A DNA stretch of 64,000 nucleotides from NCBI GenBank assembly GCA_006247105.1, contig CM016927.1, forward strand, positions 1,232,711 through 1,296,710. The letters are read 5' to 3'. Below the pieces are notes generated by a model. That model did no database searches. It was not told where the DNA came from and saw nothing but the letters and a program-made list of their open reading frames with translations. The stretch comes from Giardia muris (lineage: Eukaryota; Fornicata; Diplomonadida; Hexamitidae). Shown piece by piece: positions 1 through 64,000 of this stretch; positions within the stretch are counted from its first letter, which is position 1, and each line of letters starts with the position of its first letter. The position numbers and the translations under genes are program-made.

Positions 1-1446
1 GAGTTTGTCCTCTCCTCCGGCGGGTATGTGGAGCTGTTCCTGTCCGGGTGGAGGAGGATGGGGATGGACGTGGTTAGTGCCTGGGCTTCTAACCTCGAGT
101 CGTGGGATTTGTTGGCACGAATAAACAGCAAATCGCTTCTCCCAATCTTCCGAGTATGCGGCTCGTAAGTAAGTAGCATAATCAAAGTCGAAGACGAGCG
201 AGACTAGACAGGTGTCTTCCCAGACGTCCATTGTCATTCCAAGGGCAGCTGAGAGTTCCATTTGCAGGACGGTTAGAGCCTCTTCACCATTCAAGAAGCC
301 TCCAAGCTTACTATCACTTAGTGCGACAAAGTCGATACTGAAGTAGTCTCGGGGTAGTGCCTTATTAGAACCGACTCGAAGAAGTACCAAACCCGATGGG
401 ATGATCAGTTGATAGTTGTAATGTTCTTCTGAGTAAAGCCCTTGTAACTCGATAAGAAGGTCGCCTTGTCGCAGGATGAAGAAGAAGCGTCTGAAGGTGG
501 GGAGAACCTCTGGAGAGCTGAGGCAGATGCAGTCGGGCTGGAAAGGCACATGCTCACTGGTTGGCAAGTCAATTAGGATCTGCTTGTCTTCAAATCGAAG
601 CTGGCAATCTCGAAGAACAAGGCCCCCGGCCGAGAAGACGAAGCGCTCAAAGGTCTGAGCTACATCGCTGAGGCCGTACTCCAGCACCAAGTGCGCCGTC
701 GTAGGTCTGTACGCCCCAAACGATTGCAAAAGGTAGATCACAATCACCAAGAGGTCCGAGAAAGGAACATTCGGAAGATCCGATAATGGCACTCTCAACA
801 CTTGTCGAAGGAAGGTCTCGGGGACACGAAACTTGTTCCCCACCTCTAAGGCCGTCTCTCCAGCTTGAAGAGCCTCAAGGATATACCGAGTATCATCATT
901 ATCACCAAGAGCTACTCTATCTGAGGGGCCTCTTTCAGTCTCCTCTAAAGTCCAGAAGTAAGCGCTCTGCACAAACTCGCGGAGAGCTCGAAGGAAACGG
1001 AGAATAGCGCGTCGTTGACTCGTGCTATATTGCTTGCAATGAAGCAAGGAATGGGTGGAGACGGGAAGGGGGATTAGCTCGGAGAGGGACAAGGCTGGTA
1101 AGGCGGCTTCCTCGAAACGGAAGTATGGATCTGTTTGAAGCGTACTAGCAAGGGTCACAAGAGGAGATGATGCCCAAAAGGAGGCGACAGAAGTCTCGAC
1201 AAATGTCTTCTTGATTGGGTCTGTGACGTCCTTGGCGAGCTTGATGTGTAGAAGGCTAAGTCCTGGTGGCAAACGAGTAGAACGAGTAGCGTCAGGATGA
1301 TCATACAGATCGCAGAGTTGAACCGCTAGCCATGGGGCTTCCAGCTCGGGAGCGGCAGAAATCACCATGCAGTCGACGCCCCGCCGTTGTAGAGCCGCCG
1401 CGGCAAGCACCTGGGAGGCCGTCCCACCAATGAAAAGAACCTTCAT
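1..1446 (-). CDS. Rab GDI / Rab escort protein-like, C-terminus cut by window edge
   Basis: The frame is open from an ATG at 1446 to base 1 (482 codons, no stop), so the gene continues outside the window. The N-terminus (KVLFIGGTASQVLAAAAL) resembles the glycine-rich nucleotide-binding-fold start of the GDI/REP superfamily. A central stretch beginning QSFGAYRPTTAHLVLEYGL aligns by eye with the GDI segment that ends 'YGLGELPQGFARL'. A later segment (NYQLIIPSGLVLLRVGS) resembles the GDI 'CQIIIP' region. GDI and REP extract or present prenylated Rab GTPases at membranes. The usual YYGG motif after the first strand is missing, so this may be a divergent REP-like member. The tail shows a proline/histidine-rich stretch (HPHPPPPG) near the window edge. 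Only 3 bp separate this ATG from the stop of the upstream gene. Confidence 0.6.
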   Translation of the reverse strand, partial: MKVLFIGGTASQVLAAAALQRRGVDCMVISAAPELEAPWLAVQLCDLYDHPDATRSTRLPPGLSLLHIKLAKDVTDPIKKTFVETSVASFWASSPLVTLASTLQTDPYFRFEEAALPALSLSELIPLPVSTHSLLHCKQYSTSQRRAILRFLRALREFVQSAYFWTLEETERGPSDRVALGDNDDTRYILEALQAGETALEVGNKFRVPETFLRQVLRVPLSDLPNVPFSDLLVIVIYLLQSFGAYRPTTAHLVLEYGLSDVAQTFERFVFSAGGLVLRDCQLRFEDKQILIDLPTSEHVPFQPDCICLSSPEVLPTFRRFFFILRQGDLLIELQGLYSEEHYNYQLIIPSGLVLLRVGSNKALPRDYFSIDFVALSDSKLGGFLNGEEALTVLQMELSAALGMTMDVWEDTCLVSLVFDFDYATYLRAAYSEDWEKRFAVYSCQQIPRLEVRSPGTNHVHPHPPPPGQEQLHIPAGGEDKL

Positions 1447-1447
1447 G

Positions 1448-1454
1448 ATTTACT
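1448..1454 (-). promoter_or_regulatory. Polyadenylation signal overlapping the DRC3 stop codon
   Basis: On the minus strand the sequence reads AGTAAAT, matching the Giardia AGTRAAY consensus, and it contains the TAA stop of the DRC3 gene. The next ATG begins 1 bp downstream, so the 3' end signal of one gene occupies the presumed 5' region of the next. Confidence 0.5.
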
Positions 1455-3231
1455 TCGTACTCGTCGCCTGAGTCTGCGCCATGAACCAGTTCTCTACCCA
1501 TTGCTCTTCCGCTCGAATAAGCAGGTCAATATCTAGACTGTGTTGACGGCTACGCTGTGATTCTCCAGCATTTATTATCTTCGTGCTGTGCTCCAGAAAC
1601 TCTTTCTGGGCGGCGATCAGGGCGTCTTCTCGTTGATCAAGGGCGGACATACGTGACTCATGAGCTGCGACGGAAGCGCTAACGACTGAACCCTTATCTC
1701 GAAGTAGTGCATGGACCTCGGGGGTAAGTTCTGCTGGGAGAAGGCTCTGAAGCTCGGCAAGCGTCGCGAAGTTGACGAAGCCAGCCGCCATAGTGTTTCC
1801 GGTGCCCTGAGCGGTGTCTCCACCTTCGGCGATGGTCTCAGCACCTAGATCTGCACGTCCATCTAACCCTCCCGATAACCCGGCCTCCTTGGCCGCCTTG
1901 AGCTCCATTGCTCGGGATAGAAGGGTTGCGCATGACTCGTGTAACTGGAGTAGTTGGTCACGGACCTTTGTGAACGCGGTCTGGGTCAATTCTATCGTCT
2001 TTCCGACAAGCGCTGTCAGGTTAGCGGTTACTTGGTCCATTATATCGTTGAGATCCGAGGTGGTTTCGGCCTCGATCCCAAAGAGTTCTTGTCGAAGCTC
2101 GGGGATCAATGAGAGGACACCGTCTCGCGTCTCTGTCGCGTAATGTACACTGTTCTTCGGGTTCTTGCTGGTGCGAAGGTCGTAGAGGTCCATGAGGTCG
2201 TCTCTCCGGAACTTATACGCTCGAATGGCGCGGTCAATGTTGCTGAGCCCCTGTTCCGTGATGATATCGTAGGCCTCCTCGAACTCCGCCAGCTCTCCAA
2301 CCGTAAGGATGCGTCGTCGGCGCAGAAGCCGAGCAAGGTCTCTGAGGATCGCCGAGGTGAGTGTACGGAAGCGTCCGTGACATTCTGTCCTTACTGCGGG
2401 TATCAAACAGATACGAGTAGTGACCTCCGTATCCAGGAACTCACGGTCTGTGAACGTGGCCAGTCCAAGGGCGTCTGCGGCACAATCGACGCGTATCTGA
2501 CGTGCCTTCGCCAAAGCCTTCTGTCGGGCTTGAGTCTCGACCGTATCTCTTTCCTCAAAGGAGACCAGGTCCATCTTGAAGCTCTCATGTGAGGCCTTCC
2601 TCTCCTGCTCCATGATCACTCGATTATCGAGGTAGCGAAGAGAGGGTAAGAAGGCGATCGCTTGAGTGCGATAGCCAGCCTGCTGAGCGAGAGGGTTCTT
2701 CTCTGTCGAAAGCACGCGAAGGTCGCGGAACTCGCGCAGGAGAAGAATCGTCTGGGTGACGTTTGAGAGCGAGTTATTGGACAGGTTGAGGACCTGGAGG
2801 CCATGATATTGCTCGGGAACCCCAGTAAGGACACGGATGACAGAATTCAATTGTCGAAGGCCCTCAATATCGGTCAGACGATTATTATTCAACAGAAGGT
2901 CTGTTAAGCGATGAAGATGACCTATGTTCTCAATGCTTGTCAACCGATTAAATGACAAGTCCAAAGACTCCAGATTAACGAGATTATCTAGCCCTGATAT
3001 CTTCTCTATTGCGTTGTTCGAGAGATTCAGCCTGGTCAGAGCTGTAAACCCCCCTAGGTTCGAGATGAAGCAGAGCATCCTGTACGACAGCGATAGAGTC
3101 CGAACGGTTGGGAATGCCTCCGGAGTCCATTCGACTTGATCATCAGCCTCCCGAAGGGCATCAAGAAGGATGTCGTTCGAAACGACCTGATACTCCTTCG
3201 TCGCCCCTGGAAGCTTCGCGATGTCGGACAT
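1450..3231 (-). CDS. DRC3: Dynein regulatory complex subunit 3 (DRC3/LRRC48)-like
   Basis: 593 aa. Residues ~55-190 hold SDS22-like leucine-rich repeats (LTRLNLSNNAIEKISGL, LESLDLSFNRLTSIENI and so on) capped by 'FLPSLRYLDNRVI'. An alpha-helical, coiled-coil-prone region follows. The C-terminal part matches the DRC3/LRRC48 pattern, including 'AAHESRMSALDQREDALIAA' against the human 'ASHDIHLLKIDNREDEL'. DRC3 is part of the nexin-dynein regulatory complex that controls axonemal dynein and flagellar beat, fitting an organism with eight flagella. I chose the ATG at 3231 because it follows an A-rich initiator (CCAAAAATG) and lies just past the tRNA gene. The upstream extension to 3579 would translate through the tRNA and into the RUVBL2 gene. 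Confidence 0.8.
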   Translation of the reverse strand: MSDIAKLPGATKEYQVVSNDILLDALREADDQVEWTPEAFPTVRTLSLSYRMLCFISNLGGFTALTRLNLSNNAIEKISGLDNLVNLESLDLSFNRLTSIENIGHLHRLTDLLLNNNRLTDIEGLRQLNSVIRVLTGVPEQYHGLQVLNLSNNSLSNVTQTILLLREFRDLRVLSTEKNPLAQQAGYRTQAIAFLPSLRYLDNRVIMEQERKASHESFKMDLVSFEERDTVETQARQKALAKARQIRVDCAADALGLATFTDREFLDTEVTTRICLIPAVRTECHGRFRTLTSAILRDLARLLRRRRILTVGELAEFEEAYDIITEQGLSNIDRAIRAYKFRRDDLMDLYDLRTSKNPKNSVHYATETRDGVLSLIPELRQELFGIEAETTSDLNDIMDQVTANLTALVGKTIELTQTAFTKVRDQLLQLHESCATLLSRAMELKAAKEAGLSGGLDGRADLGAETIAEGGDTAQGTGNTMAAGFVNFATLAELQSLLPAELTPEVHALLRDKGSVVSASVAAHESRMSALDQREDALIAAQKEFLEHSTKIINAGESQRSRQHSLDIDLLIRAEEQWVENWFMAQTQATSTK

Positions 3232-3242
3232 TTTTGGAAACG

Positions 3243-3314
3243 AGCCCACACCGGGACTCGAACCCAGATCGCCAGCTCCGGAGGCTGGCATGCTGTCCAT
3301 TGCACTATGCGGGC
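3243..3314 (-). tRNA. tRNA-Arg (anticodon CCG)
   Basis: 72 nt folding as a standard cloverleaf: acceptor GCCCGCA/TGTGGGC (one G-U), D-stem GTGC/GCAT, anticodon stem CCAGC/GCTGG with loop CTCCGGA (anticodon CCG, decoding CGG), T-stem CTGGG/CCCGG with loop TTCGAGT. The internal B box (GGTTCGAGTCC) is intact. The encoded base after the acceptor stem is T. The gene ends only 11 bp before the DRC3 ATG, and no run of four or more T follows before that ATG. Confidence 0.93.
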
Positions 3315-3373
3315 AGGGGCCCGTTGACCCTTTTACTCGCTTACTCGCGCGGGGCTGCCCCATCCCACATATC

Positions 3374-4801
3374 TCACGCCTCATCTTCATCAATGTCAAG
3401 GGTTGCACGTTTCTGAGGAGGAGAGGGACGTACGGGTGCGGCAATGGGTGCCGCTCCAGATCCAACAACGACACCCGTCGAGATCTCATTGAAGAGGAAC
3501 ATGCTTCCATAGGTGGAAAGAAACTCACAAGAGCGCCCGACGTCCATGAATAGCCCATAGACCTTCTTGCAGTCATCAACCCCGACGAGGGGGGCCTTGC
3601 GGCGTTGGGCGACGATGTGAGCGGTCGTAATCAGCTGGATCGCATAGCGGAGCGACGTGTTATGTGCGATCTCCGTCAGGAAGTCGGTGGCCTCGTCGTC
3701 CAGCTCGACGCCTTCCTGCTCCGCGCGGATCTTCAGGATGCCACGGAGCTGCTCGTCCGTGAAGGGCTCTGTATGGATGATGAGGAGCCTATCGAGCAGG
3801 TCCGTTGGCATCGCGAAAGGGGACTCGTAGTTGGTCCCGCGGATCTGCGCGATCCCTCGGTTCGTCGCGAAGATGATGATTGGGGAGAGCTCAGACTCGA
3901 GGGCGCGGTTCAAGAACGAGTAGCACTCGATGCTGAGCATGTGGGACTCGTCGATGAAGAGGACTCCGGGGATGACCGTCGCCTTGTCCTCCTCCTTCCA
4001 GGTGGCGACCTTCTGATCGACTTGCTCGCGTACCTCGACAGAGATCTCTCCGGTATCGCCGTTGAAGAGGGCAAGGAACCCCTGGCTTCTAGAGTTGATA
4101 ACGTCCATATCGTGCAGAGTAATGTCGTGCTCAACCTCCTTTCGAGTGACCAGCTCTCCCGTTGGGGGCTGTAAAAGCTTCGTTTGAGCCCCCAACGCGT
4201 CATACTCCTGGGCGGTCGAGAACGAACGCCCAATCTTCGTCAAACGGCCTGTGATCTTGTCAATGCTAATAATGTCTCCGACGGTCACCGCCTCCTTGTT
4301 GAGTTGCTCGACCATCTTCGATCCAAGGTCGAACGAGCTCTCCATGTCCTTCGTCTTAAGGACTATCTGGCCGGTTCTTTCCCCAGAGGGACCATCCTCG
4401 GTACGAATGGATGCGACCTCGCCCTCGATGAGCTCTGTCTCCTCCCGGATCTTGATTGCGATCGAACGGCGAAGGGCTTGGGTCAAAGCCTCGGTTTGGT
4501 TGATACTTAACGAGAAGAACTCACTAGATGAGGTCGAGGTGAAAGGAGTCTCCTTCCCAAGAGACTGGGAGATGGCGGTCGCCAAAGCCGTCTTTCCGGT
4601 GGCAGGCTTCCCCGCGATCATGATGGCCCGGCCTGCAAGCTTCCCATCTTGAATCAGTTTGCATATCACGCCTGCAGCACGTCTTGCATGGTCTTGGCCG
4701 ACCATACCCTCGCGCGACTCCGGGTGAAGCTCGTCTGTGAGGCCGAGCCCGCGGATGTGGGAGTGGGCGCCGATGCGCTGGAACGTCGCTCCGACAGACA
4801 T
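3374..4801 (-). CDS. RUVBL2: RuvB-like AAA+ ATPase 2 (reptin/TIP49b)
   Basis: 475 aa, the usual length. It starts with the family hallmark RIGAHSHIRGLGL. Walker A is GKPATGKT (residues 64-71). The Walker B region reads LFIDESHML where most reptins have DEVH. It also has the OB-fold insert, sensor motif ATNRGIAQIRGT and the C-terminal TSLRYAIQLI. RUVBL2 forms hetero-hexamers or dodecamers with RUVBL1 in INO80/SWR1-type remodelling, the R2TP chaperone and box C/D snoRNP assembly. The match favours RUVBL2 over RUVBL1 through 'EIIEGEV'-like and 'FLNRALES' segments. A 59-bp gap separates its 3' end from the tRNA. Confidence 0.94.
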   Translation of the reverse strand: MSVGATFQRIGAHSHIRGLGLTDELHPESREGMVGQDHARRAAGVICKLIQDGKLAGRAIMIAGKPATGKTALATAISQSLGKETPFTSTSSSEFFSLSINQTEALTQALRRSIAIKIREETELIEGEVASIRTEDGPSGERTGQIVLKTKDMESSFDLGSKMVEQLNKEAVTVGDIISIDKITGRLTKIGRSFSTAQEYDALGAQTKLLQPPTGELVTRKEVEHDITLHDMDVINSRSQGFLALFNGDTGEISVEVREQVDQKVATWKEEDKATVIPGVLFIDESHMLSIECYSFLNRALESELSPIIIFATNRGIAQIRGTNYESPFAMPTDLLDRLLIIHTEPFTDEQLRGILKIRAEQEGVELDDEATDFLTEIAHNTSLRYAIQLITTAHIVAQRRKAPLVGVDDCKKVYGLFMDVGRSCEFLSTYGSMFLFNEISTGVVVGSGAAPIAAPVRPSPPQKRATLDIDEDEA

Positions 4802-5345
4802 CTTTTGGAGTTAATTTCCTTCCACTTGAGGATGATCATGCGAGGATGATGATTGAAAGGTGAGGGGTTGCTGCAGGGAGTGGACCTCTACCGTGGGTGG
4901 GACAGGACGGGACGAGCTGCTAGCTCCCATCCCGTTCTCCTGGAGGTCTTCTCCATCCTCCTTCCTCTACGCCAGTGATGAGTCAGTTCTATGAGATATT
5001 CTATGGACCACCGTTTATTCGTGGCTCAAGAGCCTCTCTCGCTTCATGCCCATCACAGGAGGGGAAAGGAAGCAGCATAAGTCACTGGAGATGTGAAGAT
5101 CTCTTTCCGATTCGAAGCTGAAGCTAAGGCTGAAGGTCTTTCAAGTGATATCATCTGCTTCATTATGAACAGTCAGAGGCCTTTCCCCTGGACTCTGGGA
5201 TATGGAAGCATACTGAGAGACTACTGAGGGGGAATGATCACCCTCGGCCCAAGACTAAAGCATAGAACTCATGGGAACGGTAGAACGGTTATTATTCAAT
5301 GAAGAATGACACACAACATGTTTCTCAATTCCCTCGGAAGAAAAA
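4802..5345. other. 544-bp divergent intergenic region
   Basis: This lies between divergently transcribed RUVBL2 and UBR genes. It is long for this locus, where most gaps are under 110 bp. I find no tRNA and no convincing ORF. The last ~15 bp before the UBR ATG are A-rich (GGAAGAAAAAATG) and probably form the initiator. An isolated AGTGATGA box at 4974-4981 lacks a properly spaced D box. I see nothing else I can support. Confidence 0.5.
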
Positions 5346-8300
5346 ATGCCTTTGGTCATCACCAACTCAACCATGAATAGGGCCTGGGCCGTCCTTGAGG
5401 CCTCCGCCGCCTTCTCTCCCGAGACGTCTATTGTTGCGAACGGCGGGTTATTCGTTTTCGCCGAGGAGCTCATCCACCTGACGCTCGAGCTGGCCGCACA
5501 CTCGGACCTGCCTTGCGAGAGGATCAGTTCCTTCTATACAAGCACCATCCTTAGCCAGGTCTTCTCGGAAGAGATGATCGAGAGGGTTCTGAACGTATCG
5601 GAGCCGGACCGGGACGAGTCGGCAAAGAGAGAGGTTTTCCCGTCGAGTACTCCCAAGGAGGAGGATGCAGATGCCGTTGGAACGAAACTTCTGAAACGGT
5701 TGGCCCAGATGTTACCTCGAGCGTTCTGTGGGCGCCATCTCAACTCCGTAATAGGCTATCGTTGTCAAACTTGCACCACAGACAAGTACGCGGTCATCTG
5801 CATCGATTGCTTCGATGAACTTGAGCATGTTGGTCATGAGTTCAAATGCTTTCTTAGTAGCGGGATATGTGACTGTGGGTATGAAGACGCCGCCGGCGTT
5901 ATTAGTTGCTGTAAGAAGCACGTAGGCACTCATAACGCCCCTCACCCCTTCTGTGCCGTTCGTGAGGAGTTCGGAGATGGCTTCTCCCTCACAGCCCTGG
6001 CAAACGTAACGATGGTCCTTTTGCTCTCCTTCCTTGGAATAGTCATTTGTGCTCCCGCGAAGTCCGATGGCAGCCGCAATGTTAGCGAGTATTTCCGGGC
6101 GCAACATGTCATCATGCAGACCCTTTTCCAGCTATTCAAGACCCATACCATCGATAGCTTCTGGCGCGTCTTGGCCCTCTGTTTATCCGCCGATATCACC
6201 CCCGATTTGACGACTAGCGTGCTTCTTGAACGTTCCATAGTCCCCCCTATTGAGTATCGTAGAGGTGAGCTGCTCATCCAGAAGATGCTCCACGCGCAGG
6301 ATAGGGTTAGAGACATCTCCCTATACTCCCTCCTAGAATTTCACAGCATAACGGAGGTTCTTCTATGCCTCCCGCTTTTCCTCCAGCTACGGAAGGATTG
6401 GCCGGTCGATCGCATGACCTATGTCGTCCTCGAGGAGGCCTACCACTCCAGCAAGCCCTCCTGCGACGAGCTCCTCTCCTTCGTCGTCAACAATTTCATC
6501 TTCGAGCCGTACTATCGGCAATACCTTCACGTCATGCACCAATGGTACGAGCCCGTCAGCACCCTCCAGGTCTTCCGAGCCTCCCTCCTCAGGTCAAACG
6601 AGATGCTCACCCGGGAGACCCTCCTTGACAATTATGTCTGGCATCCTCTTGAACTCTTCACGTCGTCGAGCGGCTTCCTCAATATCTGGCGCTCCTCCCT
6701 CTATAGTCAGGTCCCCACAGCGTACGTGGGTCGCGTCTTGGCCCGTGGCCCCGATAACCCATACTTGCTTCCTGAGATCCGCTACAAAGCTCACATCGAG
6801 AGAAACATCTGGCAGACGGCCGTGGCCCAGCTTTATTCCGATTACAGCCCGCCAGACGCCTTACGACGTATCCTTCCGGCATATGTTCTTGCGCTCTCCG
6901 CGGCCGCAATGCGTTCTCTTGCCTTCCGAGTATACGTCAGCCCTGACCGTGCCCAGCGTCTCCATCGCTATTGTGCCGAGCTATCAGTGGCAGGATTTGC
7001 GTTCGGTAAGGATGAGACGGCAAGGCGTCTCTTGAATGCGTTGATGAATGGAGTCATAGGAGGACTAATTGGTCCCGACCCTTATATCCTTGTGTGGCCG
7101 CCCACGGACGGCCTATATAAGCCTGTCTTCGATGCTAACCGTACGACCCTGTCGGATGTCAATTATATGTCGGTCCTGGGGAACATGGTCCTAAATGGAA
7201 ACACGATCATGTCGTACGCGGGGAAGATGATGAACTTCATCGAGAACGTCTACTACGAGCCGGTCGCGGCTCTCTTCTTCTGCCACACGTTCACGATGCT
7301 TAGTGCCCTCGACGTCGTCCAGGTCCTTCGAGGGAAGCACATCGAGTCCGACGACATCTTTTATCAGGGCCGTCTCAACTTCCTCAACTCGACGCTCTCG
7401 TTCATCAACGATTTCTCCTATAGCTCGTGGTTCGCACTCGTCCATGGCCGAACTCACTCCAACGATGAGCGGCAGCGAAAGATATCGAACTTCTATACCC
7501 TATCCGAGCTCCGTGCGGGGTTTGGACGCTCGGCTGAAGAACGGAAGGCTGATGATGATGCTATCCTGCACTTCGTCATGACCATCCTCATGCACGTTAT
7601 TACTCTCAATTCATCCGAGGCTATGTCCTTCGAGCCCATCTACGCGATCACAGACCTCAAAGCCGAGGACTATTGCCCTTATGCAGACGAATACATAGAT
7701 GCTGAGTCGGAGCGGCAGAAGGATTGGGACATTGTTATGTACCACCCCTTCTACATACCGCTTCACGGCCTCCTGGCATATTCCCTTGATGCGGGAGACA
7801 CGCGCCGCCGAATGGGTATCTCCTCGCGTGGAGCGGAGGATACCCTCATCACCGCACTTTTGGAACTCTCCAAGGCTCAGTATTATCAGGAGATCACTCC
7901 TGAGGAACGGGACCTTCAAAGGACTCACTTCGCGACGATGAAACTTCGTTCCAGCCAGCGGGTGCTTGGGAAGCAGACCATCTTCCGGAATGAGGCATGC
8001 ATAGGAGAGTCTAGCTTACGTACCACGCTTATACTTGAGACTCTCCTTGTTCCAGTCAAACACATTCTCGTCCACATCCTTGCGCATGGTGGCCACTTGG
8101 CACGGACGGGTGTCAATACCCGGATGCTTCTAGGAGTCCTCGCTGAACAGAGCCGGTTTGCAGCCTCTTCCATCCGTTCCACTGGAAGGCTCATCCAGAT
8201 AGGTGTCAATGCACTCCTTGCAGAGGGAGGTGTAGACGACTTCTTACAACTGGTGTGGGGCTTGCTTGAGAAGTACCTCCACTTCTCTAACGAGGAGGAC

Positions 8301-11300
8301 AAGAACATCGCCTGTCGTGTCTATCTGCTTCATTTCTTGACGAGTTTGTCCTGTTTCGACTACTCCTTCGTAACGCCAGAGAACCTCATGCTTACCCTCT
8401 ACATCGGACATTTCGTCTCGATCCAGGGCGGGTACTCCCACAGCTCTCTCGTCGACCTGTTCATGCGGGCGCCGTTTTGGCATATTCCGGTCGTCGAGAA
8501 CCTGCTTTCGCAGCTGTGTGAGCAGGTCCCACGGGCCACTGACATCCCTGAGGTCTACGATCCGAGTTGTAAGAAGAACCTCTATCGAATGACTCGCGGC
8601 GGATGGGATGCCTCGTCCATTTACTCGCCCATCAAGACGGTGGACGGGTACGTCGACTCATGGGAGCAGTACAACCGAGAGGTGATCTGGAGGGCTCAGG
8701 AGCCTTCCAAGGAGAAGGTTGTCGCGGTTCCTGCATGTATCGCGGGTCCAATGGCGATGACAAGCGTTCCGACAGAAGACCTCGCCCCTCTCGTCGCGAG
8801 ACATGGGAACGGGCTCAATCCGGCGCTAGCGAGAGCCATTTTCCTCTCGTCCCGCTGTGCCTTGGAGATTTGCAATGCGGTAAGGACCGTTATCATAACT
8901 ACTTGTCAAACCAACGAGCCTAATCGTTTCCTTACCTCGACCGATATTTTGAGCCTTATGAACAGCTTCTACTTACTGCGGTACCACGCCCTTGAGAGGA
9001 GCAACGCTGGGGAGTTTATAGAGCCGGCTCTGATCAAGGAAATCAACAAGACCTACGATGCGCTCTATGACTTGATCATTCGGGAACAGGAGCGGAACTC
9101 AGGGCTTTATATTCTGAGCCCAACGATCCTCGCCTTTTCCCAAACGTACCTATATGCTGGACGGTTTTCCCCTTCACCCGCATCCGCGACGCAGACTAAG
9201 ACGGGGGTGGCGCGTCCGAAGCTAAGGTTTCTGAAGAATAAGCTTCCGCCCCCCAGCGGCTCTCTTTTACTGGCGACGAAGAATAGGATTGACGAGGCCA
9301 TTGTAGGGTTAGACATCTCCGAGACTACCCCGGCCGATACACGCATCATCGATCTCATCAAGCATCTTGTCCTTCAGCACGATGCAAGCTGTCACGTCTG
9401 TCGAGTCCATGACCAAGATAGGCAGACCGTTTGCCAGACGGTTTCCATCCTTCCGAGTAGCGTGAACAATCTCTATGCGCGCTTTCTTAAGCCTCGGATC
9501 CCCTCGGATCGGAAGAATATAGTTGAGCATCCATGGTTACAAGCGACGAATCAGCTTTATGATGAGACCATTGCGCCCACGACCCTCACCTTCCTACAAC
9601 CAGATGGCCCCTTTGATCTCACCCTTCAATCCTTTGAGACGTTCGTGAACACGATGTCGATCACCTATGCTGGCTTTGCAGGTCTCGTCTTCGACCGTGA
9701 GGCAGTCAAGCCATTCCACAACCGTCTCATCTCCGCAACGAACCTCGCAACATATCTCTACGACATCTTTTCCGTCCGCTATTTCGTCCGAGTTCGAGGT
9801 TGCAATCACCCTAGCCATTTCGATTGCATCCCCCACGGCCAGCTGAAGTCCATGACTAACGCGTGTGGTCTTTGTAGGCGCGTGTATAACGCCTCAATCC
9901 CCTTACAGACTGGGTACATGGAGCCCAGTTCTGTTCGGGAGTTCTTTGGGCTCGACCCCAAGACGTTAGACGATATTCAATTGATCAGAACGCAGACGGA
10001 GTGTGTGATCAAGAACCTCCTCGATATCCAGGCGCAAGCGGAGGCAGTGATCTATAACGTTCTGCAGTTCCATGGCCTGAGCCCCGAGGCTAACGTCATG
10101 CCTTATGCCGTCGGCCTCGAAGTTTTGGAAGACGATGTTCTGGAACCAACTCCTCTTCCGGTCCCACGCCTGATTCAGCTTTATTCCCAACGCACGTCCT
10201 TGGCCCCATCGGAGGTCGTGAACATCCTGAACATGCGCTTCATCCTCTTCGCAGACGTGGCTCTGTACAATGTTGTGGTGGCATTACAAAGTATGAGCTT
10301 CAGCCTTGCTCGCGGCTTTGACACGCGTGAAAAGGGGCTGCTCTTTCTACGAAACAACCTTTCCAACGTGTCCGGCGTCGCTACGCTCGCTCTCACGACC
10401 CTTTGGTTCCTAAACGACGAGTTTCGGCCATACTACTCGATCATTCCCGACACTCTCTACCAACTCATCGGGATCGTTCCTTCGAAGGCCGAGTTCCTGC
10501 AGAACGCACTTTTGCGCATCGCGAAACAGTTGCAGAAGAATCATGTCACCAATGCCCCCAAGGGGTTGTATGCTTGTCCTGGCCCAGCGGACGCTAAGAT
10601 CACTTGGGAGAAGAGTGCAGAACCCCCGGTGCCAGAGGCCCAGCTGGTCGACCCGGATATCAGTCTTCTCGCCATTCGTGTCAAGTACACTGGCATAGCA
10701 ATCCAGCTACTATTCCGACTCATGCTAGTCATTGGACCTGCAAGTGCCATCCGTTACCTGCAGCCGGACTCGTCCCTTAGGGCCATAGATCTATACCAGG
10801 TGGTTGAAAATCCTGGGCTTCTTCTCATCACAATGTTCATTGCTGCAGAGCTGGGGTTCGCTTCTCTTACTGTCCCTTGTCTTCAGCTCCCCCCATTGAG
10901 CTACTTGGACCTCGAACGAGTCGGTCAGACGTCAGGAGATACTCTCCCAACATATGGAGGCTTTTGTCAGCGTCTCTCCAGTTACAAGCAAAGCATTGCT
11001 CTCTGTCCCGAGGCATTGAACCTTCTGATCTCCTTCACTCAGAGATATAACCGAACTGAGTATGAGGGTGCGGTTGTGTGCCTCATACAGAACTTCGTGA
11101 GTCCAGGAGCTGCTACCCCTTCACGGGATCAGCTATCCGCCATTTTCACGCAACTCGACAACGACTTCATCCAAACCTTCTCCAATAGTCCATTGAAGAA
11201 GACACTTCATAGCTCAACTCCGGAACTCCAACAACAGATTGATAATCTCCTCCATATGCAAGGGTACCTACCGGATCCACTGCTTACCCCTTTTCTGGCA

Positions 11301-12062
11301 TACTTCTACCTCGCAGGAACCGTCTTGGAGTGCATTACACGCTTCTATTATAGTCCTTCAGTCAAGACCACGATAGAAGCGCACCTTCTTTCCTGTTTCC
11401 GACGTCCAAGTCTGGAGTTACTTCTTACGCATTATGATCATGCCTCACGGAACCTTCATACCGCGTTTCAGCTCCCGTGGACGAACGTGGAAGCGATCAA
11501 GAAGTACCTTGGACGTGAGGGGAGCGCTTGCCCATCTTGCCATACGCCTGGTGATATGGAGATCGCAAATATCACAGTCATAGTCTGTCTCATTTGTGGG
11601 ACTTGCTTCTGTAGTTGCTGTGGACATAATAGTACAAACCCCAACGTTGAGCCCTTCATATCTAACGAGGTCGACAGGCTATCGAGCATGTACAACGCAC
11701 TCCCCGTTCTCAGTCCATTTACAACCCTAAGACGGGAGCAATTGGGGCAACACCAGACCATGCTTGCAATTCTCCATCACTCCGCGTCCTGCATGGTTCC
11801 CGCCGTGTTCTATCTCCCAGGAAGCAATATTCTTCTTTGTATGAATGGAAACTCAATGATCTGGGTGGTCTCTGCGCCCTTCCTCAGCGAGTATTTCGAG
11901 GACGACTTTGGAATGCAGTATGGGATGTATTTGACGCGCGATGATGATCTCCTGGCTCGCCTGATTCACACCGTCGTCGTACACGACATGACGCAGCTCC
12001 CGATCAATACGACTGGGTATATTCGCTTCATTCAGTTCCAGGCGCGCACCCTACAGGGCTAG
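5346..12062 (+). CDS. UBR1-like N-recognin E3 ubiquitin ligase
   Basis: 2,238 aa. Residues ~128-195 form a UBR box zinc finger (CGRHLNS..YRCQTC..ICIDCFDE..HEFKCF..GICDCG), which binds basic N-terminal residues in N-degrons. A split RING-like region lies at ~1347-1525 (SCHVCRVHD, then GCNHPSHFDC and ACGLCRRVY). The C-terminus from ~2061 (CPSCHTPG..VCLICGTCFCSCCG..) matches the UBR1/UBR2 C-terminal cap domain. Together these indicate a ubiquitin ligase of the Arg/N-degron pathway acting in cytosol or nucleus. It is longer than typical UBR1 (~1,750-1,950 aa). The start follows an A6 run. It converges on and overlaps the next gene by 4 bp at a shared CTAG. Confidence 0.82.
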   Translation: MPLVITNSTMNRAWAVLEASAAFSPETSIVANGGLFVFAEELIHLTLELAAHSDLPCERISSFYTSTILSQVFSEEMIERVLNVSEPDRDESAKREVFPSSTPKEEDADAVGTKLLKRLAQMLPRAFCGRHLNSVIGYRCQTCTTDKYAVICIDCFDELEHVGHEFKCFLSSGICDCGYEDAAGVISCCKKHVGTHNAPHPFCAVREEFGDGFSLTALANVTMVLLLSFLGIVICAPAKSDGSRNVSEYFRAQHVIMQTLFQLFKTHTIDSFWRVLALCLSADITPDLTTSVLLERSIVPPIEYRRGELLIQKMLHAQDRVRDISLYSLLEFHSITEVLLCLPLFLQLRKDWPVDRMTYVVLEEAYHSSKPSCDELLSFVVNNFIFEPYYRQYLHVMHQWYEPVSTLQVFRASLLRSNEMLTRETLLDNYVWHPLELFTSSSGFLNIWRSSLYSQVPTAYVGRVLARGPDNPYLLPEIRYKAHIERNIWQTAVAQLYSDYSPPDALRRILPAYVLALSAAAMRSLAFRVYVSPDRAQRLHRYCAELSVAGFAFGKDETARRLLNALMNGVIGGLIGPDPYILVWPPTDGLYKPVFDANRTTLSDVNYMSVLGNMVLNGNTIMSYAGKMMNFIENVYYEPVAALFFCHTFTMLSALDVVQVLRGKHIESDDIFYQGRLNFLNSTLSFINDFSYSSWFALVHGRTHSNDERQRKISNFYTLSELRAGFGRSAEERKADDDAILHFVMTILMHVITLNSSEAMSFEPIYAITDLKAEDYCPYADEYIDAESERQKDWDIVMYHPFYIPLHGLLAYSLDAGDTRRRMGISSRGAEDTLITALLELSKAQYYQEITPEERDLQRTHFATMKLRSSQRVLGKQTIFRNEACIGESSLRTTLILETLLVPVKHILVHILAHGGHLARTGVNTRMLLGVLAEQSRFAASSIRSTGRLIQIGVNALLAEGGVDDFLQLVWGLLEKYLHFSNEEDKNIACRVYLLHFLTSLSCFDYSFVTPENLMLTLYIGHFVSIQGGYSHSSLVDLFMRAPFWHIPVVENLLSQLCEQVPRATDIPEVYDPSCKKNLYRMTRGGWDASSIYSPIKTVDGYVDSWEQYNREVIWRAQEPSKEKVVAVPACIAGPMAMTSVPTEDLAPLVARHGNGLNPALARAIFLSSRCALEICNAVRTVIITTCQTNEPNRFLTSTDILSLMNSFYLLRYHALERSNAGEFIEPALIKEINKTYDALYDLIIREQERNSGLYILSPTILAFSQTYLYAGRFSPSPASATQTKTGVARPKLRFLKNKLPPPSGSLLLATKNRIDEAIVGLDISETTPADTRIIDLIKHLVLQHDASCHVCRVHDQDRQTVCQTVSILPSSVNNLYARFLKPRIPSDRKNIVEHPWLQATNQLYDETIAPTTLTFLQPDGPFDLTLQSFETFVNTMSITYAGFAGLVFDREAVKPFHNRLISATNLATYLYDIFSVRYFVRVRGCNHPSHFDCIPHGQLKSMTNACGLCRRVYNASIPLQTGYMEPSSVREFFGLDPKTLDDIQLIRTQTECVIKNLLDIQAQAEAVIYNVLQFHGLSPEANVMPYAVGLEVLEDDVLEPTPLPVPRLIQLYSQRTSLAPSEVVNILNMRFILFADVALYNVVVALQSMSFSLARGFDTREKGLLFLRNNLSNVSGVATLALTTLWFLNDEFRPYYSIIPDTLYQLIGIVPSKAEFLQNALLRIAKQLQKNHVTNAPKGLYACPGPADAKITWEKSAEPPVPEAQLVDPDISLLAIRVKYTGIAIQLLFRLMLVIGPASAIRYLQPDSSLRAIDLYQVVENPGLLLITMFIAAELGFASLTVPCLQLPPLSYLDLERVGQTSGDTLPTYGGFCQRLSSYKQSIALCPEALNLLISFTQRYNRTEYEGAVVCLIQNFVSPGAATPSRDQLSAIFTQLDNDFIQTFSNSPLKKTLHSSTPELQQQIDNLLHMQGYLPDPLLTPFLAYFYLAGTVLECITRFYYSPSVKTTIEAHLLSCFRRPSLELLLTHYDHASRNLHTAFQLPWTNVEAIKKYLGREGSACPSCHTPGDMEIANITVIVCLICGTCFCSCCGHNSTNPNVEPFISNEVDRLSSMYNALPVLSPFTTLRREQLGQHQTMLAILHHSASCMVPAVFYLPGSNILLCMNGNSMIWVVSAPFLSEYFEDDFGMQYGMYLTRDDDLLARLIHTVVVHDMTQLPINTTGYIRFIQFQARTLQG

Positions 12063-12796
12063 TAGCAGGCAGTCTTGCGTTCGGCTCTCGCCTTCATAGC
12101 GTTGGCGACGTCGCGACAGGAGGTGTACTCGGCAAACATCTGTGCGGGGTCATGCGCCTTCCGGCCGTCAATGGACACGGGGCACGTACAGTCGAACTTC
12201 GTGGGCGGGGCGGTATGTAGGATGGCCTCGGTGGCGCTCTTCATCTTATCCGGATAAATTGAGAGGCTAGGCTTGAAGACGGTCTCTGCCGAGCGCTGCT
12301 CCCCTTCTCGTCGCTGTCGATATTTGCCCATGGCGATGTGAGTTCTAAAGGCATCGGCTCCGAACGGGTCAGACCTACGGTGTTCCGCAAGACGCTTATG
12401 AGGGATTGGAGCGTCCGACCCGGAAATACGCTCCTCATAATGGCGTCGCTCTGGTGGAACTCGCACCTCAGGCGTCGGGGGTGAATCGAAACACTTCTTT
12501 CCAACTGCGTGAGTATTGACGTAGTGAGTCGTCTGGCCTGCACGTCCTGCATAGTCCTGAGCCGTGGGCTTATGAAGTCTGGCCAATGGAAGAACACACT
12601 CGCGCCCGGGATCGCCAACAAGCGCCGTGGTGGGCCGACGAGCAATTGGCCGCGGAGGCTCCGGTTGCGGCCTGAAGAGAGTCGATTCGTTCCTCCGCGC
12701 GGAGTACTTAGTCCGGTTGTTGATGTCCGACCGCGTCCCCGAACTCATCGCCAGTGGGGTGTTGGAAAGATGCAATACCTTAGCTGCTTCATTCAT
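12059..12796 (-). CDS. Hypothetical basic protein, family not recognised
   Basis: 245 aa from the ATG at 12796, which is preceded by AT-rich sequence (AACGAAATAACCAAATTCTTG). The open frame extends to a GTG at 12886, but no ATG lies in that extension. The protein is rich in Arg, Pro and His, has no signal peptide or membrane segment, and appears largely disordered (for example RPQPEPPRPIARRP). Near the C-terminus is a short Cys motif (FDCTCPV) and then two more cysteines. No domain is recognisable. Its TAG stop is the reverse complement of the neighbouring UBR gene's stop, both inside one CTAG. Confidence 0.7.
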   Translation of the reverse strand: MNEAAKVLHLSNTPLAMSSGTRSDINNRTKYSARRNESTLFRPQPEPPRPIARRPTTALVGDPGRECVLPLARLHKPTAQDYAGRAGQTTHYVNTHAVGKKCFDSPPTPEVRVPPERRHYEERISGSDAPIPHKRLAEHRRSDPFGADAFRTHIAMGKYRQRREGEQRSAETVFKPSLSIYPDKMKSATEAILHTAPPTKFDCTCPVSIDGRKAHDPAQMFAEYTSCRDVANAMKARAERKTACY

Positions 12797-13169
12797 CAAG
12801 AATTTGGTTATTTCGTTTGCTATTGAACCCTTTCTACTGACATATAGACTGCGAGATCTTACCAGATCTATAGTAATGCTGCTCACTTACCTTTCAATCG
12901 GGCTTTCACATTCTATTCGACAACTAATGTTCCGTCTGTTGAGTATTTGGCTTTACATCGCTGTAGCACTTCTCAACGTCAATATCAAGGTAGTTTGACT
13001 AGGTGCAACTGTATCCACAAGATCTATCAACATGGTGGTCTGTTATGGTTGGGAAACACGTTCTTAATGATTGTTACTGCCCATGAAGTCTTCCTTCATC
13101 AATCGGAGTTTCTAGACTCATGGGTAAGTAGATACTCTATTTGATTGACAAAACATCCTACAGACCATC
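12797..13169. other. AT-richer intergenic spacer before the variable island
   Basis: About 370 bp holding the presumed promoter of the minus-strand hypothetical gene and then AT-rich sequence up to the start of the duplicated block. Short plus-strand frames exist but have no recognisable content. A sequence GGTAAGTAGATACT near 13126 resembles GGTAAGCAATAGATACT just left of the second block copy. Confidence 0.4.
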
Positions 13170-15007
13170 CCCCTCACACCCCTCGGGGACGATCCGGGTC
13201 GACCCTGCCTTCTGGGCCCAGGGGGCGTCACCGTTCTCACCAGGACTGCCTCTCGCCGTCGTAGGACTGGCCCACTTCCTGCTGAGAGGGACAATAGCCA
13301 ACAGGTCATGCTATCCGATGCACGGCTCCTTGAGGAAGCTTCTGTGTGGACGGCCTCGCGGCATCTGATGCTACGAAGTGACCAGCCATCACAAGCTCCT
13401 GGCTCAGTTCCTACACCCCCGCCTTCATTCCATGCCATGATGATTGGATTCCGTTGGTCGGCGTCCCTCGAGAAGACTCCCGTGGCAGAAATGAGAGACG
13501 CTCAAGGCCATTGAGTTCCAGTGGAGACGAGGACAAGCAGGCCGGGAGAAGCCCCTGTCTTGACGACAGGCTCTCTTCATTGAGTGTTGTAGCTGGAACA
13601 AACACGCTCGGCTCAGATGAGATCCACAGGCCTGGTATGTTGAGGAGTTCTATGACCAGGCCTTGCACAGGAGTACCCCGTCTAAGAGAGACAAGGTATG
13701 AACAGGAGCTGACGACGCTCTGGAAGTCAGACTCGATCTATCTTCATCAATGGCCTCCTTGGAATCCCATACTGACTGGACCGAAGAGCGTAGTTGCAAT
13801 GGGATGTCTGGGGAGTCCTGAAACCGTACTGTGATCCTCCTGCACCTCGAATTCCAGGTCGACCGGACCCTCTGTGATGCAGGCGGCAGACCTGGCACCA
13901 TCTTTGTCTCGGCTCCTCTTCTTTCTCGAGGAGTCACATGGTGGCATCCCCAGAGAATCTCTTTCGAAGGGTGTCGTTCTCTACTTCCGGACCTTGTAGG
14001 GATCTTGAAGTCTTTCCTGGCCTTATGAAGTCAGTTCTTCCTACTCCCGTTCCGTCACGAGGAGCACTTCGGCAGGAGATATAGCTTGGGATGTCCTCCA
14101 TCTTCACAGGAGGTTGGCATCGAAAAGAGCATGGGCTCCACTCCCATTACCCTCTCAAGCTCCATGTTGTGGACTATCAAATCTCGTTGCCCTTCTCTCC
14201 AGTGTGCATCTTAGTCACTCACTGGCCACCATTCGCTGGTTAATGAGCCTTCAGGTCGGCATCCATCACGACCCTTCGAGGAACCGGGACGATTGGGGGA
14301 CATCTGGTGCGGGGAGGATATCTTCGAGCCAGAGACGGCCCGAAGACGTGGGTCATCGTCGCTCATACAAGGCGAGAGCGGTCCGGACGACCTCAAACTG
14401 AATACTAGGTCTACTGGGGGGCTCACCACAGGTCACTGGTGCCTCTCCACCTCCTCGAGGACCTCCCGTGCTGTCGGACGATCTTTGGGGTTCCTTGAGA
14501 GCATCCGGGAGATGAGGGCAGCAAGCTCACCCCTTCCCTCGATAACTGGGGGCTCTTCCTTAGAGATAGCGATCTTACCGGGGAAAGGAAGCCTCCCAGT
14601 GCACATCTCATATCCCATCACTCCCAGGGCCCAGACGTCCCCACTACATCTACTCCAGTGCAGTACTCGGGACGATCGACCGCTCCTCCGGGAGAGTAGT
14701 ACCGGAGATCGACGTCCTCGAGGGCTCGATGGGGGTGAAGAACGCGAGAGCCCTCTCGTGTACGGAAGGAGGTGCGTCAGGCAACTGCAAGGCGGGGAGC
14801 TGCCTCGACCTCGGGACACTGGGGAAGGTCTGCAAGGAGTGCGCGACCACGACCGAGGCCTCGATCGACGGGACGTGCAGCTCGACCGTCGGGAGCAACA
14901 CGTGTTCCAATGGTGTCTGCACGGCATGCGACACGTCCGGGACGAAGTTTCTCTTCTACGGGGGGTGCTATGACCAGGGGTCTGTCGACAAGGGCGCTGC
15001 TCTCTGC
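13170..15007 (+). repeat. 1,838-bp duplicated block, copy 1
   Basis: By reading, it is identical to 36025-37862 (constant offset 22,855), with the same direction and the same relation to a VSP. The first ~1.26 kb (13170-14431) shows no coding content I recognise on either strand. A 208-bp NEK kinase fragment follows (14432-14639), then an ~89-bp linker, then the first ~279 bp of a VSP cassette. Identity ends inside the VSP just after the codons for GAALC. It probably arose by segmental duplication or gene conversion that carried the left flank of a VSP array. Confidence 0.93.
14432..14639 (-). pseudogene. 3'-terminal fragment of a NEK-type kinase gene
   Basis: Encodes only the last ~69 residues of the kinase (DVWALGV.GYEMCTGRLPFPG ... 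RPTAREVLEE.ERHQ, stop at 14433). It is almost identical to 20007-20214 in the intact-looking kinase gene. It has no start, ATP site or catalytic loop. The homology stops abruptly at GACGTC on the side facing the VSP. Confidence 0.9.
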
Positions 15008-16276
15008 TCGGCGGCATCGAGCGGCCTCTGCACAACGAGGGCAACTGCCGCCACCTCCCTCTTCGCCCGGAAGGACCAGACGGGATCCGAGACGATGAAG
15101 AACGGCCTCTACGAGTGCTCGGACGACTCCCCTGCGGCCGGGGGCGTCTCCCACTGCAGCAGCTGCGACGACAACCCTCAGAAGGACCAGACCGTCACGT
15201 GCAACGGATGCGAGGACGGCTTCTACCTCGACGGTGGGAAGTGCGTCCCCTGCACCGACTCCAACTGCCTCCAATGCGATGCGAAGGACCAGTGCAACAC
15301 CTGCAAGGAAGGCTTCGGCCCCGTCCTCGACTCGGCCCAGGCCTCCATCTCGTCCTGCACGGACTGCACGGCCCTCGACGCCTCCTGCACCAGTTGCGCG
15401 AACCTCGGCCTCGGCCTCTTCTGCAGTGCGTGCAAGGACGGGAAGGTCCCCATCGACGGGAAGTGCGTCGACGTGAACGACAAGCTGTGCACGGCCTCTT
15501 CCGGGTCCTGCTCGGCCTGCCTCAACGGCCACACCCTCTACCTGGGCGGATGCTACAGTCCCGACAAGGCGGCCGTCCTCGGGCTCTGTGCGAAGGAGAG
15601 CCAGGTCATCGTCGGGAGTGCGAGCGTCTGCTCCCAGTGCCAACAGGGCTTCGTCCCCATCGACGGGTCCTGCGCTCCCATCAAGGCCGTCAACACGGTG
15701 ACGAGGTCGACTCAGAACATCTGCCTGAAGGCGGACGGGACGACTGCTGTTGATGCGAAGGCCACGAAGTGCGAGGCCTGCATCAAGACGCAGGTCGGGA
15801 CCAGTGACTACTTCCTCTTCAATGGAGGGTGCTACCCCATGTCCGCGGGCTCCTCCACGGTCGGGGACTCGATTTGTTCTGCTGCCTCTAATGGGGTCTG
15901 CTCAACTGTCAAGGCCACCTCGGGCTTCTACCTCGACAACGGGAACATCGTCCAGTGCCCCGGGGGCTGCCAGTGCACCTCCTCCACCACCTGCACCGCC
16001 TGCACCTTCGGGTACGTCGCGGAGACGAGCGGGGCCACCACGACCTGCAAGGCGTGCTCCTCGGTCATCTCGGGCTGCACGACGTGCACTGCCGACAAGT
16101 GCACCCTCTGCTGGGACGGCTCCACTCCCACCAAGGATGCCTGCCCCTCTCCCCCCTCCTCCAGTTCTTCGGGGCTCTCGGGGGGTGCCATTGCGGGGAT
16201 CGTCATCGCCGTCCTTCTGGTCCTGGGAGGCCTCGGGGGCTTCCTCGGTTGGTGGTTCGGATGCAGGGGGAAGTGA
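14729..16276 (+). CDS. Variant-specific surface protein, 5'-truncated, no signal peptide (solo cassette)
   Basis: 515 aa. Cysteine-rich throughout with repeated CXXC pairs and GGCY motifs (YGGCYDQ, NGGCYPM). It ends in the family transmembrane segment and tail GGLGGFLGWWFGCRGK. VSPs coat the trophozoite surface and are exchanged during antigenic variation. The ORF starts at an ATG three bases before the point where homology to other cassettes begins (GVKNARALSC), directly after the kinase fragment and linker. The N-terminus is hydrophilic with no signal peptide, and no AT-rich initiator precedes it. It is probably silent. Residues 1-93 are identical to cassette U1 at 37584 and the remainder differs. 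Confidence 0.9.
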   Translation: MGVKNARALSCTEGGASGNCKAGSCLDLGTLGKVCKECATTTEASIDGTCSSTVGSNTCSNGVCTACDTSGTKFLFYGGCYDQGSVDKGAALCSAASSGLCTTRATAATSLFARKDQTGSETMKNGLYECSDDSPAAGGVSHCSSCDDNPQKDQTVTCNGCEDGFYLDGGKCVPCTDSNCLQCDAKDQCNTCKEGFGPVLDSAQASISSCTDCTALDASCTSCANLGLGLFCSACKDGKVPIDGKCVDVNDKLCTASSGSCSACLNGHTLYLGGCYSPDKAAVLGLCAKESQVIVGSASVCSQCQQGFVPIDGSCAPIKAVNTVTRSTQNICLKADGTTAVDAKATKCEACIKTQVGTSDYFLFNGGCYPMSAGSSTVGDSICSAASNGVCSTVKATSGFYLDNGNIVQCPGGCQCTSSTTCTACTFGYVAETSGATTTCKACSSVISGCTTCTADKCTLCWDGSTPTKDACPSPPSSSSSGLSGGAIAGIVIAVLLVLGGLGGFLGWWFGCRGK

Positions 16277-16292
16277 GTGAATGGTGAAGGGG
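16274..16292 (+). repeat. VSP junction element: stop + polyadenylation signal + spacer (first of 14 copies)
   Basis: TGAGTGAATGGTGAAGGGG. The VSP stop TGA overlaps AGTGAAT (AGTRAAY polyadenylation consensus). The same element follows every complete VSP tail in the window, with stops at 16274, 39312, 41228, 43271, 45187, 47210, 49233, 50999, 52573, 54445, 56356, 57886, 59455 and 61394. G-run length is 4 or 6 depending on the copy. Confidence 0.85.
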
Positions 16293-16370
16293 AGACCTGG
16301 AGCGAGAGGTGACATCGAGCTCATTATAGACCTCCAGCTCATCTGGATGGACGGAGAGGGGGTCGTATGG

Positions 16371-17005
16371 CTACACATCCGGCCACTCAGGATACTCGAC
16401 GACAAGGACCTCGTCGACCTTCCCCCGGCAATACGGACAGCAGTGCTCGATCCGGTCCGCACATACCTCACAGACGACGAGGTGCCGGCAGGGAAGGATG
16501 ACCGCGTCCTTCTGGCGTGAGAGGCAGACGACGCACCCGTCAACCATCTCGTCCTCACAGAAGGCGTCGTCCAGTGCCCCAAGTGCTCCGGGCTCGCAGA
16601 GGTAGTGCCGACCAGACCATCTCTCCGAGCTCCCGGGCCTCCGACTGCTCGATCGGGGACAGGAGGGCCAGGACGTGGTGCGGGCTGAGCGTCTCCAGCC
16701 TCTCCCGTACCTTCCGCATGACCGCCTCCTCCAGGGCATCTGCAACTGCTCGATACGTCCTTGAAGAGTGAGTCAGGCCACTCCCGAACAAGCTCTCGGA
16801 TCCCCTCGATGTGCATTCTTCCGTCCCCTTCGTGGACTGCCGCCTCGTCCGCCAGGAGTCTTGCACACTCGACCCGGCCCTTCTGGAGTGCAAGCAGAAG
16901 GGCCGTCTCCTTCCGGTTGTTGAACAGCCCCCCTCGAGTGGGAGGAGCAGGAGGACAGATGGGGGACGTCCGTGATAGGCGGCCATCATCAGGGCTGCAT
17001 CCCAT
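16371..17005 (-). pseudogene. Broken ankyrin-RING (Protein 21.1-type) gene
   Basis: Pieces lie in three frames on the minus strand. Ankyrin-like ALMMAAYHGR and NNRKETALLLALQKGRVEC come first, then a helical linker (YRAVADALEEAVMRKVRERL). A C-terminal C3HC4 RING follows (CVVCLSRQKDAVILPCRHLV, then C..C and CPYCRGK) with a stop at 16371. At least three frame changes are needed to join them. The upstream part (to ~17450) may also derive from this gene but is too degraded to assign. It sits between the solo VSP and a Protein 21.1 gene. Confidence 0.75.
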
Positions 17006-17541
17006 GAGCCTCGATGCCCAGTGTAGTGTTCCTGACTCCCCCGACGTCCCCAGTTGTGACGGACTCCAAGGACGTCGGTAGCTCCCTGGAGGGGGGTGGG
17101 TCTGTCCCCTCTTGAGGAGCCTCCTGTCCCCAGACTACCATTCCCGTGCCCCCCCGGAGTCCTCCACTCCTCGCTCGTGGGGAGGAGGGCAGCTGTGCGG
17201 CCACATCGTGCAGTCCGTCCACCTTCTTCCTCTCCCCGACCTCATCGAGATCGTCCTTCCCTCTCGATGTCTCCATCAAAGGAGTGGGGGATGTTTCCGA
17301 GCCCCAGCTCCCTCTCCTCCGGTCCAAGAGGCCGACCCGCCATCTCACATCCCCTCAACAACAGAGGGGCGTCCAGATCGATGCACCCGTCCCCGGGAAG
17401 CCAGTGGGCCCCTCTCCCCGTCTGGCACGGCTCTCGTCAGAGGCCATTCGTCCTTGAGAGGGGAACGGGCCCGATCATCACCAGGGGGTTGGGGAGCTAT
17501 AAGGAGAGACTGATGACCAGTGGGAGCTCATCCAGGGACGA
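17006..17541. other. No supported gene; possible degraded 5' part of the ankyrin-RING gene
   Basis: Several overlapping short frames occur on both strands. A minus-strand run including LDAPLLLRGCEMAGRPLG is weakly ankyrin-like but is interrupted by stops. Nothing is assigned. Confidence 0.35.
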
Positions 17542-17630
17542 GAGCACCCCGAGGAGAGCTGTGGGCCTCCCGTCCTCAGGACAGGCCGTTGGTAGTGGTT
17601 GGATGCCCAGAGTGTCAGATGGTATGGGAG
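17542..17630 (+). repeat. Conserved 5' flank of a Protein 21.1 gene, copy A
   Basis: About 89 bp closely matching 61985-62072, with roughly six differences. Both copies lie about 45 bp upstream of a Protein 21.1 ATG with a CCAAAAATG/TCAAAAATG initiator. It could be a shared promoter or simply duplicated flank. Confidence 0.7.
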
Positions 17631-17673
17631 AGGGAGCCTCAATCCGAGGAGAATTGATGTCTGATTCTCAAAA

Positions 17674-19842
17674 ATGTCTGTTACGGGTTTGGTGAATGCG
17701 GCCAAGAAGGGGGACCTCGAGGGCATGAAAAGGAACTTCAACCAGATCGGGAGGAAGGACGAAGATAGTCAGACGGCCTTAATGAAGGCTGCAATGTGGG
17801 GCCACGCCAATCGCATCCCCCTCCTTATGAATGAAGCAGGAAGACAGAAAGACAACGGCTGGACTGCACTGATGTTTGCCGCCCTTCTCGGTCATACAGA
17901 CTCTGTTAGACTCCTTCTTTCTGAAGCGGGGAAACAGACGAGAAAGGAATGGGATGGCTTTCCCCCCGGAATGACTGCCCTCATGATAGCAGCCCATCAG
18001 AACTATCACGAGATAGTTGAGCTCCTTCTCCCCTACGAACAGGGGCTGAAAGATTCTGAAGGCCACACAGCCAAGTGGTACGCGCACAACAGTTCAAAGG
18101 AAGGCGACTTCACCCAGGTCCGCAAGCTCCTGGAGAACGAAGGAACAGAACGACTTCCCCCTCCGAGAGAACAATGTCTGCTTGTGGCATCTGCAATCAC
18201 TGGAGACATCGAGGGAATCAAGAAACACCTGGATCGTGTCGGATATCAGGATCCGACCGGGATGACAGCCCTGATGATGGCAGCAAAATATGGCCACTCC
18301 AATTGCATCCCCTTCCTAGAAAGGGAAATTGGGATGCGAAATAACTATGGTACGACAGCATTGATGCTGGCAGCAAGATATGGTCACTCTAATTTCCTTC
18401 CTCTCCTCGAGAAGGAGATTGGGATGCAGGACAAAAAGGGACAGACTGCATTGATGAAGGCCGCACTTCATGGCCGTGCTAACTACATCCCCTTGCTTGA
18501 AAAGGAGGTTGGGAAGAAGGACAATAGTGGCAACACGGCCCTGATGCTGACAGCAAAGAATGGTTACTATGATTGTATCCCCCTCCTAGGGAGGGAAATT
18601 GAAATGCAGGGCAATCATGGATGGACCGCATTGATGCATGCCGCAGAAAAAGGCCATACAGACTGTATTCCCCTTCTTGAGAAAGAGATTGGAATGCAGG
18701 ACAAAGAGGGATGGACTACACTGATGTGGGCTGCTTACCATGGCAAGACAGACTGCGCCCGACTCCTCCTTTCAGAGGCGGGGAAGCAGACGACAGGGAA
18801 ATGGTATGGCTTTCCCCCCGGAATGACGGCTCTCATGATAGCAGCACGTAAGAACCACCCTGAAATCGTCCGACTCCTTCTCCTCTACGAGCAAGGACTA
18901 AACGATTCCGAAGGACACACAGCTCAATGGCATGCAAAGAACAGTTCATGTAGTGGAGACTTCACCCGAGTCCGCAAGCTCCTCGAGAACGAGGGCTCAG
19001 AGCGAATCCCTCCGCCACATAATCCCGGTGAAGTGCCTGGGCTCCGGGATCGTGTTAACAAGCTCGCCACTGAGAACGACTCCCTCAAGAAAGACCTCTC
19101 CTCTTCCAAGAATGCCCTAGATGAGAAAGAGAGGAGGCTAACCCAATCGAATCAGGAAAACTTCTCTCTCAAACAACAGTTCCAGAAGGCCAACGAAGAG
19201 GCCAAGAAGAATCACGAGCTGAACGAGGCCCTGAACAAGAGGGCACAGGAGGCCGAGAAGAGCCTTGCCGAGGCGAGGGGAGAGAACACTTCCCTCAAGA
19301 ACCAGCTCACTGAGATGCAGAACACAATACTCAAGCAGGACAACAAGATCTCCCACCTACGCACAGAGAACACTTCTCTTCAGGAGCAGCCATCCTCCTC
19401 CAAGAAGGCGCAAGGAGAAGCAGAGGAGAGGCTCTTCCAGATGAATCAAGAGATATCCTCTCTCAAAGCCCAGCTCGCCAAGACCAATGAGGAGAAGGAC
19501 GCCCTCCACAAACAGTTTGAGGACAAGGAACGACGGGACAATACTCGAATCGATCGGCTCTCGTCAAAGGTCAAATCTCTCAAGAAGAAACTCAACAAGG
19601 CTATCGATGAGTCCAAGAGGCATGCGAAGATGTGCGAGGACCTCCAGAAGTTATCTGACCAGAAACAGGTCTTCATAGACCAGCTAGTCAAGGAGGCAGC
19701 CTCACTCAGGCAGACCATGGTTCAGCAGAATACCTCTCTCACCACCTCTCTGACCGGGACGCCCAGGGCCCACCGAACCAAGGAGCGGACGTCCCTGTCT
19801 GCTGGCTCCCTCCCAGAGCCGGCCGTCAAGCGGGAGGTGTGA
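17674..19842 (+). CDS. Protein 21.1: ankyrin repeats plus coiled coil
   Basis: 722 aa. Residues ~1-450 are tandem ankyrin repeats of the Giardia type (GWTALMFAALLGHTDSVRLL, GMTALMMAAKYGHSNCIPFL and others), with two longer 'PGMTALMIAA..LLLPYEQGLKDSEGHTA' units. Residues ~455-700 are a heptad-rich coiled coil (LKAQLAKTNEEKDALHKQFE). The tail is short and basic. Ankyrin arrays bind protein partners, and Protein 21.1 members are thought to be cytoskeletal or regulatory scaffolds related to NEK kinases. The start follows TCTCAAAAATG. Its coiled coil shares long segments with the gene at 62119, so the two are paralogues. Confidence 0.88.
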   Translation: MSVTGLVNAAKKGDLEGMKRNFNQIGRKDEDSQTALMKAAMWGHANRIPLLMNEAGRQKDNGWTALMFAALLGHTDSVRLLLSEAGKQTRKEWDGFPPGMTALMIAAHQNYHEIVELLLPYEQGLKDSEGHTAKWYAHNSSKEGDFTQVRKLLENEGTERLPPPREQCLLVASAITGDIEGIKKHLDRVGYQDPTGMTALMMAAKYGHSNCIPFLEREIGMRNNYGTTALMLAARYGHSNFLPLLEKEIGMQDKKGQTALMKAALHGRANYIPLLEKEVGKKDNSGNTALMLTAKNGYYDCIPLLGREIEMQGNHGWTALMHAAEKGHTDCIPLLEKEIGMQDKEGWTTLMWAAYHGKTDCARLLLSEAGKQTTGKWYGFPPGMTALMIAARKNHPEIVRLLLLYEQGLNDSEGHTAQWHAKNSSCSGDFTRVRKLLENEGSERIPPPHNPGEVPGLRDRVNKLATENDSLKKDLSSSKNALDEKERRLTQSNQENFSLKQQFQKANEEAKKNHELNEALNKRAQEAEKSLAEARGENTSLKNQLTEMQNTILKQDNKISHLRTENTSLQEQPSSSKKAQGEAEERLFQMNQEISSLKAQLAKTNEEKDALHKQFEDKERRDNTRIDRLSSKVKSLKKKLNKAIDESKRHAKMCEDLQKLSDQKQVFIDQLVKEAASLRQTMVQQNTSLTTSLTGTPRAHRTKERTSLSAGSLPEPAVKREV

Positions 19843-20007
19843 TCGACCCCCAGGGGAAGCCTCCCGGACTCCCTGAGGACTCTTCCCCAGAGGACTGGAC
19901 GCCCACAGCCCCTCCCTCTCCCAGTGGAGGTATGGGACGAGGGTGCTCCTCCCCAGCTATTCACACGTCCTTCGTCCGTCCTGATGGAGCATGATCCCCA
20001 GGACTCG

Positions 20008-21056
20008 TCACTGGTGCCTCACCGCCTCCTCGAGGACCTCCCGTGCTGTCGGACGATCTTTGGGGTTCCTTGAGAGCATCCGGGAGATGAGGGCAGCAAG
20101 CTCACCCCTTCCCTCGATAACTGGGGGCTCTTCCTTAGAGATAGCGATCTTACCGGGGAAAGGAAGCCTCCCAGTGCACATCTCATATCCAATCACCCCC
20201 AGGGCCCAGACGTCGACCGGGAAGGAGTACTGCGGCTCCGGATCATAAAGCTCAGGGGCCATGTAGAGCTCCGTCCCTACGACCGTGCTCATCTGGCGAG
20301 ACCTGGCGGCATCTCGAACGAGTCCGAAGTCTGCGAGGACGAGCCTTCCATTTGGAGCAAGGAAGATGTTCCCCGGCTTCAGGTCTCTGTGGACGAGCCC
20401 CCTCTCGTGGAGGTAGGCAAGACCGCTCGCCATCTCTCGAAGGCATCTCCACACCTCCTCGTCCCTGAAGGGCTCTCCCCTCTCCCCGCGCCCCCGGACC
20501 TCGTCGAGGAGCGTCCCGGAGCACCAGTCCATCACGAGGTAGGCGGTCCCGTTGTCCGGGTCGTCGTGCACCCGGTGGTAGCGGAGGACGTGGGGGTGCT
20601 CGAGGGAGGGGATGGTCCCCATCTCCCTTCGGAGGGAGTCGACGATCGTCCTCTCCATCTCCTCGTACTCGACGACCTTCAGGGCGCAGTTCCCGTGCTC
20701 CTCGGACCAGGCGGAGAAGACGGTCCCGAAGGCCCCCCTTCCGAGCCTCCCCGTAAGCTGGAAGGACGAGAGCTCCTCGGGAAGGTCGGGGAGCTGGACC
20801 TTCTTTCTGAGGAGGGGCGTGATCTTCTTCTTCCCATCGGGAAGGCCGTTGGCGACATCCTCTGCTGTCCTGCCCTCCCCGTCCTTCAGGTCCCTCTCCA
20901 GGAGGAGGAGGCCGACACACTCCTCGTGTCCTCCCCCCACTGCATGCATCAGGGCCGTCCAACCATCTTCATCATGTTTCCTAGCATCATGGAGATTCCT
21001 TTTCACCCCTCTAGATCTCCCCTCCCGGCTGCCTCCATCAACTCAGTGGGGAACAT
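20008..21056 (-). CDS. Ankyrin-NEK protein kinase with a one-base frameshift near the start
   Basis: An ATG at 21056 with A-rich initiator (CTCAAAAATG) opens MFPTELMEAAGRGDLEG, then meets TGA. The continuation KRNLHDARKHDEDGWTALMHA is in another frame and runs to 20008. Comparison with the paralogues (GDLEG-x-KRN) suggests one missing G in the G run at 21006-21009. The rest contains one to two ankyrin repeats and a complete kinase domain: GRGAFGTV loop, ALKVV lysine, HRDLKPGN, DFG and APE, all catalytic residues present. NEK kinases are greatly expanded in Giardia and many act at the cytoskeleton. Either a sequencing indel or a young pseudogene. Confidence 0.82.
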
Positions 21057-21575
21057 TTTTGAGCATCAAGCATCGACCTCCCCATCTCTCCCAGCCCCGG
21101 ACCCCGACCCCAATGGGAGTGCAAAAGGCCTGGCCCAGTCATCACCTCCAGGCCCCCGAGGAGGCCCTCCTCTTGAGCAGCAGCCTCCGGAACGTCTCAG
21201 AGGACAGCCATCTGTCCCCCTTGACCTGTGGGGCAGGATGCCGGAGGGCCGACTGGATGTTTCTCGACCACGAGGGAATGGGATCTGAGGGAGGCCTCCC
21301 GGCTCAGGGAACTGGACTCATCCTCCTTCCCAGTACACTCCCTAGATCCCTGGCTGGAGTCCGGGGCGAGGGGCTGGACGGAACTGTCGGAGTGGTGTTC
21401 CTTCGCCCCCACACAGACTGCAAGGAGCATGCCCTGACGAAAGGTCTGCTCCTCGTTCGAGTGCGCCCAATGTGACGAGGACCGTCTCGCCTGCTCCATC
21501 CCGATGCAGCCTGAACACCCAGGCCTTCTGAAGGCCGTCCCCAAGCTCGACTAGATCTCTGCCCAGAGATTCACT
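21057..21575. other. ~520-bp region without an assignable gene
   Basis: Between two minus-strand kinase genes. Short plus-strand frames include a cysteine-containing piece just before 21550 (SSFECAQCDEDRLACS), but stops and frame changes prevent a call. It may be a degraded member of a variable gene family. Confidence 0.35.
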
Positions 21576-24500
21576 CTACATGAAGCTGTCAAGGCCAGTG
21601 ATGAAAGGATGCTCGAGGAGCATCGAGGCTGTTGGACGCCGGATCGGATCGATGACGAGTGCTTGACGGCAGAAGTCCGAAAAGAGAACCTCCTCGTCGG
21701 TCAGGTTACAGCACCGCTCTCCGAAGAGCCAGTACTCGAGAAGGCCCTTCTGTGGCGTGAAGTAGAAGCTCTGGCGCGTCTTGTCATCCGTCTCATAGGG
21801 GACGAGCCCGAACGTGAGCATCCGATGGCCCATACGCCCGCTCATGATCATTTCTCGAGGGATCGGGCCAATCAGAGCGCAGATGCGGCTGAGGATTGTG
21901 GCGACCGAGTAGTTCGGGAAGAGGACGCGGCCCGTCAGGAGCTCGCAGACAAGGCACCCGAAGGACCAGATGTCGGCCCGTGTGTCGTAGGGCGTCGCAA
22001 GGATGATCTCCGGGGCGCGGTAGGAGCGTGACTGAATGTAGCTGTGCATCTTGTCGAAGACGAAGGAGGACGACCCGAAGTCGACGAGCGTGACCGATGG
22101 TTCTCCGACGCCTCCGACGAAGTTCTTGTCTCCATGGAGGAGGTTTTCAGGCTTTAAGTCGAGGTGTGTGATGCCGAGACGATGAATATAGTCGAGTGCC
22201 TTGAGAATCTGGCGCGACATCTCCCGAATGACGGGCAGAGTATAGTCGTTGGGCTGGCCCTTCTTCTCGCGCTTGTTGAAGTGAGTATAGAGGTCTTCGC
22301 CGAGCAGCGAGAACTTCAGCAGAAGATGCTCGCGGAAATAGAAGTAGTCGTGGATCTTGATGACGTTGGCGCAGTTGTTCGGGTCAACCTCGCGCAGAAG
22401 CTCCAGGAGATGGACCTCGTCGATGGCCTGGTCGAAGAACTCCTTCTCCTGCTTGATGACCTTCAAGCAATACGTCTGGTTGTCCCGTAGATCGAGGCAG
22501 CTGAAGACGTTGCTGAACGTGGCCGAACCGACCATCTTGAGGAGCTTATACCGCCCGATGATCGTCTCACCCTCCAGGAATGGGACGTCGGCGTCCTCGG
22601 GAGTCGGGAGCTCGAGCGCCCCGGTATGTAAGGGGTTGTAGTGAATCGGAAGCCGGGAGCACGCCGTCGCCCCATGGAGGGCCTCGTGGTCCAGTTCTCC
22701 ACGAATAACCCGCTGGATCGTCGTATATTTCTCCTTCGCAGCATTCGTCGCGTCCGAGGCGTCGAGACTGTTGTGAGCCCCGCTTGTATTTCGCTCGATG
22801 TCGCAGTAGGCCGTAACCGGGAGCAGCGGAATTGAGGCCTGGAATACCCGATCCTCCGGATCCGATGGCGCAGTTATGCTCGAGTTCTCGGCAAGCTCCA
22901 TGGATGTGATGGAGATCTCGACGCGGAGGCACGTCTGGACAGTGTCCGGGCCAAGCGGTGGGAGTGGAACCTCGGGTGGGACGGCTCCTGCACTGATCTG
23001 TGGAATCGCCTGCATCGACTCTAGTGGCGTCGCAGAGGCAATACTCCCTCGCGTCTCTACCGACGCCACATCACCCAGGGTCAAGGCCTCGTATCCGCCT
23101 TGGTTATTCGGATCCATATCCGAGTCAAAGCTAGCATCACGAGGGCCTCCTGATGACTCTGAGGAGAACTGCTCGGTGTCGACTGTAGACTTGGTTAAAC
23201 CTCTGCTCTGCGTTGGTGTCGAAGGATGCGTGCCTCCCAACCGTGAGGACTTCCCGAAGAGCATCTCACGGCCCTGTTGCGGTGCGGCATTAGGGGCCGT
23301 ATTCTCGAGGAGAGACGTAAGGATCTGGCTATACCCACGGTCCTTGCTACGCAGCTTCTCCGCGAAGCTCTTGACGACGGAGTTGAATTTTGTGCGCTCA
23401 TCGTCTTTGAGGATGGCTTGGATCCTATCTTCAAGGCTCGATTGAGGAGAGGCGAGATGGTTCTGCACAAGCTCTTCATAAGAGGTGTCTTTCCGTCCCT
23501 GTTCCCCTCCCTTCTCAAAGGAATGGTGTGATGGCGCTTGAGAAGGAGCAGACGTGCCTTGTTGGCTTTGGATAACCTTGAATTTCAATCCATCCTTTGC
23601 AGCTCGTGCTTCTTCACCAGCAAGAGACTGCTGGTTACGAACACGGGAGGCAAGAACACTCGGCGGCTTCTCCGGTTTCTCACCCTCATCCTCTGCCTCC
23701 GATCTTGCTTCTGCAAGACGCCCGGTACGCAAGACCGTCACAGGTGCAACCGGAGGCTCTCCGGAGCTTTGGAATGCCTGGCTATAGGCTCTAGACTTTC
23801 GCATGAAGAAGACGTTGGGGTAGTATGAGGAGCGCGCAACAACGAACTGCTGCTCGGAGACACTAGCATCATCCTCCAGGGGATGGGTGCGCATCGTGAC
23901 CACCTTCGATGGGGCACGCTTCCCAACGGCCTTCGAGACCGGACGGACGTAGTTCGCGCTCACCTTCTCTGTTGTCTCCGGGAGGAAGTAGACGGCGCTA
24001 CCCCAGTCAAAGACCCAGAGGAGCTCTTTCCCTTCGGTGGGGACGGAGGAAATCCGAGACTTGTACGACCCCATGACGTCAGTCAGGCGACTCGTGACGC
24101 TTGCTGTCGACGTGATACGAGTCATCAGAAGGCGGAGGATCCGGCGCTTGAGCTCCACAAACTCAAGAAGCGCGCGCTTGTCCAGCTTCCGGGCGAGCGC
24201 CCTGCGAGTCCCTAGCGACTCCTCGGGGGCGAGATGAGCCGGAATTCCATCTACCAGGAGATTTGCGTTCGTCCCGATGTTGCTGTGGCGTGGAACGAAG
24301 TCGTCCGGGACGATCTTCTCAATAGGTTGCTTGAGAATCTTTCTCCTGGCATACCCATTCTCCGACTTGTAGTAATCAAGGAAGGGGCTCGAGAGGCGAG
24401 CATAGCCCAAGGCTGGATGCGAGTCGGGAGGGAGCGCCTTCACCTTGCTATCGGGTGGGAAAATTCGCTTCAAGTACAGATGCTGGAAGGGTTGCTTGTG

Positions 24501-24863
24501 GCACACCGACATGCTGTACCGCCGAGAGGTGACGGGGACGAGCCCAAGCGAGTCGACGAGCCCATCGATGTCGGTGAACATCTCGAGTAAGGCTTCTCCC
24601 TCTAATAGGCGGCGGCGCCCAAACCAAACGGGCTGGATGAGGAACTTGTCTGTACGGGCACTAAGGCTGTGCTCCTTCATGATCGCTTTGCGGCTTGCAA
24701 GGACGTCTGGGGTGATGCACCCTCGCGAGATGTTCAGGACAAACTCTAGGTCCGAGAGGATTCGGGCCTCTCCCTGCAGGGCGGAGCAGGTTTCGATGCT
24801 GCCTGCGAGCTCCGCCTCACCCCGCGAGCGGAGAAAGCCGGCGATGAGCGAGACGGGATCCAT
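21576..24863 (-). CDS. DYRK-like dual-specificity protein kinase, long N-terminal extension
   Basis: 1,095 aa from the ATG at 24863. The kinase domain is C-terminal (~752-1090): catalytic lysine in YCLKVIK, HLDLKPEN where DYRKs usually have HCDLKPEN, DFGSSSF, and the DYRK/CLK-type activation segment YIQSRSYRAPE with the regulatory tyrosine. The glycine loop is weak (GSATFSNV, second glycine replaced by alanine). The first ~750 residues are basic to acidic low-complexity sequence with no recognised domain. The ORF could extend 24 codons to 24935, but the AT-rich element between it and the divergent neighbour supports 24863. Confidence 0.85.
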   Translation of the reverse strand: MDPVSLIAGFLRSRGEAELAGSIETCSALQGEARILSDLEFVLNISRGCITPDVLASRKAIMKEHSLSARTDKFLIQPVWFGRRRLLEGEALLEMFTDIDGLVDSLGLVPVTSRRYSMSVCHKQPFQHLYLKRIFPPDSKVKALPPDSHPALGYARLSSPFLDYYKSENGYARRKILKQPIEKIVPDDFVPRHSNIGTNANLLVDGIPAHLAPEESLGTRRALARKLDKRALLEFVELKRRILRLLMTRITSTASVTSRLTDVMGSYKSRISSVPTEGKELLWVFDWGSAVYFLPETTEKVSANYVRPVSKAVGKRAPSKVVTMRTHPLEDDASVSEQQFVVARSSYYPNVFFMRKSRAYSQAFQSSGEPPVAPVTVLRTGRLAEARSEAEDEGEKPEKPPSVLASRVRNQQSLAGEEARAAKDGLKFKVIQSQQGTSAPSQAPSHHSFEKGGEQGRKDTSYEELVQNHLASPQSSLEDRIQAILKDDERTKFNSVVKSFAEKLRSKDRGYSQILTSLLENTAPNAAPQQGREMLFGKSSRLGGTHPSTPTQSRGLTKSTVDTEQFSSESSGGPRDASFDSDMDPNNQGGYEALTLGDVASVETRGSIASATPLESMQAIPQISAGAVPPEVPLPPLGPDTVQTCLRVEISITSMELAENSSITAPSDPEDRVFQASIPLLPVTAYCDIERNTSGAHNSLDASDATNAAKEKYTTIQRVIRGELDHEALHGATACSRLPIHYNPLHTGALELPTPEDADVPFLEGETIIGRYKLLKMVGSATFSNVFSCLDLRDNQTYCLKVIKQEKEFFDQAIDEVHLLELLREVDPNNCANVIKIHDYFYFREHLLLKFSLLGEDLYTHFNKREKKGQPNDYTLPVIREMSRQILKALDYIHRLGITHLDLKPENLLHGDKNFVGGVGEPSVTLVDFGSSSFVFDKMHSYIQSRSYRAPEIILATPYDTRADIWSFGCLVCELLTGRVLFPNYSVATILSRICALIGPIPREMIMSGRMGHRMLTFGLVPYETDDKTRQSFYFTPQKGLLEYWLFGERCCNLTDEEVLFSDFCRQALVIDPIRRPTASMLLEHPFITGLDSFM

Positions 24864-24891
24864 GCGGAATTTAAAAAGCTCGTCGAATTTT
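24864..24891. promoter_or_regulatory. 28-bp bidirectional promoter
   Basis: The whole gap between the divergent ATGs at 24863 (minus) and 24892 (plus). It is AT-rich compared with both genes (GGAATTTAAAAAGC, CGAATTTT), as expected for short Giardia initiator elements. Confidence 0.6.
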
Positions 24892-25560
24892 ATGTGTGAC
24901 GAGCAGTACATCAGTGCCTTTGAGCTGACGACCATGGCGGAGCTCCTGTTCGGACACGTCGGGACTGGGCCGAGGAGCGAACTGGACCTCCAGCGGACCC
25001 TGCGGGACTTCTTTCATGGGATTGGGACTGGAAGTCTGATCAAAGGATTGACTTGGGCAGACGTCCTGGAGAAGGACCTCTTCGTCTCCTGCTATGCAAA
25101 TTCACTTCAACTCCTCCACGTCATTCTGCAGCCCCGGACTCGGGATGATTGGCTTGATGCCTGCACATTCTTTGTCTCGGACGTTCCTGTGGAGCATATC
25201 GATACGATCCTTCGGGTGTGCCGGCTAGCGTCCTTCGGCGCCCCCGGAGATCCAGGAGAGGCGGACTGGGACCAAGACCTCGGGCCAAGTGGGACTTACA
25301 TCCATTGGTTTGTAGCGTATTTTCGTCGAATTCAGTTCTTGAACGCGCTCGAGGCGGTCTGTAGCCTGCATCCGGACGTCGCCTCGTTCCGTGAGAAGCT
25401 ACCCGAGCTTGCTGATCGTTTCGAGGCTCCGGAGCGGGCGTTCACCCTTTCCGCCATGACAATGGCCCTCGATTCCATTGGACATGTCGATTATCTCGAG
25501 CTTCTAACGAGGCTGATGGGTTCACTTCATGGAACACAGAAGCAAGACTTTAAGGGATAA
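24892..25560 (+). CDS. Hypothetical protein, 222 aa
   Basis: Starts MCDEQYISAFELTTMAELL, just after an AT-rich element. The frame is open much further upstream, but that stretch is antisense to the DYRK coding region. It appears alpha-helical and soluble with no signal peptide or membrane segment. I recognise no family. Its 3' end overlaps the next convergent gene by 11 bp. Confidence 0.75.
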   Translation: MCDEQYISAFELTTMAELLFGHVGTGPRSELDLQRTLRDFFHGIGTGSLIKGLTWADVLEKDLFVSCYANSLQLLHVILQPRTRDDWLDACTFFVSDVPVEHIDTILRVCRLASFGAPGDPGEADWDQDLGPSGTYIHWFVAYFRRIQFLNALEAVCSLHPDVASFREKLPELADRFEAPERAFTLSAMTMALDSIGHVDYLELLTRLMGSLHGTQKQDFKG

Positions 25561-27337
25561 GGAGTCCACCGCTATAGAATTCGGCCCCACAGACGGCATC
25601 TGAGAGTAGAAGCCCGGCGTCACGAAGGCTTTGGGCAGCGGTGGCTAGACGTTCTTCTGCGCGTTGATCAAAGCTCCTTGAGTCCTCACCAAGGACGACG
25701 GCGTCACCCATCTGGGAACGATGCGCACGGATGGCGTCGAGCTTACGAGCGACCTCGTCCTTACCAGCGAGGACGATAGCAGAAACCTCGTGAAGCCGAA
25801 ACTCGTTCCAGGCGCCACGGTACATCCAAAGGACCGGGACCTTTTCTCCGAGAACCTCGAGGATGGCGGCTTGCGCGGCGTATGGGGCATCACGAGGCAC
25901 ACTAAGTGAGGCGTTGATGAAGTCGAGTGGGGAGTAGAGGCAGGATTTAGCAAGTTCAACCGAGGAAGAGGACTGATACTCAGAAGAGGAGGAGAAGGAA
26001 GGATATTTCTTAATCATGTCACCGATCTTCTCAAGGACGCTCTTATCGGTACGAAGCTTGACGTAAACGTGTTCATAGAGCTGAAGAAGGGCGGCACGGA
26101 TGACGTCATAACAGGCACTATGGGTGCGATGGGGATCACTAAGGTCTCCGGCCAAGAAGATGGTATGAGGAGAATGCTCTTGGATGAAGGCCATGACGAT
26201 ACGGGTGTCCTCGATCGAAGGCATTCGACGTGGACGAACCTCATCGCCATAGAAGGGGAGCTGTAAGAAGACCTCCTCGTTTTTCTGGTTATCATAGAAC
26301 CCGAGGCGTGTCAGCGCGTCACGAGCCTCCTCTTCGCGGACGATCGCTTTACGACGCGATAGTGGTGTACTTTCATCCTTACTTGCAAGCTCATCTCGAA
26401 CCGCCGAAAATCCAGGAACACAGTATGCGACATGGACCTCGTCACAACGCTTCAAGATGACGTGCTCAAGTGCGAGACCCGCCGAGATGACGTCATCGTC
26501 CGGGTGTGGGCTAAACATGAGGACGGTACCATCATGAGGAATCCATGGCTCCGCTATGGGGGTCAGCTTCGTTTCAAGATTCTTCAAGAAGAAGGCGTCC
26601 TTGATGGGTTTTAATTGCAAGGAGAGAATCCTTCGTCTAGTCGAGACCCCATTCAAGTCCGGTAACTTCTCGGCGATCTCCGTCGCAAACGTACGGGAGG
26701 CCAACAGATCAATCCAGACCGAAGGTTTTCGATCCAGAAGGAAGCGGCCCATGAGACCTTCGGAGTGCCTCAATATCCTCTCTGCCGCCTCGACGTATGT
26801 CTCGCCGGAGATGGCGACTAACGTCTTTGTGGCTTGTGGGACGTTCTCATATAGAAGAGGTGTGACGTGGTCCCAATCGACACCCTTGAGAAGGCTACTC
26901 TTCTTGAAGGTGGTTGGTTGTTCTTCAGCCTTTGCTATAACGAGGCCAAACCCAAAGGTCTTGTTGTGTGGGGTCAAAAAGAGGACGTCCGCCATCATCC
27001 TCTTCTCATTGCTAAGCATATGGAACTCATATGGTGGTAGCTTCTCAGATGTCGTGTCCTGATGTAAAGTTGCTGAGGTCATGGCCGAAGAGATGGCAAG
27101 CTCAAGCCCTGGGGCGTCTCCGAGAACCAAGAGGTCGAAGGAGATCTCGGTGTGTTTGAGTAAAACGCGTCGAAGAACTTCAAAGGAGATGACATCAGCC
27201 CAGAAGGAAATGGTCACCTTCTGCCGCCCTGTCGACGCGATGGCCTTCCCGATCTCCTCGACGAGCGTCTCAACGATGTCATCTTGCGTCGGGAGCACGA
27301 TCACCGGATGCCCTCCAGGAGTGAACTCGATAGACAT
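25550..27337 (-). CDS. NagB-like domain fused to a PIG-L/LmbE-type deacetylase
   Basis: 595 aa from the ATG at 27337 (GGAAGGAAAATG). Residues ~1-265 resemble the glucosamine-6-phosphate deaminase fold (FDLLVLGDAPGLELAI) but lack the GxDGHIAFN catalytic motif. Residues ~272-595 are a PIG-L/LmbE deacetylase: metal motif HPDDD at 278-282, HRTH later, and the segment WMYRGAWNEFRLHE. This order is, from memory, like bacterial two-domain proteins annotated as glucosamine-6-phosphate deaminase (for example in Bacteroidetes). A role in amino-sugar metabolism is plausible, with deacetylation the better supported activity. Bacterial origin is inferred, not shown. Confidence 0.75.
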   Translation of the reverse strand: MSIEFTPGGHPVIVLPTQDDIVETLVEEIGKAIASTGRQKVTISFWADVISFEVLRRVLLKHTEISFDLLVLGDAPGLELAISSAMTSATLHQDTTSEKLPPYEFHMLSNEKRMMADVLFLTPHNKTFGFGLVIAKAEEQPTTFKKSSLLKGVDWDHVTPLLYENVPQATKTLVAISGETYVEAAERILRHSEGLMGRFLLDRKPSVWIDLLASRTFATEIAEKLPDLNGVSTRRRILSLQLKPIKDAFFLKNLETKLTPIAEPWIPHDGTVLMFSPHPDDDVISAGLALEHVILKRCDEVHVAYCVPGFSAVRDELASKDESTPLSRRKAIVREEEARDALTRLGFYDNQKNEEVFLQLPFYGDEVRPRRMPSIEDTRIVMAFIQEHSPHTIFLAGDLSDPHRTHSACYDVIRAALLQLYEHVYVKLRTDKSVLEKIGDMIKKYPSFSSSSEYQSSSSVELAKSCLYSPLDFINASLSVPRDAPYAAQAAILEVLGEKVPVLWMYRGAWNEFRLHEVSAIVLAGKDEVARKLDAIRAHRSQMGDAVVLGEDSRSFDQRAEERLATAAQSLRDAGLLLSDAVCGAEFYSGGLLIP

Positions 27338-27351
27338 TTTCCTTCCTAAGT

Positions 27352-27993
27352 TCACATAAACGCCCCTTGCATCTGAAGGATATCCTGTTGAAGCTGTAGA
27401 ATCTGAAGGCATAGCTGGTGCTGGGAAGGAGAAGGAGAAGGGGCTCCCAGTTGTTGTGACATCATCTGAAGAGATGTAGGCTGTTGCTGCATGGGTATGA
27501 CTGGAGTGGGCTGAAGTTGAAGTGACGCGGACTGGGACGGGTGAGGCTGTGTAGGAGGTACGAACTGTTGCTGCTGTGGTTGTGGCTGTTGCTGTTGAGG
27601 CTGGGCTGGGGATTGATCCGGACGGCGTCTCCAGAGCTGCTTCTTGTACTTGTTCTCTATCCAATGACGTCGAGCCCTATCATCATTCTCGTCTGGTTTT
27701 GTCATGTCCGATGGGAGGTTAAATAGATACTCGGCGTTGGCGAGAGCGTTCCCGCACATCCCCGAGAGTTCCTCGGTGGTCCACTTATCAAGGGTGAGGG
27801 ACTTCACCTTGGAGATCTCACGACCCATGTCTCGATGGATTCCCGAACACTTGATGCAGACGAAGATCCCATGGTTGAAGCAGGCCCACTTGACGACTCG
27901 GGAGGTGCAGTCGGCGCACTCGCGGTTCTCTGGGCGTCGGCTGAGCTCCAGGAGGAGGCTCTTGTTCTTCTCCGAAAGGGGGTCATAATTCAT
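27352..27993 (-). CDS. ArfGAP-domain protein with Gln/Pro-rich tail
   Basis: 213 aa. Residues ~10-120 form an ArfGAP zinc finger: Cys26, Cys29, Cys46, Cys49 (CADC...CIKC) followed by SGIHRDMG with the arginine finger. This domain stimulates GTP hydrolysis by Arf GTPases in vesicle traffic. The C-terminal half is Gln/Pro-rich (QPQQQQPQPQQQQ), probably disordered. The size and N-terminal domain recall small SMAP/Age-type ArfGAPs. 14 bp separate its stop from the next ATG. Confidence 0.9.
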   Translation of the reverse strand: MNYDPLSEKNKSLLLELSRRPENRECADCTSRVVKWACFNHGIFVCIKCSGIHRDMGREISKVKSLTLDKWTTEELSGMCGNALANAEYLFNLPSDMTKPDENDDRARRHWIENKYKKQLWRRRPDQSPAQPQQQQPQPQQQQFVPPTQPHPSQSASLQLQPTPVIPMQQQPTSLQMMSQQLGAPSPSPSQHQLCLQILQLQQDILQMQGAFM

Positions 27994-28026
27994 GTTTATA
28001 TAAATGACTAATTCTTTTCTGAAGAC
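27994..28026. promoter_or_regulatory. 33-bp bidirectional promoter
   Basis: AT-rich gap (TTTATATAAATGACTAATTC) between the divergent ArfGAP and E1-like genes. Confidence 0.6.
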
Positions 28027-28815
28027 ATGAAAGGGGACTCACAGATAGAGGCCTTGGCCTTGGACCGTTACTTGCCGCAACGGCGACTGGTGGGCCTCGG
28101 ACCAGTTGAGTTCCGCCTTCACCACGCCACGGTTTGTGTCATTGGAGCTGGTGGGGTTGCATCAGGCTGTTTACCATATTTGGTTGGTGCTGGTATCAAG
28201 CACTTGATCATCATTGATGACGATCATGTGGAGCTACAGAACTTACATCGACAAACGCTCCATATTGAGGAACGCGTTGGCACGAACAAGGCCGAGAGCG
28301 CTGCACAACGATTAAAGGAATTGAATGGGACCGTAAGAATAACTGCAGTGCCTCTTAGGTTCGGTCCCAATACCAGCAACGTCCTTGACGAGTACAGCCC
28401 AATCGACTGTCTGATCGATACCGTTGATAACCCTCAAACCAGGCTTTTCATCGCTACCGAGACGCATGCGCGTAGGATCCCCCTTGTACACGCCGCCGCC
28501 ACCGCTTTTACCATCACCATTACCACCCTCATCCCATCTCATGAGGACTTGCCATGCTTACGCTGTCTCTATCGTACCGTACCCTCGGAACAAATCCGTT
28601 CCACTTCCTTGGAGCATGGGATCTTCGGTCCAGCTGCAGGCCTCGCTGGCGTCTTAGCCGCCTCAGAAGCCCTCAAACTTTGTTCTCTTGGCCCTCAGCA
28701 CGATGCCCTTTTGGCTGGAAGATTGCTAGTCTTGAACCTGTTGAACCTTCATGTACGTGTCTTACCATTCCCTAAGCTCCCCATGTGCCCCTATTGTGGT
28801 GATAACGCAAGCTGA
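28027..28815 (+). CDS. MoeB/ThiF/Uba4-like E1 enzyme (sulfur-carrier activating)
   Basis: 262 aa. Rossmann nucleotide loop VIGAGGVAS, the family segment DDDHVELQNLHRQTL, lysine/arginine ATP contacts (RVGTNKAESA), DTVDNPQTR, and a zinc site formed by CLRC and CPYC. These enzymes adenylate the C-terminus of ubiquitin-like or sulfur-carrier proteins (Urm1, MoaD, ThiS). The rhodanese domain of Uba4/MOCS3 is absent, giving bacterial MoeB-like length. The position where many members carry the thioester cysteine, after the PCxRC motif, reads STSLEHGIFG with no cysteine. Confidence 0.85.
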   Translation: MKGDSQIEALALDRYLPQRRLVGLGPVEFRLHHATVCVIGAGGVASGCLPYLVGAGIKHLIIIDDDHVELQNLHRQTLHIEERVGTNKAESAAQRLKELNGTVRITAVPLRFGPNTSNVLDEYSPIDCLIDTVDNPQTRLFIATETHARRIPLVHAAATAFTITITTLIPSHEDLPCLRCLYRTVPSEQIRSTSLEHGIFGPAAGLAGVLAASEALKLCSLGPQHDALLAGRLLVLNLLNLHVRVLPFPKLPMCPYCGDNAS

Positions 28816-29015
28816 GGTGAAAGGCTCTTATTGACTGATATGACATCCTTCCTTTTCTTTCCTTTACATAGGCATGGAAAAAGGAGAAGGAAGGGAGAAG
28901 AAAGGAGTTATGGAGGCGTCGTGCCCATGTCCATATCCGTGCCCATGGCCGTGTTCACAAGCCTCCACGATCCCCCATGACCGCCGGAAGGCTTCCCTTC
29001 TTTCTTCCCCTTCTT

Positions 29016-29291
29016 CTACCCCTGAAGACGCGTCCTTCTCGCCGCCTTGCGCTTGACGAGGAAGGCGATTAAACTCGCCAGAAAGACGATAAGCTCCACC
29101 CCTGCACCGACAAAATGACCATACGCGAGTAGATTCTTCTCCTCCTTTAGTTCTGCCTCGGTCTTGATGAGGTCCTCGGGTTCGAAGTACGCGTGGGTCA
29201 AGAGGAGGACCCCCAGGATGCTGAGGAAGACGACCCCGAAGCCCCCGGTCAGGAGACAGCACCAATTACAACAGGTCCCGAAGAATCCCAT
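29016..29291 (-). CDS. Two-TM protein, V-ATPase subunit f / RNASEK-like
   Basis: 91 aa from the ATG at 29291. A Cys-rich start (MGFFGTCCNWCCLL) leads into TM1 (~14-32), a short acidic loop (AYFEPEDLIKTEAEL), then TM2 (~58-76) and a basic tail (VKRKAARRTR). Size, topology and the N-terminal Cys/Leu pattern resemble RNASEK/V-ATPase subunit f, which sits in the Vo sector. Similarity is by pattern only. The frame is open to 29531, but that stretch is antisense to the MAPK gene. Confidence 0.55.
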   Translation of the reverse strand: MGFFGTCCNWCCLLTGGFGVVFLSILGVLLLTHAYFEPEDLIKTEAELKEEKNLLAYGHFVGAGVELIVFLASLIAFLVKRKAARRTRLQG

Positions 29292-29306
29292 TCTGTCTTT
29301 AAAAAA
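29292..29306. promoter_or_regulatory. 15-bp divergent promoter
   Basis: Only TCTGTCTTTAAAAAA separates the two divergent start codons, so both initiators must share these bases or extend into coding sequence. Confidence 0.6.
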
Positions 29307-30458
29307 ATGGGACTCGCCGTATTCAACATCAAGGGCACCCGCTTCTGCGTCCCAGACTACTACAAGGTCACGAAGGCCCTGGGGGCGGGCGCCTACGGCG
29401 TCGTCGCGGAGGCCGTCGACACCCGCAGCGGAGAGACCGTCGCGATCAAGAAGATATCGAATCTCTTCGTTCACCTCGTCGACTCGAAGAGGACGCTCCG
29501 CGAGATCACGATCCTCCGCATGCTCGACCACGAGAACGTGGTCAAGCTCCTTGACGTCCTAGTCCCCGAGGACCCCACCAACTTCGACGAGCTCTATGTC
29601 GTCTTCGATTTCATGCAAACGGACATGCACAAGATCATCTCGTCGAAGCAGGAGCTCAGCGCGGAGCACATGCAATACTTCGTCTACCAGCTCCTTCGGG
29701 GACTCAAATACCTACACTCCGCTGATTGCATCCATCGTGACCTGAAGCCCTCAAACCTCCTCCTCAACTCCGACTGCGCCCTCGAGATCTGTGACCTCGG
29801 ACTTGCTCGCCTTGTCGATGACAGTAAGTCTCATGCCTCGAAAGATGCGGAAAAACAGGACGCCCAGATGACCGAGTACGTCGCCACTCGTTGGTATCGT
29901 GCTCCAGAGATCATTCTTGGTTGTCCGCAATATGGGAAGCCCGTCGACGTCTTCTCGGTCGGATGCATCTTTGCCGAGCTTCTAGCTCGTAAGCCTCTTT
30001 TCCCCGGTCGCGATTACGTCCATCAACTCCATTTGATCCTGGAAGTCCTTGGAACCCCGACGAAGGAGCTTCTCGACAGGATCGCCCTCGATTCCGCCAA
30101 GAACTACATCGCCTCGATCAAGCCGACCGTCCCCCAGGACCTAGCGAAGAAGTTCCCCATGCTGGATGCGAATGGCATCGACCTCCTTCAGAAGATGCTC
30201 GAGTTCGACCCCGCGAAGCGCTATACGGTGGTGCAGTGTCTCGAGCACCCGTACTTCGAGGGGTTGCATGACGAAAGCGATGAGCCCGTCTACGAGGGGA
30301 AGCCCCTTGAGCTCTTCTTCGAGCGCTATGAGCTGACTAAGCCCCTACTCGAGCTCTGCTTCCTCAACGAGGCCCGTAAGTTCCATCCCGACGAGCTCAA
30401 GGACGAAGTTGCCAAGCGCGCAAAGGACCTCAAGATCCCCGAGTCCGAGTGGCTCTAG
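29307..30458 (+). CDS. ERK-type MAP kinase
   Basis: 383 aa. Glycine loop GAGAYGVV (27-34), catalytic lysine in VAIKKI, HRDLKPSN (143-150), DLG in place of DFG (163-165), activation motif TEY (189-191) and the MAPK signature VATRWYRAPEIIL. The C-terminal extension holds the L16-like helix (YEGKPLELFFERYELTK). The TEY places it with the ERK group; Giardia has two ERKs and I cannot say which this is. Such kinases are linked to encystation and flagellar functions. The start follows A7. Confidence 0.93.
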   Translation: MGLAVFNIKGTRFCVPDYYKVTKALGAGAYGVVAEAVDTRSGETVAIKKISNLFVHLVDSKRTLREITILRMLDHENVVKLLDVLVPEDPTNFDELYVVFDFMQTDMHKIISSKQELSAEHMQYFVYQLLRGLKYLHSADCIHRDLKPSNLLLNSDCALEICDLGLARLVDDSKSHASKDAEKQDAQMTEYVATRWYRAPEIILGCPQYGKPVDVFSVGCIFAELLARKPLFPGRDYVHQLHLILEVLGTPTKELLDRIALDSAKNYIASIKPTVPQDLAKKFPMLDANGIDLLQKMLEFDPAKRYTVVQCLEHPYFEGLHDESDEPVYEGKPLELFFERYELTKPLLELCFLNEARKFHPDELKDEVAKRAKDLKIPESEWL

Positions 30459-30494
30459 ACAGGGTAGTGTACACGAAGATGGTAAACCATTCGT

Positions 30495-31640
30495 TCACTT
30501 CCGGACGACAAGGACCTGCTGGCGTTCGATTCCGGCGGCCCCGACCGTCAATGAGATGTCCGTAAGTAGCTTCCCGGTTGAGAGAACCTTCACATGGCAC
30601 TCCGAGGCCGTAGGAATGTCACCCCCGGCGGAATGAATGGCCGCCAACAAGTCACGGATGGTATGAATATCAGGGTTGGTCTCCATCGTGTATGTCTTAT
30701 CGGCCTTAACACGGACTGGAGCTGTCGGCTTTCCTGGAATTAGCTTCAGAGTTGGCGTCCCAGACCCTGTCGCACTCGTACTAGGTCCTCCTGTCGTCCC
30801 ACGTGTATTGGTAGTAGTTGGAGCTGGAACCGAAGTAGAGGCAGAGGCACTACCAAGAGAACGCTTCTTCTCGCCCGCCTCAAACGAATAGCTTTTCTTC
30901 CCTCCACTCGACGCAGAGTCAAGTTTCGAGTCGTCGAACTTCTCCGCGTGGGTCCTGATCTGAGTGTAGATCGGCTGCCCTTGTTTTGGACGTTCCTCAG
31001 GGTGCAAAGCGTTTAGGATGTCGGAAGGGATCGTCTGTGCCGTGCGCATCTCCTCCAGGAGGGCATTGGATTTGGCATTCGAAAAGGGGAAGAAAGGCTT
31101 GTGCCCGTTGAGTAGAAACCCGTCATCGTAGAAATCAATCGTCACTTTGCAGCCGGACTCACGCGCGGCCTCTGCCGCGTTAACAGCAGCTATAGTGTTG
31201 GGTTGGGCTCGAATCTTCTGCCCAGAACCGGCGTAATAATCGTTCTCGGGACGGTCCGAGTCACTACTGTTGCTCAGATAGTCGGCCATCGTGCTAAACT
31301 TCCCTTGGGCCGGCTTCGGTCCAGCCTTGGTAGCGCTCGCTCGTGTAGGTTGTGGTGCCGGAACAGACTTGGGTGGAGGTTGCTCAGACTTACTCGGCCC
31401 TGGCCTCTCGGTACGCTGCGGGGGGGGCGGCTTCTTCTCAACAGGGTGCTGCGGGCGATGACTAGTGGGTTTCGTTGGCTCCTTCGAAGAAGAAGATGGA
31501 AAGTCCGGAATAGGCTCAACTCCACTGTCAAAGAAGAGCATGATGGCCTGATTGACGTCATTTCCGGCCATCTCGAGGAACTGGCGGGCCTGGGACTTCC
31601 CGCACCCGGTGACCGTACAGAACTGCTCAACGCCTGACAT
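30495..31640 (-). CDS. p47/Shp1-like p97 (VCP) cofactor: UBA-SEP-UBX
   Basis: 381 aa. An N-terminal UBA-like domain (~5-43; GKSQARQFLEMAGNDVNQAI) is followed by a Pro/Lys-rich linker. The SEP domain is next (~130-215; ITIDFYDDGFLLNG-type, here VTIDFYDDGFLLNGHKPFF) with the downstream HPEERPKQGQPIYTQI element. A C-terminal UBX domain (~300-381) begins APVRVKADKTYTME. Proteins of this architecture recruit the p97/Cdc48 ATPase to ubiquitinated substrates and membrane fusion. The C-terminal UBX lacks an obvious FPR loop, so p97 contact may rely on other sites. Confidence 0.85.
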   Translation of the reverse strand: MSGVEQFCTVTGCGKSQARQFLEMAGNDVNQAIMLFFDSGVEPIPDFPSSSSKEPTKPTSHRPQHPVEKKPPPPQRTERPGPSKSEQPPPKSVPAPQPTRASATKAGPKPAQGKFSTMADYLSNSSDSDRPENDYYAGSGQKIRAQPNTIAAVNAAEAARESGCKVTIDFYDDGFLLNGHKPFFPFSNAKSNALLEEMRTAQTIPSDILNALHPEERPKQGQPIYTQIRTHAEKFDDSKLDSASSGGKKSYSFEAGEKKRSLGSASASTSVPAPTTTNTRGTTGGPSTSATGSGTPTLKLIPGKPTAPVRVKADKTYTMETNPDIHTIRDLLAAIHSAGGDIPTASECHVKVLSTGKLLTDISLTVGAAGIERQQVLVVRK

Positions 31641-31745
31641 TGCGTTTCGAGTTTTTGAGTGTCTGACTTGCTCATTCTTTTCCCCTCTTTAGAGTCCGAC
31701 GTGTCAGGGACGTTGGAAACGGATCCTCCAGAAAGGGGTAGTTAA
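31641..31745. promoter_or_regulatory. Divergent promoter region between p47-like and kelch genes
   Basis: 105 bp between two divergent starts. The right edge ends in GGTAGTTAAATG and the left half contains T-rich stretches, consistent with one initiator per side. Confidence 0.4.
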
Positions 31746-33275
31746 ATGGAAAGCAGACCTCTGCGCTGCGGGACTCCTCTTCCTTGCACTTGGTGTAGCG
31801 ACAACGTCCTCTCAACCGACCCCCTCGTCCTGGCCGATGTCGATGGCGGGGTCCACATCACTCTGCTCCAGCAGATCGGCACAGGCCCCATGACTCGGTT
31901 TACCTCAACACACCACTTCCAGGTCGCACATTCGACAGCCCTTGGTGTCCGGGGCTTGCGCTTCTCCTCGGACGCCCTTTGCCTCGCACTCCTGGATTCA
32001 ACCCTTGATGCAGTTCAGCTCGTTCTCATTCGAGACGTTGCCTCCGCAAGCCATGAGCCTCATACGCTTGACATGAGCGCGCGACGGATGCCCACCCTAC
32101 ACGCGTTGGACTCAAGGCGCATCCTGATCGGGGGAGGCCTTCTGGAGAGCGACTTTGCAGCCGGGCATATAACCCCGTTGAGTGATTACTGTGTCTTCGC
32201 TCCACCCGAGTATCCTGGCCAGGAACTGGCGGTCGTGCAATCCGGGTTGCTTCCGGAGCCGTTAGCGGGGTTTACGATGAGTGCCCTGCCATGCATGACG
32301 GATAAGGAGCGGCATATCCTCGTCGGTGGATTGGTCGACTACGGGAACTGCAACCGTGACGTGTACGAGTATCTGCCAGGTATGAACACCTGGCTTCGGT
32401 TATCCGTCGCTGGCCTTGAGCAGATGGCTCCTCGTCACTCCCATAGCGTAACCGTCGTCCCCCCACACTTCATCGTAATATATGGAGGCTTTGGTGCAAG
32501 TGGGGAACCATGTACCGACGCCTGGGCATTGGATGTGACTCGGTTATCGCTTCACCCACTTTCATGTCTGCAATTACCACTCAAAAGCTCTACGCTGTCA
32601 TATGGAGTTGGCTCCGACACGCTCTACGTACTTGGAGGCTTCAATGTTGAGGAGAACGCACGTAGCAAGGTAGCTTATTGCATGGAGAACTTCAGCCAGG
32701 TTGTCGGCCAGGCTTGTGGACACTCCGATTCGAGCATCCTATCACTGAAGAGGGGACAAGGCAGTCACCCAGGAACCCATCTAGCTTGCCTTGGTACTCA
32801 TCAAGTCGGGGGTGCCGAGTTTAGTGCAAATACTCCGAATAACACGTCCCAAGGTGACCTTACAATCTCGTCGATCTCTCAGGAGAAGCATGGAAGCCTC
32901 TCGGACGAGTCTTCAAACACTCCCCTGCAAAGCCTTGAGGCGATCGTCAGGATTCGGGCCAATGAAATAGAAACTCGATATCTTAAGCATGTCATCGACC
33001 TTCGAGAGCAGCTTGAGGTGGAGCAGGAGGACAAGCGGCGTCTGATCCGGATAATCGAGCGGTTGATGGAACGGCAGGCTTGTTATACCATCACCGCACG
33101 GGAGGAACGGACTCACACTACACAGATCAGCATCTCAAAGGGAGAGCCGAAGGCGGACCCTTCCCTACTGATGCAGGACATGGTCCATATGCTTTGTCAA
33201 CGAATCGCTCACCTTGAGGAGAAGGTTACTCAGCTTTCAGCCGAAAATAGACTGAATGCGCGTGCAATTCCATAG
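31746..33275 (+). CDS. Kelch-repeat protein with C-terminal coiled coil
   Basis: 509 aa. Kelch-type blades are visible as hydrophobic strands ending in double glycine with Y/W spacing: HILVGGLVDYG..DVYEYLPGMNTWLRL, FIVIYGGFGASGEPCTDAWALD, LYVLGGFNVEE. Residues ~395-505 are charged and heptad-like (ETRYLKHVIDLREQLEVEQE), probably a coiled coil. Kelch propellers bind proteins, but no enzyme domain is attached. The gene converges on the Nop4-like gene with 21 bp between. Confidence 0.8.
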   Translation: MESRPLRCGTPLPCTWCSDNVLSTDPLVLADVDGGVHITLLQQIGTGPMTRFTSTHHFQVAHSTALGVRGLRFSSDALCLALLDSTLDAVQLVLIRDVASASHEPHTLDMSARRMPTLHALDSRRILIGGGLLESDFAAGHITPLSDYCVFAPPEYPGQELAVVQSGLLPEPLAGFTMSALPCMTDKERHILVGGLVDYGNCNRDVYEYLPGMNTWLRLSVAGLEQMAPRHSHSVTVVPPHFIVIYGGFGASGEPCTDAWALDVTRLSLHPLSCLQLPLKSSTLSYGVGSDTLYVLGGFNVEENARSKVAYCMENFSQVVGQACGHSDSSILSLKRGQGSHPGTHLACLGTHQVGGAEFSANTPNNTSQGDLTISSISQEKHGSLSDESSNTPLQSLEAIVRIRANEIETRYLKHVIDLREQLEVEQEDKRRLIRIIERLMERQACYTITAREERTHTTQISISKGEPKADPSLLMQDMVHMLCQRIAHLEEKVTQLSAENRLNARAIP

Positions 33276-33296
33276 GCTCATCAATTCACCGAATTG

Positions 33297-35918
33297 TTAG
33301 TGTTTCACTCGTGCGACTCGCTTCTTGTTCATCTCCTTCACCTTCTTTGGCTGCTTCTGCGTCGCCCCCTCCTTTCCCTTTCGATGCTGAGCCCTTGCTT
33401 TCTCGCGTTGAGCATGGTTATATCTATCGTGTGCGTTCTCGATTGCAAACTCGCAGATTGGACGGCAGGTGGGTTCGAAGGAACGAGGATTATTATTGAG
33501 GGCCAAGAGGCACCGTAAGGCGTTCTCGTGACTGGAAAACTCGACAAAGCAACGGCGACCATGTGCAACATCAAGATATCCGTCCTCGGAGTAGACCCTA
33601 TCGAGGGAGCGAGTGAGGTTGTATGCCTTGCCATTTCGAGGGAGACGAATCTCCGTACACCCAACCGCATGGAGGAGCCGCATTAGAACCTTCTCCTCAT
33701 ATAGCTTATCGTTCTTGTCGAAACGGCTACGCGCTTCGGACTCGTTCACCTTCCCAAAGCTTCTGACGACTAGCCAGCAGATCCGCTTCTCCTCCACCAA
33801 CGGGGGGATGTTCCGGATGACAATACGATACTTGTTGATGTGAATCGCCACATTCTTCTCAATCTGCTTGAGCTTCTTCCAATATCTGACTCTCTTGACT
33901 ACGTCTTCTGGAGGGACTTTCGCCTCCTTGAAGCCGTCGATCCCAGGAATAAGGAGTCCGACACGTATTAGCCGAATATTCCGTGGGTCGTCATCCGAAC
34001 TGGGATTCTTCCGTCGTTCCTGGATCACCTTGAGATCCTTCCTGGCCAAGGCCGGCTTCACCGTTAAGGAGGAGTCATTAATCACGAAACAGCCCGTGGC
34101 TAGATCGATGTTACGGACGGGGACCTTGAACCGCCCAAGGATTTCCTGATGTATCCCTTCTCGCTTAAGGACGCTCTCCCGCACGTCCCTAGTCAGATTC
34201 TCCTCACCGTACAAGTTGAGCATCAGAGGGTCGTCACTGACCTTTCCCAACGTCAAGGCCTTGGGAGCCTTGCCCTCATCCTTTGCAAATAGCGCCAGGT
34301 TCTTCAAACTATTGTAATACTCCATGACGGCATGGGCGGACCCGGGACTCTTGAACAGGACAAACGCTGAACCTGTGTGTCGGCCCGTTGCGTTATCGAC
34401 AACGAGACTAACGTTCTTAACCGCGCCGAAGACATTGAAAAGGGTACGGAGCTCGAAGCGGAAGCCAGCAGAGATGACCTCCTGGTGGGTGGGCTCATGA
34501 TCTGGTTTCTTTCGTTTCAAGCTCTCCTTTGCGGCTTCCATACGATCACTAGGGAGGTATGATGGAAGTCCTGTGACAAAAATCGTGCGCTCAAGCTCCT
34601 GATGTTCTTCCTTCTCATCCTTCTGGGTTATCTCTGGTACATGACCAATAACTTGCTCATTTGAGTCCACGTCCGAGACGGCATCAGTAACTTCCATAGT
34701 AGTATTGGCAGATGACTCATCTAATTCTCGAGACCGATCCTGTTCCTCCTCTTGTTTCCCTAAGACCCGGAGAACAGTCTTACCCTCTTCATACAATTCT
34801 ATGCTTGGCTCGTTCGAACTTCTCATCTCGTCATCTTCCAGATCTGTGGATGCATACGTCGATTCGGAATCCGAGTCAGTCTTATTGTCCTCAGTATCAG
34901 TACCAGTTTTAGCATCATCTGTCAAGCATTCAGGACCCCGCTCCTTCTCCATATCCTTCTTCTTGTCCAGAAGCTCGGCCTGGTACTTCTCAAAGGTATC
35001 GCGGCAGAGGTTCCAGTCAACGATGCACGTGTTCTTCCGGACCTGAAGCTGTGCATCCGCAACCATCTGGGCAGCGTCGGCAAAGGTAGCGAGGACGAGG
35101 AACCCGAACCCCGAGCCTCCAAAGTTCCCATTTGCAAAGCGCCGACCTGGAAGTCTGAGGGAAAGGAGTGGGTACTTCTCGCGAACCGCGTTCCACAGGT
35201 CGTCAGCCGTCGCTGTGAATGGGAGATTGCGGACGATGAGAGTCGTTGCACGCGGGCATGCCTTCGAGTCGTGAGGTCGGACGATAACTCCGCTCTTCCC
35301 AGTGATACCCCATTCCTTTTTGAGCCGCTTGAAGACATCGGCCGCAATTCGGTCGTATGGATGGCTGAAGAACTGTTCTTTCGGCTCTTTATCTTTCTGC
35401 TTTGAGACATGCTTCTTGGGGTCATTGAACTTCACGATGGCATAGACGGAAGGAGTCGTGATCCCTACCTTGTGCCAATCGTCGGCCTTAGTCCTTTCTA
35501 TGAAGACGGATCTAGTGTATCTGTACACGTCATGGACGAGCTTGAAGAGCGCCTCCTTGTTCTGGCGGTCCTCGGGAATATTATATATCAGAATAGAGTT
35601 AGGAGCAGGGACATATTCAGAAGGGTGCGCCCGCTGGTCGGCACCGATGCGGCTAGGGCGGTCTGAGTTATACCGACTAAGTATAAGGCGTCGACCGCTC
35701 ACCATTATTGGCACCTCTTTGTGGCGACGAAGAAGCTCCTCTCGGTCTTCCTCCAGCGCAAATTGGACGATCCCAAAGCCGCGAGACCCCCCCTCGGCCT
35801 TCTCGGCAACCGTGGCCCGGGAAATCGGTACCATGGCCCCAATAAGCCCTTGGAGGTCGCGGCTCGTGTATGCGTAGGGGAGGTTCCCGACATACAGCAG
35901 CTTTGACTCGAAAGGCAT
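33297..35918 (-). CDS. Multi-RRM nucleolar protein, Nop4/RBM28-like
   Basis: 873 aa. RRM1 at ~7-85 (KLLYVGNLPY, RGFGIVQF); RRM2 (TLIVRNLPF, SGFGFLVLA); after an acidic Ser/Asp/Glu stretch RRM3 (TIFVTGLPSYL, GSAFVLFKS) with an internal insertion; and a large RRM4 (YRIVIRNIPPL, RRCFVEFSS). The C-terminus is lysine/arginine-rich. Four RRMs with an acidic centre and basic tail match Nop4p/RBM28, a factor in 60S ribosomal subunit maturation. The start is preceded by GAAATTTA. Confidence 0.8.
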   Translation of the reverse strand: MPFESKLLYVGNLPYAYTSRDLQGLIGAMVPISRATVAEKAEGGSRGFGIVQFALEEDREELLRRHKEVPIMVSGRRLILSRYNSDRPSRIGADQRAHPSEYVPAPNSILIYNIPEDRQNKEALFKLVHDVYRYTRSVFIERTKADDWHKVGITTPSVYAIVKFNDPKKHVSKQKDKEPKEQFFSHPYDRIAADVFKRLKKEWGITGKSGVIVRPHDSKACPRATTLIVRNLPFTATADDLWNAVREKYPLLSLRLPGRRFANGNFGGSGFGFLVLATFADAAQMVADAQLQVRKNTCIVDWNLCRDTFEKYQAELLDKKKDMEKERGPECLTDDAKTGTDTEDNKTDSDSESTYASTDLEDDEMRSSNEPSIELYEEGKTVLRVLGKQEEEQDRSRELDESSANTTMEVTDAVSDVDSNEQVIGHVPEITQKDEKEEHQELERTIFVTGLPSYLPSDRMEAAKESLKRKKPDHEPTHQEVISAGFRFELRTLFNVFGAVKNVSLVVDNATGRHTGSAFVLFKSPGSAHAVMEYYNSLKNLALFAKDEGKAPKALTLGKVSDDPLMLNLYGEENLTRDVRESVLKREGIHQEILGRFKVPVRNIDLATGCFVINDSSLTVKPALARKDLKVIQERRKNPSSDDDPRNIRLIRVGLLIPGIDGFKEAKVPPEDVVKRVRYWKKLKQIEKNVAIHINKYRIVIRNIPPLVEEKRICWLVVRSFGKVNESEARSRFDKNDKLYEEKVLMRLLHAVGCTEIRLPRNGKAYNLTRSLDRVYSEDGYLDVAHGRRCFVEFSSHENALRCLLALNNNPRSFEPTCRPICEFAIENAHDRYNHAQREKARAQHRKGKEGATQKQPKKVKEMNKKRVARVKH

Positions 35919-36024
35919 TAAATTTCTCGGCGATCATCCTCCATTTAAGTTTATTCTGGACTTCCCTTTGCACTATCTAGGTTGGACGGTAAGCAATAGA
36001 TACTTCCCCATAGATCACATACCA

Positions 36025-37862
36025 CCCCTCACACCCCTCGGGGACGATCCGGGTCGACCCTGCCTTCTGGGCCCAGGGGGCGTCACCGTTCTCACCAGGA
36101 CTGCCTCTCGCCGTCGTAGGACTGGCCCACTTCCTGCTGAGAGGGACAATAGCCAACAGGTCATGCTATCCGATGCACGGCTCCTTGAGGAAGCTTCTGT
36201 GTGGACGGCCTCGCGGCATCTGATGCTACGAAGTGACCAGCCATCACAAGCTCCTGGCTCAGTTCCTACACCCCCGCCTTCATTCCATGCCATGATGATT
36301 GGATTCCGTTGGTCGGCGTCCCTCGAGAAGACTCCCGTGGCAGAAATGAGAGACGCTCAAGGCCATTGAGTTCCAGTGGAGACGAGGACAAGCAGGCCGG
36401 GAGAAGCCCCTGTCTTGACGACAGGCTCTCTTCATTGAGTGTTGTAGCTGGAACAAACACGCTCGGCTCAGATGAGATCCACAGGCCTGGTATGTTGAGG
36501 AGTTCTATGACCAGGCCTTGCACAGGAGTACCCCGTCTAAGAGAGACAAGGTATGAACAGGAGCTGACGACGCTCTGGAAGTCAGACTCGATCTATCTTC
36601 ATCAATGGCCTCCTTGGAATCCCATACTGACTGGACCGAAGAGCGTAGTTGCAATGGGATGTCTGGGGAGTCCTGAAACCGTACTGTGATCCTCCTGCAC
36701 CTCGAATTCCAGGTCGACCGGACCCTCTGTGATGCAGGCGGCAGACCTGGCACCATCTTTGTCTCGGCTCCTCTTCTTTCTCGAGGAGTCACATGGTGGC
36801 ATCCCCAGAGAATCTCTTTCGAAGGGTGTCGTTCTCTACTTCCGGACCTTGTAGGGATCTTGAAGTCTTTCCTGGCCTTATGAAGTCAGTTCTTCCTACT
36901 CCCGTTCCGTCACGAGGAGCACTTCGGCAGGAGATATAGCTTGGGATGTCCTCCATCTTCACAGGAGGTTGGCATCGAAAAGAGCATGGGCTCCACTCCC
37001 ATTACCCTCTCAAGCTCCATGTTGTGGACTATCAAATCTCGTTGCCCTTCTCTCCAGTGTGCATCTTAGTCACTCACTGGCCACCATTCGCTGGTTAATG
37101 AGCCTTCAGGTCGGCATCCATCACGACCCTTCGAGGAACCGGGACGATTGGGGGACATCTGGTGCGGGGAGGATATCTTCGAGCCAGAGACGGCCCGAAG
37201 ACGTGGGTCATCGTCGCTCATACAAGGCGAGAGCGGTCCGGACGACCTCAAACTGAATACTAGGTCTACTGGGGGGCTCACCACAGGTCACTGGTGCCTC
37301 TCCACCTCCTCGAGGACCTCCCGTGCTGTCGGACGATCTTTGGGGTTCCTTGAGAGCATCCGGGAGATGAGGGCAGCAAGCTCACCCCTTCCCTCGATAA
37401 CTGGGGGCTCTTCCTTAGAGATAGCGATCTTACCGGGGAAAGGAAGCCTCCCAGTGCACATCTCATATCCCATCACTCCCAGGGCCCAGACGTCCCCACT
37501 ACATCTACTCCAGTGCAGTACTCGGGACGATCGACCGCTCCTCCGGGAGAGTAGTACCGGAGATCGACGTCCTCGAGGGCTCGATGGGGGTGAAGAACGC
37601 GAGAGCCCTCTCGTGTACGGAAGGAGGTGCGTCAGGCAACTGCAAGGCGGGGAGCTGCCTCGACCTCGGGACACTGGGGAAGGTCTGCAAGGAGTGCGCG
37701 ACCACGACCGAGGCCTCGATCGACGGGACGTGCAGCTCGACCGTCGGGAGCAACACGTGTTCCAATGGTGTCTGCACGGCATGCGACACGTCCGGGACGA
37801 AGTTTCTCTTCTACGGGGGGTGCTATGACCAGGGGTCTGTCGACAAGGGCGCTGCTCTCTGC
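36025..37862 (+). repeat. 1,838-bp duplicated block, copy 2
   Basis: Same sequence as 13170-15007. It starts about 106 bp upstream of the Nop4-like start codon and ends inside VSP cassette U1. Its left 1.26 kb (36025-37286) shows no recognisable coding content. Confidence 0.93.
37287..37494 (-). pseudogene. 3'-terminal NEK kinase fragment, second copy
   Basis: Identical to 14432-14639. It ends at the GACGTC breakpoint 89 bp before the first VSP ATG at 37584. Confidence 0.9.
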
Positions 37863-39314
37863 AAGACGGCATCGAACGGGAAGTGCTCAGAGAGGGCCAG
37901 TGGTGCGACGGGCATCTTCGTGAAGGGGAGCGAGTCCAACCCCTCAGGCCTCTACACCTGTGATGATAAGACGAACGGGGTTCCCAACTGCATGGCCTGC
38001 ACCTCCCCCGCCGCCGACAAGCCCAAGTGCAATGCGTGCAGGACGGGCTTCCTCCCGGACCAGGACAAGTCAGAATGCATCCAGTCCTCCCTCCAGCACT
38101 GCCTCCTGGTGACCGATGCTGACACCTGTCACACCTGCGAGGATGGGTACTACGTCTCCAACAAGGTCTGCGTCCCCTGCTCCTCGGGCTGTAAGGTGTG
38201 CGACTCCAGCGGCTGCTCGGAGTGCCTCGAAGGATACTACCCCACTGGCACTCCTATCACCTGCACGAAGTGTTCTGTCGAGAACTGCAGGACATGCACA
38301 GCCGATGGATGTACCGTCTGCCTCGATGGATATGCGAAGACAGGAACGGGGACCAATACAAAGTGTGTCCCGGTCGGAGGAGCGGACGTCAAGGACCCCC
38401 ACTGCCCGACCGCCTCGGCTCTCGCTCTGAACGGGACCTTTGCGATCTGCAAGGAGTGTCAAACAAGCTTCGTCCCCGTGGACGGCGTCTGCCGGTCGAG
38501 TACCACTGCCCCCGCCAGCAACGTCTGCACCTCCAATGGCAACAAGTGCACCTCCTGCAAGAACGGCTTCATGCTCTACGAGGGCGGGTGCTACTCCTCC
38601 TCCAGGGCTGCCTCCCTCGGGATCTGTGCCTCGTCCTTCCTCGTCGGAGACCAGCGGGCCTGCTCCAAGTGTAAGGCCGGGACCATCCCGATCGATGGGG
38701 CGTGTGTCGAGGTCGGGTCGGCTCTCTCGAGGGCGAACATCGAAGACGTCTGCAAGAAGAGTGACGACAGCCCCGTCGACGCCTCCTCGACGTCCTGCGA
38801 CAAGTGCGGGACGAATGGAGGAACAAACTACTTCCTCCTCAACGGGGGCTGCTACCCCGCAGGAACAAGCAATGCGGGCTCCCTTGGGAACAAGATCTGC
38901 TCAACGGCCGCCAATGGGGCCTGCATCCAGACGGCCCAGGACAGCACCTTCCTCCTCGAGGGGACCCAGCTTGTCTCCTGCTCCTCAAAGATGTCAGGAT
39001 GCGTGGCGTGCAGCGATGCCTCGACCTGCTCGAAGTGCGGGGTCGGGTATGTGGAGACGCCCTCCAGCAACGCCTGCACTCCCTGCTCCGTCGAGAACTG
39101 CGCCTCGTGCTCCGATGCCGCCACCTGCACGACCTGCCTCGACGGGTCCGCCCCCGCCGCCACCGACCCGAAGTGCAAGGCCCTCGAGGCTTCCGGCTCC
39201 AGTTCTTCCAGGCTCTCGGGGGGTGCCATTGCGGGGATCGTCATTGCCGTCCTTCTGGTGCTGGGAGGCCTCGGGGGCTTCCTCGGTTGGTGGTTCGGAT
39301 GCAGGGGGAAGTGA
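37584..39314 (+). CDS. VSP cassette U1
   Basis: 576 aa with an in-frame ATG. The first 93 residues come from the duplicated block (type a). The remainder is unlike the other cassettes in its middle (PCSSGCKVCDSSGCSECLEG, ENCRTCTADGCTVCLDG) and in the pre-membrane region (CSVENCASCSDAATC). CXXC-rich, with GGCY motifs, membrane segment and CRGK tail. No signal peptide and no AT-rich initiator, so surface expression from this copy is unlikely. Confidence 0.88.
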   Translation: MGVKNARALSCTEGGASGNCKAGSCLDLGTLGKVCKECATTTEASIDGTCSSTVGSNTCSNGVCTACDTSGTKFLFYGGCYDQGSVDKGAALCKTASNGKCSERASGATGIFVKGSESNPSGLYTCDDKTNGVPNCMACTSPAADKPKCNACRTGFLPDQDKSECIQSSLQHCLLVTDADTCHTCEDGYYVSNKVCVPCSSGCKVCDSSGCSECLEGYYPTGTPITCTKCSVENCRTCTADGCTVCLDGYAKTGTGTNTKCVPVGGADVKDPHCPTASALALNGTFAICKECQTSFVPVDGVCRSSTTAPASNVCTSNGNKCTSCKNGFMLYEGGCYSSSRAASLGICASSFLVGDQRACSKCKAGTIPIDGACVEVGSALSRANIEDVCKKSDDSPVDASSTSCDKCGTNGGTNYFLLNGGCYPAGTSNAGSLGNKICSTAANGACIQTAQDSTFLLEGTQLVSCSSKMSGCVACSDASTCSKCGVGYVETPSSNACTPCSVENCASCSDAATCTTCLDGSAPAATDPKCKALEASGSSSSRLSGGAIAGIVIAVLLVLGGLGGFLGWWFGCRGK

Positions 39315-39325
39315 GTGAATGGTGA

Positions 39326-41230
39326 AGGGGAGGGAAGAACGCGAGAGTCCTCTCGTGTACGGAAGGGACGGCATCAGGCAACTGCAAGACGGGGAGCTGC
39401 CTCGACCTCGGGACACTGGGGAAGGTCTGCAAGGAGTGCGCGACCACGACTCGAGCTGCTGAGTTCCCAATCGACGGGGAGTGCACCTCGACCAGTGGGA
39501 ATGGGTGCGTCGAGGGGAGCGGAACGTGCAGCTCGTGCGGGAATGCAGCCAACAACTTCCTCTTCTACGGGGGCTGCTACAGCACTCAGACAGCTGGAAA
39601 GGGGCAGGCTCTCTGCTCGGCGGCATCGAACGGGAAGTGCTCAGAGAGGGCTGATACTGCGACGGGCATCTTCGTGAAGGGGAGCGACTCCAACCCATCA
39701 GGCCTCTACACCTGCGACGACGAGACGAACGGGGTTCCCAACTGCAAGACCTGCACCTCCCCCGCCACCAACAAGCCGACCTGCACGGAGTGCGCCTCCG
39801 GATTCGGGCCTGTCGTGGAGAGCCTCGATGCACCAACGATCACCTCCTGCGTCAGCTGCTCATCGGACGAGAACTGCAAGAGCTGCATGCAGATCGGGAC
39901 CAGCTTCGTGTGTCTCGAGTGCAAGGATGACACTCACGTCCCCGTCAACGGGAAGTGCGTCCTCAAGGACAGTGCCTCCTCCTGCACCCCTGCCTCCAAC
40001 GCCGGGAAGTGCACGGACTGCAAGGAGGGGAGCCTCTTCTTCCACGACGGCTGCTTCAGCCCCGAGAGCCTCAAGAGCCTCGGGATCTGCCTCGAGTCCT
40101 TCTCCGTCCCGGGCTGGTCCGAGGTCCTCTGCGGTAAGTGCGGGAAGGGGCTCGCCCCCGTCGACGGGAGGTGTCTGAAGGTGGAAGGGGGGACAGCCGA
40201 TCCGACCAGCTCATGCACGACGAGCCAAGATGGAACTCAGGTCGGGGTCTGCAACTCCTGTGGGTCCTCGAACACCCACTTCCTCTTCAATGGGGGGTGC
40301 TACGACCAGTCAAAGGAGCCCGGGAGCAAGCTGTGCACGGCAATGACGACTCGGACGGCAGACGGGACCTGCTCGACCCCGACCTCCATCGCCTTCCTCA
40401 AGGACAAGAAGCTCTACCTCTGCGGGGACGCGACGAACGGGAAGGCGAACTGCAACACCTGCACCTACTCCACGTCCTTCTCCTGCACGTCCTGCCTCAA
40501 CGGATGCATGCTCTCCAACTCCTCCTGCCTCTCCTCCTTCGATGCGGACAAGACGGGCCTCTGTGCCAGGAGCAACCAGCTTCTCGTCGGGGAGGCCCTG
40601 GTGTGCAAGGAGTGCAAGAAGGGAAGTGTTCCGATCGACGGGACGTGCCTCGAGGTCAGTTCGACCATCTCGAGGACGACCACCAACGACGTCTGCAAGA
40701 AGGCCGACGGGACGACTCCTGTCGACGGGACCGCCACGAGGTGCGAGAACTGCTCGACGACCTACTTCCTCTTCGAGGGGGGCTGCTATCCTGCATCCTC
40801 GACCCCCGGGACTTCGGTCGGGAGCAAGCTGTGCTCATCGGCCTCCAATGGTCAGTGCACTACTGCTGCCAGTGGCTCCCCCTTCCCCCTCTCCAATGGC
40901 GTCTTCACCCTCTGTCCGGCCGGGTGTGGGGCCTGCACGAACGCGACCGCCTGCACATCCTGCGGTCTCGGGTACTACAACACGACCTCCGTCACCTCCT
41001 CCTCTGACTGCAAGGCCTGCCCCAGTGGCTGCACGACGTGCTCCGCCTCGGCCTGCATCACGTGCTGGGACGGGAATGCCCCGACCGACGGGAAGTGCAG
41101 TGCCGTCCCCCCCTCCAGCTCCTCGGGGCTCTCGGGGGGTGCCATTGCGGGAATCGTCATCGCCGTCCTGTTGGTGCTGGGAGGCCTCGGGGGCTTCCTC
41201 GGTTGGTGGTTCGGATGCAGGGGGAAGTGA
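39326..41230 (+). CDS. VSP cassette U2, no start codon
   Basis: 634-codon open frame, type a 5' end. The spacer reads GGGAAGAACG where U10 has GGTGAAGAACG, so the VSP frame begins after an in-frame TGA at 39323. The first candidate start is a GTG at 39674. The middle module (CASGFGPVVESLDAPTITSC) is shared with U3, U4, U9, U10 and U13. The tail is complete. Best read as a silent cassette. Confidence 0.85.
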   Translation, partial: RGGKNARVLSCTEGTASGNCKTGSCLDLGTLGKVCKECATTTRAAEFPIDGECTSTSGNGCVEGSGTCSSCGNAANNFLFYGGCYSTQTAGKGQALCSAASNGKCSERADTATGIFVKGSDSNPSGLYTCDDETNGVPNCKTCTSPATNKPTCTECASGFGPVVESLDAPTITSCVSCSSDENCKSCMQIGTSFVCLECKDDTHVPVNGKCVLKDSASSCTPASNAGKCTDCKEGSLFFHDGCFSPESLKSLGICLESFSVPGWSEVLCGKCGKGLAPVDGRCLKVEGGTADPTSSCTTSQDGTQVGVCNSCGSSNTHFLFNGGCYDQSKEPGSKLCTAMTTRTADGTCSTPTSIAFLKDKKLYLCGDATNGKANCNTCTYSTSFSCTSCLNGCMLSNSSCLSSFDADKTGLCARSNQLLVGEALVCKECKKGSVPIDGTCLEVSSTISRTTTNDVCKKADGTTPVDGTATRCENCSTTYFLFEGGCYPASSTPGTSVGSKLCSSASNGQCTTAASGSPFPLSNGVFTLCPAGCGACTNATACTSCGLGYYNTTSVTSSSDCKACPSGCTTCSASACITCWDGNAPTDGKCSAVPPSSSSGLSGGAIAGIVIAVLLVLGGLGGFLGWWFGCRGK

Positions 41231-43273
41231 GTGAATGGTGAAGGGGAGGTGAAGGCTCGAGCCACGGGAGAGTGCGATGCAAACTCAAAGTTCACCATCC
41301 CGGGGGTTGAGGGGAAGTTCTGCAAGAAGTGTTCGACTGATACTGAGGCCCCGATCAATGGGAAGTGTGGGACTCCAGTAGCAGGCACGGATCACTGCAC
41401 GTCGGATAACAATGGGGCCTGCACGGACTGCAAAGCGACCAGTAGCGGAGGAGACCTTACTTCCAGCACCTACTTCCTGTTCGAGGGAGGCTGTTATGAC
41501 CAGACACAGGGGGTTGGAAAGCAGCTCTGCAAGACGGCCACCAACGGTGTTTGTGAGACGGCAGCTGATGGTGCGATCACCTTCGTCAAGACGGATGGTA
41601 GTAATAAGAACCTCTACCTCTGTAGCGATGCGACAAACGGGGCATCGGGCTGCAGCACCTGCACCTATGCGACACCAACTCCACCTACTCCCGGCTCTCG
41701 TGCTGGAGAAGTCCTCACCTGCAACTCGTGCCTCGAGGGCTTCTACCCCAACACCACCACCACCGGTCCCGTCAACTGCACGGCCTGCACCGTCCAGAAC
41801 TGCAAGACGTGCTCCTCCTCCGCCTGCTCCGAGTGCGCCTCCGGGTTCGGGCCTGTCGTGGAGAGCCTCGATGCACCAACGATCACCTCCTGCGTCAGCT
41901 GCTCATCGGACGAGAACTGCAAGAGCTGCATGCAGATCGGGACCAGCTTCGTGTGTCTCGAGTGCAATGATGCCACTCACGTCCCCGTCAACGGGAAGTG
42001 CGTCCTCAAGGACAGTGCCTCCTCCTGCACCCCTGCCTCCAACGCCGGGAAGTGCACGGACTGCAAGGAGGGGAGCCTCTTCTTCCACGACGGCTGCTTC
42101 AGCCCCGAGAGCCTCAAGAGCCTCGGGATCTGCCTCGAGTCCTTCTCCGTCCCGGGCTGGTCTGAGGTCCTCTGCGGTAAGTGCGGGAAGGGGCTCGCCC
42201 CCGTCGACGGGAGGTGTATAAAGGTGGAAGGGGGGACGGCCGATTCGACCAGCTCATGCACGACGAGCCAAGATGGAACTCAGGTCGGGGTCTGCAACTC
42301 CTGTGGGTCCTCGAACACCCACTTCCTCTTCAACGGGGGGTGCTACAACCAGTCAAAGGAGCCCGGGAACAAGCTGTGCAGTGCAATGACGACTCGGACG
42401 GCAGACGGGACCTGCTCGACCTCGACCTCCATCGCCTTCCTCAAGGACAAGAAGCTCTACCTCTGCGGGGACGCGACGAACGGGAAGGCGAACTGCAACA
42501 CCTGCACCTACTCCACGTCCTTCTCCTGCACGTCCTGCCTCAACGGATGCATGCTCTCCAACTCCTCCTGCCTCTCCTCCTTCGATGCGGACAAGACGGG
42601 CCTCTGTGCCAGGAGCAACCAGCTTCTCGTCGGGGAGGCCCTGGTGTGCAAGGAGTGCAAGAAGGGAAGTGTTCCGATCGACGGGACGTGCCTCGAGGTC
42701 AGTTCGACCATCTCGAGGACGACCACCAACGACGTCTGCAAGAAGGCCGACGGGACGACTCCTGTCGACGGGACCGCCACGAGGTGCGAGAACTGCTCGA
42801 CGACCTACTTCCTCTTCGAGGGGGGCTGCTATCCTGCATCCTCGACCCCCGGGACTTCGGTCGGGAGCAAGCTGTGCTCATCGGCCTCCAATGGTCAGTG
42901 CACTACTGCTGCCAGTGGCTCCCCCTTCCCCCTCTCCAATGGCGTCTTCACCCTCTGTCCGGCCGGGTGTGGGGCCTGCACGAACGCGACCGCCTGCACA
43001 TCCTGCGGTCTCGGGTACTACAACACGACCTCCGTCACCTCCTCCTCTGACTGCACGGCCTGCCCCAGTGGCTGCACGACGTGCTCCGCCTCGGCCTGCA
43101 TCACGTGCTGGGACGGGAATGCCTCGACCGACGGGAAGTGCAGTGCCGTCCCCTCCTCCAGCTCCTCGGGGCTCTCGGGGGGTGCCATTGCGGGAATCGT
43201 CATTGCCGTCCTGCTGGTGCTGGGAGGCCTCGGGGGCTTCCTCGGTTGGTGGTTCGGATGCAGGGGGAAGTGA
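41231..43273 (+). CDS. VSP cassette U3, in frame with U2 after its stop
   Basis: 680 codons, longest in the array, type b 5' end. No ATG; the frame continues directly from U2 with only TGA between (K-stop-VNGEGEVKARATGEC). It shares TPTPPTPGSRAGEVLTCNSC to SSSACSEC with U7, then switches to the U2-type middle (ASGFGPVVES), a clear mosaic joint near 41833. Complete tail. Confidence 0.86.
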   Translation: MNGEGEVKARATGECDANSKFTIPGVEGKFCKKCSTDTEAPINGKCGTPVAGTDHCTSDNNGACTDCKATSSGGDLTSSTYFLFEGGCYDQTQGVGKQLCKTATNGVCETAADGAITFVKTDGSNKNLYLCSDATNGASGCSTCTYATPTPPTPGSRAGEVLTCNSCLEGFYPNTTTTGPVNCTACTVQNCKTCSSSACSECASGFGPVVESLDAPTITSCVSCSSDENCKSCMQIGTSFVCLECNDATHVPVNGKCVLKDSASSCTPASNAGKCTDCKEGSLFFHDGCFSPESLKSLGICLESFSVPGWSEVLCGKCGKGLAPVDGRCIKVEGGTADSTSSCTTSQDGTQVGVCNSCGSSNTHFLFNGGCYNQSKEPGNKLCSAMTTRTADGTCSTSTSIAFLKDKKLYLCGDATNGKANCNTCTYSTSFSCTSCLNGCMLSNSSCLSSFDADKTGLCARSNQLLVGEALVCKECKKGSVPIDGTCLEVSSTISRTTTNDVCKKADGTTPVDGTATRCENCSTTYFLFEGGCYPASSTPGTSVGSKLCSSASNGQCTTAASGSPFPLSNGVFTLCPAGCGACTNATACTSCGLGYYNTTSVTSSSDCTACPSGCTTCSASACITCWDGNASTDGKCSAVPSSSSSGLSGGAIAGIVIAVLLVLGGLGGFLGWWFGCRGK

Positions 43274-43284
43274 GTGAATGGTGA

Positions 43285-45189
43285 AGGGGAGGGAAGAACG
43301 CGAGAGTCCTCTCGTGTACGGAAGGGACGGCATCAGGCAACTGCAAGACGGGGAGCTGCCTCGACCTCGGGACACTGGGGAAGGTCTGCAAGGAGTGCGC
43401 GACCACGACTCGAGCTGCTGAGTTCCCAATCGACGGGGAGTGCACCTCGACCAGTGGGAATGGGTGCGTCGAGGGGAGCGGAACGTGCAGCTCGTGCGGG
43501 AATGCAGCCAACAACTTCCTCTTCTACGGGGGCTGCTACAGCACTCAGACAGCTGGAAAGGGGCAGGCTCTCTGCTCGGCGGCATCGAACGGGAAGTGCT
43601 CAGAGAGGGCTGATACTGCGACGGGCATCTTCGTGAAGGGGAGCGACTCCAACCCATCAGGCCTCTACACCTGCGACGACGAGACGAACGGGGTTCCCAA
43701 CTGCAAGACCTGCACCTCCCCCGCCACCAACAAGCCGACCTGCACGGAGTGCGCCTCCGGATTCGGGCCTGTCGTGGAGAGCCTCGATGCACCAACGATC
43801 ACCTCCTGCGTCAGCTGCTCATCGGACGAGAACTGCAAGAGCTGCATGCAGATCGGGACCAGCTTCGTGTGTCTCGAGTGCAATGGTACCACTCACGTCC
43901 CCGTCAACGGGAAGTGCGTCCTCAAGGACAGTGCCTCCTCCTGCACCCCTGCCTCCAACGCCGGGAAGTGCACGGACTGCAAGGAGGGGAGCCTCTTCTT
44001 CCACGACGGCTGCTTCAGCCCCGAGAGCCTCAAGAGCCTCGGGATCTGCCTCGAGTCCTTCTCCGTCCCGGGCTGGTCCGAGGTCCTCTGCGGTAAGTGC
44101 GGGAAGGGGCTCGCCCCCGTCGACGGGAGGTGTATAAAGGTGGAAGGGGGGACGGCCGATTCGACCAGCTCATGCACGACGAGCCAAGATGGAACTCAGG
44201 TCGGGGTCTGCAACTCCTGTGGGTCCTCGAACACCCACTTCCTCTTCAACGGGGGGTGCTACAACCAGTCAAAGGAGCCCGGGAACAAGCTGTGCAGTGC
44301 AATGACGACTCGGACGGCAGACGGGACCTGCTCGACCCCGACCTCCATCGCCTTCCTCAAGGACAAGAAGCTCTACCTCTGCGGGGACGCGACGAACGGG
44401 AAGGCGAACTGCAACACCTGCACCTACTCCACGTCCTTCTCCTGCACGTCCTGCCTCAACGGATGCATGCTCTCCAACTCCTCCTGCCTCTCCTCCTTCG
44501 ATGCGGACAAGACGGGCCTCTGTGCCAGGAGCAACCAGCTTCTCGTCGGGGAGGCCCTGGTGTGCAAGGAGTGCAAGAAGGGAAGTGTTCCGATCGACGG
44601 GACGTGCCTCGAGGTCAGTTCGACCATCTCGAGGACGACCACCAACGACGTCTGCAAGAAGGCCGACGGGACGACTCCTGTCGACGGGACCGCCACGAGG
44701 TGCGAGAACTGCTCGACGACCTACTTCCTCTTCGAGGGGGGCTGCTATCCTGCATCCTCGACCCCCGGGACTTCGGTCGGGAGCAAGCTGTGCTCATCGG
44801 CCTCCAATGGTCAGTGCACTACTGCTGCCAGTGGCTCCCCCTTCCCCCTCTCCAGTGGCGTCTTCACCCTCTGTCCGGCCGGTTGTGGGGCATGCTCCTC
44901 TGCCACCACCTGCACGTCCTGCGGTCTCGGGTACTACAACACGACCTCCGTCGCCTCCTCCTCTGACTGCAAGGCCTGCCCCAGTGGCTGCACGACGTGC
45001 TCCGCCTCGGCCTGCATCACGTGCTGGGACGGGAGTGCCCCGACCGACGGGAAGTGCAGTGCCGTCCCCTCCTCCAGCTCCTCGGGGCTCTCGGGGGGTG
45101 CCATTGCGGGGATCGTCATCGCCGTCCTGCTGGTGCTGGGAGGTCTCGGGGGCTTCCTCGGTTGGTGGTTCGGATGCAGGGGGAAGTGA
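43285..45189 (+). CDS. VSP cassette U4, no start codon
   Basis: 634 codons. The 5' third matches U2, the middle carries U3 alleles (RCIKVEGGTADSTSS, NQSKEPGNKLCSAM), and the 3' part (ACSSATTCTSC, TSVASSSDC) matches U13. Same out-of-frame spacer as U2, with TGA at 43282. Same length as U2. Confidence 0.85.
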   Translation, partial: RGGKNARVLSCTEGTASGNCKTGSCLDLGTLGKVCKECATTTRAAEFPIDGECTSTSGNGCVEGSGTCSSCGNAANNFLFYGGCYSTQTAGKGQALCSAASNGKCSERADTATGIFVKGSDSNPSGLYTCDDETNGVPNCKTCTSPATNKPTCTECASGFGPVVESLDAPTITSCVSCSSDENCKSCMQIGTSFVCLECNGTTHVPVNGKCVLKDSASSCTPASNAGKCTDCKEGSLFFHDGCFSPESLKSLGICLESFSVPGWSEVLCGKCGKGLAPVDGRCIKVEGGTADSTSSCTTSQDGTQVGVCNSCGSSNTHFLFNGGCYNQSKEPGNKLCSAMTTRTADGTCSTPTSIAFLKDKKLYLCGDATNGKANCNTCTYSTSFSCTSCLNGCMLSNSSCLSSFDADKTGLCARSNQLLVGEALVCKECKKGSVPIDGTCLEVSSTISRTTTNDVCKKADGTTPVDGTATRCENCSTTYFLFEGGCYPASSTPGTSVGSKLCSSASNGQCTTAASGSPFPLSSGVFTLCPAGCGACSSATTCTSCGLGYYNTTSVASSSDCKACPSGCTTCSASACITCWDGSAPTDGKCSAVPSSSSSGLSGGAIAGIVIAVLLVLGGLGGFLGWWFGCRGK

Positions 45190-45193
45190 GTGA

Positions 45194-47212
45194 ATGGTGA
45201 AGGGGGGAGGGAAGGCTCGAGCCGCTCCCGCTCCAGCTGCCTGCAGTCCTGCCATAACGAACTGCGGAACGGACAAGTGCCTGAAGTTCGGGAGCACGCA
45301 GGTCTGCACGGAGTGCGATGCGGGGAACGTCCCCATCAATGGAAACTGCGCGTCAAAAGACGATTCCTCCGTGACCGCGGCGGGGTGCACGAAGGCGGAC
45401 GGCTCTGCCCTCGATGACACCTCCCAGACGTGCGGGAAGTGCGGAAACGCCTTCGTCCTCTTCCAGGGGGGCTGCTACGCCAAAGACCCCGCAACCTCCC
45501 TCATCTGTGCCACCACCTCTACAGATGCCGGGAAATGTGGCACGTGCAAGGACGGGCTGATTCCAAACACAGCTGCGTCTGCGACGACCGACGCCTGCGA
45601 CCTCTGCGACTCGACCTGCAAGACGTGCAGCGAGAAAGAAAGTGAGACGAAGTGCGAAACTTGCTATGAGGGGTACTACTTCGATAGCAATACCAAGACT
45701 TGTACGGCCTGTCCAACCAACTGTGCGACCTGCACGAACGCCAACACCTGTCAGACTTGCAAGGCCGGATATCTCCTCGGAACCGGGAAGTGCGACGCCT
45801 GCGCTTCGGGCTACCTCCCAGATGCGAACAACGCCAACTGCTTCTCCTGCTCGGTCGAGAACTGCGTCCAGGCGAGTGCTGCCAACACCTGCTCCAAGTG
45901 CGGGCCCGCCTTCTTCCTTTCGGGGTCGGGCACCTCGGCAACTTGTGGGACTTGCCCCACTGGGTGCGATCAGTGCGACACCGACACGAATCATCAAAAC
46001 TGTGATACCGACAAGTGCTCTGAAGGGTTCTTCTATACTGCTAACAGCGATACGACCAAGAACTACGGAACCTGCACGAAGTGCACCGTTGAGAACTGCA
46101 AAACCTGCTCATCTACAGCCTGCACCGCCTGCAAGGAGGGCTTCGGCCTCGTTGGAGACACCGCTAAGACCTGCACCGCCTGCAGCATCAAGAACTGCGG
46201 GATCTGTAACGACGACGTGACCAAGTGCACGGGCTGCAAGGCGGGATTCGGGCCTGTCAAGAACGGCTCCGCCATCACGGCCTGCAACCAGTGCTCGACG
46301 GGATGCGAGAGCTGCCTCAACCTCGGCCTCGGGCTCGTCTGCGACGTGTGTTCGAACAGCAGCCAGGTCCCGGTCGACGACGAGTGCGTCGACGTGAACG
46401 CCAAGGTGTGCACAAAGGACCCCTCCTCCGGCTCCTGCGCCTCCTGCCTCAATGGATACATGTTCTACCACGGGGCCTGCCTCTCCCCCTACAAGGCGAG
46501 CTCGATGGGGATCTGCTCCAAGGACAACCAGTTCCTCGTCGGGGAGGCCCTCGTCTGCAAGGAGTGCAAGGCCGGGTTCGTCCCGATTGATGGGACCTGC
46601 ACCCCGATCGGGGACATTAACAAGGGAACGACGAGAGCAGCCGGGGACAACGTCTGCATGAAGGCGGACGGGACTCCCATCGATGCGAAGGCCACGAAGT
46701 GCGAGGCGTGCAAGGACACGAACAGCAACTACTTCTTCAATGGAGGCTGCTATCCCACAACCCTCACCTCCGGGACCTCGGTCGGGAGCAAGCTGTGCCA
46801 GACGGCCGATGCCGATGGGAAGTGTTCTCAGGCTGCCCAGAACACCCCCTTCCCTTTCGACACGAACACGGGGGCCTTCACCCTCTGTCCGGCCGGGTGC
46901 GGGACGTGCACCTCGAACAACCACGCCCTCACCTGCACTGGCTGCTCCATCGGATACTACAACTCGGCCTCTGGGGGCACCTTCAACTGCACGGCCTGCC
47001 CTTCAGGATGCACGGTCTGCACGAAGGACGCCTGCACGACCTGCTGGAATGGAAACAGCCCCGACACCAATGGGAAGTGTCCCTCTCCCCCCTCCTCCAG
47101 CTCCTCGGGGCTCTCGGGGGGTGCCATTGCGGGGATCGTCATCGCCGTCCTGCTGGTGCTGGGAGGTCTCGGGGGCTTCCTCGGTTGGTGGTTCGGATGC
47201 AGGGGGAAGTGA
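45194..47212 (+). CDS. VSP cassette U5 (first of an identical pair)
   Basis: 672 aa from an ATG 4 bp after the U4 stop. Type d 5' end (KARAAPAPAACSPAITNC). It has many CXXC pairs, including ETKCETCYEGYYF and KTCSEKES, a middle shared with U11 (GFGPVKNGSAITACNQC), and a complete membrane tail. The Ala-rich start is too short and polar for a signal peptide. Confidence 0.88.
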   Translation: MVKGGGKARAAPAPAACSPAITNCGTDKCLKFGSTQVCTECDAGNVPINGNCASKDDSSVTAAGCTKADGSALDDTSQTCGKCGNAFVLFQGGCYAKDPATSLICATTSTDAGKCGTCKDGLIPNTAASATTDACDLCDSTCKTCSEKESETKCETCYEGYYFDSNTKTCTACPTNCATCTNANTCQTCKAGYLLGTGKCDACASGYLPDANNANCFSCSVENCVQASAANTCSKCGPAFFLSGSGTSATCGTCPTGCDQCDTDTNHQNCDTDKCSEGFFYTANSDTTKNYGTCTKCTVENCKTCSSTACTACKEGFGLVGDTAKTCTACSIKNCGICNDDVTKCTGCKAGFGPVKNGSAITACNQCSTGCESCLNLGLGLVCDVCSNSSQVPVDDECVDVNAKVCTKDPSSGSCASCLNGYMFYHGACLSPYKASSMGICSKDNQFLVGEALVCKECKAGFVPIDGTCTPIGDINKGTTRAAGDNVCMKADGTPIDAKATKCEACKDTNSNYFFNGGCYPTTLTSGTSVGSKLCQTADADGKCSQAAQNTPFPFDTNTGAFTLCPAGCGTCTSNNHALTCTGCSIGYYNSASGGTFNCTACPSGCTVCTKDACTTCWNGNSPDTNGKCPSPPSSSSSGLSGGAIAGIVIAVLLVLGGLGGFLGWWFGCRGK

Positions 47213-47216
47213 GTGA

Positions 47217-49235
47217 ATGGTGAAGGGGGGAGGGAAGGCTCGAGCCGCTCCCGCTCCAGCTGCCTGCAGTCCTGCCATAACGAACTGCGGAACGGACAAG
47301 TGCCTGAAGTTCGGGAGCACGCAGGTCTGCACGGAGTGCGATGCGGGGAACGTCCCCATCAATGGAAACTGCGCGTCAAAAGACGATTCCTCCGTGACCG
47401 CGGCGGGGTGCACGAAGGCGGACGGCTCTGCCCTCGATGACACCTCCCAGACGTGCGGGAAGTGCGGAAACGCCTTCGTCCTCTTCCAGGGGGGCTGCTA
47501 CGCCAAAGACCCCGCAACCTCCCTCATCTGTGCCACCACCTCTACAGATGCCGGGAAATGTGGCACGTGCAAGGACGGGCTGATTCCAAACACAGCTGCG
47601 TCTGCGACGACCGACGCCTGCGACCTCTGCGACTCGACCTGCAAGACGTGCAGCGAGAAAGAAAGTGAGACGAAGTGCGAAACTTGCTATGAGGGGTACT
47701 ACTTCGATAGCAATACCAAGACTTGTACGGCCTGTCCAACCAACTGTGCGACCTGCACGAACGCCAACACCTGTCAGACTTGCAAGGCCGGATATCTCCT
47801 CGGAACCGGGAAGTGCGACGCCTGCGCTTCGGGCTACCTCCCAGATGCGAACAACGCCAACTGCTTCTCCTGCTCGGTCGAGAACTGCGTCCAGGCGAGT
47901 GCTGCCAACACCTGCTCCAAGTGCGGGCCCGCCTTCTTCCTTTCGGGGTCGGGCACCTCGGCAACTTGTGGGACTTGCCCCACTGGGTGCGATCAGTGCG
48001 ACACCGACACGAATCATCAAAACTGTGATACCGACAAGTGCTCTGAAGGGTTCTTCTATACTGCTAACAGCGATACGACCAAGAACTACGGAACCTGCAC
48101 GAAGTGCACCGTTGAGAACTGCAAAACCTGCTCATCTACAGCCTGCACCGCCTGCAAGGAGGGCTTCGGCCTCGTTGGAGACACCGCTAAGACCTGCACC
48201 GCCTGCAGCATCAAGAACTGCGGGATCTGTAACGACGACGTGACCAAGTGCACGGGCTGCAAGGCGGGATTCGGGCCTGTCAAGAACGGCTCCGCCATCA
48301 CGGCCTGCAACCAGTGCTCGACGGGATGCGAGAGCTGCCTCAACCTCGGCCTCGGGCTCGTCTGCGACGTGTGTTCGAACAGCAGCCAGGTCCCGGTCGA
48401 CGACGAGTGCGTCGACGTGAACGCCAAGGTGTGCACAAAGGACCCCTCCTCCGGCTCCTGCGCCTCCTGCCTCAATGGATACATGTTCTACCACGGGGCC
48501 TGCCTCTCCCCCTACAAGGCGAGCTCGATGGGGATCTGCTCCAAGGACAACCAGTTCCTCGTCGGGGAGGCCCTCGTCTGCAAGGAGTGCAAGGCCGGGT
48601 TCGTCCCGATTGATGGGACCTGCACCCCGATCGGGGACATTAACAAGGGAACGACGAGAGCAGCCGGGGACAACGTCTGCATGAAGGCGGACGGGACTCC
48701 CATCGATGCGAAGGCCACGAAGTGCGAGGCGTGCAAGGACACGAACAGCAACTACTTCTTCAATGGAGGCTGCTATCCCACAACCCTCACCTCCGGGACC
48801 TCGGTCGGGAGCAAGCTGTGCCAGACGGCCGATGCCGATGGGAAGTGTTCTCAGGCTGCCCAGAACACCCCCTTCCCTTTCGACACGAACACGGGGGCCT
48901 TCACCCTCTGTCCGGCCGGGTGCGGGACGTGCACCTCGAACAACCACGCCCTCACCTGCACTGGCTGCTCCATCGGATACTACAACTCGGCCTCTGGGGG
49001 CACCTTCAACTGCACGGCCTGCCCTTCAGGATGCACGGTCTGCACGAAGGACGCCTGCACGACCTGCTGGAATGGAAACAGCCCCGACACCAATGGGAAG
49101 TGTCCCTCTCCCCCCTCCTCCAGCTCCTCGGGGCTCTCGGGGGGTGCCATTGCGGGGATCGTCATCGCCGTCCTGCTGGTGCTGGGAGGTCTCGGGGGCT
49201 TCCTCGGTTGGTGGTTCGGATGCAGGGGGAAGTGA
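47217..49235 (+). CDS. VSP cassette U6 (identical to U5)
   Basis: 672 aa, the same as U5 residue for residue, with an ATG 4 bp after the U5 stop. It indicates a very recent unequal crossover or an assembly duplication. Confidence 0.88.
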   Translation: MVKGGGKARAAPAPAACSPAITNCGTDKCLKFGSTQVCTECDAGNVPINGNCASKDDSSVTAAGCTKADGSALDDTSQTCGKCGNAFVLFQGGCYAKDPATSLICATTSTDAGKCGTCKDGLIPNTAASATTDACDLCDSTCKTCSEKESETKCETCYEGYYFDSNTKTCTACPTNCATCTNANTCQTCKAGYLLGTGKCDACASGYLPDANNANCFSCSVENCVQASAANTCSKCGPAFFLSGSGTSATCGTCPTGCDQCDTDTNHQNCDTDKCSEGFFYTANSDTTKNYGTCTKCTVENCKTCSSTACTACKEGFGLVGDTAKTCTACSIKNCGICNDDVTKCTGCKAGFGPVKNGSAITACNQCSTGCESCLNLGLGLVCDVCSNSSQVPVDDECVDVNAKVCTKDPSSGSCASCLNGYMFYHGACLSPYKASSMGICSKDNQFLVGEALVCKECKAGFVPIDGTCTPIGDINKGTTRAAGDNVCMKADGTPIDAKATKCEACKDTNSNYFFNGGCYPTTLTSGTSVGSKLCQTADADGKCSQAAQNTPFPFDTNTGAFTLCPAGCGTCTSNNHALTCTGCSIGYYNSASGGTFNCTACPSGCTVCTKDACTTCWNGNSPDTNGKCPSPPSSSSSGLSGGAIAGIVIAVLLVLGGLGGFLGWWFGCRGK

Positions 49236-49246
49236 GTGAATGGTGA

Positions 49247-51001
49247 AGGGGGGAGGTGAAGGCTCGAGCCACGGGAGAGTGCGAGGCAAACTCAAAGTTC
49301 ACCATCCCGGGGGTTGAGGGAGAGTTCTGCAAGAAGTGCGATGCCACGACTAACACTGACTCCGCCCCTGTCAACGGGCTCTGTGACACTGCTGCGGCCA
49401 CTACGATTGGAAATGGTGCTACTTGTGGTAGTGGTGTCTGTACAGGATGTGGAACGGGGAACTACTTCCTGTTCAACGGGGGTTGTTATGACCAGACACA
49501 GGGGGTTGGGAGTAAGCTGTGCTCCGCCCTCCAGGATGCAAAGAACGGAACCTGCAAGACGGCTCCAACTACCGATGCCATCACCTTCATCAAGGACAGC
49601 AACCTCTACCTCTGTAGCGATGCGACAAACGGGGAACCGGGCTGCAGCACCTGCACCTATGCGACACCAACTCCACCTACTCCCGGCTCTCGTGCTGGAG
49701 AAGTCCTCACCTGCAACTCGTGCCTCGAGGGCTTCTACCCCAACACCACCACCACTTCCGACCCCGTCAACTGCACGGCCTGCACCGTCCAGAACTGCAA
49801 GACGTGCTCCTCCTCCGCCTGCTCAGAGTGCAAGTCTGGCTACTTCCTCGACACGACCGACAAATCATGCAAGGCCTGCTCCTCGGGCTGCAAGACGTGC
49901 ACGAGTACCTCCTCCTGTTCAGCCTGCCTCCCCGGCTTCGGCCTTGTTGGAGAGACTGACAAGACCTGCAAGGCCTGTACCGTCCAGAACTGCAAGACGT
50001 GCGACAAGGACGAGAAGACCTGCAAGGTCTGCCTCCCCTCCTTCGGCCCGACCTACAGCTCCTCCCTTGCCATCACGTCCTGCGACTCCTGTCCCAAGAA
50101 CTGCACCTCCTGCACCAACCTCGGTCCGGGGCTCGTCTGCACCGAGTGTCCGACTGATCAGGTCCCGATCGACGGGACGTGCGTGGATAAGAACGACAAG
50201 GTCTGCACCGACTCTTCCGGCACCTGCACGTCCTGCCTCAATGGATACGTCCCCTACCTCGAGGGATGCTACTCGACCTTCAAGGCCGCCGAGCTGGGCG
50301 TCTGTGCGAAGGAGAAGCAGTTCCTGGTCGGGAACACGACGGTCTGCTCCGAGTGCAAGCCGGGCTTCGTCCCGATCAACGGAGAATGCCTTCTGGTCGC
50401 CTCGACGAACGTGACGAGGGCGACCCAGATCTGCCAGAAGGAGGACGGAAGCGCCCTCGATGCGTCCTCCACGAGGTGCGGGAAGTGCCAGGACGTGACC
50501 GGGTCCTCGACCACTAACTTCTTCCTCCTCAACGGGGGCTGCTACAACGCCTCCACGGAGGTCGGGAAGAGCGCCTGCACCACGGCCTCTGGTGGGGTCT
50601 GCAAGACTGTCAATGCCACCTCGGGCCTCTACCTCAATGGGACCGTCCTCACCTCCTGCTCCTCGAAGGTCCCGGGGTGCGGGGCCTGCACCTCCTCGAG
50701 CGGTGCCGTCACCTGCACGTCCTGCGGCTTCGGGTACTACAACGCCAACACCAATGCTTCTGCCACCCCCGACTGCAAGGCGTGCTCGATCTACCACTCG
50801 GGCTGCACGGGATGCAACACGACGGCCTGCACGACCTGCTGGGACGGGTCGTCCTTCAATGGGACCTGCCCCCCTCCCCCCTCCTCCAGCTCCTCGGGGC
50901 TCTCGGGGGGTGCCATTGCGGGGATCGTCATCGCCGTCCTGCTGGTCCTGGGAGGTCTCGGGGGCTTCCTCGGTTGGTGGTTCGGATGCAGGGGGAAGTG
51001 A
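49247..51001 (+). CDS. VSP cassette U7, GTG only
   Basis: 584 codons after an in-frame TGA at 49244; first possible start GTG at 49256 (VKARATGECEANSKF). Type b 5' end on a G6 spacer. A central PSFGPTYSSSLAITSCDSC module is shared with U8 and U12, and the pre-membrane region (CSIYHSGCTGC) is unique to it. Complete tail. Confidence 0.85.
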   Translation, partial: RGEVKARATGECEANSKFTIPGVEGEFCKKCDATTNTDSAPVNGLCDTAAATTIGNGATCGSGVCTGCGTGNYFLFNGGCYDQTQGVGSKLCSALQDAKNGTCKTAPTTDAITFIKDSNLYLCSDATNGEPGCSTCTYATPTPPTPGSRAGEVLTCNSCLEGFYPNTTTTSDPVNCTACTVQNCKTCSSSACSECKSGYFLDTTDKSCKACSSGCKTCTSTSSCSACLPGFGLVGETDKTCKACTVQNCKTCDKDEKTCKVCLPSFGPTYSSSLAITSCDSCPKNCTSCTNLGPGLVCTECPTDQVPIDGTCVDKNDKVCTDSSGTCTSCLNGYVPYLEGCYSTFKAAELGVCAKEKQFLVGNTTVCSECKPGFVPINGECLLVASTNVTRATQICQKEDGSALDASSTRCGKCQDVTGSSTTNFFLLNGGCYNASTEVGKSACTTASGGVCKTVNATSGLYLNGTVLTSCSSKVPGCGACTSSSGAVTCTSCGFGYYNANTNASATPDCKACSIYHSGCTGCNTTACTTCWDGSSFNGTCPPPPSSSSSGLSGGAIAGIVIAVLLVLGGLGGFLGWWFGCRGK

Positions 51002-51012
51002 GTGAATGGTGA

Positions 51013-52575
51013 AGGGGGGAGGTGAAGGCTCGAGCCACGGGAGAGTGCGAGGCAAACTCAAAGTTCACCATCCCGGGGGTTGAGGGAGAGTTCTGCAAGA
51101 AGTGCAGTGACACGAACCAGGCCCCGATCGATGGGGTGTGTGGGACTCCAGGCAGTGACTGTACTCAGAAGTCGACTGCCGATGGCACGTGTGAGTCGTG
51201 TGGGACGGGTGACTACTTCCTCTTCTATGGTGGGTGCTACAAGACGGACACCTCTCCCGGGAACAAGCTCTGCAAGACGGCCACCGGGGGGAAGTGCACA
51301 GCTGCCCCGGACAAGGACGCGGTCACCTTCGTCATGAGTGACATCCTCTACCTCTGCAGTGACAGCACGAACGGGAAGGCGAACTGCGAGACCTGCACAT
51401 ACGACTCGACCTTCAAGTGCACCTCCTGTGCCAAGGACTACCTCCCCAAGACCGACGGGAGCTGCGAGACATGCAGTGACACCTCCAAGTGCTCCAACTG
51501 TGCCCAGGTGAGTGCTGCCGACACCTGCTCCGCCTGCAGCCCCGGCTTCGGCCTTGCCGACAAGACCTGCAAGGCCTGCACCATCCAGAACTGCAAGACG
51601 TGCGACAAGGACGAGAAGATCTGCAAGGTCTGCCTCCCCTCCTTCGGCCCGACCTACAGCTCCTCCCTTGCCATCACGTCCTGCGACTCCTGTCCCAAGA
51701 ACTGCACCTCCTGCACCAACCTCGGTCCGGGGCTCGTCTGCACCGAGTGTCCGACTGGTCAGGTCCCGATCGACGGGACGTGCGTGGATAAGAACGACAA
51801 GGTCTGCACCGACTCTTCCGGCACCTGCACGTCCTGCCTCAATGGATACGTCCCCTACCTCGAGGGATGCTACTCGACCTTCAAGGCCGCCGAGCTGGGC
51901 GTCTGTGCGAAGGAGAAGCAGTTCCTGGTCGGGAACACGACGGTCTGCTCCGAGTGCAAGCCGGGCTTCGTCCCGATCAACGGAGAATGCCTTCTGGTCG
52001 CCTCGACGAACGTGACGAGGGCGACCCAGATCTGCCAGAAGGAGGACGGAAGCGCCCCCGACGCGTCCTCCACGAGGTGCGGGAAGTGCCAGGACGTGAC
52101 CGGGACCCCGGCTACTCAGTTCTTCCTCCTCAACGGGGGCTGCTACAACGCCTCCACGGAGGTCGGGAAGAGCGCCTGCACCTCGGCCTCTAATGGAGTC
52201 TGCACAGCTGTCAATCCCGCCTCGGGCCTCTACCTCAATGGGACCGTCCTCGCCTCCTGCGCCCCCGGGTGCGCCACCTGCACGAGTGGGACGGACTGCA
52301 CCAAGTGCCTCTCAGTGGGGTACTACAACACTACTGCTGTGACCAGCCCCTCCGACTGCACGGCCTGTCCCAGTGGGTGCACCTCCTGTCCAGGTGGGAA
52401 GTGCGACCTCTGCTGGGACGGCTCCACTCCCACCAACGATGTCTGCCCCCCTCCCCCCTCCAGTTCTTCCAGGCTCTCGGGGGGTGCCATTGCGGGGATC
52501 GTCATTGCCGTCCTTCTGGTCCTGGGAGGTCTCGGGGGCTTCCTCGGTTGGTGGTTCGGATGCAGGGGGAAGTGA
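51013..52575 (+). CDS. VSP cassette U8, GTG only
   Basis: 520 codons; GTG at 51022. The 5' end and spacer are as U7. Its YKTDTSPGNKLCKTATGGKC region is shared with U12 and its GTPGSDCTQKS with U11. Complete tail with the SSRLSGG variant. Confidence 0.85.
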   Translation, partial: RGEVKARATGECEANSKFTIPGVEGEFCKKCSDTNQAPIDGVCGTPGSDCTQKSTADGTCESCGTGDYFLFYGGCYKTDTSPGNKLCKTATGGKCTAAPDKDAVTFVMSDILYLCSDSTNGKANCETCTYDSTFKCTSCAKDYLPKTDGSCETCSDTSKCSNCAQVSAADTCSACSPGFGLADKTCKACTIQNCKTCDKDEKICKVCLPSFGPTYSSSLAITSCDSCPKNCTSCTNLGPGLVCTECPTGQVPIDGTCVDKNDKVCTDSSGTCTSCLNGYVPYLEGCYSTFKAAELGVCAKEKQFLVGNTTVCSECKPGFVPINGECLLVASTNVTRATQICQKEDGSAPDASSTRCGKCQDVTGTPATQFFLLNGGCYNASTEVGKSACTSASNGVCTAVNPASGLYLNGTVLASCAPGCATCTSGTDCTKCLSVGYYNTTAVTSPSDCTACPSGCTSCPGGKCDLCWDGSTPTNDVCPPPPSSSSRLSGGAIAGIVIAVLLVLGGLGGFLGWWFGCRGK

Positions 52576-52599
52576 GTGAATGGTGAAGGGGAAGGATGA

Positions 52600-54447
52600 G
52601 ACGGGGGTGGTTCGACCTTCACCATCCCGGGGGTTGAGGGGAAGGTCTGCAAGGAGTGCAGTGACACGAGTCAGGCCTCGATCGACGGGACGTGCAAGGC
52701 CCCAACAGCCGATGATTGTACGAAGGACACAACCACTGGTGTCTGCACGGCATGCACAGGGACCTACTTCCTCTTCTACGGGGGATGCTACAACCAGGCC
52801 AGTGGAGGCGAGGGCGCTGCTCTCTGCTCGGCGGCATCGAACGGGCAGTGCTCAAAGAGGGCTGATACTGCGACGGGCATCTTCGTGAAGGGGAGCGACT
52901 CCAACCCCTCAGGCCTCTACACCTGTGATGATAAGACGAACGGGGTTCCCAACTGCAAGACCTGCACCTCCCCCGCCGCCGACAAGCCGACCTGCACGGA
53001 GTGCGCCTCCGGATTCGGGCCTGTCGTGGAGAGCCTCGATGCACCAACGATCACCTCCTGCGTCAACTGCTCATCGAACGAGAACTGCAAGAGCTGCATG
53101 CAGATCGGGACCAGCTTCGTGTGTCTCGAGTGCAATGCTGACACTCACGTCCCCGTCAACGGGAAGTGCGTCCTCAAGGACAGTGCCTCCTCCTGCACCC
53201 CTGCCTCCAGCGCCGGGAAGTGCACGGCCTGCAAGGAGGGGAGCCTCTTCTTCCACGACGGCTGCTTCAGCCCCGAGAGCCTCAAGAGCCTCGGGATCTG
53301 CCTCGAGTCCTTCTCCGTCCCGGGCTGGTCCGAGGTCCTCTGCGGTAAGTGCGGGAAGGGGCTCGCCCCCGTCGATGGGAGGTGTCTGAAGGTGGAAGGG
53401 GGGGCCGATTCGACCAGCTCATGCACGACGAGCCAAGATGGAACTCAGGTCGGGGTCTGCAACTCCTGTGGGTCCTCGAGCACCCACTTCCTCTTCAACG
53501 GGGGGTGCTATGCCCAGTCAAAGGGGGTCGGGAACAAGCTGTGCACGGCAATGACGACTCGGACGGCAGACGGGACCTGCTCGACCCCGACCTCCATCGC
53601 CTTCCTCAAGGACACCAAGCTCTACCTCTGCGGGGACGCGACGAACGGGAAGGCGAACTGCGACACCTGCACCTACTCCGGGTCCTTCTCCTGCACGTCC
53701 TGCCTCAACGGATGCATGCTCTCCAACTCCTCCTGCCTCTCCTCCTTCGATGCGGACAAGACGGGCCTCTGTGCCAACAGCAACCAGCTTCTCGTCGGGG
53801 AGGCCCTGGTGTGCAAGGAGTGCAAGAAGGGAAGTGTTCCGATCGACGGGACGTGCCTCGAGGTCAGCTCGACCATCTCGAGGACGGCCACCAACGACGT
53901 CTGCAAGAAGGCCGACGGGAAGACTCCTGTCGACGGGACCGCCACGAGGTGCGAGAACTGTTCGACTGTTGGGAGCGTCAGCTACTTCCTCTTCGAGGGG
54001 GGCTGCTACCCCACGACCACGGGCTCCGTCGGGAGCAAGCTGTGCTCATCGGCCTCCAATGGTCAGTGCACAACAAAGGCCACCAACTCCCCCTTCCCTC
54101 TCAATACGACCTCAGGCGCCTTCACGGCCTGTCCGAAGGAGTGCGGGGCCTGCACCTCCTCGACCGCCTGCACGTCCTGCGGTCTCGGGTACTACAACAC
54201 GACCTCCGTCACCTCCTCCTCTGACTGCAAGGCCTGCCCCAGTGGCTGCACGACGTGCTCCGCCTCGGCCTGCATCACGTGCTGGGACGGGAGTGCCCCG
54301 ACCGACGGGAAGTGCAGTGCCGTCCCCTCCTCCAGCTCCTCGGGGCTCTCGGGGGGTGCCATTGCGGGGATCGTCATTGCCGTCCTTCTGGTCCTGGGGG
54401 GCCTCGGGGGCTTCCTCGGTTGGTGGTTCGGATGCAGGGGGAAGTGA
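52600..54447 (+). CDS. VSP cassette U9, no start codon
   Basis: 615 codons after a TGA at 52597. Type c 5' end: the ATG at 52580 lies in a different frame from the cysteine-rich reading (FTIPGVEGKVCKECSDTSQ). The middle is U2-like with U9/U10 alleles (VNCSSNENCKSC). The pre-membrane part is FTACPKECGACTSSTAC. Complete tail. Confidence 0.84.
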   Translation, partial: DGGGSTFTIPGVEGKVCKECSDTSQASIDGTCKAPTADDCTKDTTTGVCTACTGTYFLFYGGCYNQASGGEGAALCSAASNGQCSKRADTATGIFVKGSDSNPSGLYTCDDKTNGVPNCKTCTSPAADKPTCTECASGFGPVVESLDAPTITSCVNCSSNENCKSCMQIGTSFVCLECNADTHVPVNGKCVLKDSASSCTPASSAGKCTACKEGSLFFHDGCFSPESLKSLGICLESFSVPGWSEVLCGKCGKGLAPVDGRCLKVEGGADSTSSCTTSQDGTQVGVCNSCGSSSTHFLFNGGCYAQSKGVGNKLCTAMTTRTADGTCSTPTSIAFLKDTKLYLCGDATNGKANCDTCTYSGSFSCTSCLNGCMLSNSSCLSSFDADKTGLCANSNQLLVGEALVCKECKKGSVPIDGTCLEVSSTISRTATNDVCKKADGKTPVDGTATRCENCSTVGSVSYFLFEGGCYPTTTGSVGSKLCSSASNGQCTTKATNSPFPLNTTSGAFTACPKECGACTSSTACTSCGLGYYNTTSVTSSSDCKACPSGCTTCSASACITCWDGSAPTDGKCSAVPSSSSSGLSGGAIAGIVIAVLLVLGGLGGFLGWWFGCRGK

Positions 54448-56358
54448 GTGAATGGTGAAGGGGAGGTGAAGAACGCGAGAGACCTCACGTGTACGGAAGG
54501 GACGGCATCAGGCAACTGCAAGACGGGGAGCTGCCTCGACCTCGGGACGCTGGGAAAGGTCTGCAAGGAGTGCGCGACCGCGAACGAGGCCTCGATCGAC
54601 GGGACGTGCAGCTCGACCGTCGGGAGCAACACGTGTTCCAATGGTGTCTGCACGGCATGCGACACGTCCGGGACGAAGTTTCTCTTCTACGGGGGGTGCT
54701 ATGACCAGGGGTCTGCCGACAAGGGCGCTGCTCTCTGCAAGACGGCATCGAACGGGCAGTGCTCAAAGAGGGCTGATACTGCGACGGGCATCTTCGTGAA
54801 GGGGAGCGACTCCAACCCCTCAGGCCTCTACACCTGTGATGATAAGACGAACGGGGTTCCCAACTGCAAGACCTGCACCTCCCCCGCCGCCGACAAGCCG
54901 ACCTGCACGGAGTGCGCCTCCGGATTCGGGCCTGTCGTGGAGAGCCTCGATGCACCAACGATCACCTCCTGCGTCAACTGCTCATCGAACGAGAACTGCA
55001 AGAGCTGCATGCAGATCGGGACCAGCTTCGTGTGTCTCGAGTGCAATGCTGACACTCACGTCCCCGTCAACGGGAAGTGCGTCCTCAAGGACAGTGCCTC
55101 CTCCTGCACCCCTGCCTCCAGCGCCGGGAAGTGCACGGCCTGCAAGGAGGGGAGCCTCTTCTTCCACGACGGCTGCTTCAGCCCCGAGAGCCTCAAGAGC
55201 CTCGGGATCTGCCTCGAGTCCTTCTCCGTCCCGGGCTGGTCCGAGGTCCTCTGCGGTAAGTGCGGGAAGGGGCTCGCCCCCGTCGATGGGAGGTGTATAA
55301 AGGTGGAAGGGGGGGCCGATTCGACCAGCTCATGCACGACGAGCCAAGATGGAACTCAGGTCGGGGTCTGCAACTCCTGTGGGTCCTCGAGCACCCACTT
55401 CCTCTTCAACGGGGGGTGCTATGCCCAGTCAAAGGGGGTCGGGAACAAGCTGTGCACGGCAATGACGACTCGGACGGCAGACGGGACCTGCTCGACCCCG
55501 ACCTCCATCGCCTTCCTCAAGGACACCAAGCTCTACCTCTGCGGGGACGCGACGAACGGGAAGGCGAACTGCGACACCTGCACCTACTCCGGGTCCTTCT
55601 CCTGCACGTCCTGCCTCAACGGATGCATGCTCTCCAACTCCTCCTGCCTCTCCTCCTTCGATGCGGACAAGACGGGCCTCTGTGCCAGGAGCAACCAGCT
55701 TCTCGTCGGGGAGGCCCTGGTGTGCAAGGAGTGCAAGAAGGGAAGTGTTCCGATCGACGGGACGTGCCTCGAGGTCAGCTCGACCATCTCGAGGACGGCC
55801 ACCAACGACGTCTGCAAGAAGGCCGACGGGAAGACTCCTGTCGACGGGACCGCCACGAGGTGCGAGAACTGTTCGACTGTTGGGAGCGTCAGCTACTTCC
55901 TCTTCGAGGGGGGCTGCTACCCCACGACCACGGGCTCCGTCGGGAGCAAGCTGTGCTCATCGGCCTCCAATGGTCAGTGCACTACTGCTGCTGCTGGTTC
56001 CCCCTTCCCTCTCAATACGACCTCAGGCGTCTTCACCCTCTGTCCGGCCGGTTGTGGGGCCTGCACGAACGCGACCGCCTGCACGTCCTGCGGTCTCGGG
56101 TACTACAACACGACCTCCGTCGCCTCCTCCTCTGACTGCAAGGCCTGCCCCAGTGGCTGCACGACGTGCTCCGCCTCGGCCTGCATCACGTGCTGGGACG
56201 GGAGTGCCCCGACCGACGGGAAGTGCAGTGCCGTCCCCTCCTCCAGCTCCTCGGGGCTCTCGGGGGGTGCCATTGCGGGGATCGTCATTGCCGTCCTTCT
56301 GGTCCTGGGGGGCCTCGGGGGCTTCCTCGGTTGGTGGTTCGGATGCAGGGGGAAGTGA
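54448..56358 (+). CDS. VSP cassette U10, in frame with U9 after its stop
   Basis: 636 codons beginning GTG directly after the U9 TGA, without an ATG. It is the best-preserved type a 5' end (VKNARDLTCTEGTASGNCKTGSC). Residues ~110-560 are almost the same as U9, and the 5' end matches U1/VSP1 (SSTVGSNTCSNGVCTACDTS). Complete tail. Confidence 0.86.
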   Translation: MNGEGEVKNARDLTCTEGTASGNCKTGSCLDLGTLGKVCKECATANEASIDGTCSSTVGSNTCSNGVCTACDTSGTKFLFYGGCYDQGSADKGAALCKTASNGQCSKRADTATGIFVKGSDSNPSGLYTCDDKTNGVPNCKTCTSPAADKPTCTECASGFGPVVESLDAPTITSCVNCSSNENCKSCMQIGTSFVCLECNADTHVPVNGKCVLKDSASSCTPASSAGKCTACKEGSLFFHDGCFSPESLKSLGICLESFSVPGWSEVLCGKCGKGLAPVDGRCIKVEGGADSTSSCTTSQDGTQVGVCNSCGSSSTHFLFNGGCYAQSKGVGNKLCTAMTTRTADGTCSTPTSIAFLKDTKLYLCGDATNGKANCDTCTYSGSFSCTSCLNGCMLSNSSCLSSFDADKTGLCARSNQLLVGEALVCKECKKGSVPIDGTCLEVSSTISRTATNDVCKKADGKTPVDGTATRCENCSTVGSVSYFLFEGGCYPTTTGSVGSKLCSSASNGQCTTAAAGSPFPLNTTSGVFTLCPAGCGACTNATACTSCGLGYYNTTSVASSSDCKACPSGCTTCSASACITCWDGSAPTDGKCSAVPSSSSSGLSGGAIAGIVIAVLLVLGGLGGFLGWWFGCRGK

Positions 56359-56382
56359 GTGAATGGTGAAGGGGAAGGATGA

Positions 56383-57888
56383 GACGGGGGTGGTTCGACC
56401 TTCACCATCCCGGGGGTTCAAGGAGAGTTCTGCAAGGAGTGCAGTGACACGAGTCAGGCCCCGATCGATGGGGTGTGTGGGACTCCAGGCAGTGACTGTA
56501 CTCAGAAGTCCCCAACTGCCGATGGCACGTGTGAGTCGTGTGGGACGGGTGACTACTTCCTCTTCAACGGGGGGTGCTACGACCAGGCGTCCTCTCCCGG
56601 GAGCATTCTCTGCTCAGCGGCCAGCAGCGGTGCTTGCGGGACGGCGGCATCTGGGGCCTTCCTCAAGGACGGGAAGCTCTACCTCTGTAGCGATGCGACA
56701 AATGGAGGAAAAGAGAACTGCGGGACGTGCACCTACACGACAACAACAACTCCATCTCCAACTCCATCCAACTCCCGTGCCGGAGAAGTCTTCACCTGCA
56801 CCTCCTGCCTCCCCTCCTTCGGCCTCGACTCCTCCCAGGCCTGCGTCCCCTGCGCCCTCTCCAACTGCGGGACGTGCGGGACGAACAAGGACGTGTGCAC
56901 GGGCTGCAAGGCGGGGTTCGGGCCTGTCAAGAACGGCTCCGCCATCACGGCCTGCAACCAGTGCTCGACGGGATGCGAGAGCTGCCTCAACCTCGGCCTC
57001 GGGCTCGTCTGCGACGTGTGCTCGAAGAGCGATCAGATCCCGGTCGACGATGAGTGCGTCGACGTGAACGACAAGGTGTGCACAAAGGACCCCTCCTCCG
57101 GCTCCTGCGCCTCCTGCCTCAATGGATACATGTTCTACCACGGGGCCTGCCTCTCCCCCTACAAGGCGAGCTCGATGGGGATCTGCTCCAAGGACAACCA
57201 GTTCCTCGTCGGGGAGGCCCTCGTCTGCAAGGAGTGCAAGGTCGGGTTCGTCCCGATTGATGGGACCTGCACCCCGATCGGGGACGTCAACACGGGGACG
57301 AGAGCAGCCGGGGACAACGTCTGCATGAAGGCGGACGGGAATCCTGTCGAGAAGACCGCCACGAAGTGCGAGGCGTGCAAGAATCCGGCCGGGAGCAACA
57401 ACTACTTCTTCTTCAACGGAGGCTGCTATCCCATAACCCCCACCTCCGGGACCTCGGTCGGGAGCAAGCTGTGCCAGACGGCCGATGCCGATGGGAAGTG
57501 CACTCAGGCTGCCACCAACGCCCCCTTCCCTCTCGACACGACCTCAGGGACCTTCACCCTCTGCCCGGCCGGGTGCGGGACGTGCACCTCGAACAACAAT
57601 GCCCTCACCTGCACTGGCTGCTCCATCGGATACTACAACTCGGCCTCTGGGGGCACCTTTAACTGCACGGCCTGCCCTTCAGGATGCACGGTCTGCACGA
57701 AGGACGCCTGCACGACCTGCTGGAATGGAAGCGGCCCCGACGCCAATGGGAAGTGTCCCTCTCCCCCCTCCTCCAGCTCCTCGGGGCTCTCGGGGGGTGC
57801 CATTGCGGGGATCGTCATCGCCGTCCTGCTGGTGCTGGGAGGTCTCGGGGGCTTCCTCGGTTGGTGGTTCGGATGCAGGGGGAAGTGA
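56383..57888 (+). CDS. VSP cassette U11, no start codon
   Basis: 501 codons, the shortest complete unit, after a TGA at 56380. Type c 5' end with FTIPGVQGEFC. It then carries a U8-like GTPGSDCTQKSPTADGTC and from GFGPVKNGSAITACNQC onward is close to U5/U6. Complete tail. Confidence 0.84.
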   Translation, partial: DGGGSTFTIPGVQGEFCKECSDTSQAPIDGVCGTPGSDCTQKSPTADGTCESCGTGDYFLFNGGCYDQASSPGSILCSAASSGACGTAASGAFLKDGKLYLCSDATNGGKENCGTCTYTTTTTPSPTPSNSRAGEVFTCTSCLPSFGLDSSQACVPCALSNCGTCGTNKDVCTGCKAGFGPVKNGSAITACNQCSTGCESCLNLGLGLVCDVCSKSDQIPVDDECVDVNDKVCTKDPSSGSCASCLNGYMFYHGACLSPYKASSMGICSKDNQFLVGEALVCKECKVGFVPIDGTCTPIGDVNTGTRAAGDNVCMKADGNPVEKTATKCEACKNPAGSNNYFFFNGGCYPITPTSGTSVGSKLCQTADADGKCTQAATNAPFPLDTTSGTFTLCPAGCGTCTSNNNALTCTGCSIGYYNSASGGTFNCTACPSGCTVCTKDACTTCWNGSGPDANGKCPSPPSSSSSGLSGGAIAGIVIAVLLVLGGLGGFLGWWFGCRGK

Positions 57889-57912
57889 GTGAATGGTGAA
57901 GGGGAAGGATGA

Positions 57913-59457
57913 GACGGGGGTGGTTCGACCTTCACCATCCCGGGGGTTGATGGAGAGTTCTGCAAGAAGTGCGATGTCTCGACTAACACTGACTCCGCCC
58001 CTGTCAACGGGCTCTGTGACACTGCTGCGGCCACCACGATTGGGAATGGTGCTACTTGTGCTGATGGCGCCTGCACAGTCTGCCCAGATCCGTACTTCCT
58101 CTTCAACGGGGGGTGCTACAAGACGGACACCTCTCCCGGGAACAAGCTCTGCAAGACGGCCACCGGGGGGAAGTGCACGGCCGTCCCGGACAAGGACGCG
58201 GTCACCTTCGTCAAGAGTGACATCCTCTACCTCTGCAGTGACAGCACGAACGGGAAGGCGAACTGCGAGACCTGCACCTATGACTCGACCTTCAAGTGCA
58301 CCTCCTGTGCCAAGGACTACCTCCCCAAGGGGGACGGGAGCTGCGTCTCCTGTAGTGACACCTCCAAGTGCTCCAACTGTGCCCAGGTGAGTGCTGCCGA
58401 CACCTGCTCCGCCTGCAGCCCCGGCTTCGGCCTTGTTGACTCGACCTGCAAGGCCTGCACCATCAAGGACTGCAAGACGTGCGACACGAACGAGAAGACC
58501 TGTTCGGCCTGCCTCCCCTCCTTCGGCCCGACCTACAGCTCCTCCCTTGCCATCACGTCCTGCGACTCCTGTCCCAAGAACTGCACCTCCTGCACCAACC
58601 TCGGTCCGGGGCTCGTCTGCACCGAGTGTCCGACTGATCAGGTCCCGATCGACGGGGGGTGCGTGGATAAGAACGACAAGGTCTGCACCGACTCTTCCGG
58701 CACCTGCACGTCCTGCCTCAATGGATACGTCCCCTACCTCGAGGGATGCTACTCGACCTTCAAGGCCGCCGAGCTGGGCGTCTGTGCGAAGGAGAAGCAG
58801 TTCCTGGTCGGGAACACGACCGTCTGCTCCGAGTGCAAGCCGGGCTTCGTCCCGATCAACGGAGAATGCCTTCTGGTCGCCTCGACGAACGTGACGAGGG
58901 CGACCCAGATCTGCCAGAAGGAGGACGGAACCGCCCCCGACGCGTCCTCCACGAGGTGCGGGAAGTGCCAGGACGTGACCGGGACCCCGGCTACTCAGTT
59001 CTTCCTCCTCAACGGGGGCTGCTACAACGCCTCCACGGAGGTCGGGAAGAGCGCCTGCACCACGGCCTCTGGTGGGGTCTGCACAGCTGTCAATCCCGCC
59101 TCGGGCCTCTACCTCAATGGAACCGTCCTCGTCTCCTGCGCCCCCGGGTGCGCCACCTGCACGAGTGGGACGGACTGCACCAAGTGCCTCTCAGTGGGGT
59201 ACTACAACACTACTACTGTGACCGGCCCCTCCAACTGCACGGCCTGTCCCAGTGGGTGCACCTCCTGTCCAAGTGGGACGTGCGACCTCTGCTGGGACGG
59301 CTCCACTCCCACCAACGATGTCTGCCCCTCTCCCCCCTCCTCCAGCTCCTCGGGACTCTCGGGGGGTGCCATTGCGGGGATCGTCATCGCCGTCCTGCTG
59401 GTCCTGGGAGGCCTCGGGGGCTTCCTCGGTTGGTGGTTCGGATGCAGGGGGAAGTGA
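57913..59457 (+). CDS. VSP cassette U12, no start codon
   Basis: 514 codons after a TGA at 57910; the first in-frame GTG is at 58387. The 5' part matches U7 (STNTDSAPVNGLCDTAAATT), the next stretch matches U8 (YKTDTSPGNKLC, LYLCSDSTNGKANCETC), and the rest is U7/U8-like. Complete tail. Confidence 0.84.
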   Translation, partial: DGGGSTFTIPGVDGEFCKKCDVSTNTDSAPVNGLCDTAAATTIGNGATCADGACTVCPDPYFLFNGGCYKTDTSPGNKLCKTATGGKCTAVPDKDAVTFVKSDILYLCSDSTNGKANCETCTYDSTFKCTSCAKDYLPKGDGSCVSCSDTSKCSNCAQVSAADTCSACSPGFGLVDSTCKACTIKDCKTCDTNEKTCSACLPSFGPTYSSSLAITSCDSCPKNCTSCTNLGPGLVCTECPTDQVPIDGGCVDKNDKVCTDSSGTCTSCLNGYVPYLEGCYSTFKAAELGVCAKEKQFLVGNTTVCSECKPGFVPINGECLLVASTNVTRATQICQKEDGTAPDASSTRCGKCQDVTGTPATQFFLLNGGCYNASTEVGKSACTTASGGVCTAVNPASGLYLNGTVLVSCAPGCATCTSGTDCTKCLSVGYYNTTTVTGPSNCTACPSGCTSCPSGTCDLCWDGSTPTNDVCPSPPSSSSSGLSGGAIAGIVIAVLLVLGGLGGFLGWWFGCRGK

Positions 59458-59468
59458 GTGAATGGTGA

Positions 59469-61396
59469 AGGGGAGGGAAGAACGCGAGGGCCCTCTCGTG
59501 CACGGAAGGGACGGCATCAGGCGACTGCAAGGCGGGGAGCTGCCTCGACCTCGGGACGCTGGGGAAGGTCTGCAAGGAGTGCGCGACCGCGAACGAGGCC
59601 TCGATCGACGGGACATGCAAGGCCCCAACAGAGGCGACGGATCATTGTACGAAGGGCAACAATGGGGCCTGCACGGACTGCAAAGCGACCAGTAGTAGCA
59701 GGGACGCTTCTGCCAACACCTACTTCCTCTTCTACGGGGGGTGCTACAACCAGGCAGGAACAGAGGGCGCTGCTCTCTGCTCGGCGGCATCGAACGGGCA
59801 GTGCTCAAAGAGGGCTGATACTGCGACGGGCATCTTCGTGAAGGGGAGCGACTCCAACCCCTCAGGCCTCTACACCTGTGATGATAAGACGAACGGGGTT
59901 CCCAACTGCAAGACCTGCACCTCCCCCGCCACCAACAAGCCGACCTGCACGGAGTGCGCCTCCGGGTTCGGGCCTGTCGTGGAGAGCCTCGATGCACCAA
60001 CGATCACCTCCTGCGTCAACTGCTCATCGAACGAGAACTGCAAGAGCTGCATGCAGATCGGGACCAGCTTCGTGTGTCTCGAGTGCAAGGATGCCACTCA
60101 CGTCCCCGTCGACGGGAAGTGCGTCCTCAAGGACAGTGCCTCCTCCTGCACTCCTGCCTCCAATGCCGGGAAGTGCACGGCCTGCAAGGAGGGGAGCCTC
60201 TTCTTCCACGACGGCTGCTTCAGCCCCGAGAGCCTCAAGAGCCTCGGGATCTGCCTCGAGTCCTTCTCCGTCCCGGGCTGGTCTGAGGTCCTCTGCGGTA
60301 AGTGCGGGAAGGGGCTCGCCCCCGTCGATGGGAGGTGTCTGAAGGTGGAAGGGGGGACGGCCGATCCGACCAGCTCATGCACGACGAGCCAAAAGGACAC
60401 TCAGGTCGGGGTCTGCAACTCCTGTGGGTCCTCGAGCACCCACTTCCTCTTCAACGGGGGGTGCTACAAACAGGCAGATGGGGTCGGGAACAAGCTGTGC
60501 ACGGCAATGACGACTCGGACGGCAGACGGGACCTGCTCGACCCCGACCTCCATCGCCTTCCTCAAGGACAAGAAGCTCTATCTCTGCGGAGACGCGACGA
60601 ACGGGAAGGCGAACTGCAACACCTGCACCTACTCCACGTCTCTCTCCTGCACGTCCTGCCTCAACGGATGCATGCTCTCCAACTCCTCCTGCCTCTCCTC
60701 CTTCGATGCGGACAAGACGGGCCTCTGTGCCAGGAGCAACCAGCTTCTCGTCGGGGAGGCCCTGGTGTGCAAGGAGTGCAAGAAGGGAAGCGTTCCGATC
60801 GACGGGACGTGCCTCGAGGTCAGCTCGACCATCTCGAGGACGACCACCAACGACGTCTGCAAGAAGGCCGACGGGACGACTCCTGTCGACGGAACCGCCA
60901 CGAGGTGCGAGAACTGTTCGACTGTTGGGAGCGTCAGCTACTTCCTCTTCGAGGGGGGCTGCTATCCCACGACCACGGGCTCCGTCGGGAGCAAGCTGTG
61001 CTCATCGGCCTCCAATGGTCAGTGCTCTCAGGCTGCCAATGGCTCCCCCTTCCCCCTCTCCAGTGGCGTCTTCACCCTCTGTCCGGCCGGTTGTGGGGCA
61101 TGCTCCTCTGCCACCACCTGCACGTCCTGCGGTCTCGGGTACTACAACACGACCTCCGTCGCCTCCTCCTCTGACTGCAAGGCCTGCCCCAGTGGCTGCA
61201 CGACGTGCTCCGCCTCGGCCTGCATCACGTGCTGGGACGGGAGTGCCCCGACCGACGGGAAGTGCAGTGCCGTCCCCTCCTCCAGTTCTTCCAGGCTCTC
61301 GGGGGTGCCATTGCGGGGATCGTCATCGCCGTCCTGCTGGTGCTGGGAGGTCTCGGGGGCTTCCTCGGTTGGTGGTTCGGATGCAGGGGGAAGTGA
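59469..61396 (+). pseudogene. VSP cassette U13, frameshifted before the membrane tail
   Basis: Type a 5' end without ATG (TGA at 59466). The reading is VSP-like through SSSSSRLSG. One G is then missing from the G run (61301-61305 has five where others have six), so the frame runs into VPLRGSSSPSCW and a stop at 61398. The correct tail (AIAGIVIAVLLVL..CRGK) is still present in the next frame, ending at 61396. Confidence 0.85.
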
Positions 61397-61420
61397 GTGA
61401 ATGGTGAAGGGGAAGGATGA

Positions 61421-61936
61421 GACGGGGGTGGTTCGACCTTCACCATCCCGGGGGTTGATGGAGAGTTCTGCAAGAAGTGCAGTGACACGAGTCAGGCCCC
61501 GATCAATGGGGCTTGTGCGGATCCAAGCACTGTCTCGGATGCTACTTGTGCCAATGGTGCCTGCACAGGATGTGGAACAGGTGACTACTTCCTGTTCGAG
61601 GGAGGCTGTTATGACCAGACCAAGGCGCCTGGGAACAAGCTGTGCTCCGCCCTCCAGGATACAAAGAACGGAACCTGCAAGGCGGCTCCAACTACCGATG
61701 CCATCACCTTCGTCAAGGACAGCACCCTCTACCTCTGTAGCGATGCGACAAATGGAGGAAAAGAGAACTGCGGTACATGCACCTACGCCTCGAACGCCTT
61801 CACGTGCTCGGAGTGCCTCGAGGCCACCACTCTTCCTCCTCTTCTCCCGTCGTCTGCACGAAGTGCACCTTCCCCAACTGTGTATCCCGTCCAGACAGCA
61901 AGGACGTCTGCACGACCTGCCTCAACGGCTTCCAGG
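61421..61936 (+). pseudogene. VSP cassette U14, 3'-truncated and frameshifted
   Basis: Type c 5' end without a start. It reads normally to CSECLE, where GAGGCC replaces the expected GAGGGCC (~61820). In the shifted frame it continues SSSSSPVVCTKCTFPNC to CTTCLNGFQG, then stops resembling a VSP near 61936. The membrane segment, CRGK tail and junction element are absent. This ends the array. Confidence 0.8.
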
Positions 61937-61984
61937 GGTTATGGATGCGATCGGGCCAGCTTGTGGGGGCGAGGAGGCCTCAAC

Positions 61985-62072
61985 GAGCATCCCGAGGAGA
62001 GCTGTGGGCCTCCCGTCCTCGGGGCAGGTCGTTGGTAGCGGTTGGATGCCCAGAGTGTCGGATGGTATGGGG
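61985..62072 (+). repeat. Conserved 5' flank of a Protein 21.1 gene, copy B
   Basis: Matches 17542-17630, sharing for example GAGGAGAGCTGTGGGCCTCC and GGATGCCCAGAGTGTC. It lies 46 bp before the ATG at 62119. Confidence 0.7.
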
Positions 62073-62118
62073 GGAGCTTCAGTGGAAGGCTGGTGAAGTG
62101 GATGCTTGATGTCCAAAA

Positions 62119-63801
62119 ATGTCTGAGACAGCTTTGATGGGGGCGGCCATGTTTGGCAACCTCGAGGACGTGAAAAGGAACCTCAATCAGGTCGGGATGC
62201 AGGACGAAGATGGATGGACGGCTTTGATGTATGCCGCAATGGAAGGTAACGCCAACTGCATCCCCCTCCTCGAGAAGGAGATCGGGATGCAGGACAACTA
62301 TGGCTGGACGGCCCTGATGTGGGCTGTAATTAATGGCCACGCCAACTGCATCCCCCTACTTGAGAGGGAGATCGGGATGCAGGACAACAGAGGATGGACT
62401 GCGTTGATGTATGCTGTCACAGGGGGAAATGCAGACTGTGTTCGACTCCTCCTCTCTGAGGCAGGAAAGCAGACGACAGAGGAATGGAAGGGCCTTCTCA
62501 ACACTTATCCTCCCGGAACAACCGCACTCATGCTCGCAGCCCACCAGAACCATCCCGATGTCGTTGAACTCCTTCTCCCCTACGAACAGGGAATGAAGGA
62601 TTCTAATGGTCATAATGCTCAATGGCATGCGAACAACAGCACAAAGATAGGTGACTTCACTCGAGTCCGTCAGCTCCTCAAGAACGAAGGAACAGAACGA
62701 CTTCCCCCACCGGATCCTGAACTACTTATACTACAGTATCGTGTTAGCGAACTCGCCACTGAGAACGACTCCCTCAAGAGTGATCTCTCCTCTTCCAAGA
62801 ATGCACACAATGAGACGGAAAGGAAGCTGTCCCAGATGGAAAAGGACCTCGAGGAACTGAAAGCAGTCAATACGAGCTTACGGGCCGACATCGATGAAAA
62901 AGATGGACACATTCGGATATTGGAAGACACCCTGAGGGAGAACGAGAAGCAGCACAATGAGCTTACTGATGAATTTTCAGCACTCAAGGAAGGCAGTACC
63001 GCCCTCGAAGACCATATTGGGCAGCTACAACAGCAGCTCGCCAACACCGAAGAAGATCGTAGACTCGCCCGCAATGAGGCCAGCGAGGCCCGTGCACGTG
63101 TTGAGCAGCTTCAAAGGGAAAATGCTGAACGACAAAACGTCTTGGATGCAACCAAAAGGGAGTTGGAGAATAGCAGACGACAACTGCGAGAGACGGGGGA
63201 GGAACGAAGCAGGGTGGTGACCCAGCTCTCCCAGTCTGAGGAGTGTTGTCGTGGCCTCATTAATGAAGTGACTGGGCTTCAGAAGCAAGTCGAGGAAGGG
63301 AAGAATGAGCAGAAGAAGAATGCTGCCCTTATCGACAGTCTCAAAGCCCAGCTCGCCAAGACCAACGAGGAGAAGAACTCCCTCCACAAACAGTTAGAGG
63401 ACAAGGAACGACAGGACAAGGCTCAGATCGATCAGCTAACTGCAGAAGTCTCCTCTCTCAAACAGCAGCTCGACAATGCTATCGATGAGTCCAAGAGGCA
63501 TGCGAAGATGAACGAGGACCTCCAGAAGGCCTCTGACCAGAAGCAGGCCCTCACCACAGAGAAGGCGACCCTTCAGGAGCAGCTCTCCAAGACCACTGAG
63601 GACCTCAAGAGAGCACTCGCAGACCAAAAGGCCCAGAACCTCGTCCTCGAGAAGGAGGTTGCCCAATTGAGGACCGAGAGCCATGATATGAAAGACCTTC
63701 GGAGACGCCTCGAGGAAGTGGAGGAGGAGAAGAGGATCCTCCTCCAGAACCTCGCTGCCGTCGGGAGCATGGTCCTCACTCCCAAAGGCCAGGACCCCTG
63801 A
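62119..63801 (+). CDS. Protein 21.1: ankyrin repeats plus long coiled coil
   Basis: 560 aa. Residues ~1-190 are ankyrin repeats (GWTALMYAAMEGNANCIPLL and similar), ending with the longer TTALMLAAHQNHPDVVELLL unit. Residues ~205-550 are continuous heptad coiled coil (SLKAQLAKTNEEKNSLHKQL). The initiator is TCCAAAAATG. It shares segments with the gene at 17674 (ELATENDSLKSDLSSSKNA; NAIDESKRHAKMNEDLQK), so both are recent paralogues that border VSP islands. Confidence 0.88.
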   Translation: MSETALMGAAMFGNLEDVKRNLNQVGMQDEDGWTALMYAAMEGNANCIPLLEKEIGMQDNYGWTALMWAVINGHANCIPLLEREIGMQDNRGWTALMYAVTGGNADCVRLLLSEAGKQTTEEWKGLLNTYPPGTTALMLAAHQNHPDVVELLLPYEQGMKDSNGHNAQWHANNSTKIGDFTRVRQLLKNEGTERLPPPDPELLILQYRVSELATENDSLKSDLSSSKNAHNETERKLSQMEKDLEELKAVNTSLRADIDEKDGHIRILEDTLRENEKQHNELTDEFSALKEGSTALEDHIGQLQQQLANTEEDRRLARNEASEARARVEQLQRENAERQNVLDATKRELENSRRQLRETGEERSRVVTQLSQSEECCRGLINEVTGLQKQVEEGKNEQKKNAALIDSLKAQLAKTNEEKNSLHKQLEDKERQDKAQIDQLTAEVSSLKQQLDNAIDESKRHAKMNEDLQKASDQKQALTTEKATLQEQLSKTTEDLKRALADQKAQNLVLEKEVAQLRTESHDMKDLRRRLEEVEEEKRILLQNLAAVGSMVLTPKGQDP

Positions 63802-64000
63802 CTCCTTGAACAGGCAGGACCTGAAGTGCCTGTCACAGCGGGCTAAACCGCCCCCTACTCCTCCCCTCCGATGGCACTGCAACGACGTGCAGGGCTGAAG
63901 ACGTCCTCTTCGGGCTGCTACCATATCAGCTCGACCCCGTCTGCAAGGGAATGGATAAGACTGACGCCTCCAAGTGTACCTGTGAGGGACCACTTCGACA
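63802..64000. other. Window end; possible start or fragment of another gene
   Basis: Two plus-strand frames run off the edge. One begins with an ATG at ~63869. The other is cysteine-containing (CRAEDVLFGLL, then VCKGMDKTDASKCTCEG) and could be part of a cysteine-rich surface protein. Neither is long enough to call. Confidence 0.3.

What the first reader, a model, noticed from the sequence alone, without database searches (positions are those of the whole stretch)
37584..61936. A 14-unit archive of VSP cassettes lacking signal peptides and promoters
Every unit keeps a VSP body but none has a signal peptide. Gaps between units are a few bases. Only U1, U5 and U6 have an in-frame ATG near their start. 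Proteins made from them could not enter the secretory route in the normal way. The arrangement fits donor cassettes for segmental gene conversion into an expression copy, as in some other antigenically variable pathogens, and differs from the usual picture of Giardia VSPs as independently transcribed full-length genes.
Basis: partly seen in the sequence, partly recalled or inferred. Interest (0 to 1): 0.9.

Follow-up and report, generated by a model that had tools for sequence, protein, structure and literature searches.

The report
Silent surface-antigen cassettes at chromosome end
The end of this Giardia chromosome carries a row of surface-antigen genes that have lost their front ends; such rows have been described before, and sequence comparison suggests that stretches of them are exchanged with complete antigen genes elsewhere.

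Summary
At 37.5-61.9 kb lie 14 head-to-tail VSP units: 13 with the GCRGK tail, one truncated. None shows a signal peptide (SP); gaps before U2-U12 are 0-24 nt. The window is the exact end of its contig; sizes match Giardia muris chromosome 3. The array and the donor idea are already in print: Xu et al. 2020 (untranscribed SP-less arrays at chromosome ends) and Adam et al. 2010 (recombination cassettes, G. lamblia). What I add: (1) Of 83 array-internal units fetched, 76 of 76 lying over 4.5 kb from a contig end are open; 4 of 7 nearer ones are broken, probably in part by consensus errors. (2) Five of eight SP-bearing VSPs share exact 200-412 bp tracts with SP-less units (window U5/U6 268 bp, U8 358 bp). 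(3) One promoter-SP-leader locus on chromosome 2 is assembled in three versions with a matching 5.1-kb flank but different bodies from codon 38-40 on; one body shares its last 786 bases exactly with a single SP-less unit. Of 83 array-internal units, 56 begin at that codon. This resembles the Pneumocystis UCS/CRJE switch. Transcription, direction of exchange and switching during infection are not shown.

The parts
37510..37595 (+). Leader element at the head of U1 (no SP in front; antisense NEK-kinase-like sequence upstream, by reading the translation)
   Evidence: (98% match to the leader of the SP-bearing chromosome-2 gene, query 90-175)
37596..39314 (+). U1 body, begins right after the leader's last codon (K|NAR class)
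39315..41230 (+). U2 (K|NAR class), open frame 634 aa, no SP
41231..43273 (+). U3 (K|AR class), 680 aa; its 3' two thirds resemble U2/U4, its 5' part resembles other units (mosaic)
43274..45189 (+). U4 (K|NAR class), 634 aa
45190..47212 (+). U5 (K|AR class), 672 aa; shares 200-268 bp exact tracts with SP-bearing VSPs on chromosomes 1 and 2
47213..49235 (+). U6, near-duplicate of U5 (200 of 200 in all ten 200-bp segments compared)
49236..51001 (+). U7 (K|AR class), 584 aa
51002..52575 (+). U8 (K|AR class), 520 aa; lies between the two blocks collinear with the chromosome-4 array, where it has no counterpart; 358 bp exact tract with the SP-bearing chromosome-2 gene
52576..54447 (+). U9 (starts GGGSTFTIPG class), 615 aa
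54448..56358 (+). U10 (K|NAR class), 636 aa
56359..57888 (+). U11 (GGGSTFTIPG class), 501 aa
57889..59457 (+). U12 (GGGSTFTIPG class), 514 aa; 144 bp exact tract with an SP-bearing chromosome-1 VSP, not beyond every shuffle
59458..61396 (+). U13 (K|NAR class); frame broken near its 3' end; its tail is 2.6 kb from the contig end, so the break may be a consensus error
61397..61936 (+). U14, truncated unit at the array's telomere-side edge (no tail)
43735..51135 (+). Block collinear with the chromosome-4 left-end array (98.4%)
52443..59713 (+). Block collinear with the chromosome-4 left-end array up to that contig's first base (99.7%)
14655..14740 (+). Second leader copy in the window, at the head of the solitary unit
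14741..16276 (+). Solitary SP-less VSP unit (S0); 5' part like U1, 3' part different
36017..37879 (+). Copy of 13160-15024 (99.6%): kinase-like sequence, leader and the first ~280 bp of body, shared by U1 and S0, ending abruptly inside the body

Best explanation
The array is a silent, subtelomeric reservoir of VSP bodies in Giardia muris. Each unit holds a body and a tail but no promoter or SP; bodies or body segments pass by homologous recombination into the few loci that have a promoter and SP. Shown here: the anatomy; open frames; mosaic structure; long exact tracts shared between SP-less units and SP-bearing genes; and one promoter-SP-leader locus (chromosome 2 right end) assembled in three versions that share flank, promoter, SP and leader and carry different bodies from codon 38-40 on. 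Inferred: that window units act as donors rather than recipients; that the chromosome-2 locus is an expression site; that homology at the leader end (5') and the conserved tail (3') guides the exchange; and that this produces antigenic switching.
For: Untranscribed state and exchange reported by Xu et al. 2020 (PMC7641422, passages and sections 6 and 9 read). Open frames: 79 of 83 array-internal units fetched, 76 of 76 whose tail is over 4.5 kb from a contig end. 0 nonsense among 138 youngest changes, 3.9 expected. dN/dS between array units 0.57 and 0.61 in the 10-20% and 20-30% divergence bins (235 and 126 pairs), SP-bearing genes 0.55 and 0.60 (3 and 8 pairs). Exact tracts longer than any of 2000 shuffles: U5 with C1_2762958 (268 bp, shuffle maximum 167), U8 with C2_2371815 (358, 89), a chromosome-1 array unit with C4_959922 (400, 189). 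Chromosome-2 locus: flank listed as 100% in C2, C6 and C7 over 2090 and 2999 bp; divergence starts 111-118 nt after the ATG; C2 and C7 read 553 and 566 aa to the GCRGK stop; the C7 body is 98.1% an SP-less C2 unit and shares its last 786 bases exactly with that unit alone, next best of 111 units 96. 56 of 83 array-internal units begin at that codon.
Against: Tracts do not give direction, and the 11 pairs tested were picked. No SP-bearing/array-internal pair with over 350 aligned codons is closer than 9.7%, so no whole window unit sits in an SP-bearing gene fetched; three of eight SP-bearing genes share no tract of 200 bp (125, 160 and 78 bp at most). Youngest substitutions in array units are close to neutral (90 nonsynonymous, 48 synonymous, 0.76 of neutral; 0.82 with the stricter rule) and less constrained than in SP-bearing genes (0.43, 36 changes). 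Array units are looser than SP-bearing genes at 30-50% divergence (0.67 against 0.57) and in the bins below 10%, where SP-bearing genes give one pair each. The chromosome-2 versions could be ordinary allelic differences between homologues. C6, the third version, has a broken frame. No RNA data were available, and the main group of SP-bearing VSPs (15 loci) lacks this leader.
Confidence: 0.7

Rival explanations
1. The units are leftovers: 5'-truncated tandem duplicates of old VSP genes, kept similar and open by recent unequal crossing-over and telomere exchange, with no role in making antigens.
For: Near-neutral private changes. Arrays are shuffled between chromosome ends (chromosome 3 and chromosome 4 share 7.4 and 7.3 kb at 98.4% and 99.7%, with U8 only on chromosome 3). 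Some solitary units are short or broken (82, 132 and 385 aa among 28 head or solitary tails, plus one cut by the fetched edge). Adam et al. 2010 name 'remains of discarded vsp genes' as the alternative.
Against: No broken frame among the 76 array-internal units fetched whose tail is over 4.5 kb from a contig end. Exact tracts are shared with SP-bearing genes. One SP-bearing gene carries a body that is 98% an SP-less unit.
Confidence: 0.2
2. Units are expressed on their own by unusual means (read-through transcripts, internal starts, spliced-on SP exons).
For: U5 and U6 have an in-frame ATG in the spacer, and 20 of 80 array-internal units with a frame over 1 kb have an ATG in its first 30 codons.
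Against: Xu et al. report essentially no psiVSP transcription in three life stages and only 3 cis- and 5 trans-introns in the genome. Gaps of 0-24 nt leave little room for a promoter. The spacer ATG is part of a constant 3' sequence and no SP follows it.
Confidence: 0.03
3. The array, or the alternative versions of the chromosome-2 locus, are assembly artefacts of repetitive DNA.
For: The window ends at the contig end. One-base indels cluster in the last ~3.5 kb of the C4 contig, and the four broken array-internal units all end 1.8-3.4 kb from a contig end. The body in C6 is gap-rich against its relatives.
Against: 13 regular tails, 12 of them with open frames; units differ from each other; the published assembly used PacBio plus Illumina data. 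The three chromosome-2 versions share 5.1 kb of flank with no fourth match listed.
Confidence: 0.05

Closest known systems
G. muris psiVSP linear arrays (Xu et al. 2020, PMC7641422)
   Same: SP-less, tandem, telomere-adjacent, tails toward the terminus, GCRGK tail; contig sizes match (1,296,710 and 1,289,658 bp here; 1.297 and 1.290 Mbp there). This is almost certainly one of their arrays. They also note intact VSPs directly beside psiVSPs.
   Different: A shared leader element and one SP-leader locus with alternative bodies were not found in the parts of the main text read (the words 'leader', 'haplotype' and 'alternative' occur 0 times). Supplements were not read.
G. lamblia vsp linear arrays (Adam et al. 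2010, PMC2996952)
   Same: Arrays with short gaps; downstream members lack the initiator; cassette-for-recombination hypothesis stated.
   Different: G. lamblia arrays are shorter (up to 10), not mainly telomeric, and 99 of 164 members have complete sequences.
Pneumocystis msg-I genes with the UCS expression site and the CRJE junction (PMC5676039, passages read)
   Same: Silent subtelomeric bodies without SP or promoter; a locus supplying promoter and SP; bodies joined in frame at a short conserved element; different bodies found at that locus in one sample.
   Different: Here the full ~88-bp leader was seen only on head or solitary units (17 of 17 sites with both flanks), array-internal units keep just its last codons, most SP-bearing VSPs are independent loci without the leader, and no expression evidence exists.
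Trypanosoma brucei silent VSG arrays (recalled; named as a parallel by Xu et al.)
   Same: Large subtelomeric silent reservoir, mosaic gene formation.
   Different: T. brucei uses dedicated telomeric expression sites with their own flanking repeats; none was looked for here.

Membership tests
Giardia VSP family (PF03302) | Cysteine-rich body with a conserved membrane anchor and a short cytoplasmic tail (GCRGK in G. muris) | tested here: met
   13 of 14 units have the tail; 2 of 2 array units scanned match PF03302 over cut-off
Giardia VSP family (complete, expressible VSP) | N-terminal signal peptide | tested here: not met
   No SP-like start in U1-U13 by hydropathy; 8 SP-bearing genes found elsewhere with the same measure
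G. muris psiVSP linear array (Xu et al. 2020) | More than 3 SP-less VSP units in tandem, telomere-adjacent, tails toward the terminus | tested here: met
   14 units; the window ends at base 1,296,710 of 1,296,710; all + strand. The telomere itself is not on this contig
G. muris psiVSP linear array (Xu et al. 2020) | Not transcribed | not testable with these tools
   Reported in the paper for essentially all psiVSPs; no RNA reads here
UCS/CRJE-type switch (Pneumocystis) | One locus with promoter and SP that exists with different bodies | tested here: met
   C2, C6 and C7 versions with matching flank and SP-leader but different bodies; whether these are homologues or cell-to-cell variants is open
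[quoted passage not shown]
   Full leader at 40 listed places, a lower bound, on head or solitary units where seen; 56 of 83 array-internal units begin at the same codon, 26 begin further in, 1 unclassed
UCS/CRJE-type switch (Pneumocystis) | Mutually exclusive expression from that locus | not testable with these tools
   No expression data

The most novel reading that the evidence does not exclude
G. muris has a UCS-like expression site: a single subtelomeric promoter-SP-leader on chromosome 2 whose body is exchanged in frame at the leader's last codon, with the SP-less arrays (this window included) as the body library. Part of Giardia antigenic variation would then be recombinational rather than only epigenetic, convergent with Pneumocystis.
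Probability: 0.4. Interest if true: 0.8.

Novelty: already known. Interest (0 to 1): 0.5.

Why it matters
Giardia VSP switching is generally taught as epigenetic choice among full-length genes, while the purpose of the many SP-less VSPs was left open as 'reservoir or remains' (Adam et al. 2010). Open frames in silent units, exact tracts in SP-bearing genes, and one SP locus assembled with several bodies make that question testable with existing raw reads: count which bodies follow the chromosome-2 leader in single molecules.

Tried and rejected
Triplet recombination scan: 334 of 672 triplets reached the permutation floor. It has no good negative control and fires for distant triplets, so I did not use it; I rely on exact tracts. 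The tract shuffle test (11 pairs chosen) ignores differences in conservation along the gene. Two pairs were not beyond every shuffle (C2_588846 with U11, p 0.004; C1_841027 with U12, p 0.0015), and two were only barely so (C2_588846 with U5, 200 bp against a shuffle maximum of 185; C4_959922 with U9, 55 against 53).

Nonsense count along a minimum spanning tree (127 expected, 0 seen; 68 edges used, 10 left out): not used as proof, since only open units were entered and most differences may predate the array or come by conversion.

Frame decay as evidence of pseudogene status: rejected for the array-internal units. The broken ones (4 of 83) are 4 of the 7 whose tails lie within 4.5 kb of a contig end, and the C4 end, compared with its chromosome-3 copy, shows eight one-base indels but one substitution over the same stretch. 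Three of those 7 are open, so contig ends do not always break frames. One unit far from an end, the last found in the chromosome-1 right array, has three one-base deletions close together that leave its frame open; 6 private indels were found in all. Among solitary or head units one private change of 103 is a stop.

One search used a wrong tail offset by one base; one search replaces it. Telomere repeats were listed only for small contigs (the first 100 of 360 matches shown), so distance from the array to the true telomere is unknown.
Full report
What the window is. Its five large contigs are 2,823,333, 2,398,647, 1,296,710, 1,289,658 and 1,134,337 bases in 9,737,486 bases and 52 contigs. The published Giardia muris genome has five large contigs in 9.8 Mbp (59 contigs), two of them 1.297 and 1.290 Mbp (Xu et al. 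2020, PMC7641422, section 6 read), and G. muris VSPs end in GCRGK (section 9), as here. I infer G. muris. The window is bases 1,232,711-1,296,710 of the third contig, that is its exact end.

The observation. It is confirmed. Thirteen tails and one truncated unit lie on one strand, tails toward the contig end. Gaps between U2-U12 and the stop before them are 0-24 nt. U1-U12 are open end to end; U13 is broken; U14 lacks its 3' part. U1-U13 show no SP by a hydropathy rule. Only U1, U5 and U6 have an ATG near the start, and in U5 and U6 it belongs to the constant spacer that follows the tails. A further SP-less unit at 14.6-16.3 kb shares U1's front end: 1,865 bp at 99.6%, ending abruptly inside the body.

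What is already in print. Xu et al. [quoted passage not shown] Adam et al. 2010 (PMC2996952, passages and section 15 read) had proposed for G. lamblia arrays that downstream members serve as cassettes for recombination, or else are discarded remains. The finding as given is therefore known, hypothesis included.

Frames. I fetched parts of all five large contigs: 111 tails, of at least 245 in the genome. Of 83 array-internal units 79 are open across the whole body: 76 of 76 whose tail is over 4.5 kb from a contig end, and 3 of 7 nearer ones. The four broken ones end 1.8-3.4 kb from a contig end. Comparing the chromosome-4 end with its near-identical chromosome-3 copy, eight one-base indels sit in the last ~3.5 kb with one substitution there. 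That pattern fits consensus error better than decay; it was tested for that end only, so U13's break is doubtful rather than explained. Outside arrays decay does occur: among 28 head or solitary tails, three have frames of only 82, 132 and 385 aa, and a fourth is cut by the edge of the stretch fetched.

Selection. I looked at the youngest changes, private to one unit, by an alignment-free rule: 90 nonsynonymous, 48 synonymous, 0 nonsense, against 95.5, 38.5 and 3.9 expected if neutral (with the stricter rule 67, 31 and 0 against 69.1, 26.1 and 2.7). The synonymous excess is marginal (one-sided p 0.047) and the lack of stops weak (p 0.02). Older differences are constrained about as in SP-bearing genes at 10-30% divergence (0.57 and 0.61 against 0.55 and 0.60) but looser at 30-50% (0.67 against 0.57) and, on one SP pair each, at 6-10% (0.57 against 0.47) and 1-3% (0.52 against 0.19). 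Young changes thus look nearly neutral and old ones filtered. This fits units that are judged only when their sequence reaches an expressed gene, but also units that descend recently from expressed genes.

Exchange. Eight SP-bearing genes were found among the stretches fetched and compared with all other units fetched. Five of the eight share an exact tract of 200-412 bp with an SP-less unit; the other three reach 160, 125 and 78 bp (the last in the conserved tail). C4_959922 is like other SP-bearing genes in its first ~600 bases; further on it shares 400 identical bases with a chromosome-1 array unit, where the best other SP-bearing gene matches only 61 and 82 of 120. U5 and U6 share 268 identical bases with C1_2762958 and 200 each with C1_1965656 and C2_588846; U8 shares 358 with the chromosome-2 SP gene. 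Run lengths beat all 2000 shuffles for 9 of 11 pairs tested, two of these narrowly. Direction cannot be read from this. Within the window, units are mosaics of one another, and the array shares two blocks with the chromosome-4 left end (98.4% and 99.7%), separated by U8, which is missing there.

A candidate switch site. The SP-bearing gene at the head of the chromosome-2 right-end array begins with an SP and an ~88-bp leader ending in codon 37. The leader is listed at 40 places, 95-100% identical (a lower bound: 40 of 58 candidates scored), while promoter plus SP occur at three of these: C2, C6 and C7. In 17 sites with both flanks, all heading an array or a solitary unit, the leader follows four main upstream contexts plus one other and precedes four body types, in ten combinations; the names of the upstream contexts (ankyrin-like, NEK-kinase-like antisense) are my reading of the translation, not a search. 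A 72-bp core differs by 4.6% on average between these 17 sites. The 5.1 kb before the SP are listed as 100% identical in C2, C6 and C7 (C6 scores slightly lower and is one base longer, so at least one difference) with no fourth match. After the ATG the three run identical for 111-118 bases and then differ. C2 and C7 read through to the GCRGK stop (553 and 566 aa); C6 has another body type with a broken frame. The C7 body is 98.1% identical to an SP-less array unit of C2 (26 mismatches in 1,564 aligned bases and one 3-base gap, all in the 5' half) but 85% to the C2 SP body. Its last 786 bases are exactly those of that unit; no other of the 111 units shares more than 96. A flank almost without change next to bodies 15% apart means recombination, not mutation. 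Of 83 array-internal units 56 begin at the codon right after the leader's end, 26 begin further in, and 1 is unclassed.

Reading. The likeliest account is a silent reservoir whose bodies are cut to the same 5' border at which a promoter-SP-leader can be joined, and whose conserved tails give homology at the other side. Shown: anatomy, exchange, alternative bodies. Inferred: donation, expression, switching. The nearest parallel is the Pneumocystis msg-I system (PMC5676039, passages read), where donors lack the SP, a single UCS supplies promoter and SP, and a 33-bp junction element joins them. I do not file the window as a member: the full leader was not seen on array-internal units, the main group of SP-bearing VSPs (15 loci found by their own promoter-SP) lacks it, and exclusive expression is untested.

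Limits. No RNA and no raw reads were available; supplements of the papers were not read; fewer than half of the tails were fetched; SP calls are heuristic; C6 and C7 may be homologues of chromosome 2 (Giardia carries several copies of each chromosome, recalled) rather than products of switching. Literature searches: of which the listings and abstract starts were seen; a leader or switch site in G. muris was not seen in these listings, nor by word search of the Xu et al. main text.

Noticed in passing
window 43735-51135 and 52443-59713: Collinear with the left-end array of contig C4 (98.4% and 99.7%), with U8 present only here: exchange or duplication between two chromosome ends.
   Followed up: yes
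window 13160-15024 and 36017-37879: 1.9-kb duplication (99.6%) carrying kinase-like antisense sequence, the leader and the first part of a VSP body, joined to two different 3' parts.
   Followed up: partly
C4 bases 1-3500; broken units also near the ends of C2 and C3: One-base indels cluster at the C4 contig end; pseudogenes near contig ends of this assembly may be consensus errors.
   Followed up: partly
window 62110-63798 and 17665-19839: Ankyrin-repeat genes follow both the array and the solitary VSP unit (Pfam Ank_2), the same order twice.
   Followed up: no
window 5310-12059: 2250-aa open frame with a UBR-box zinc finger (PF02207).
   Followed up: no
window 21579-25013 (- strand): 1145-aa open frame with a C-terminal protein kinase domain (PF00069).
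   Followed up: no
L062, L063, L060, L024 (contigs C7, C6, C2): One promoter-SP-leader locus in three assembled versions with different VSP bodies and, judging by the tail positions, apparently different array lengths behind it.
   Followed up: partly
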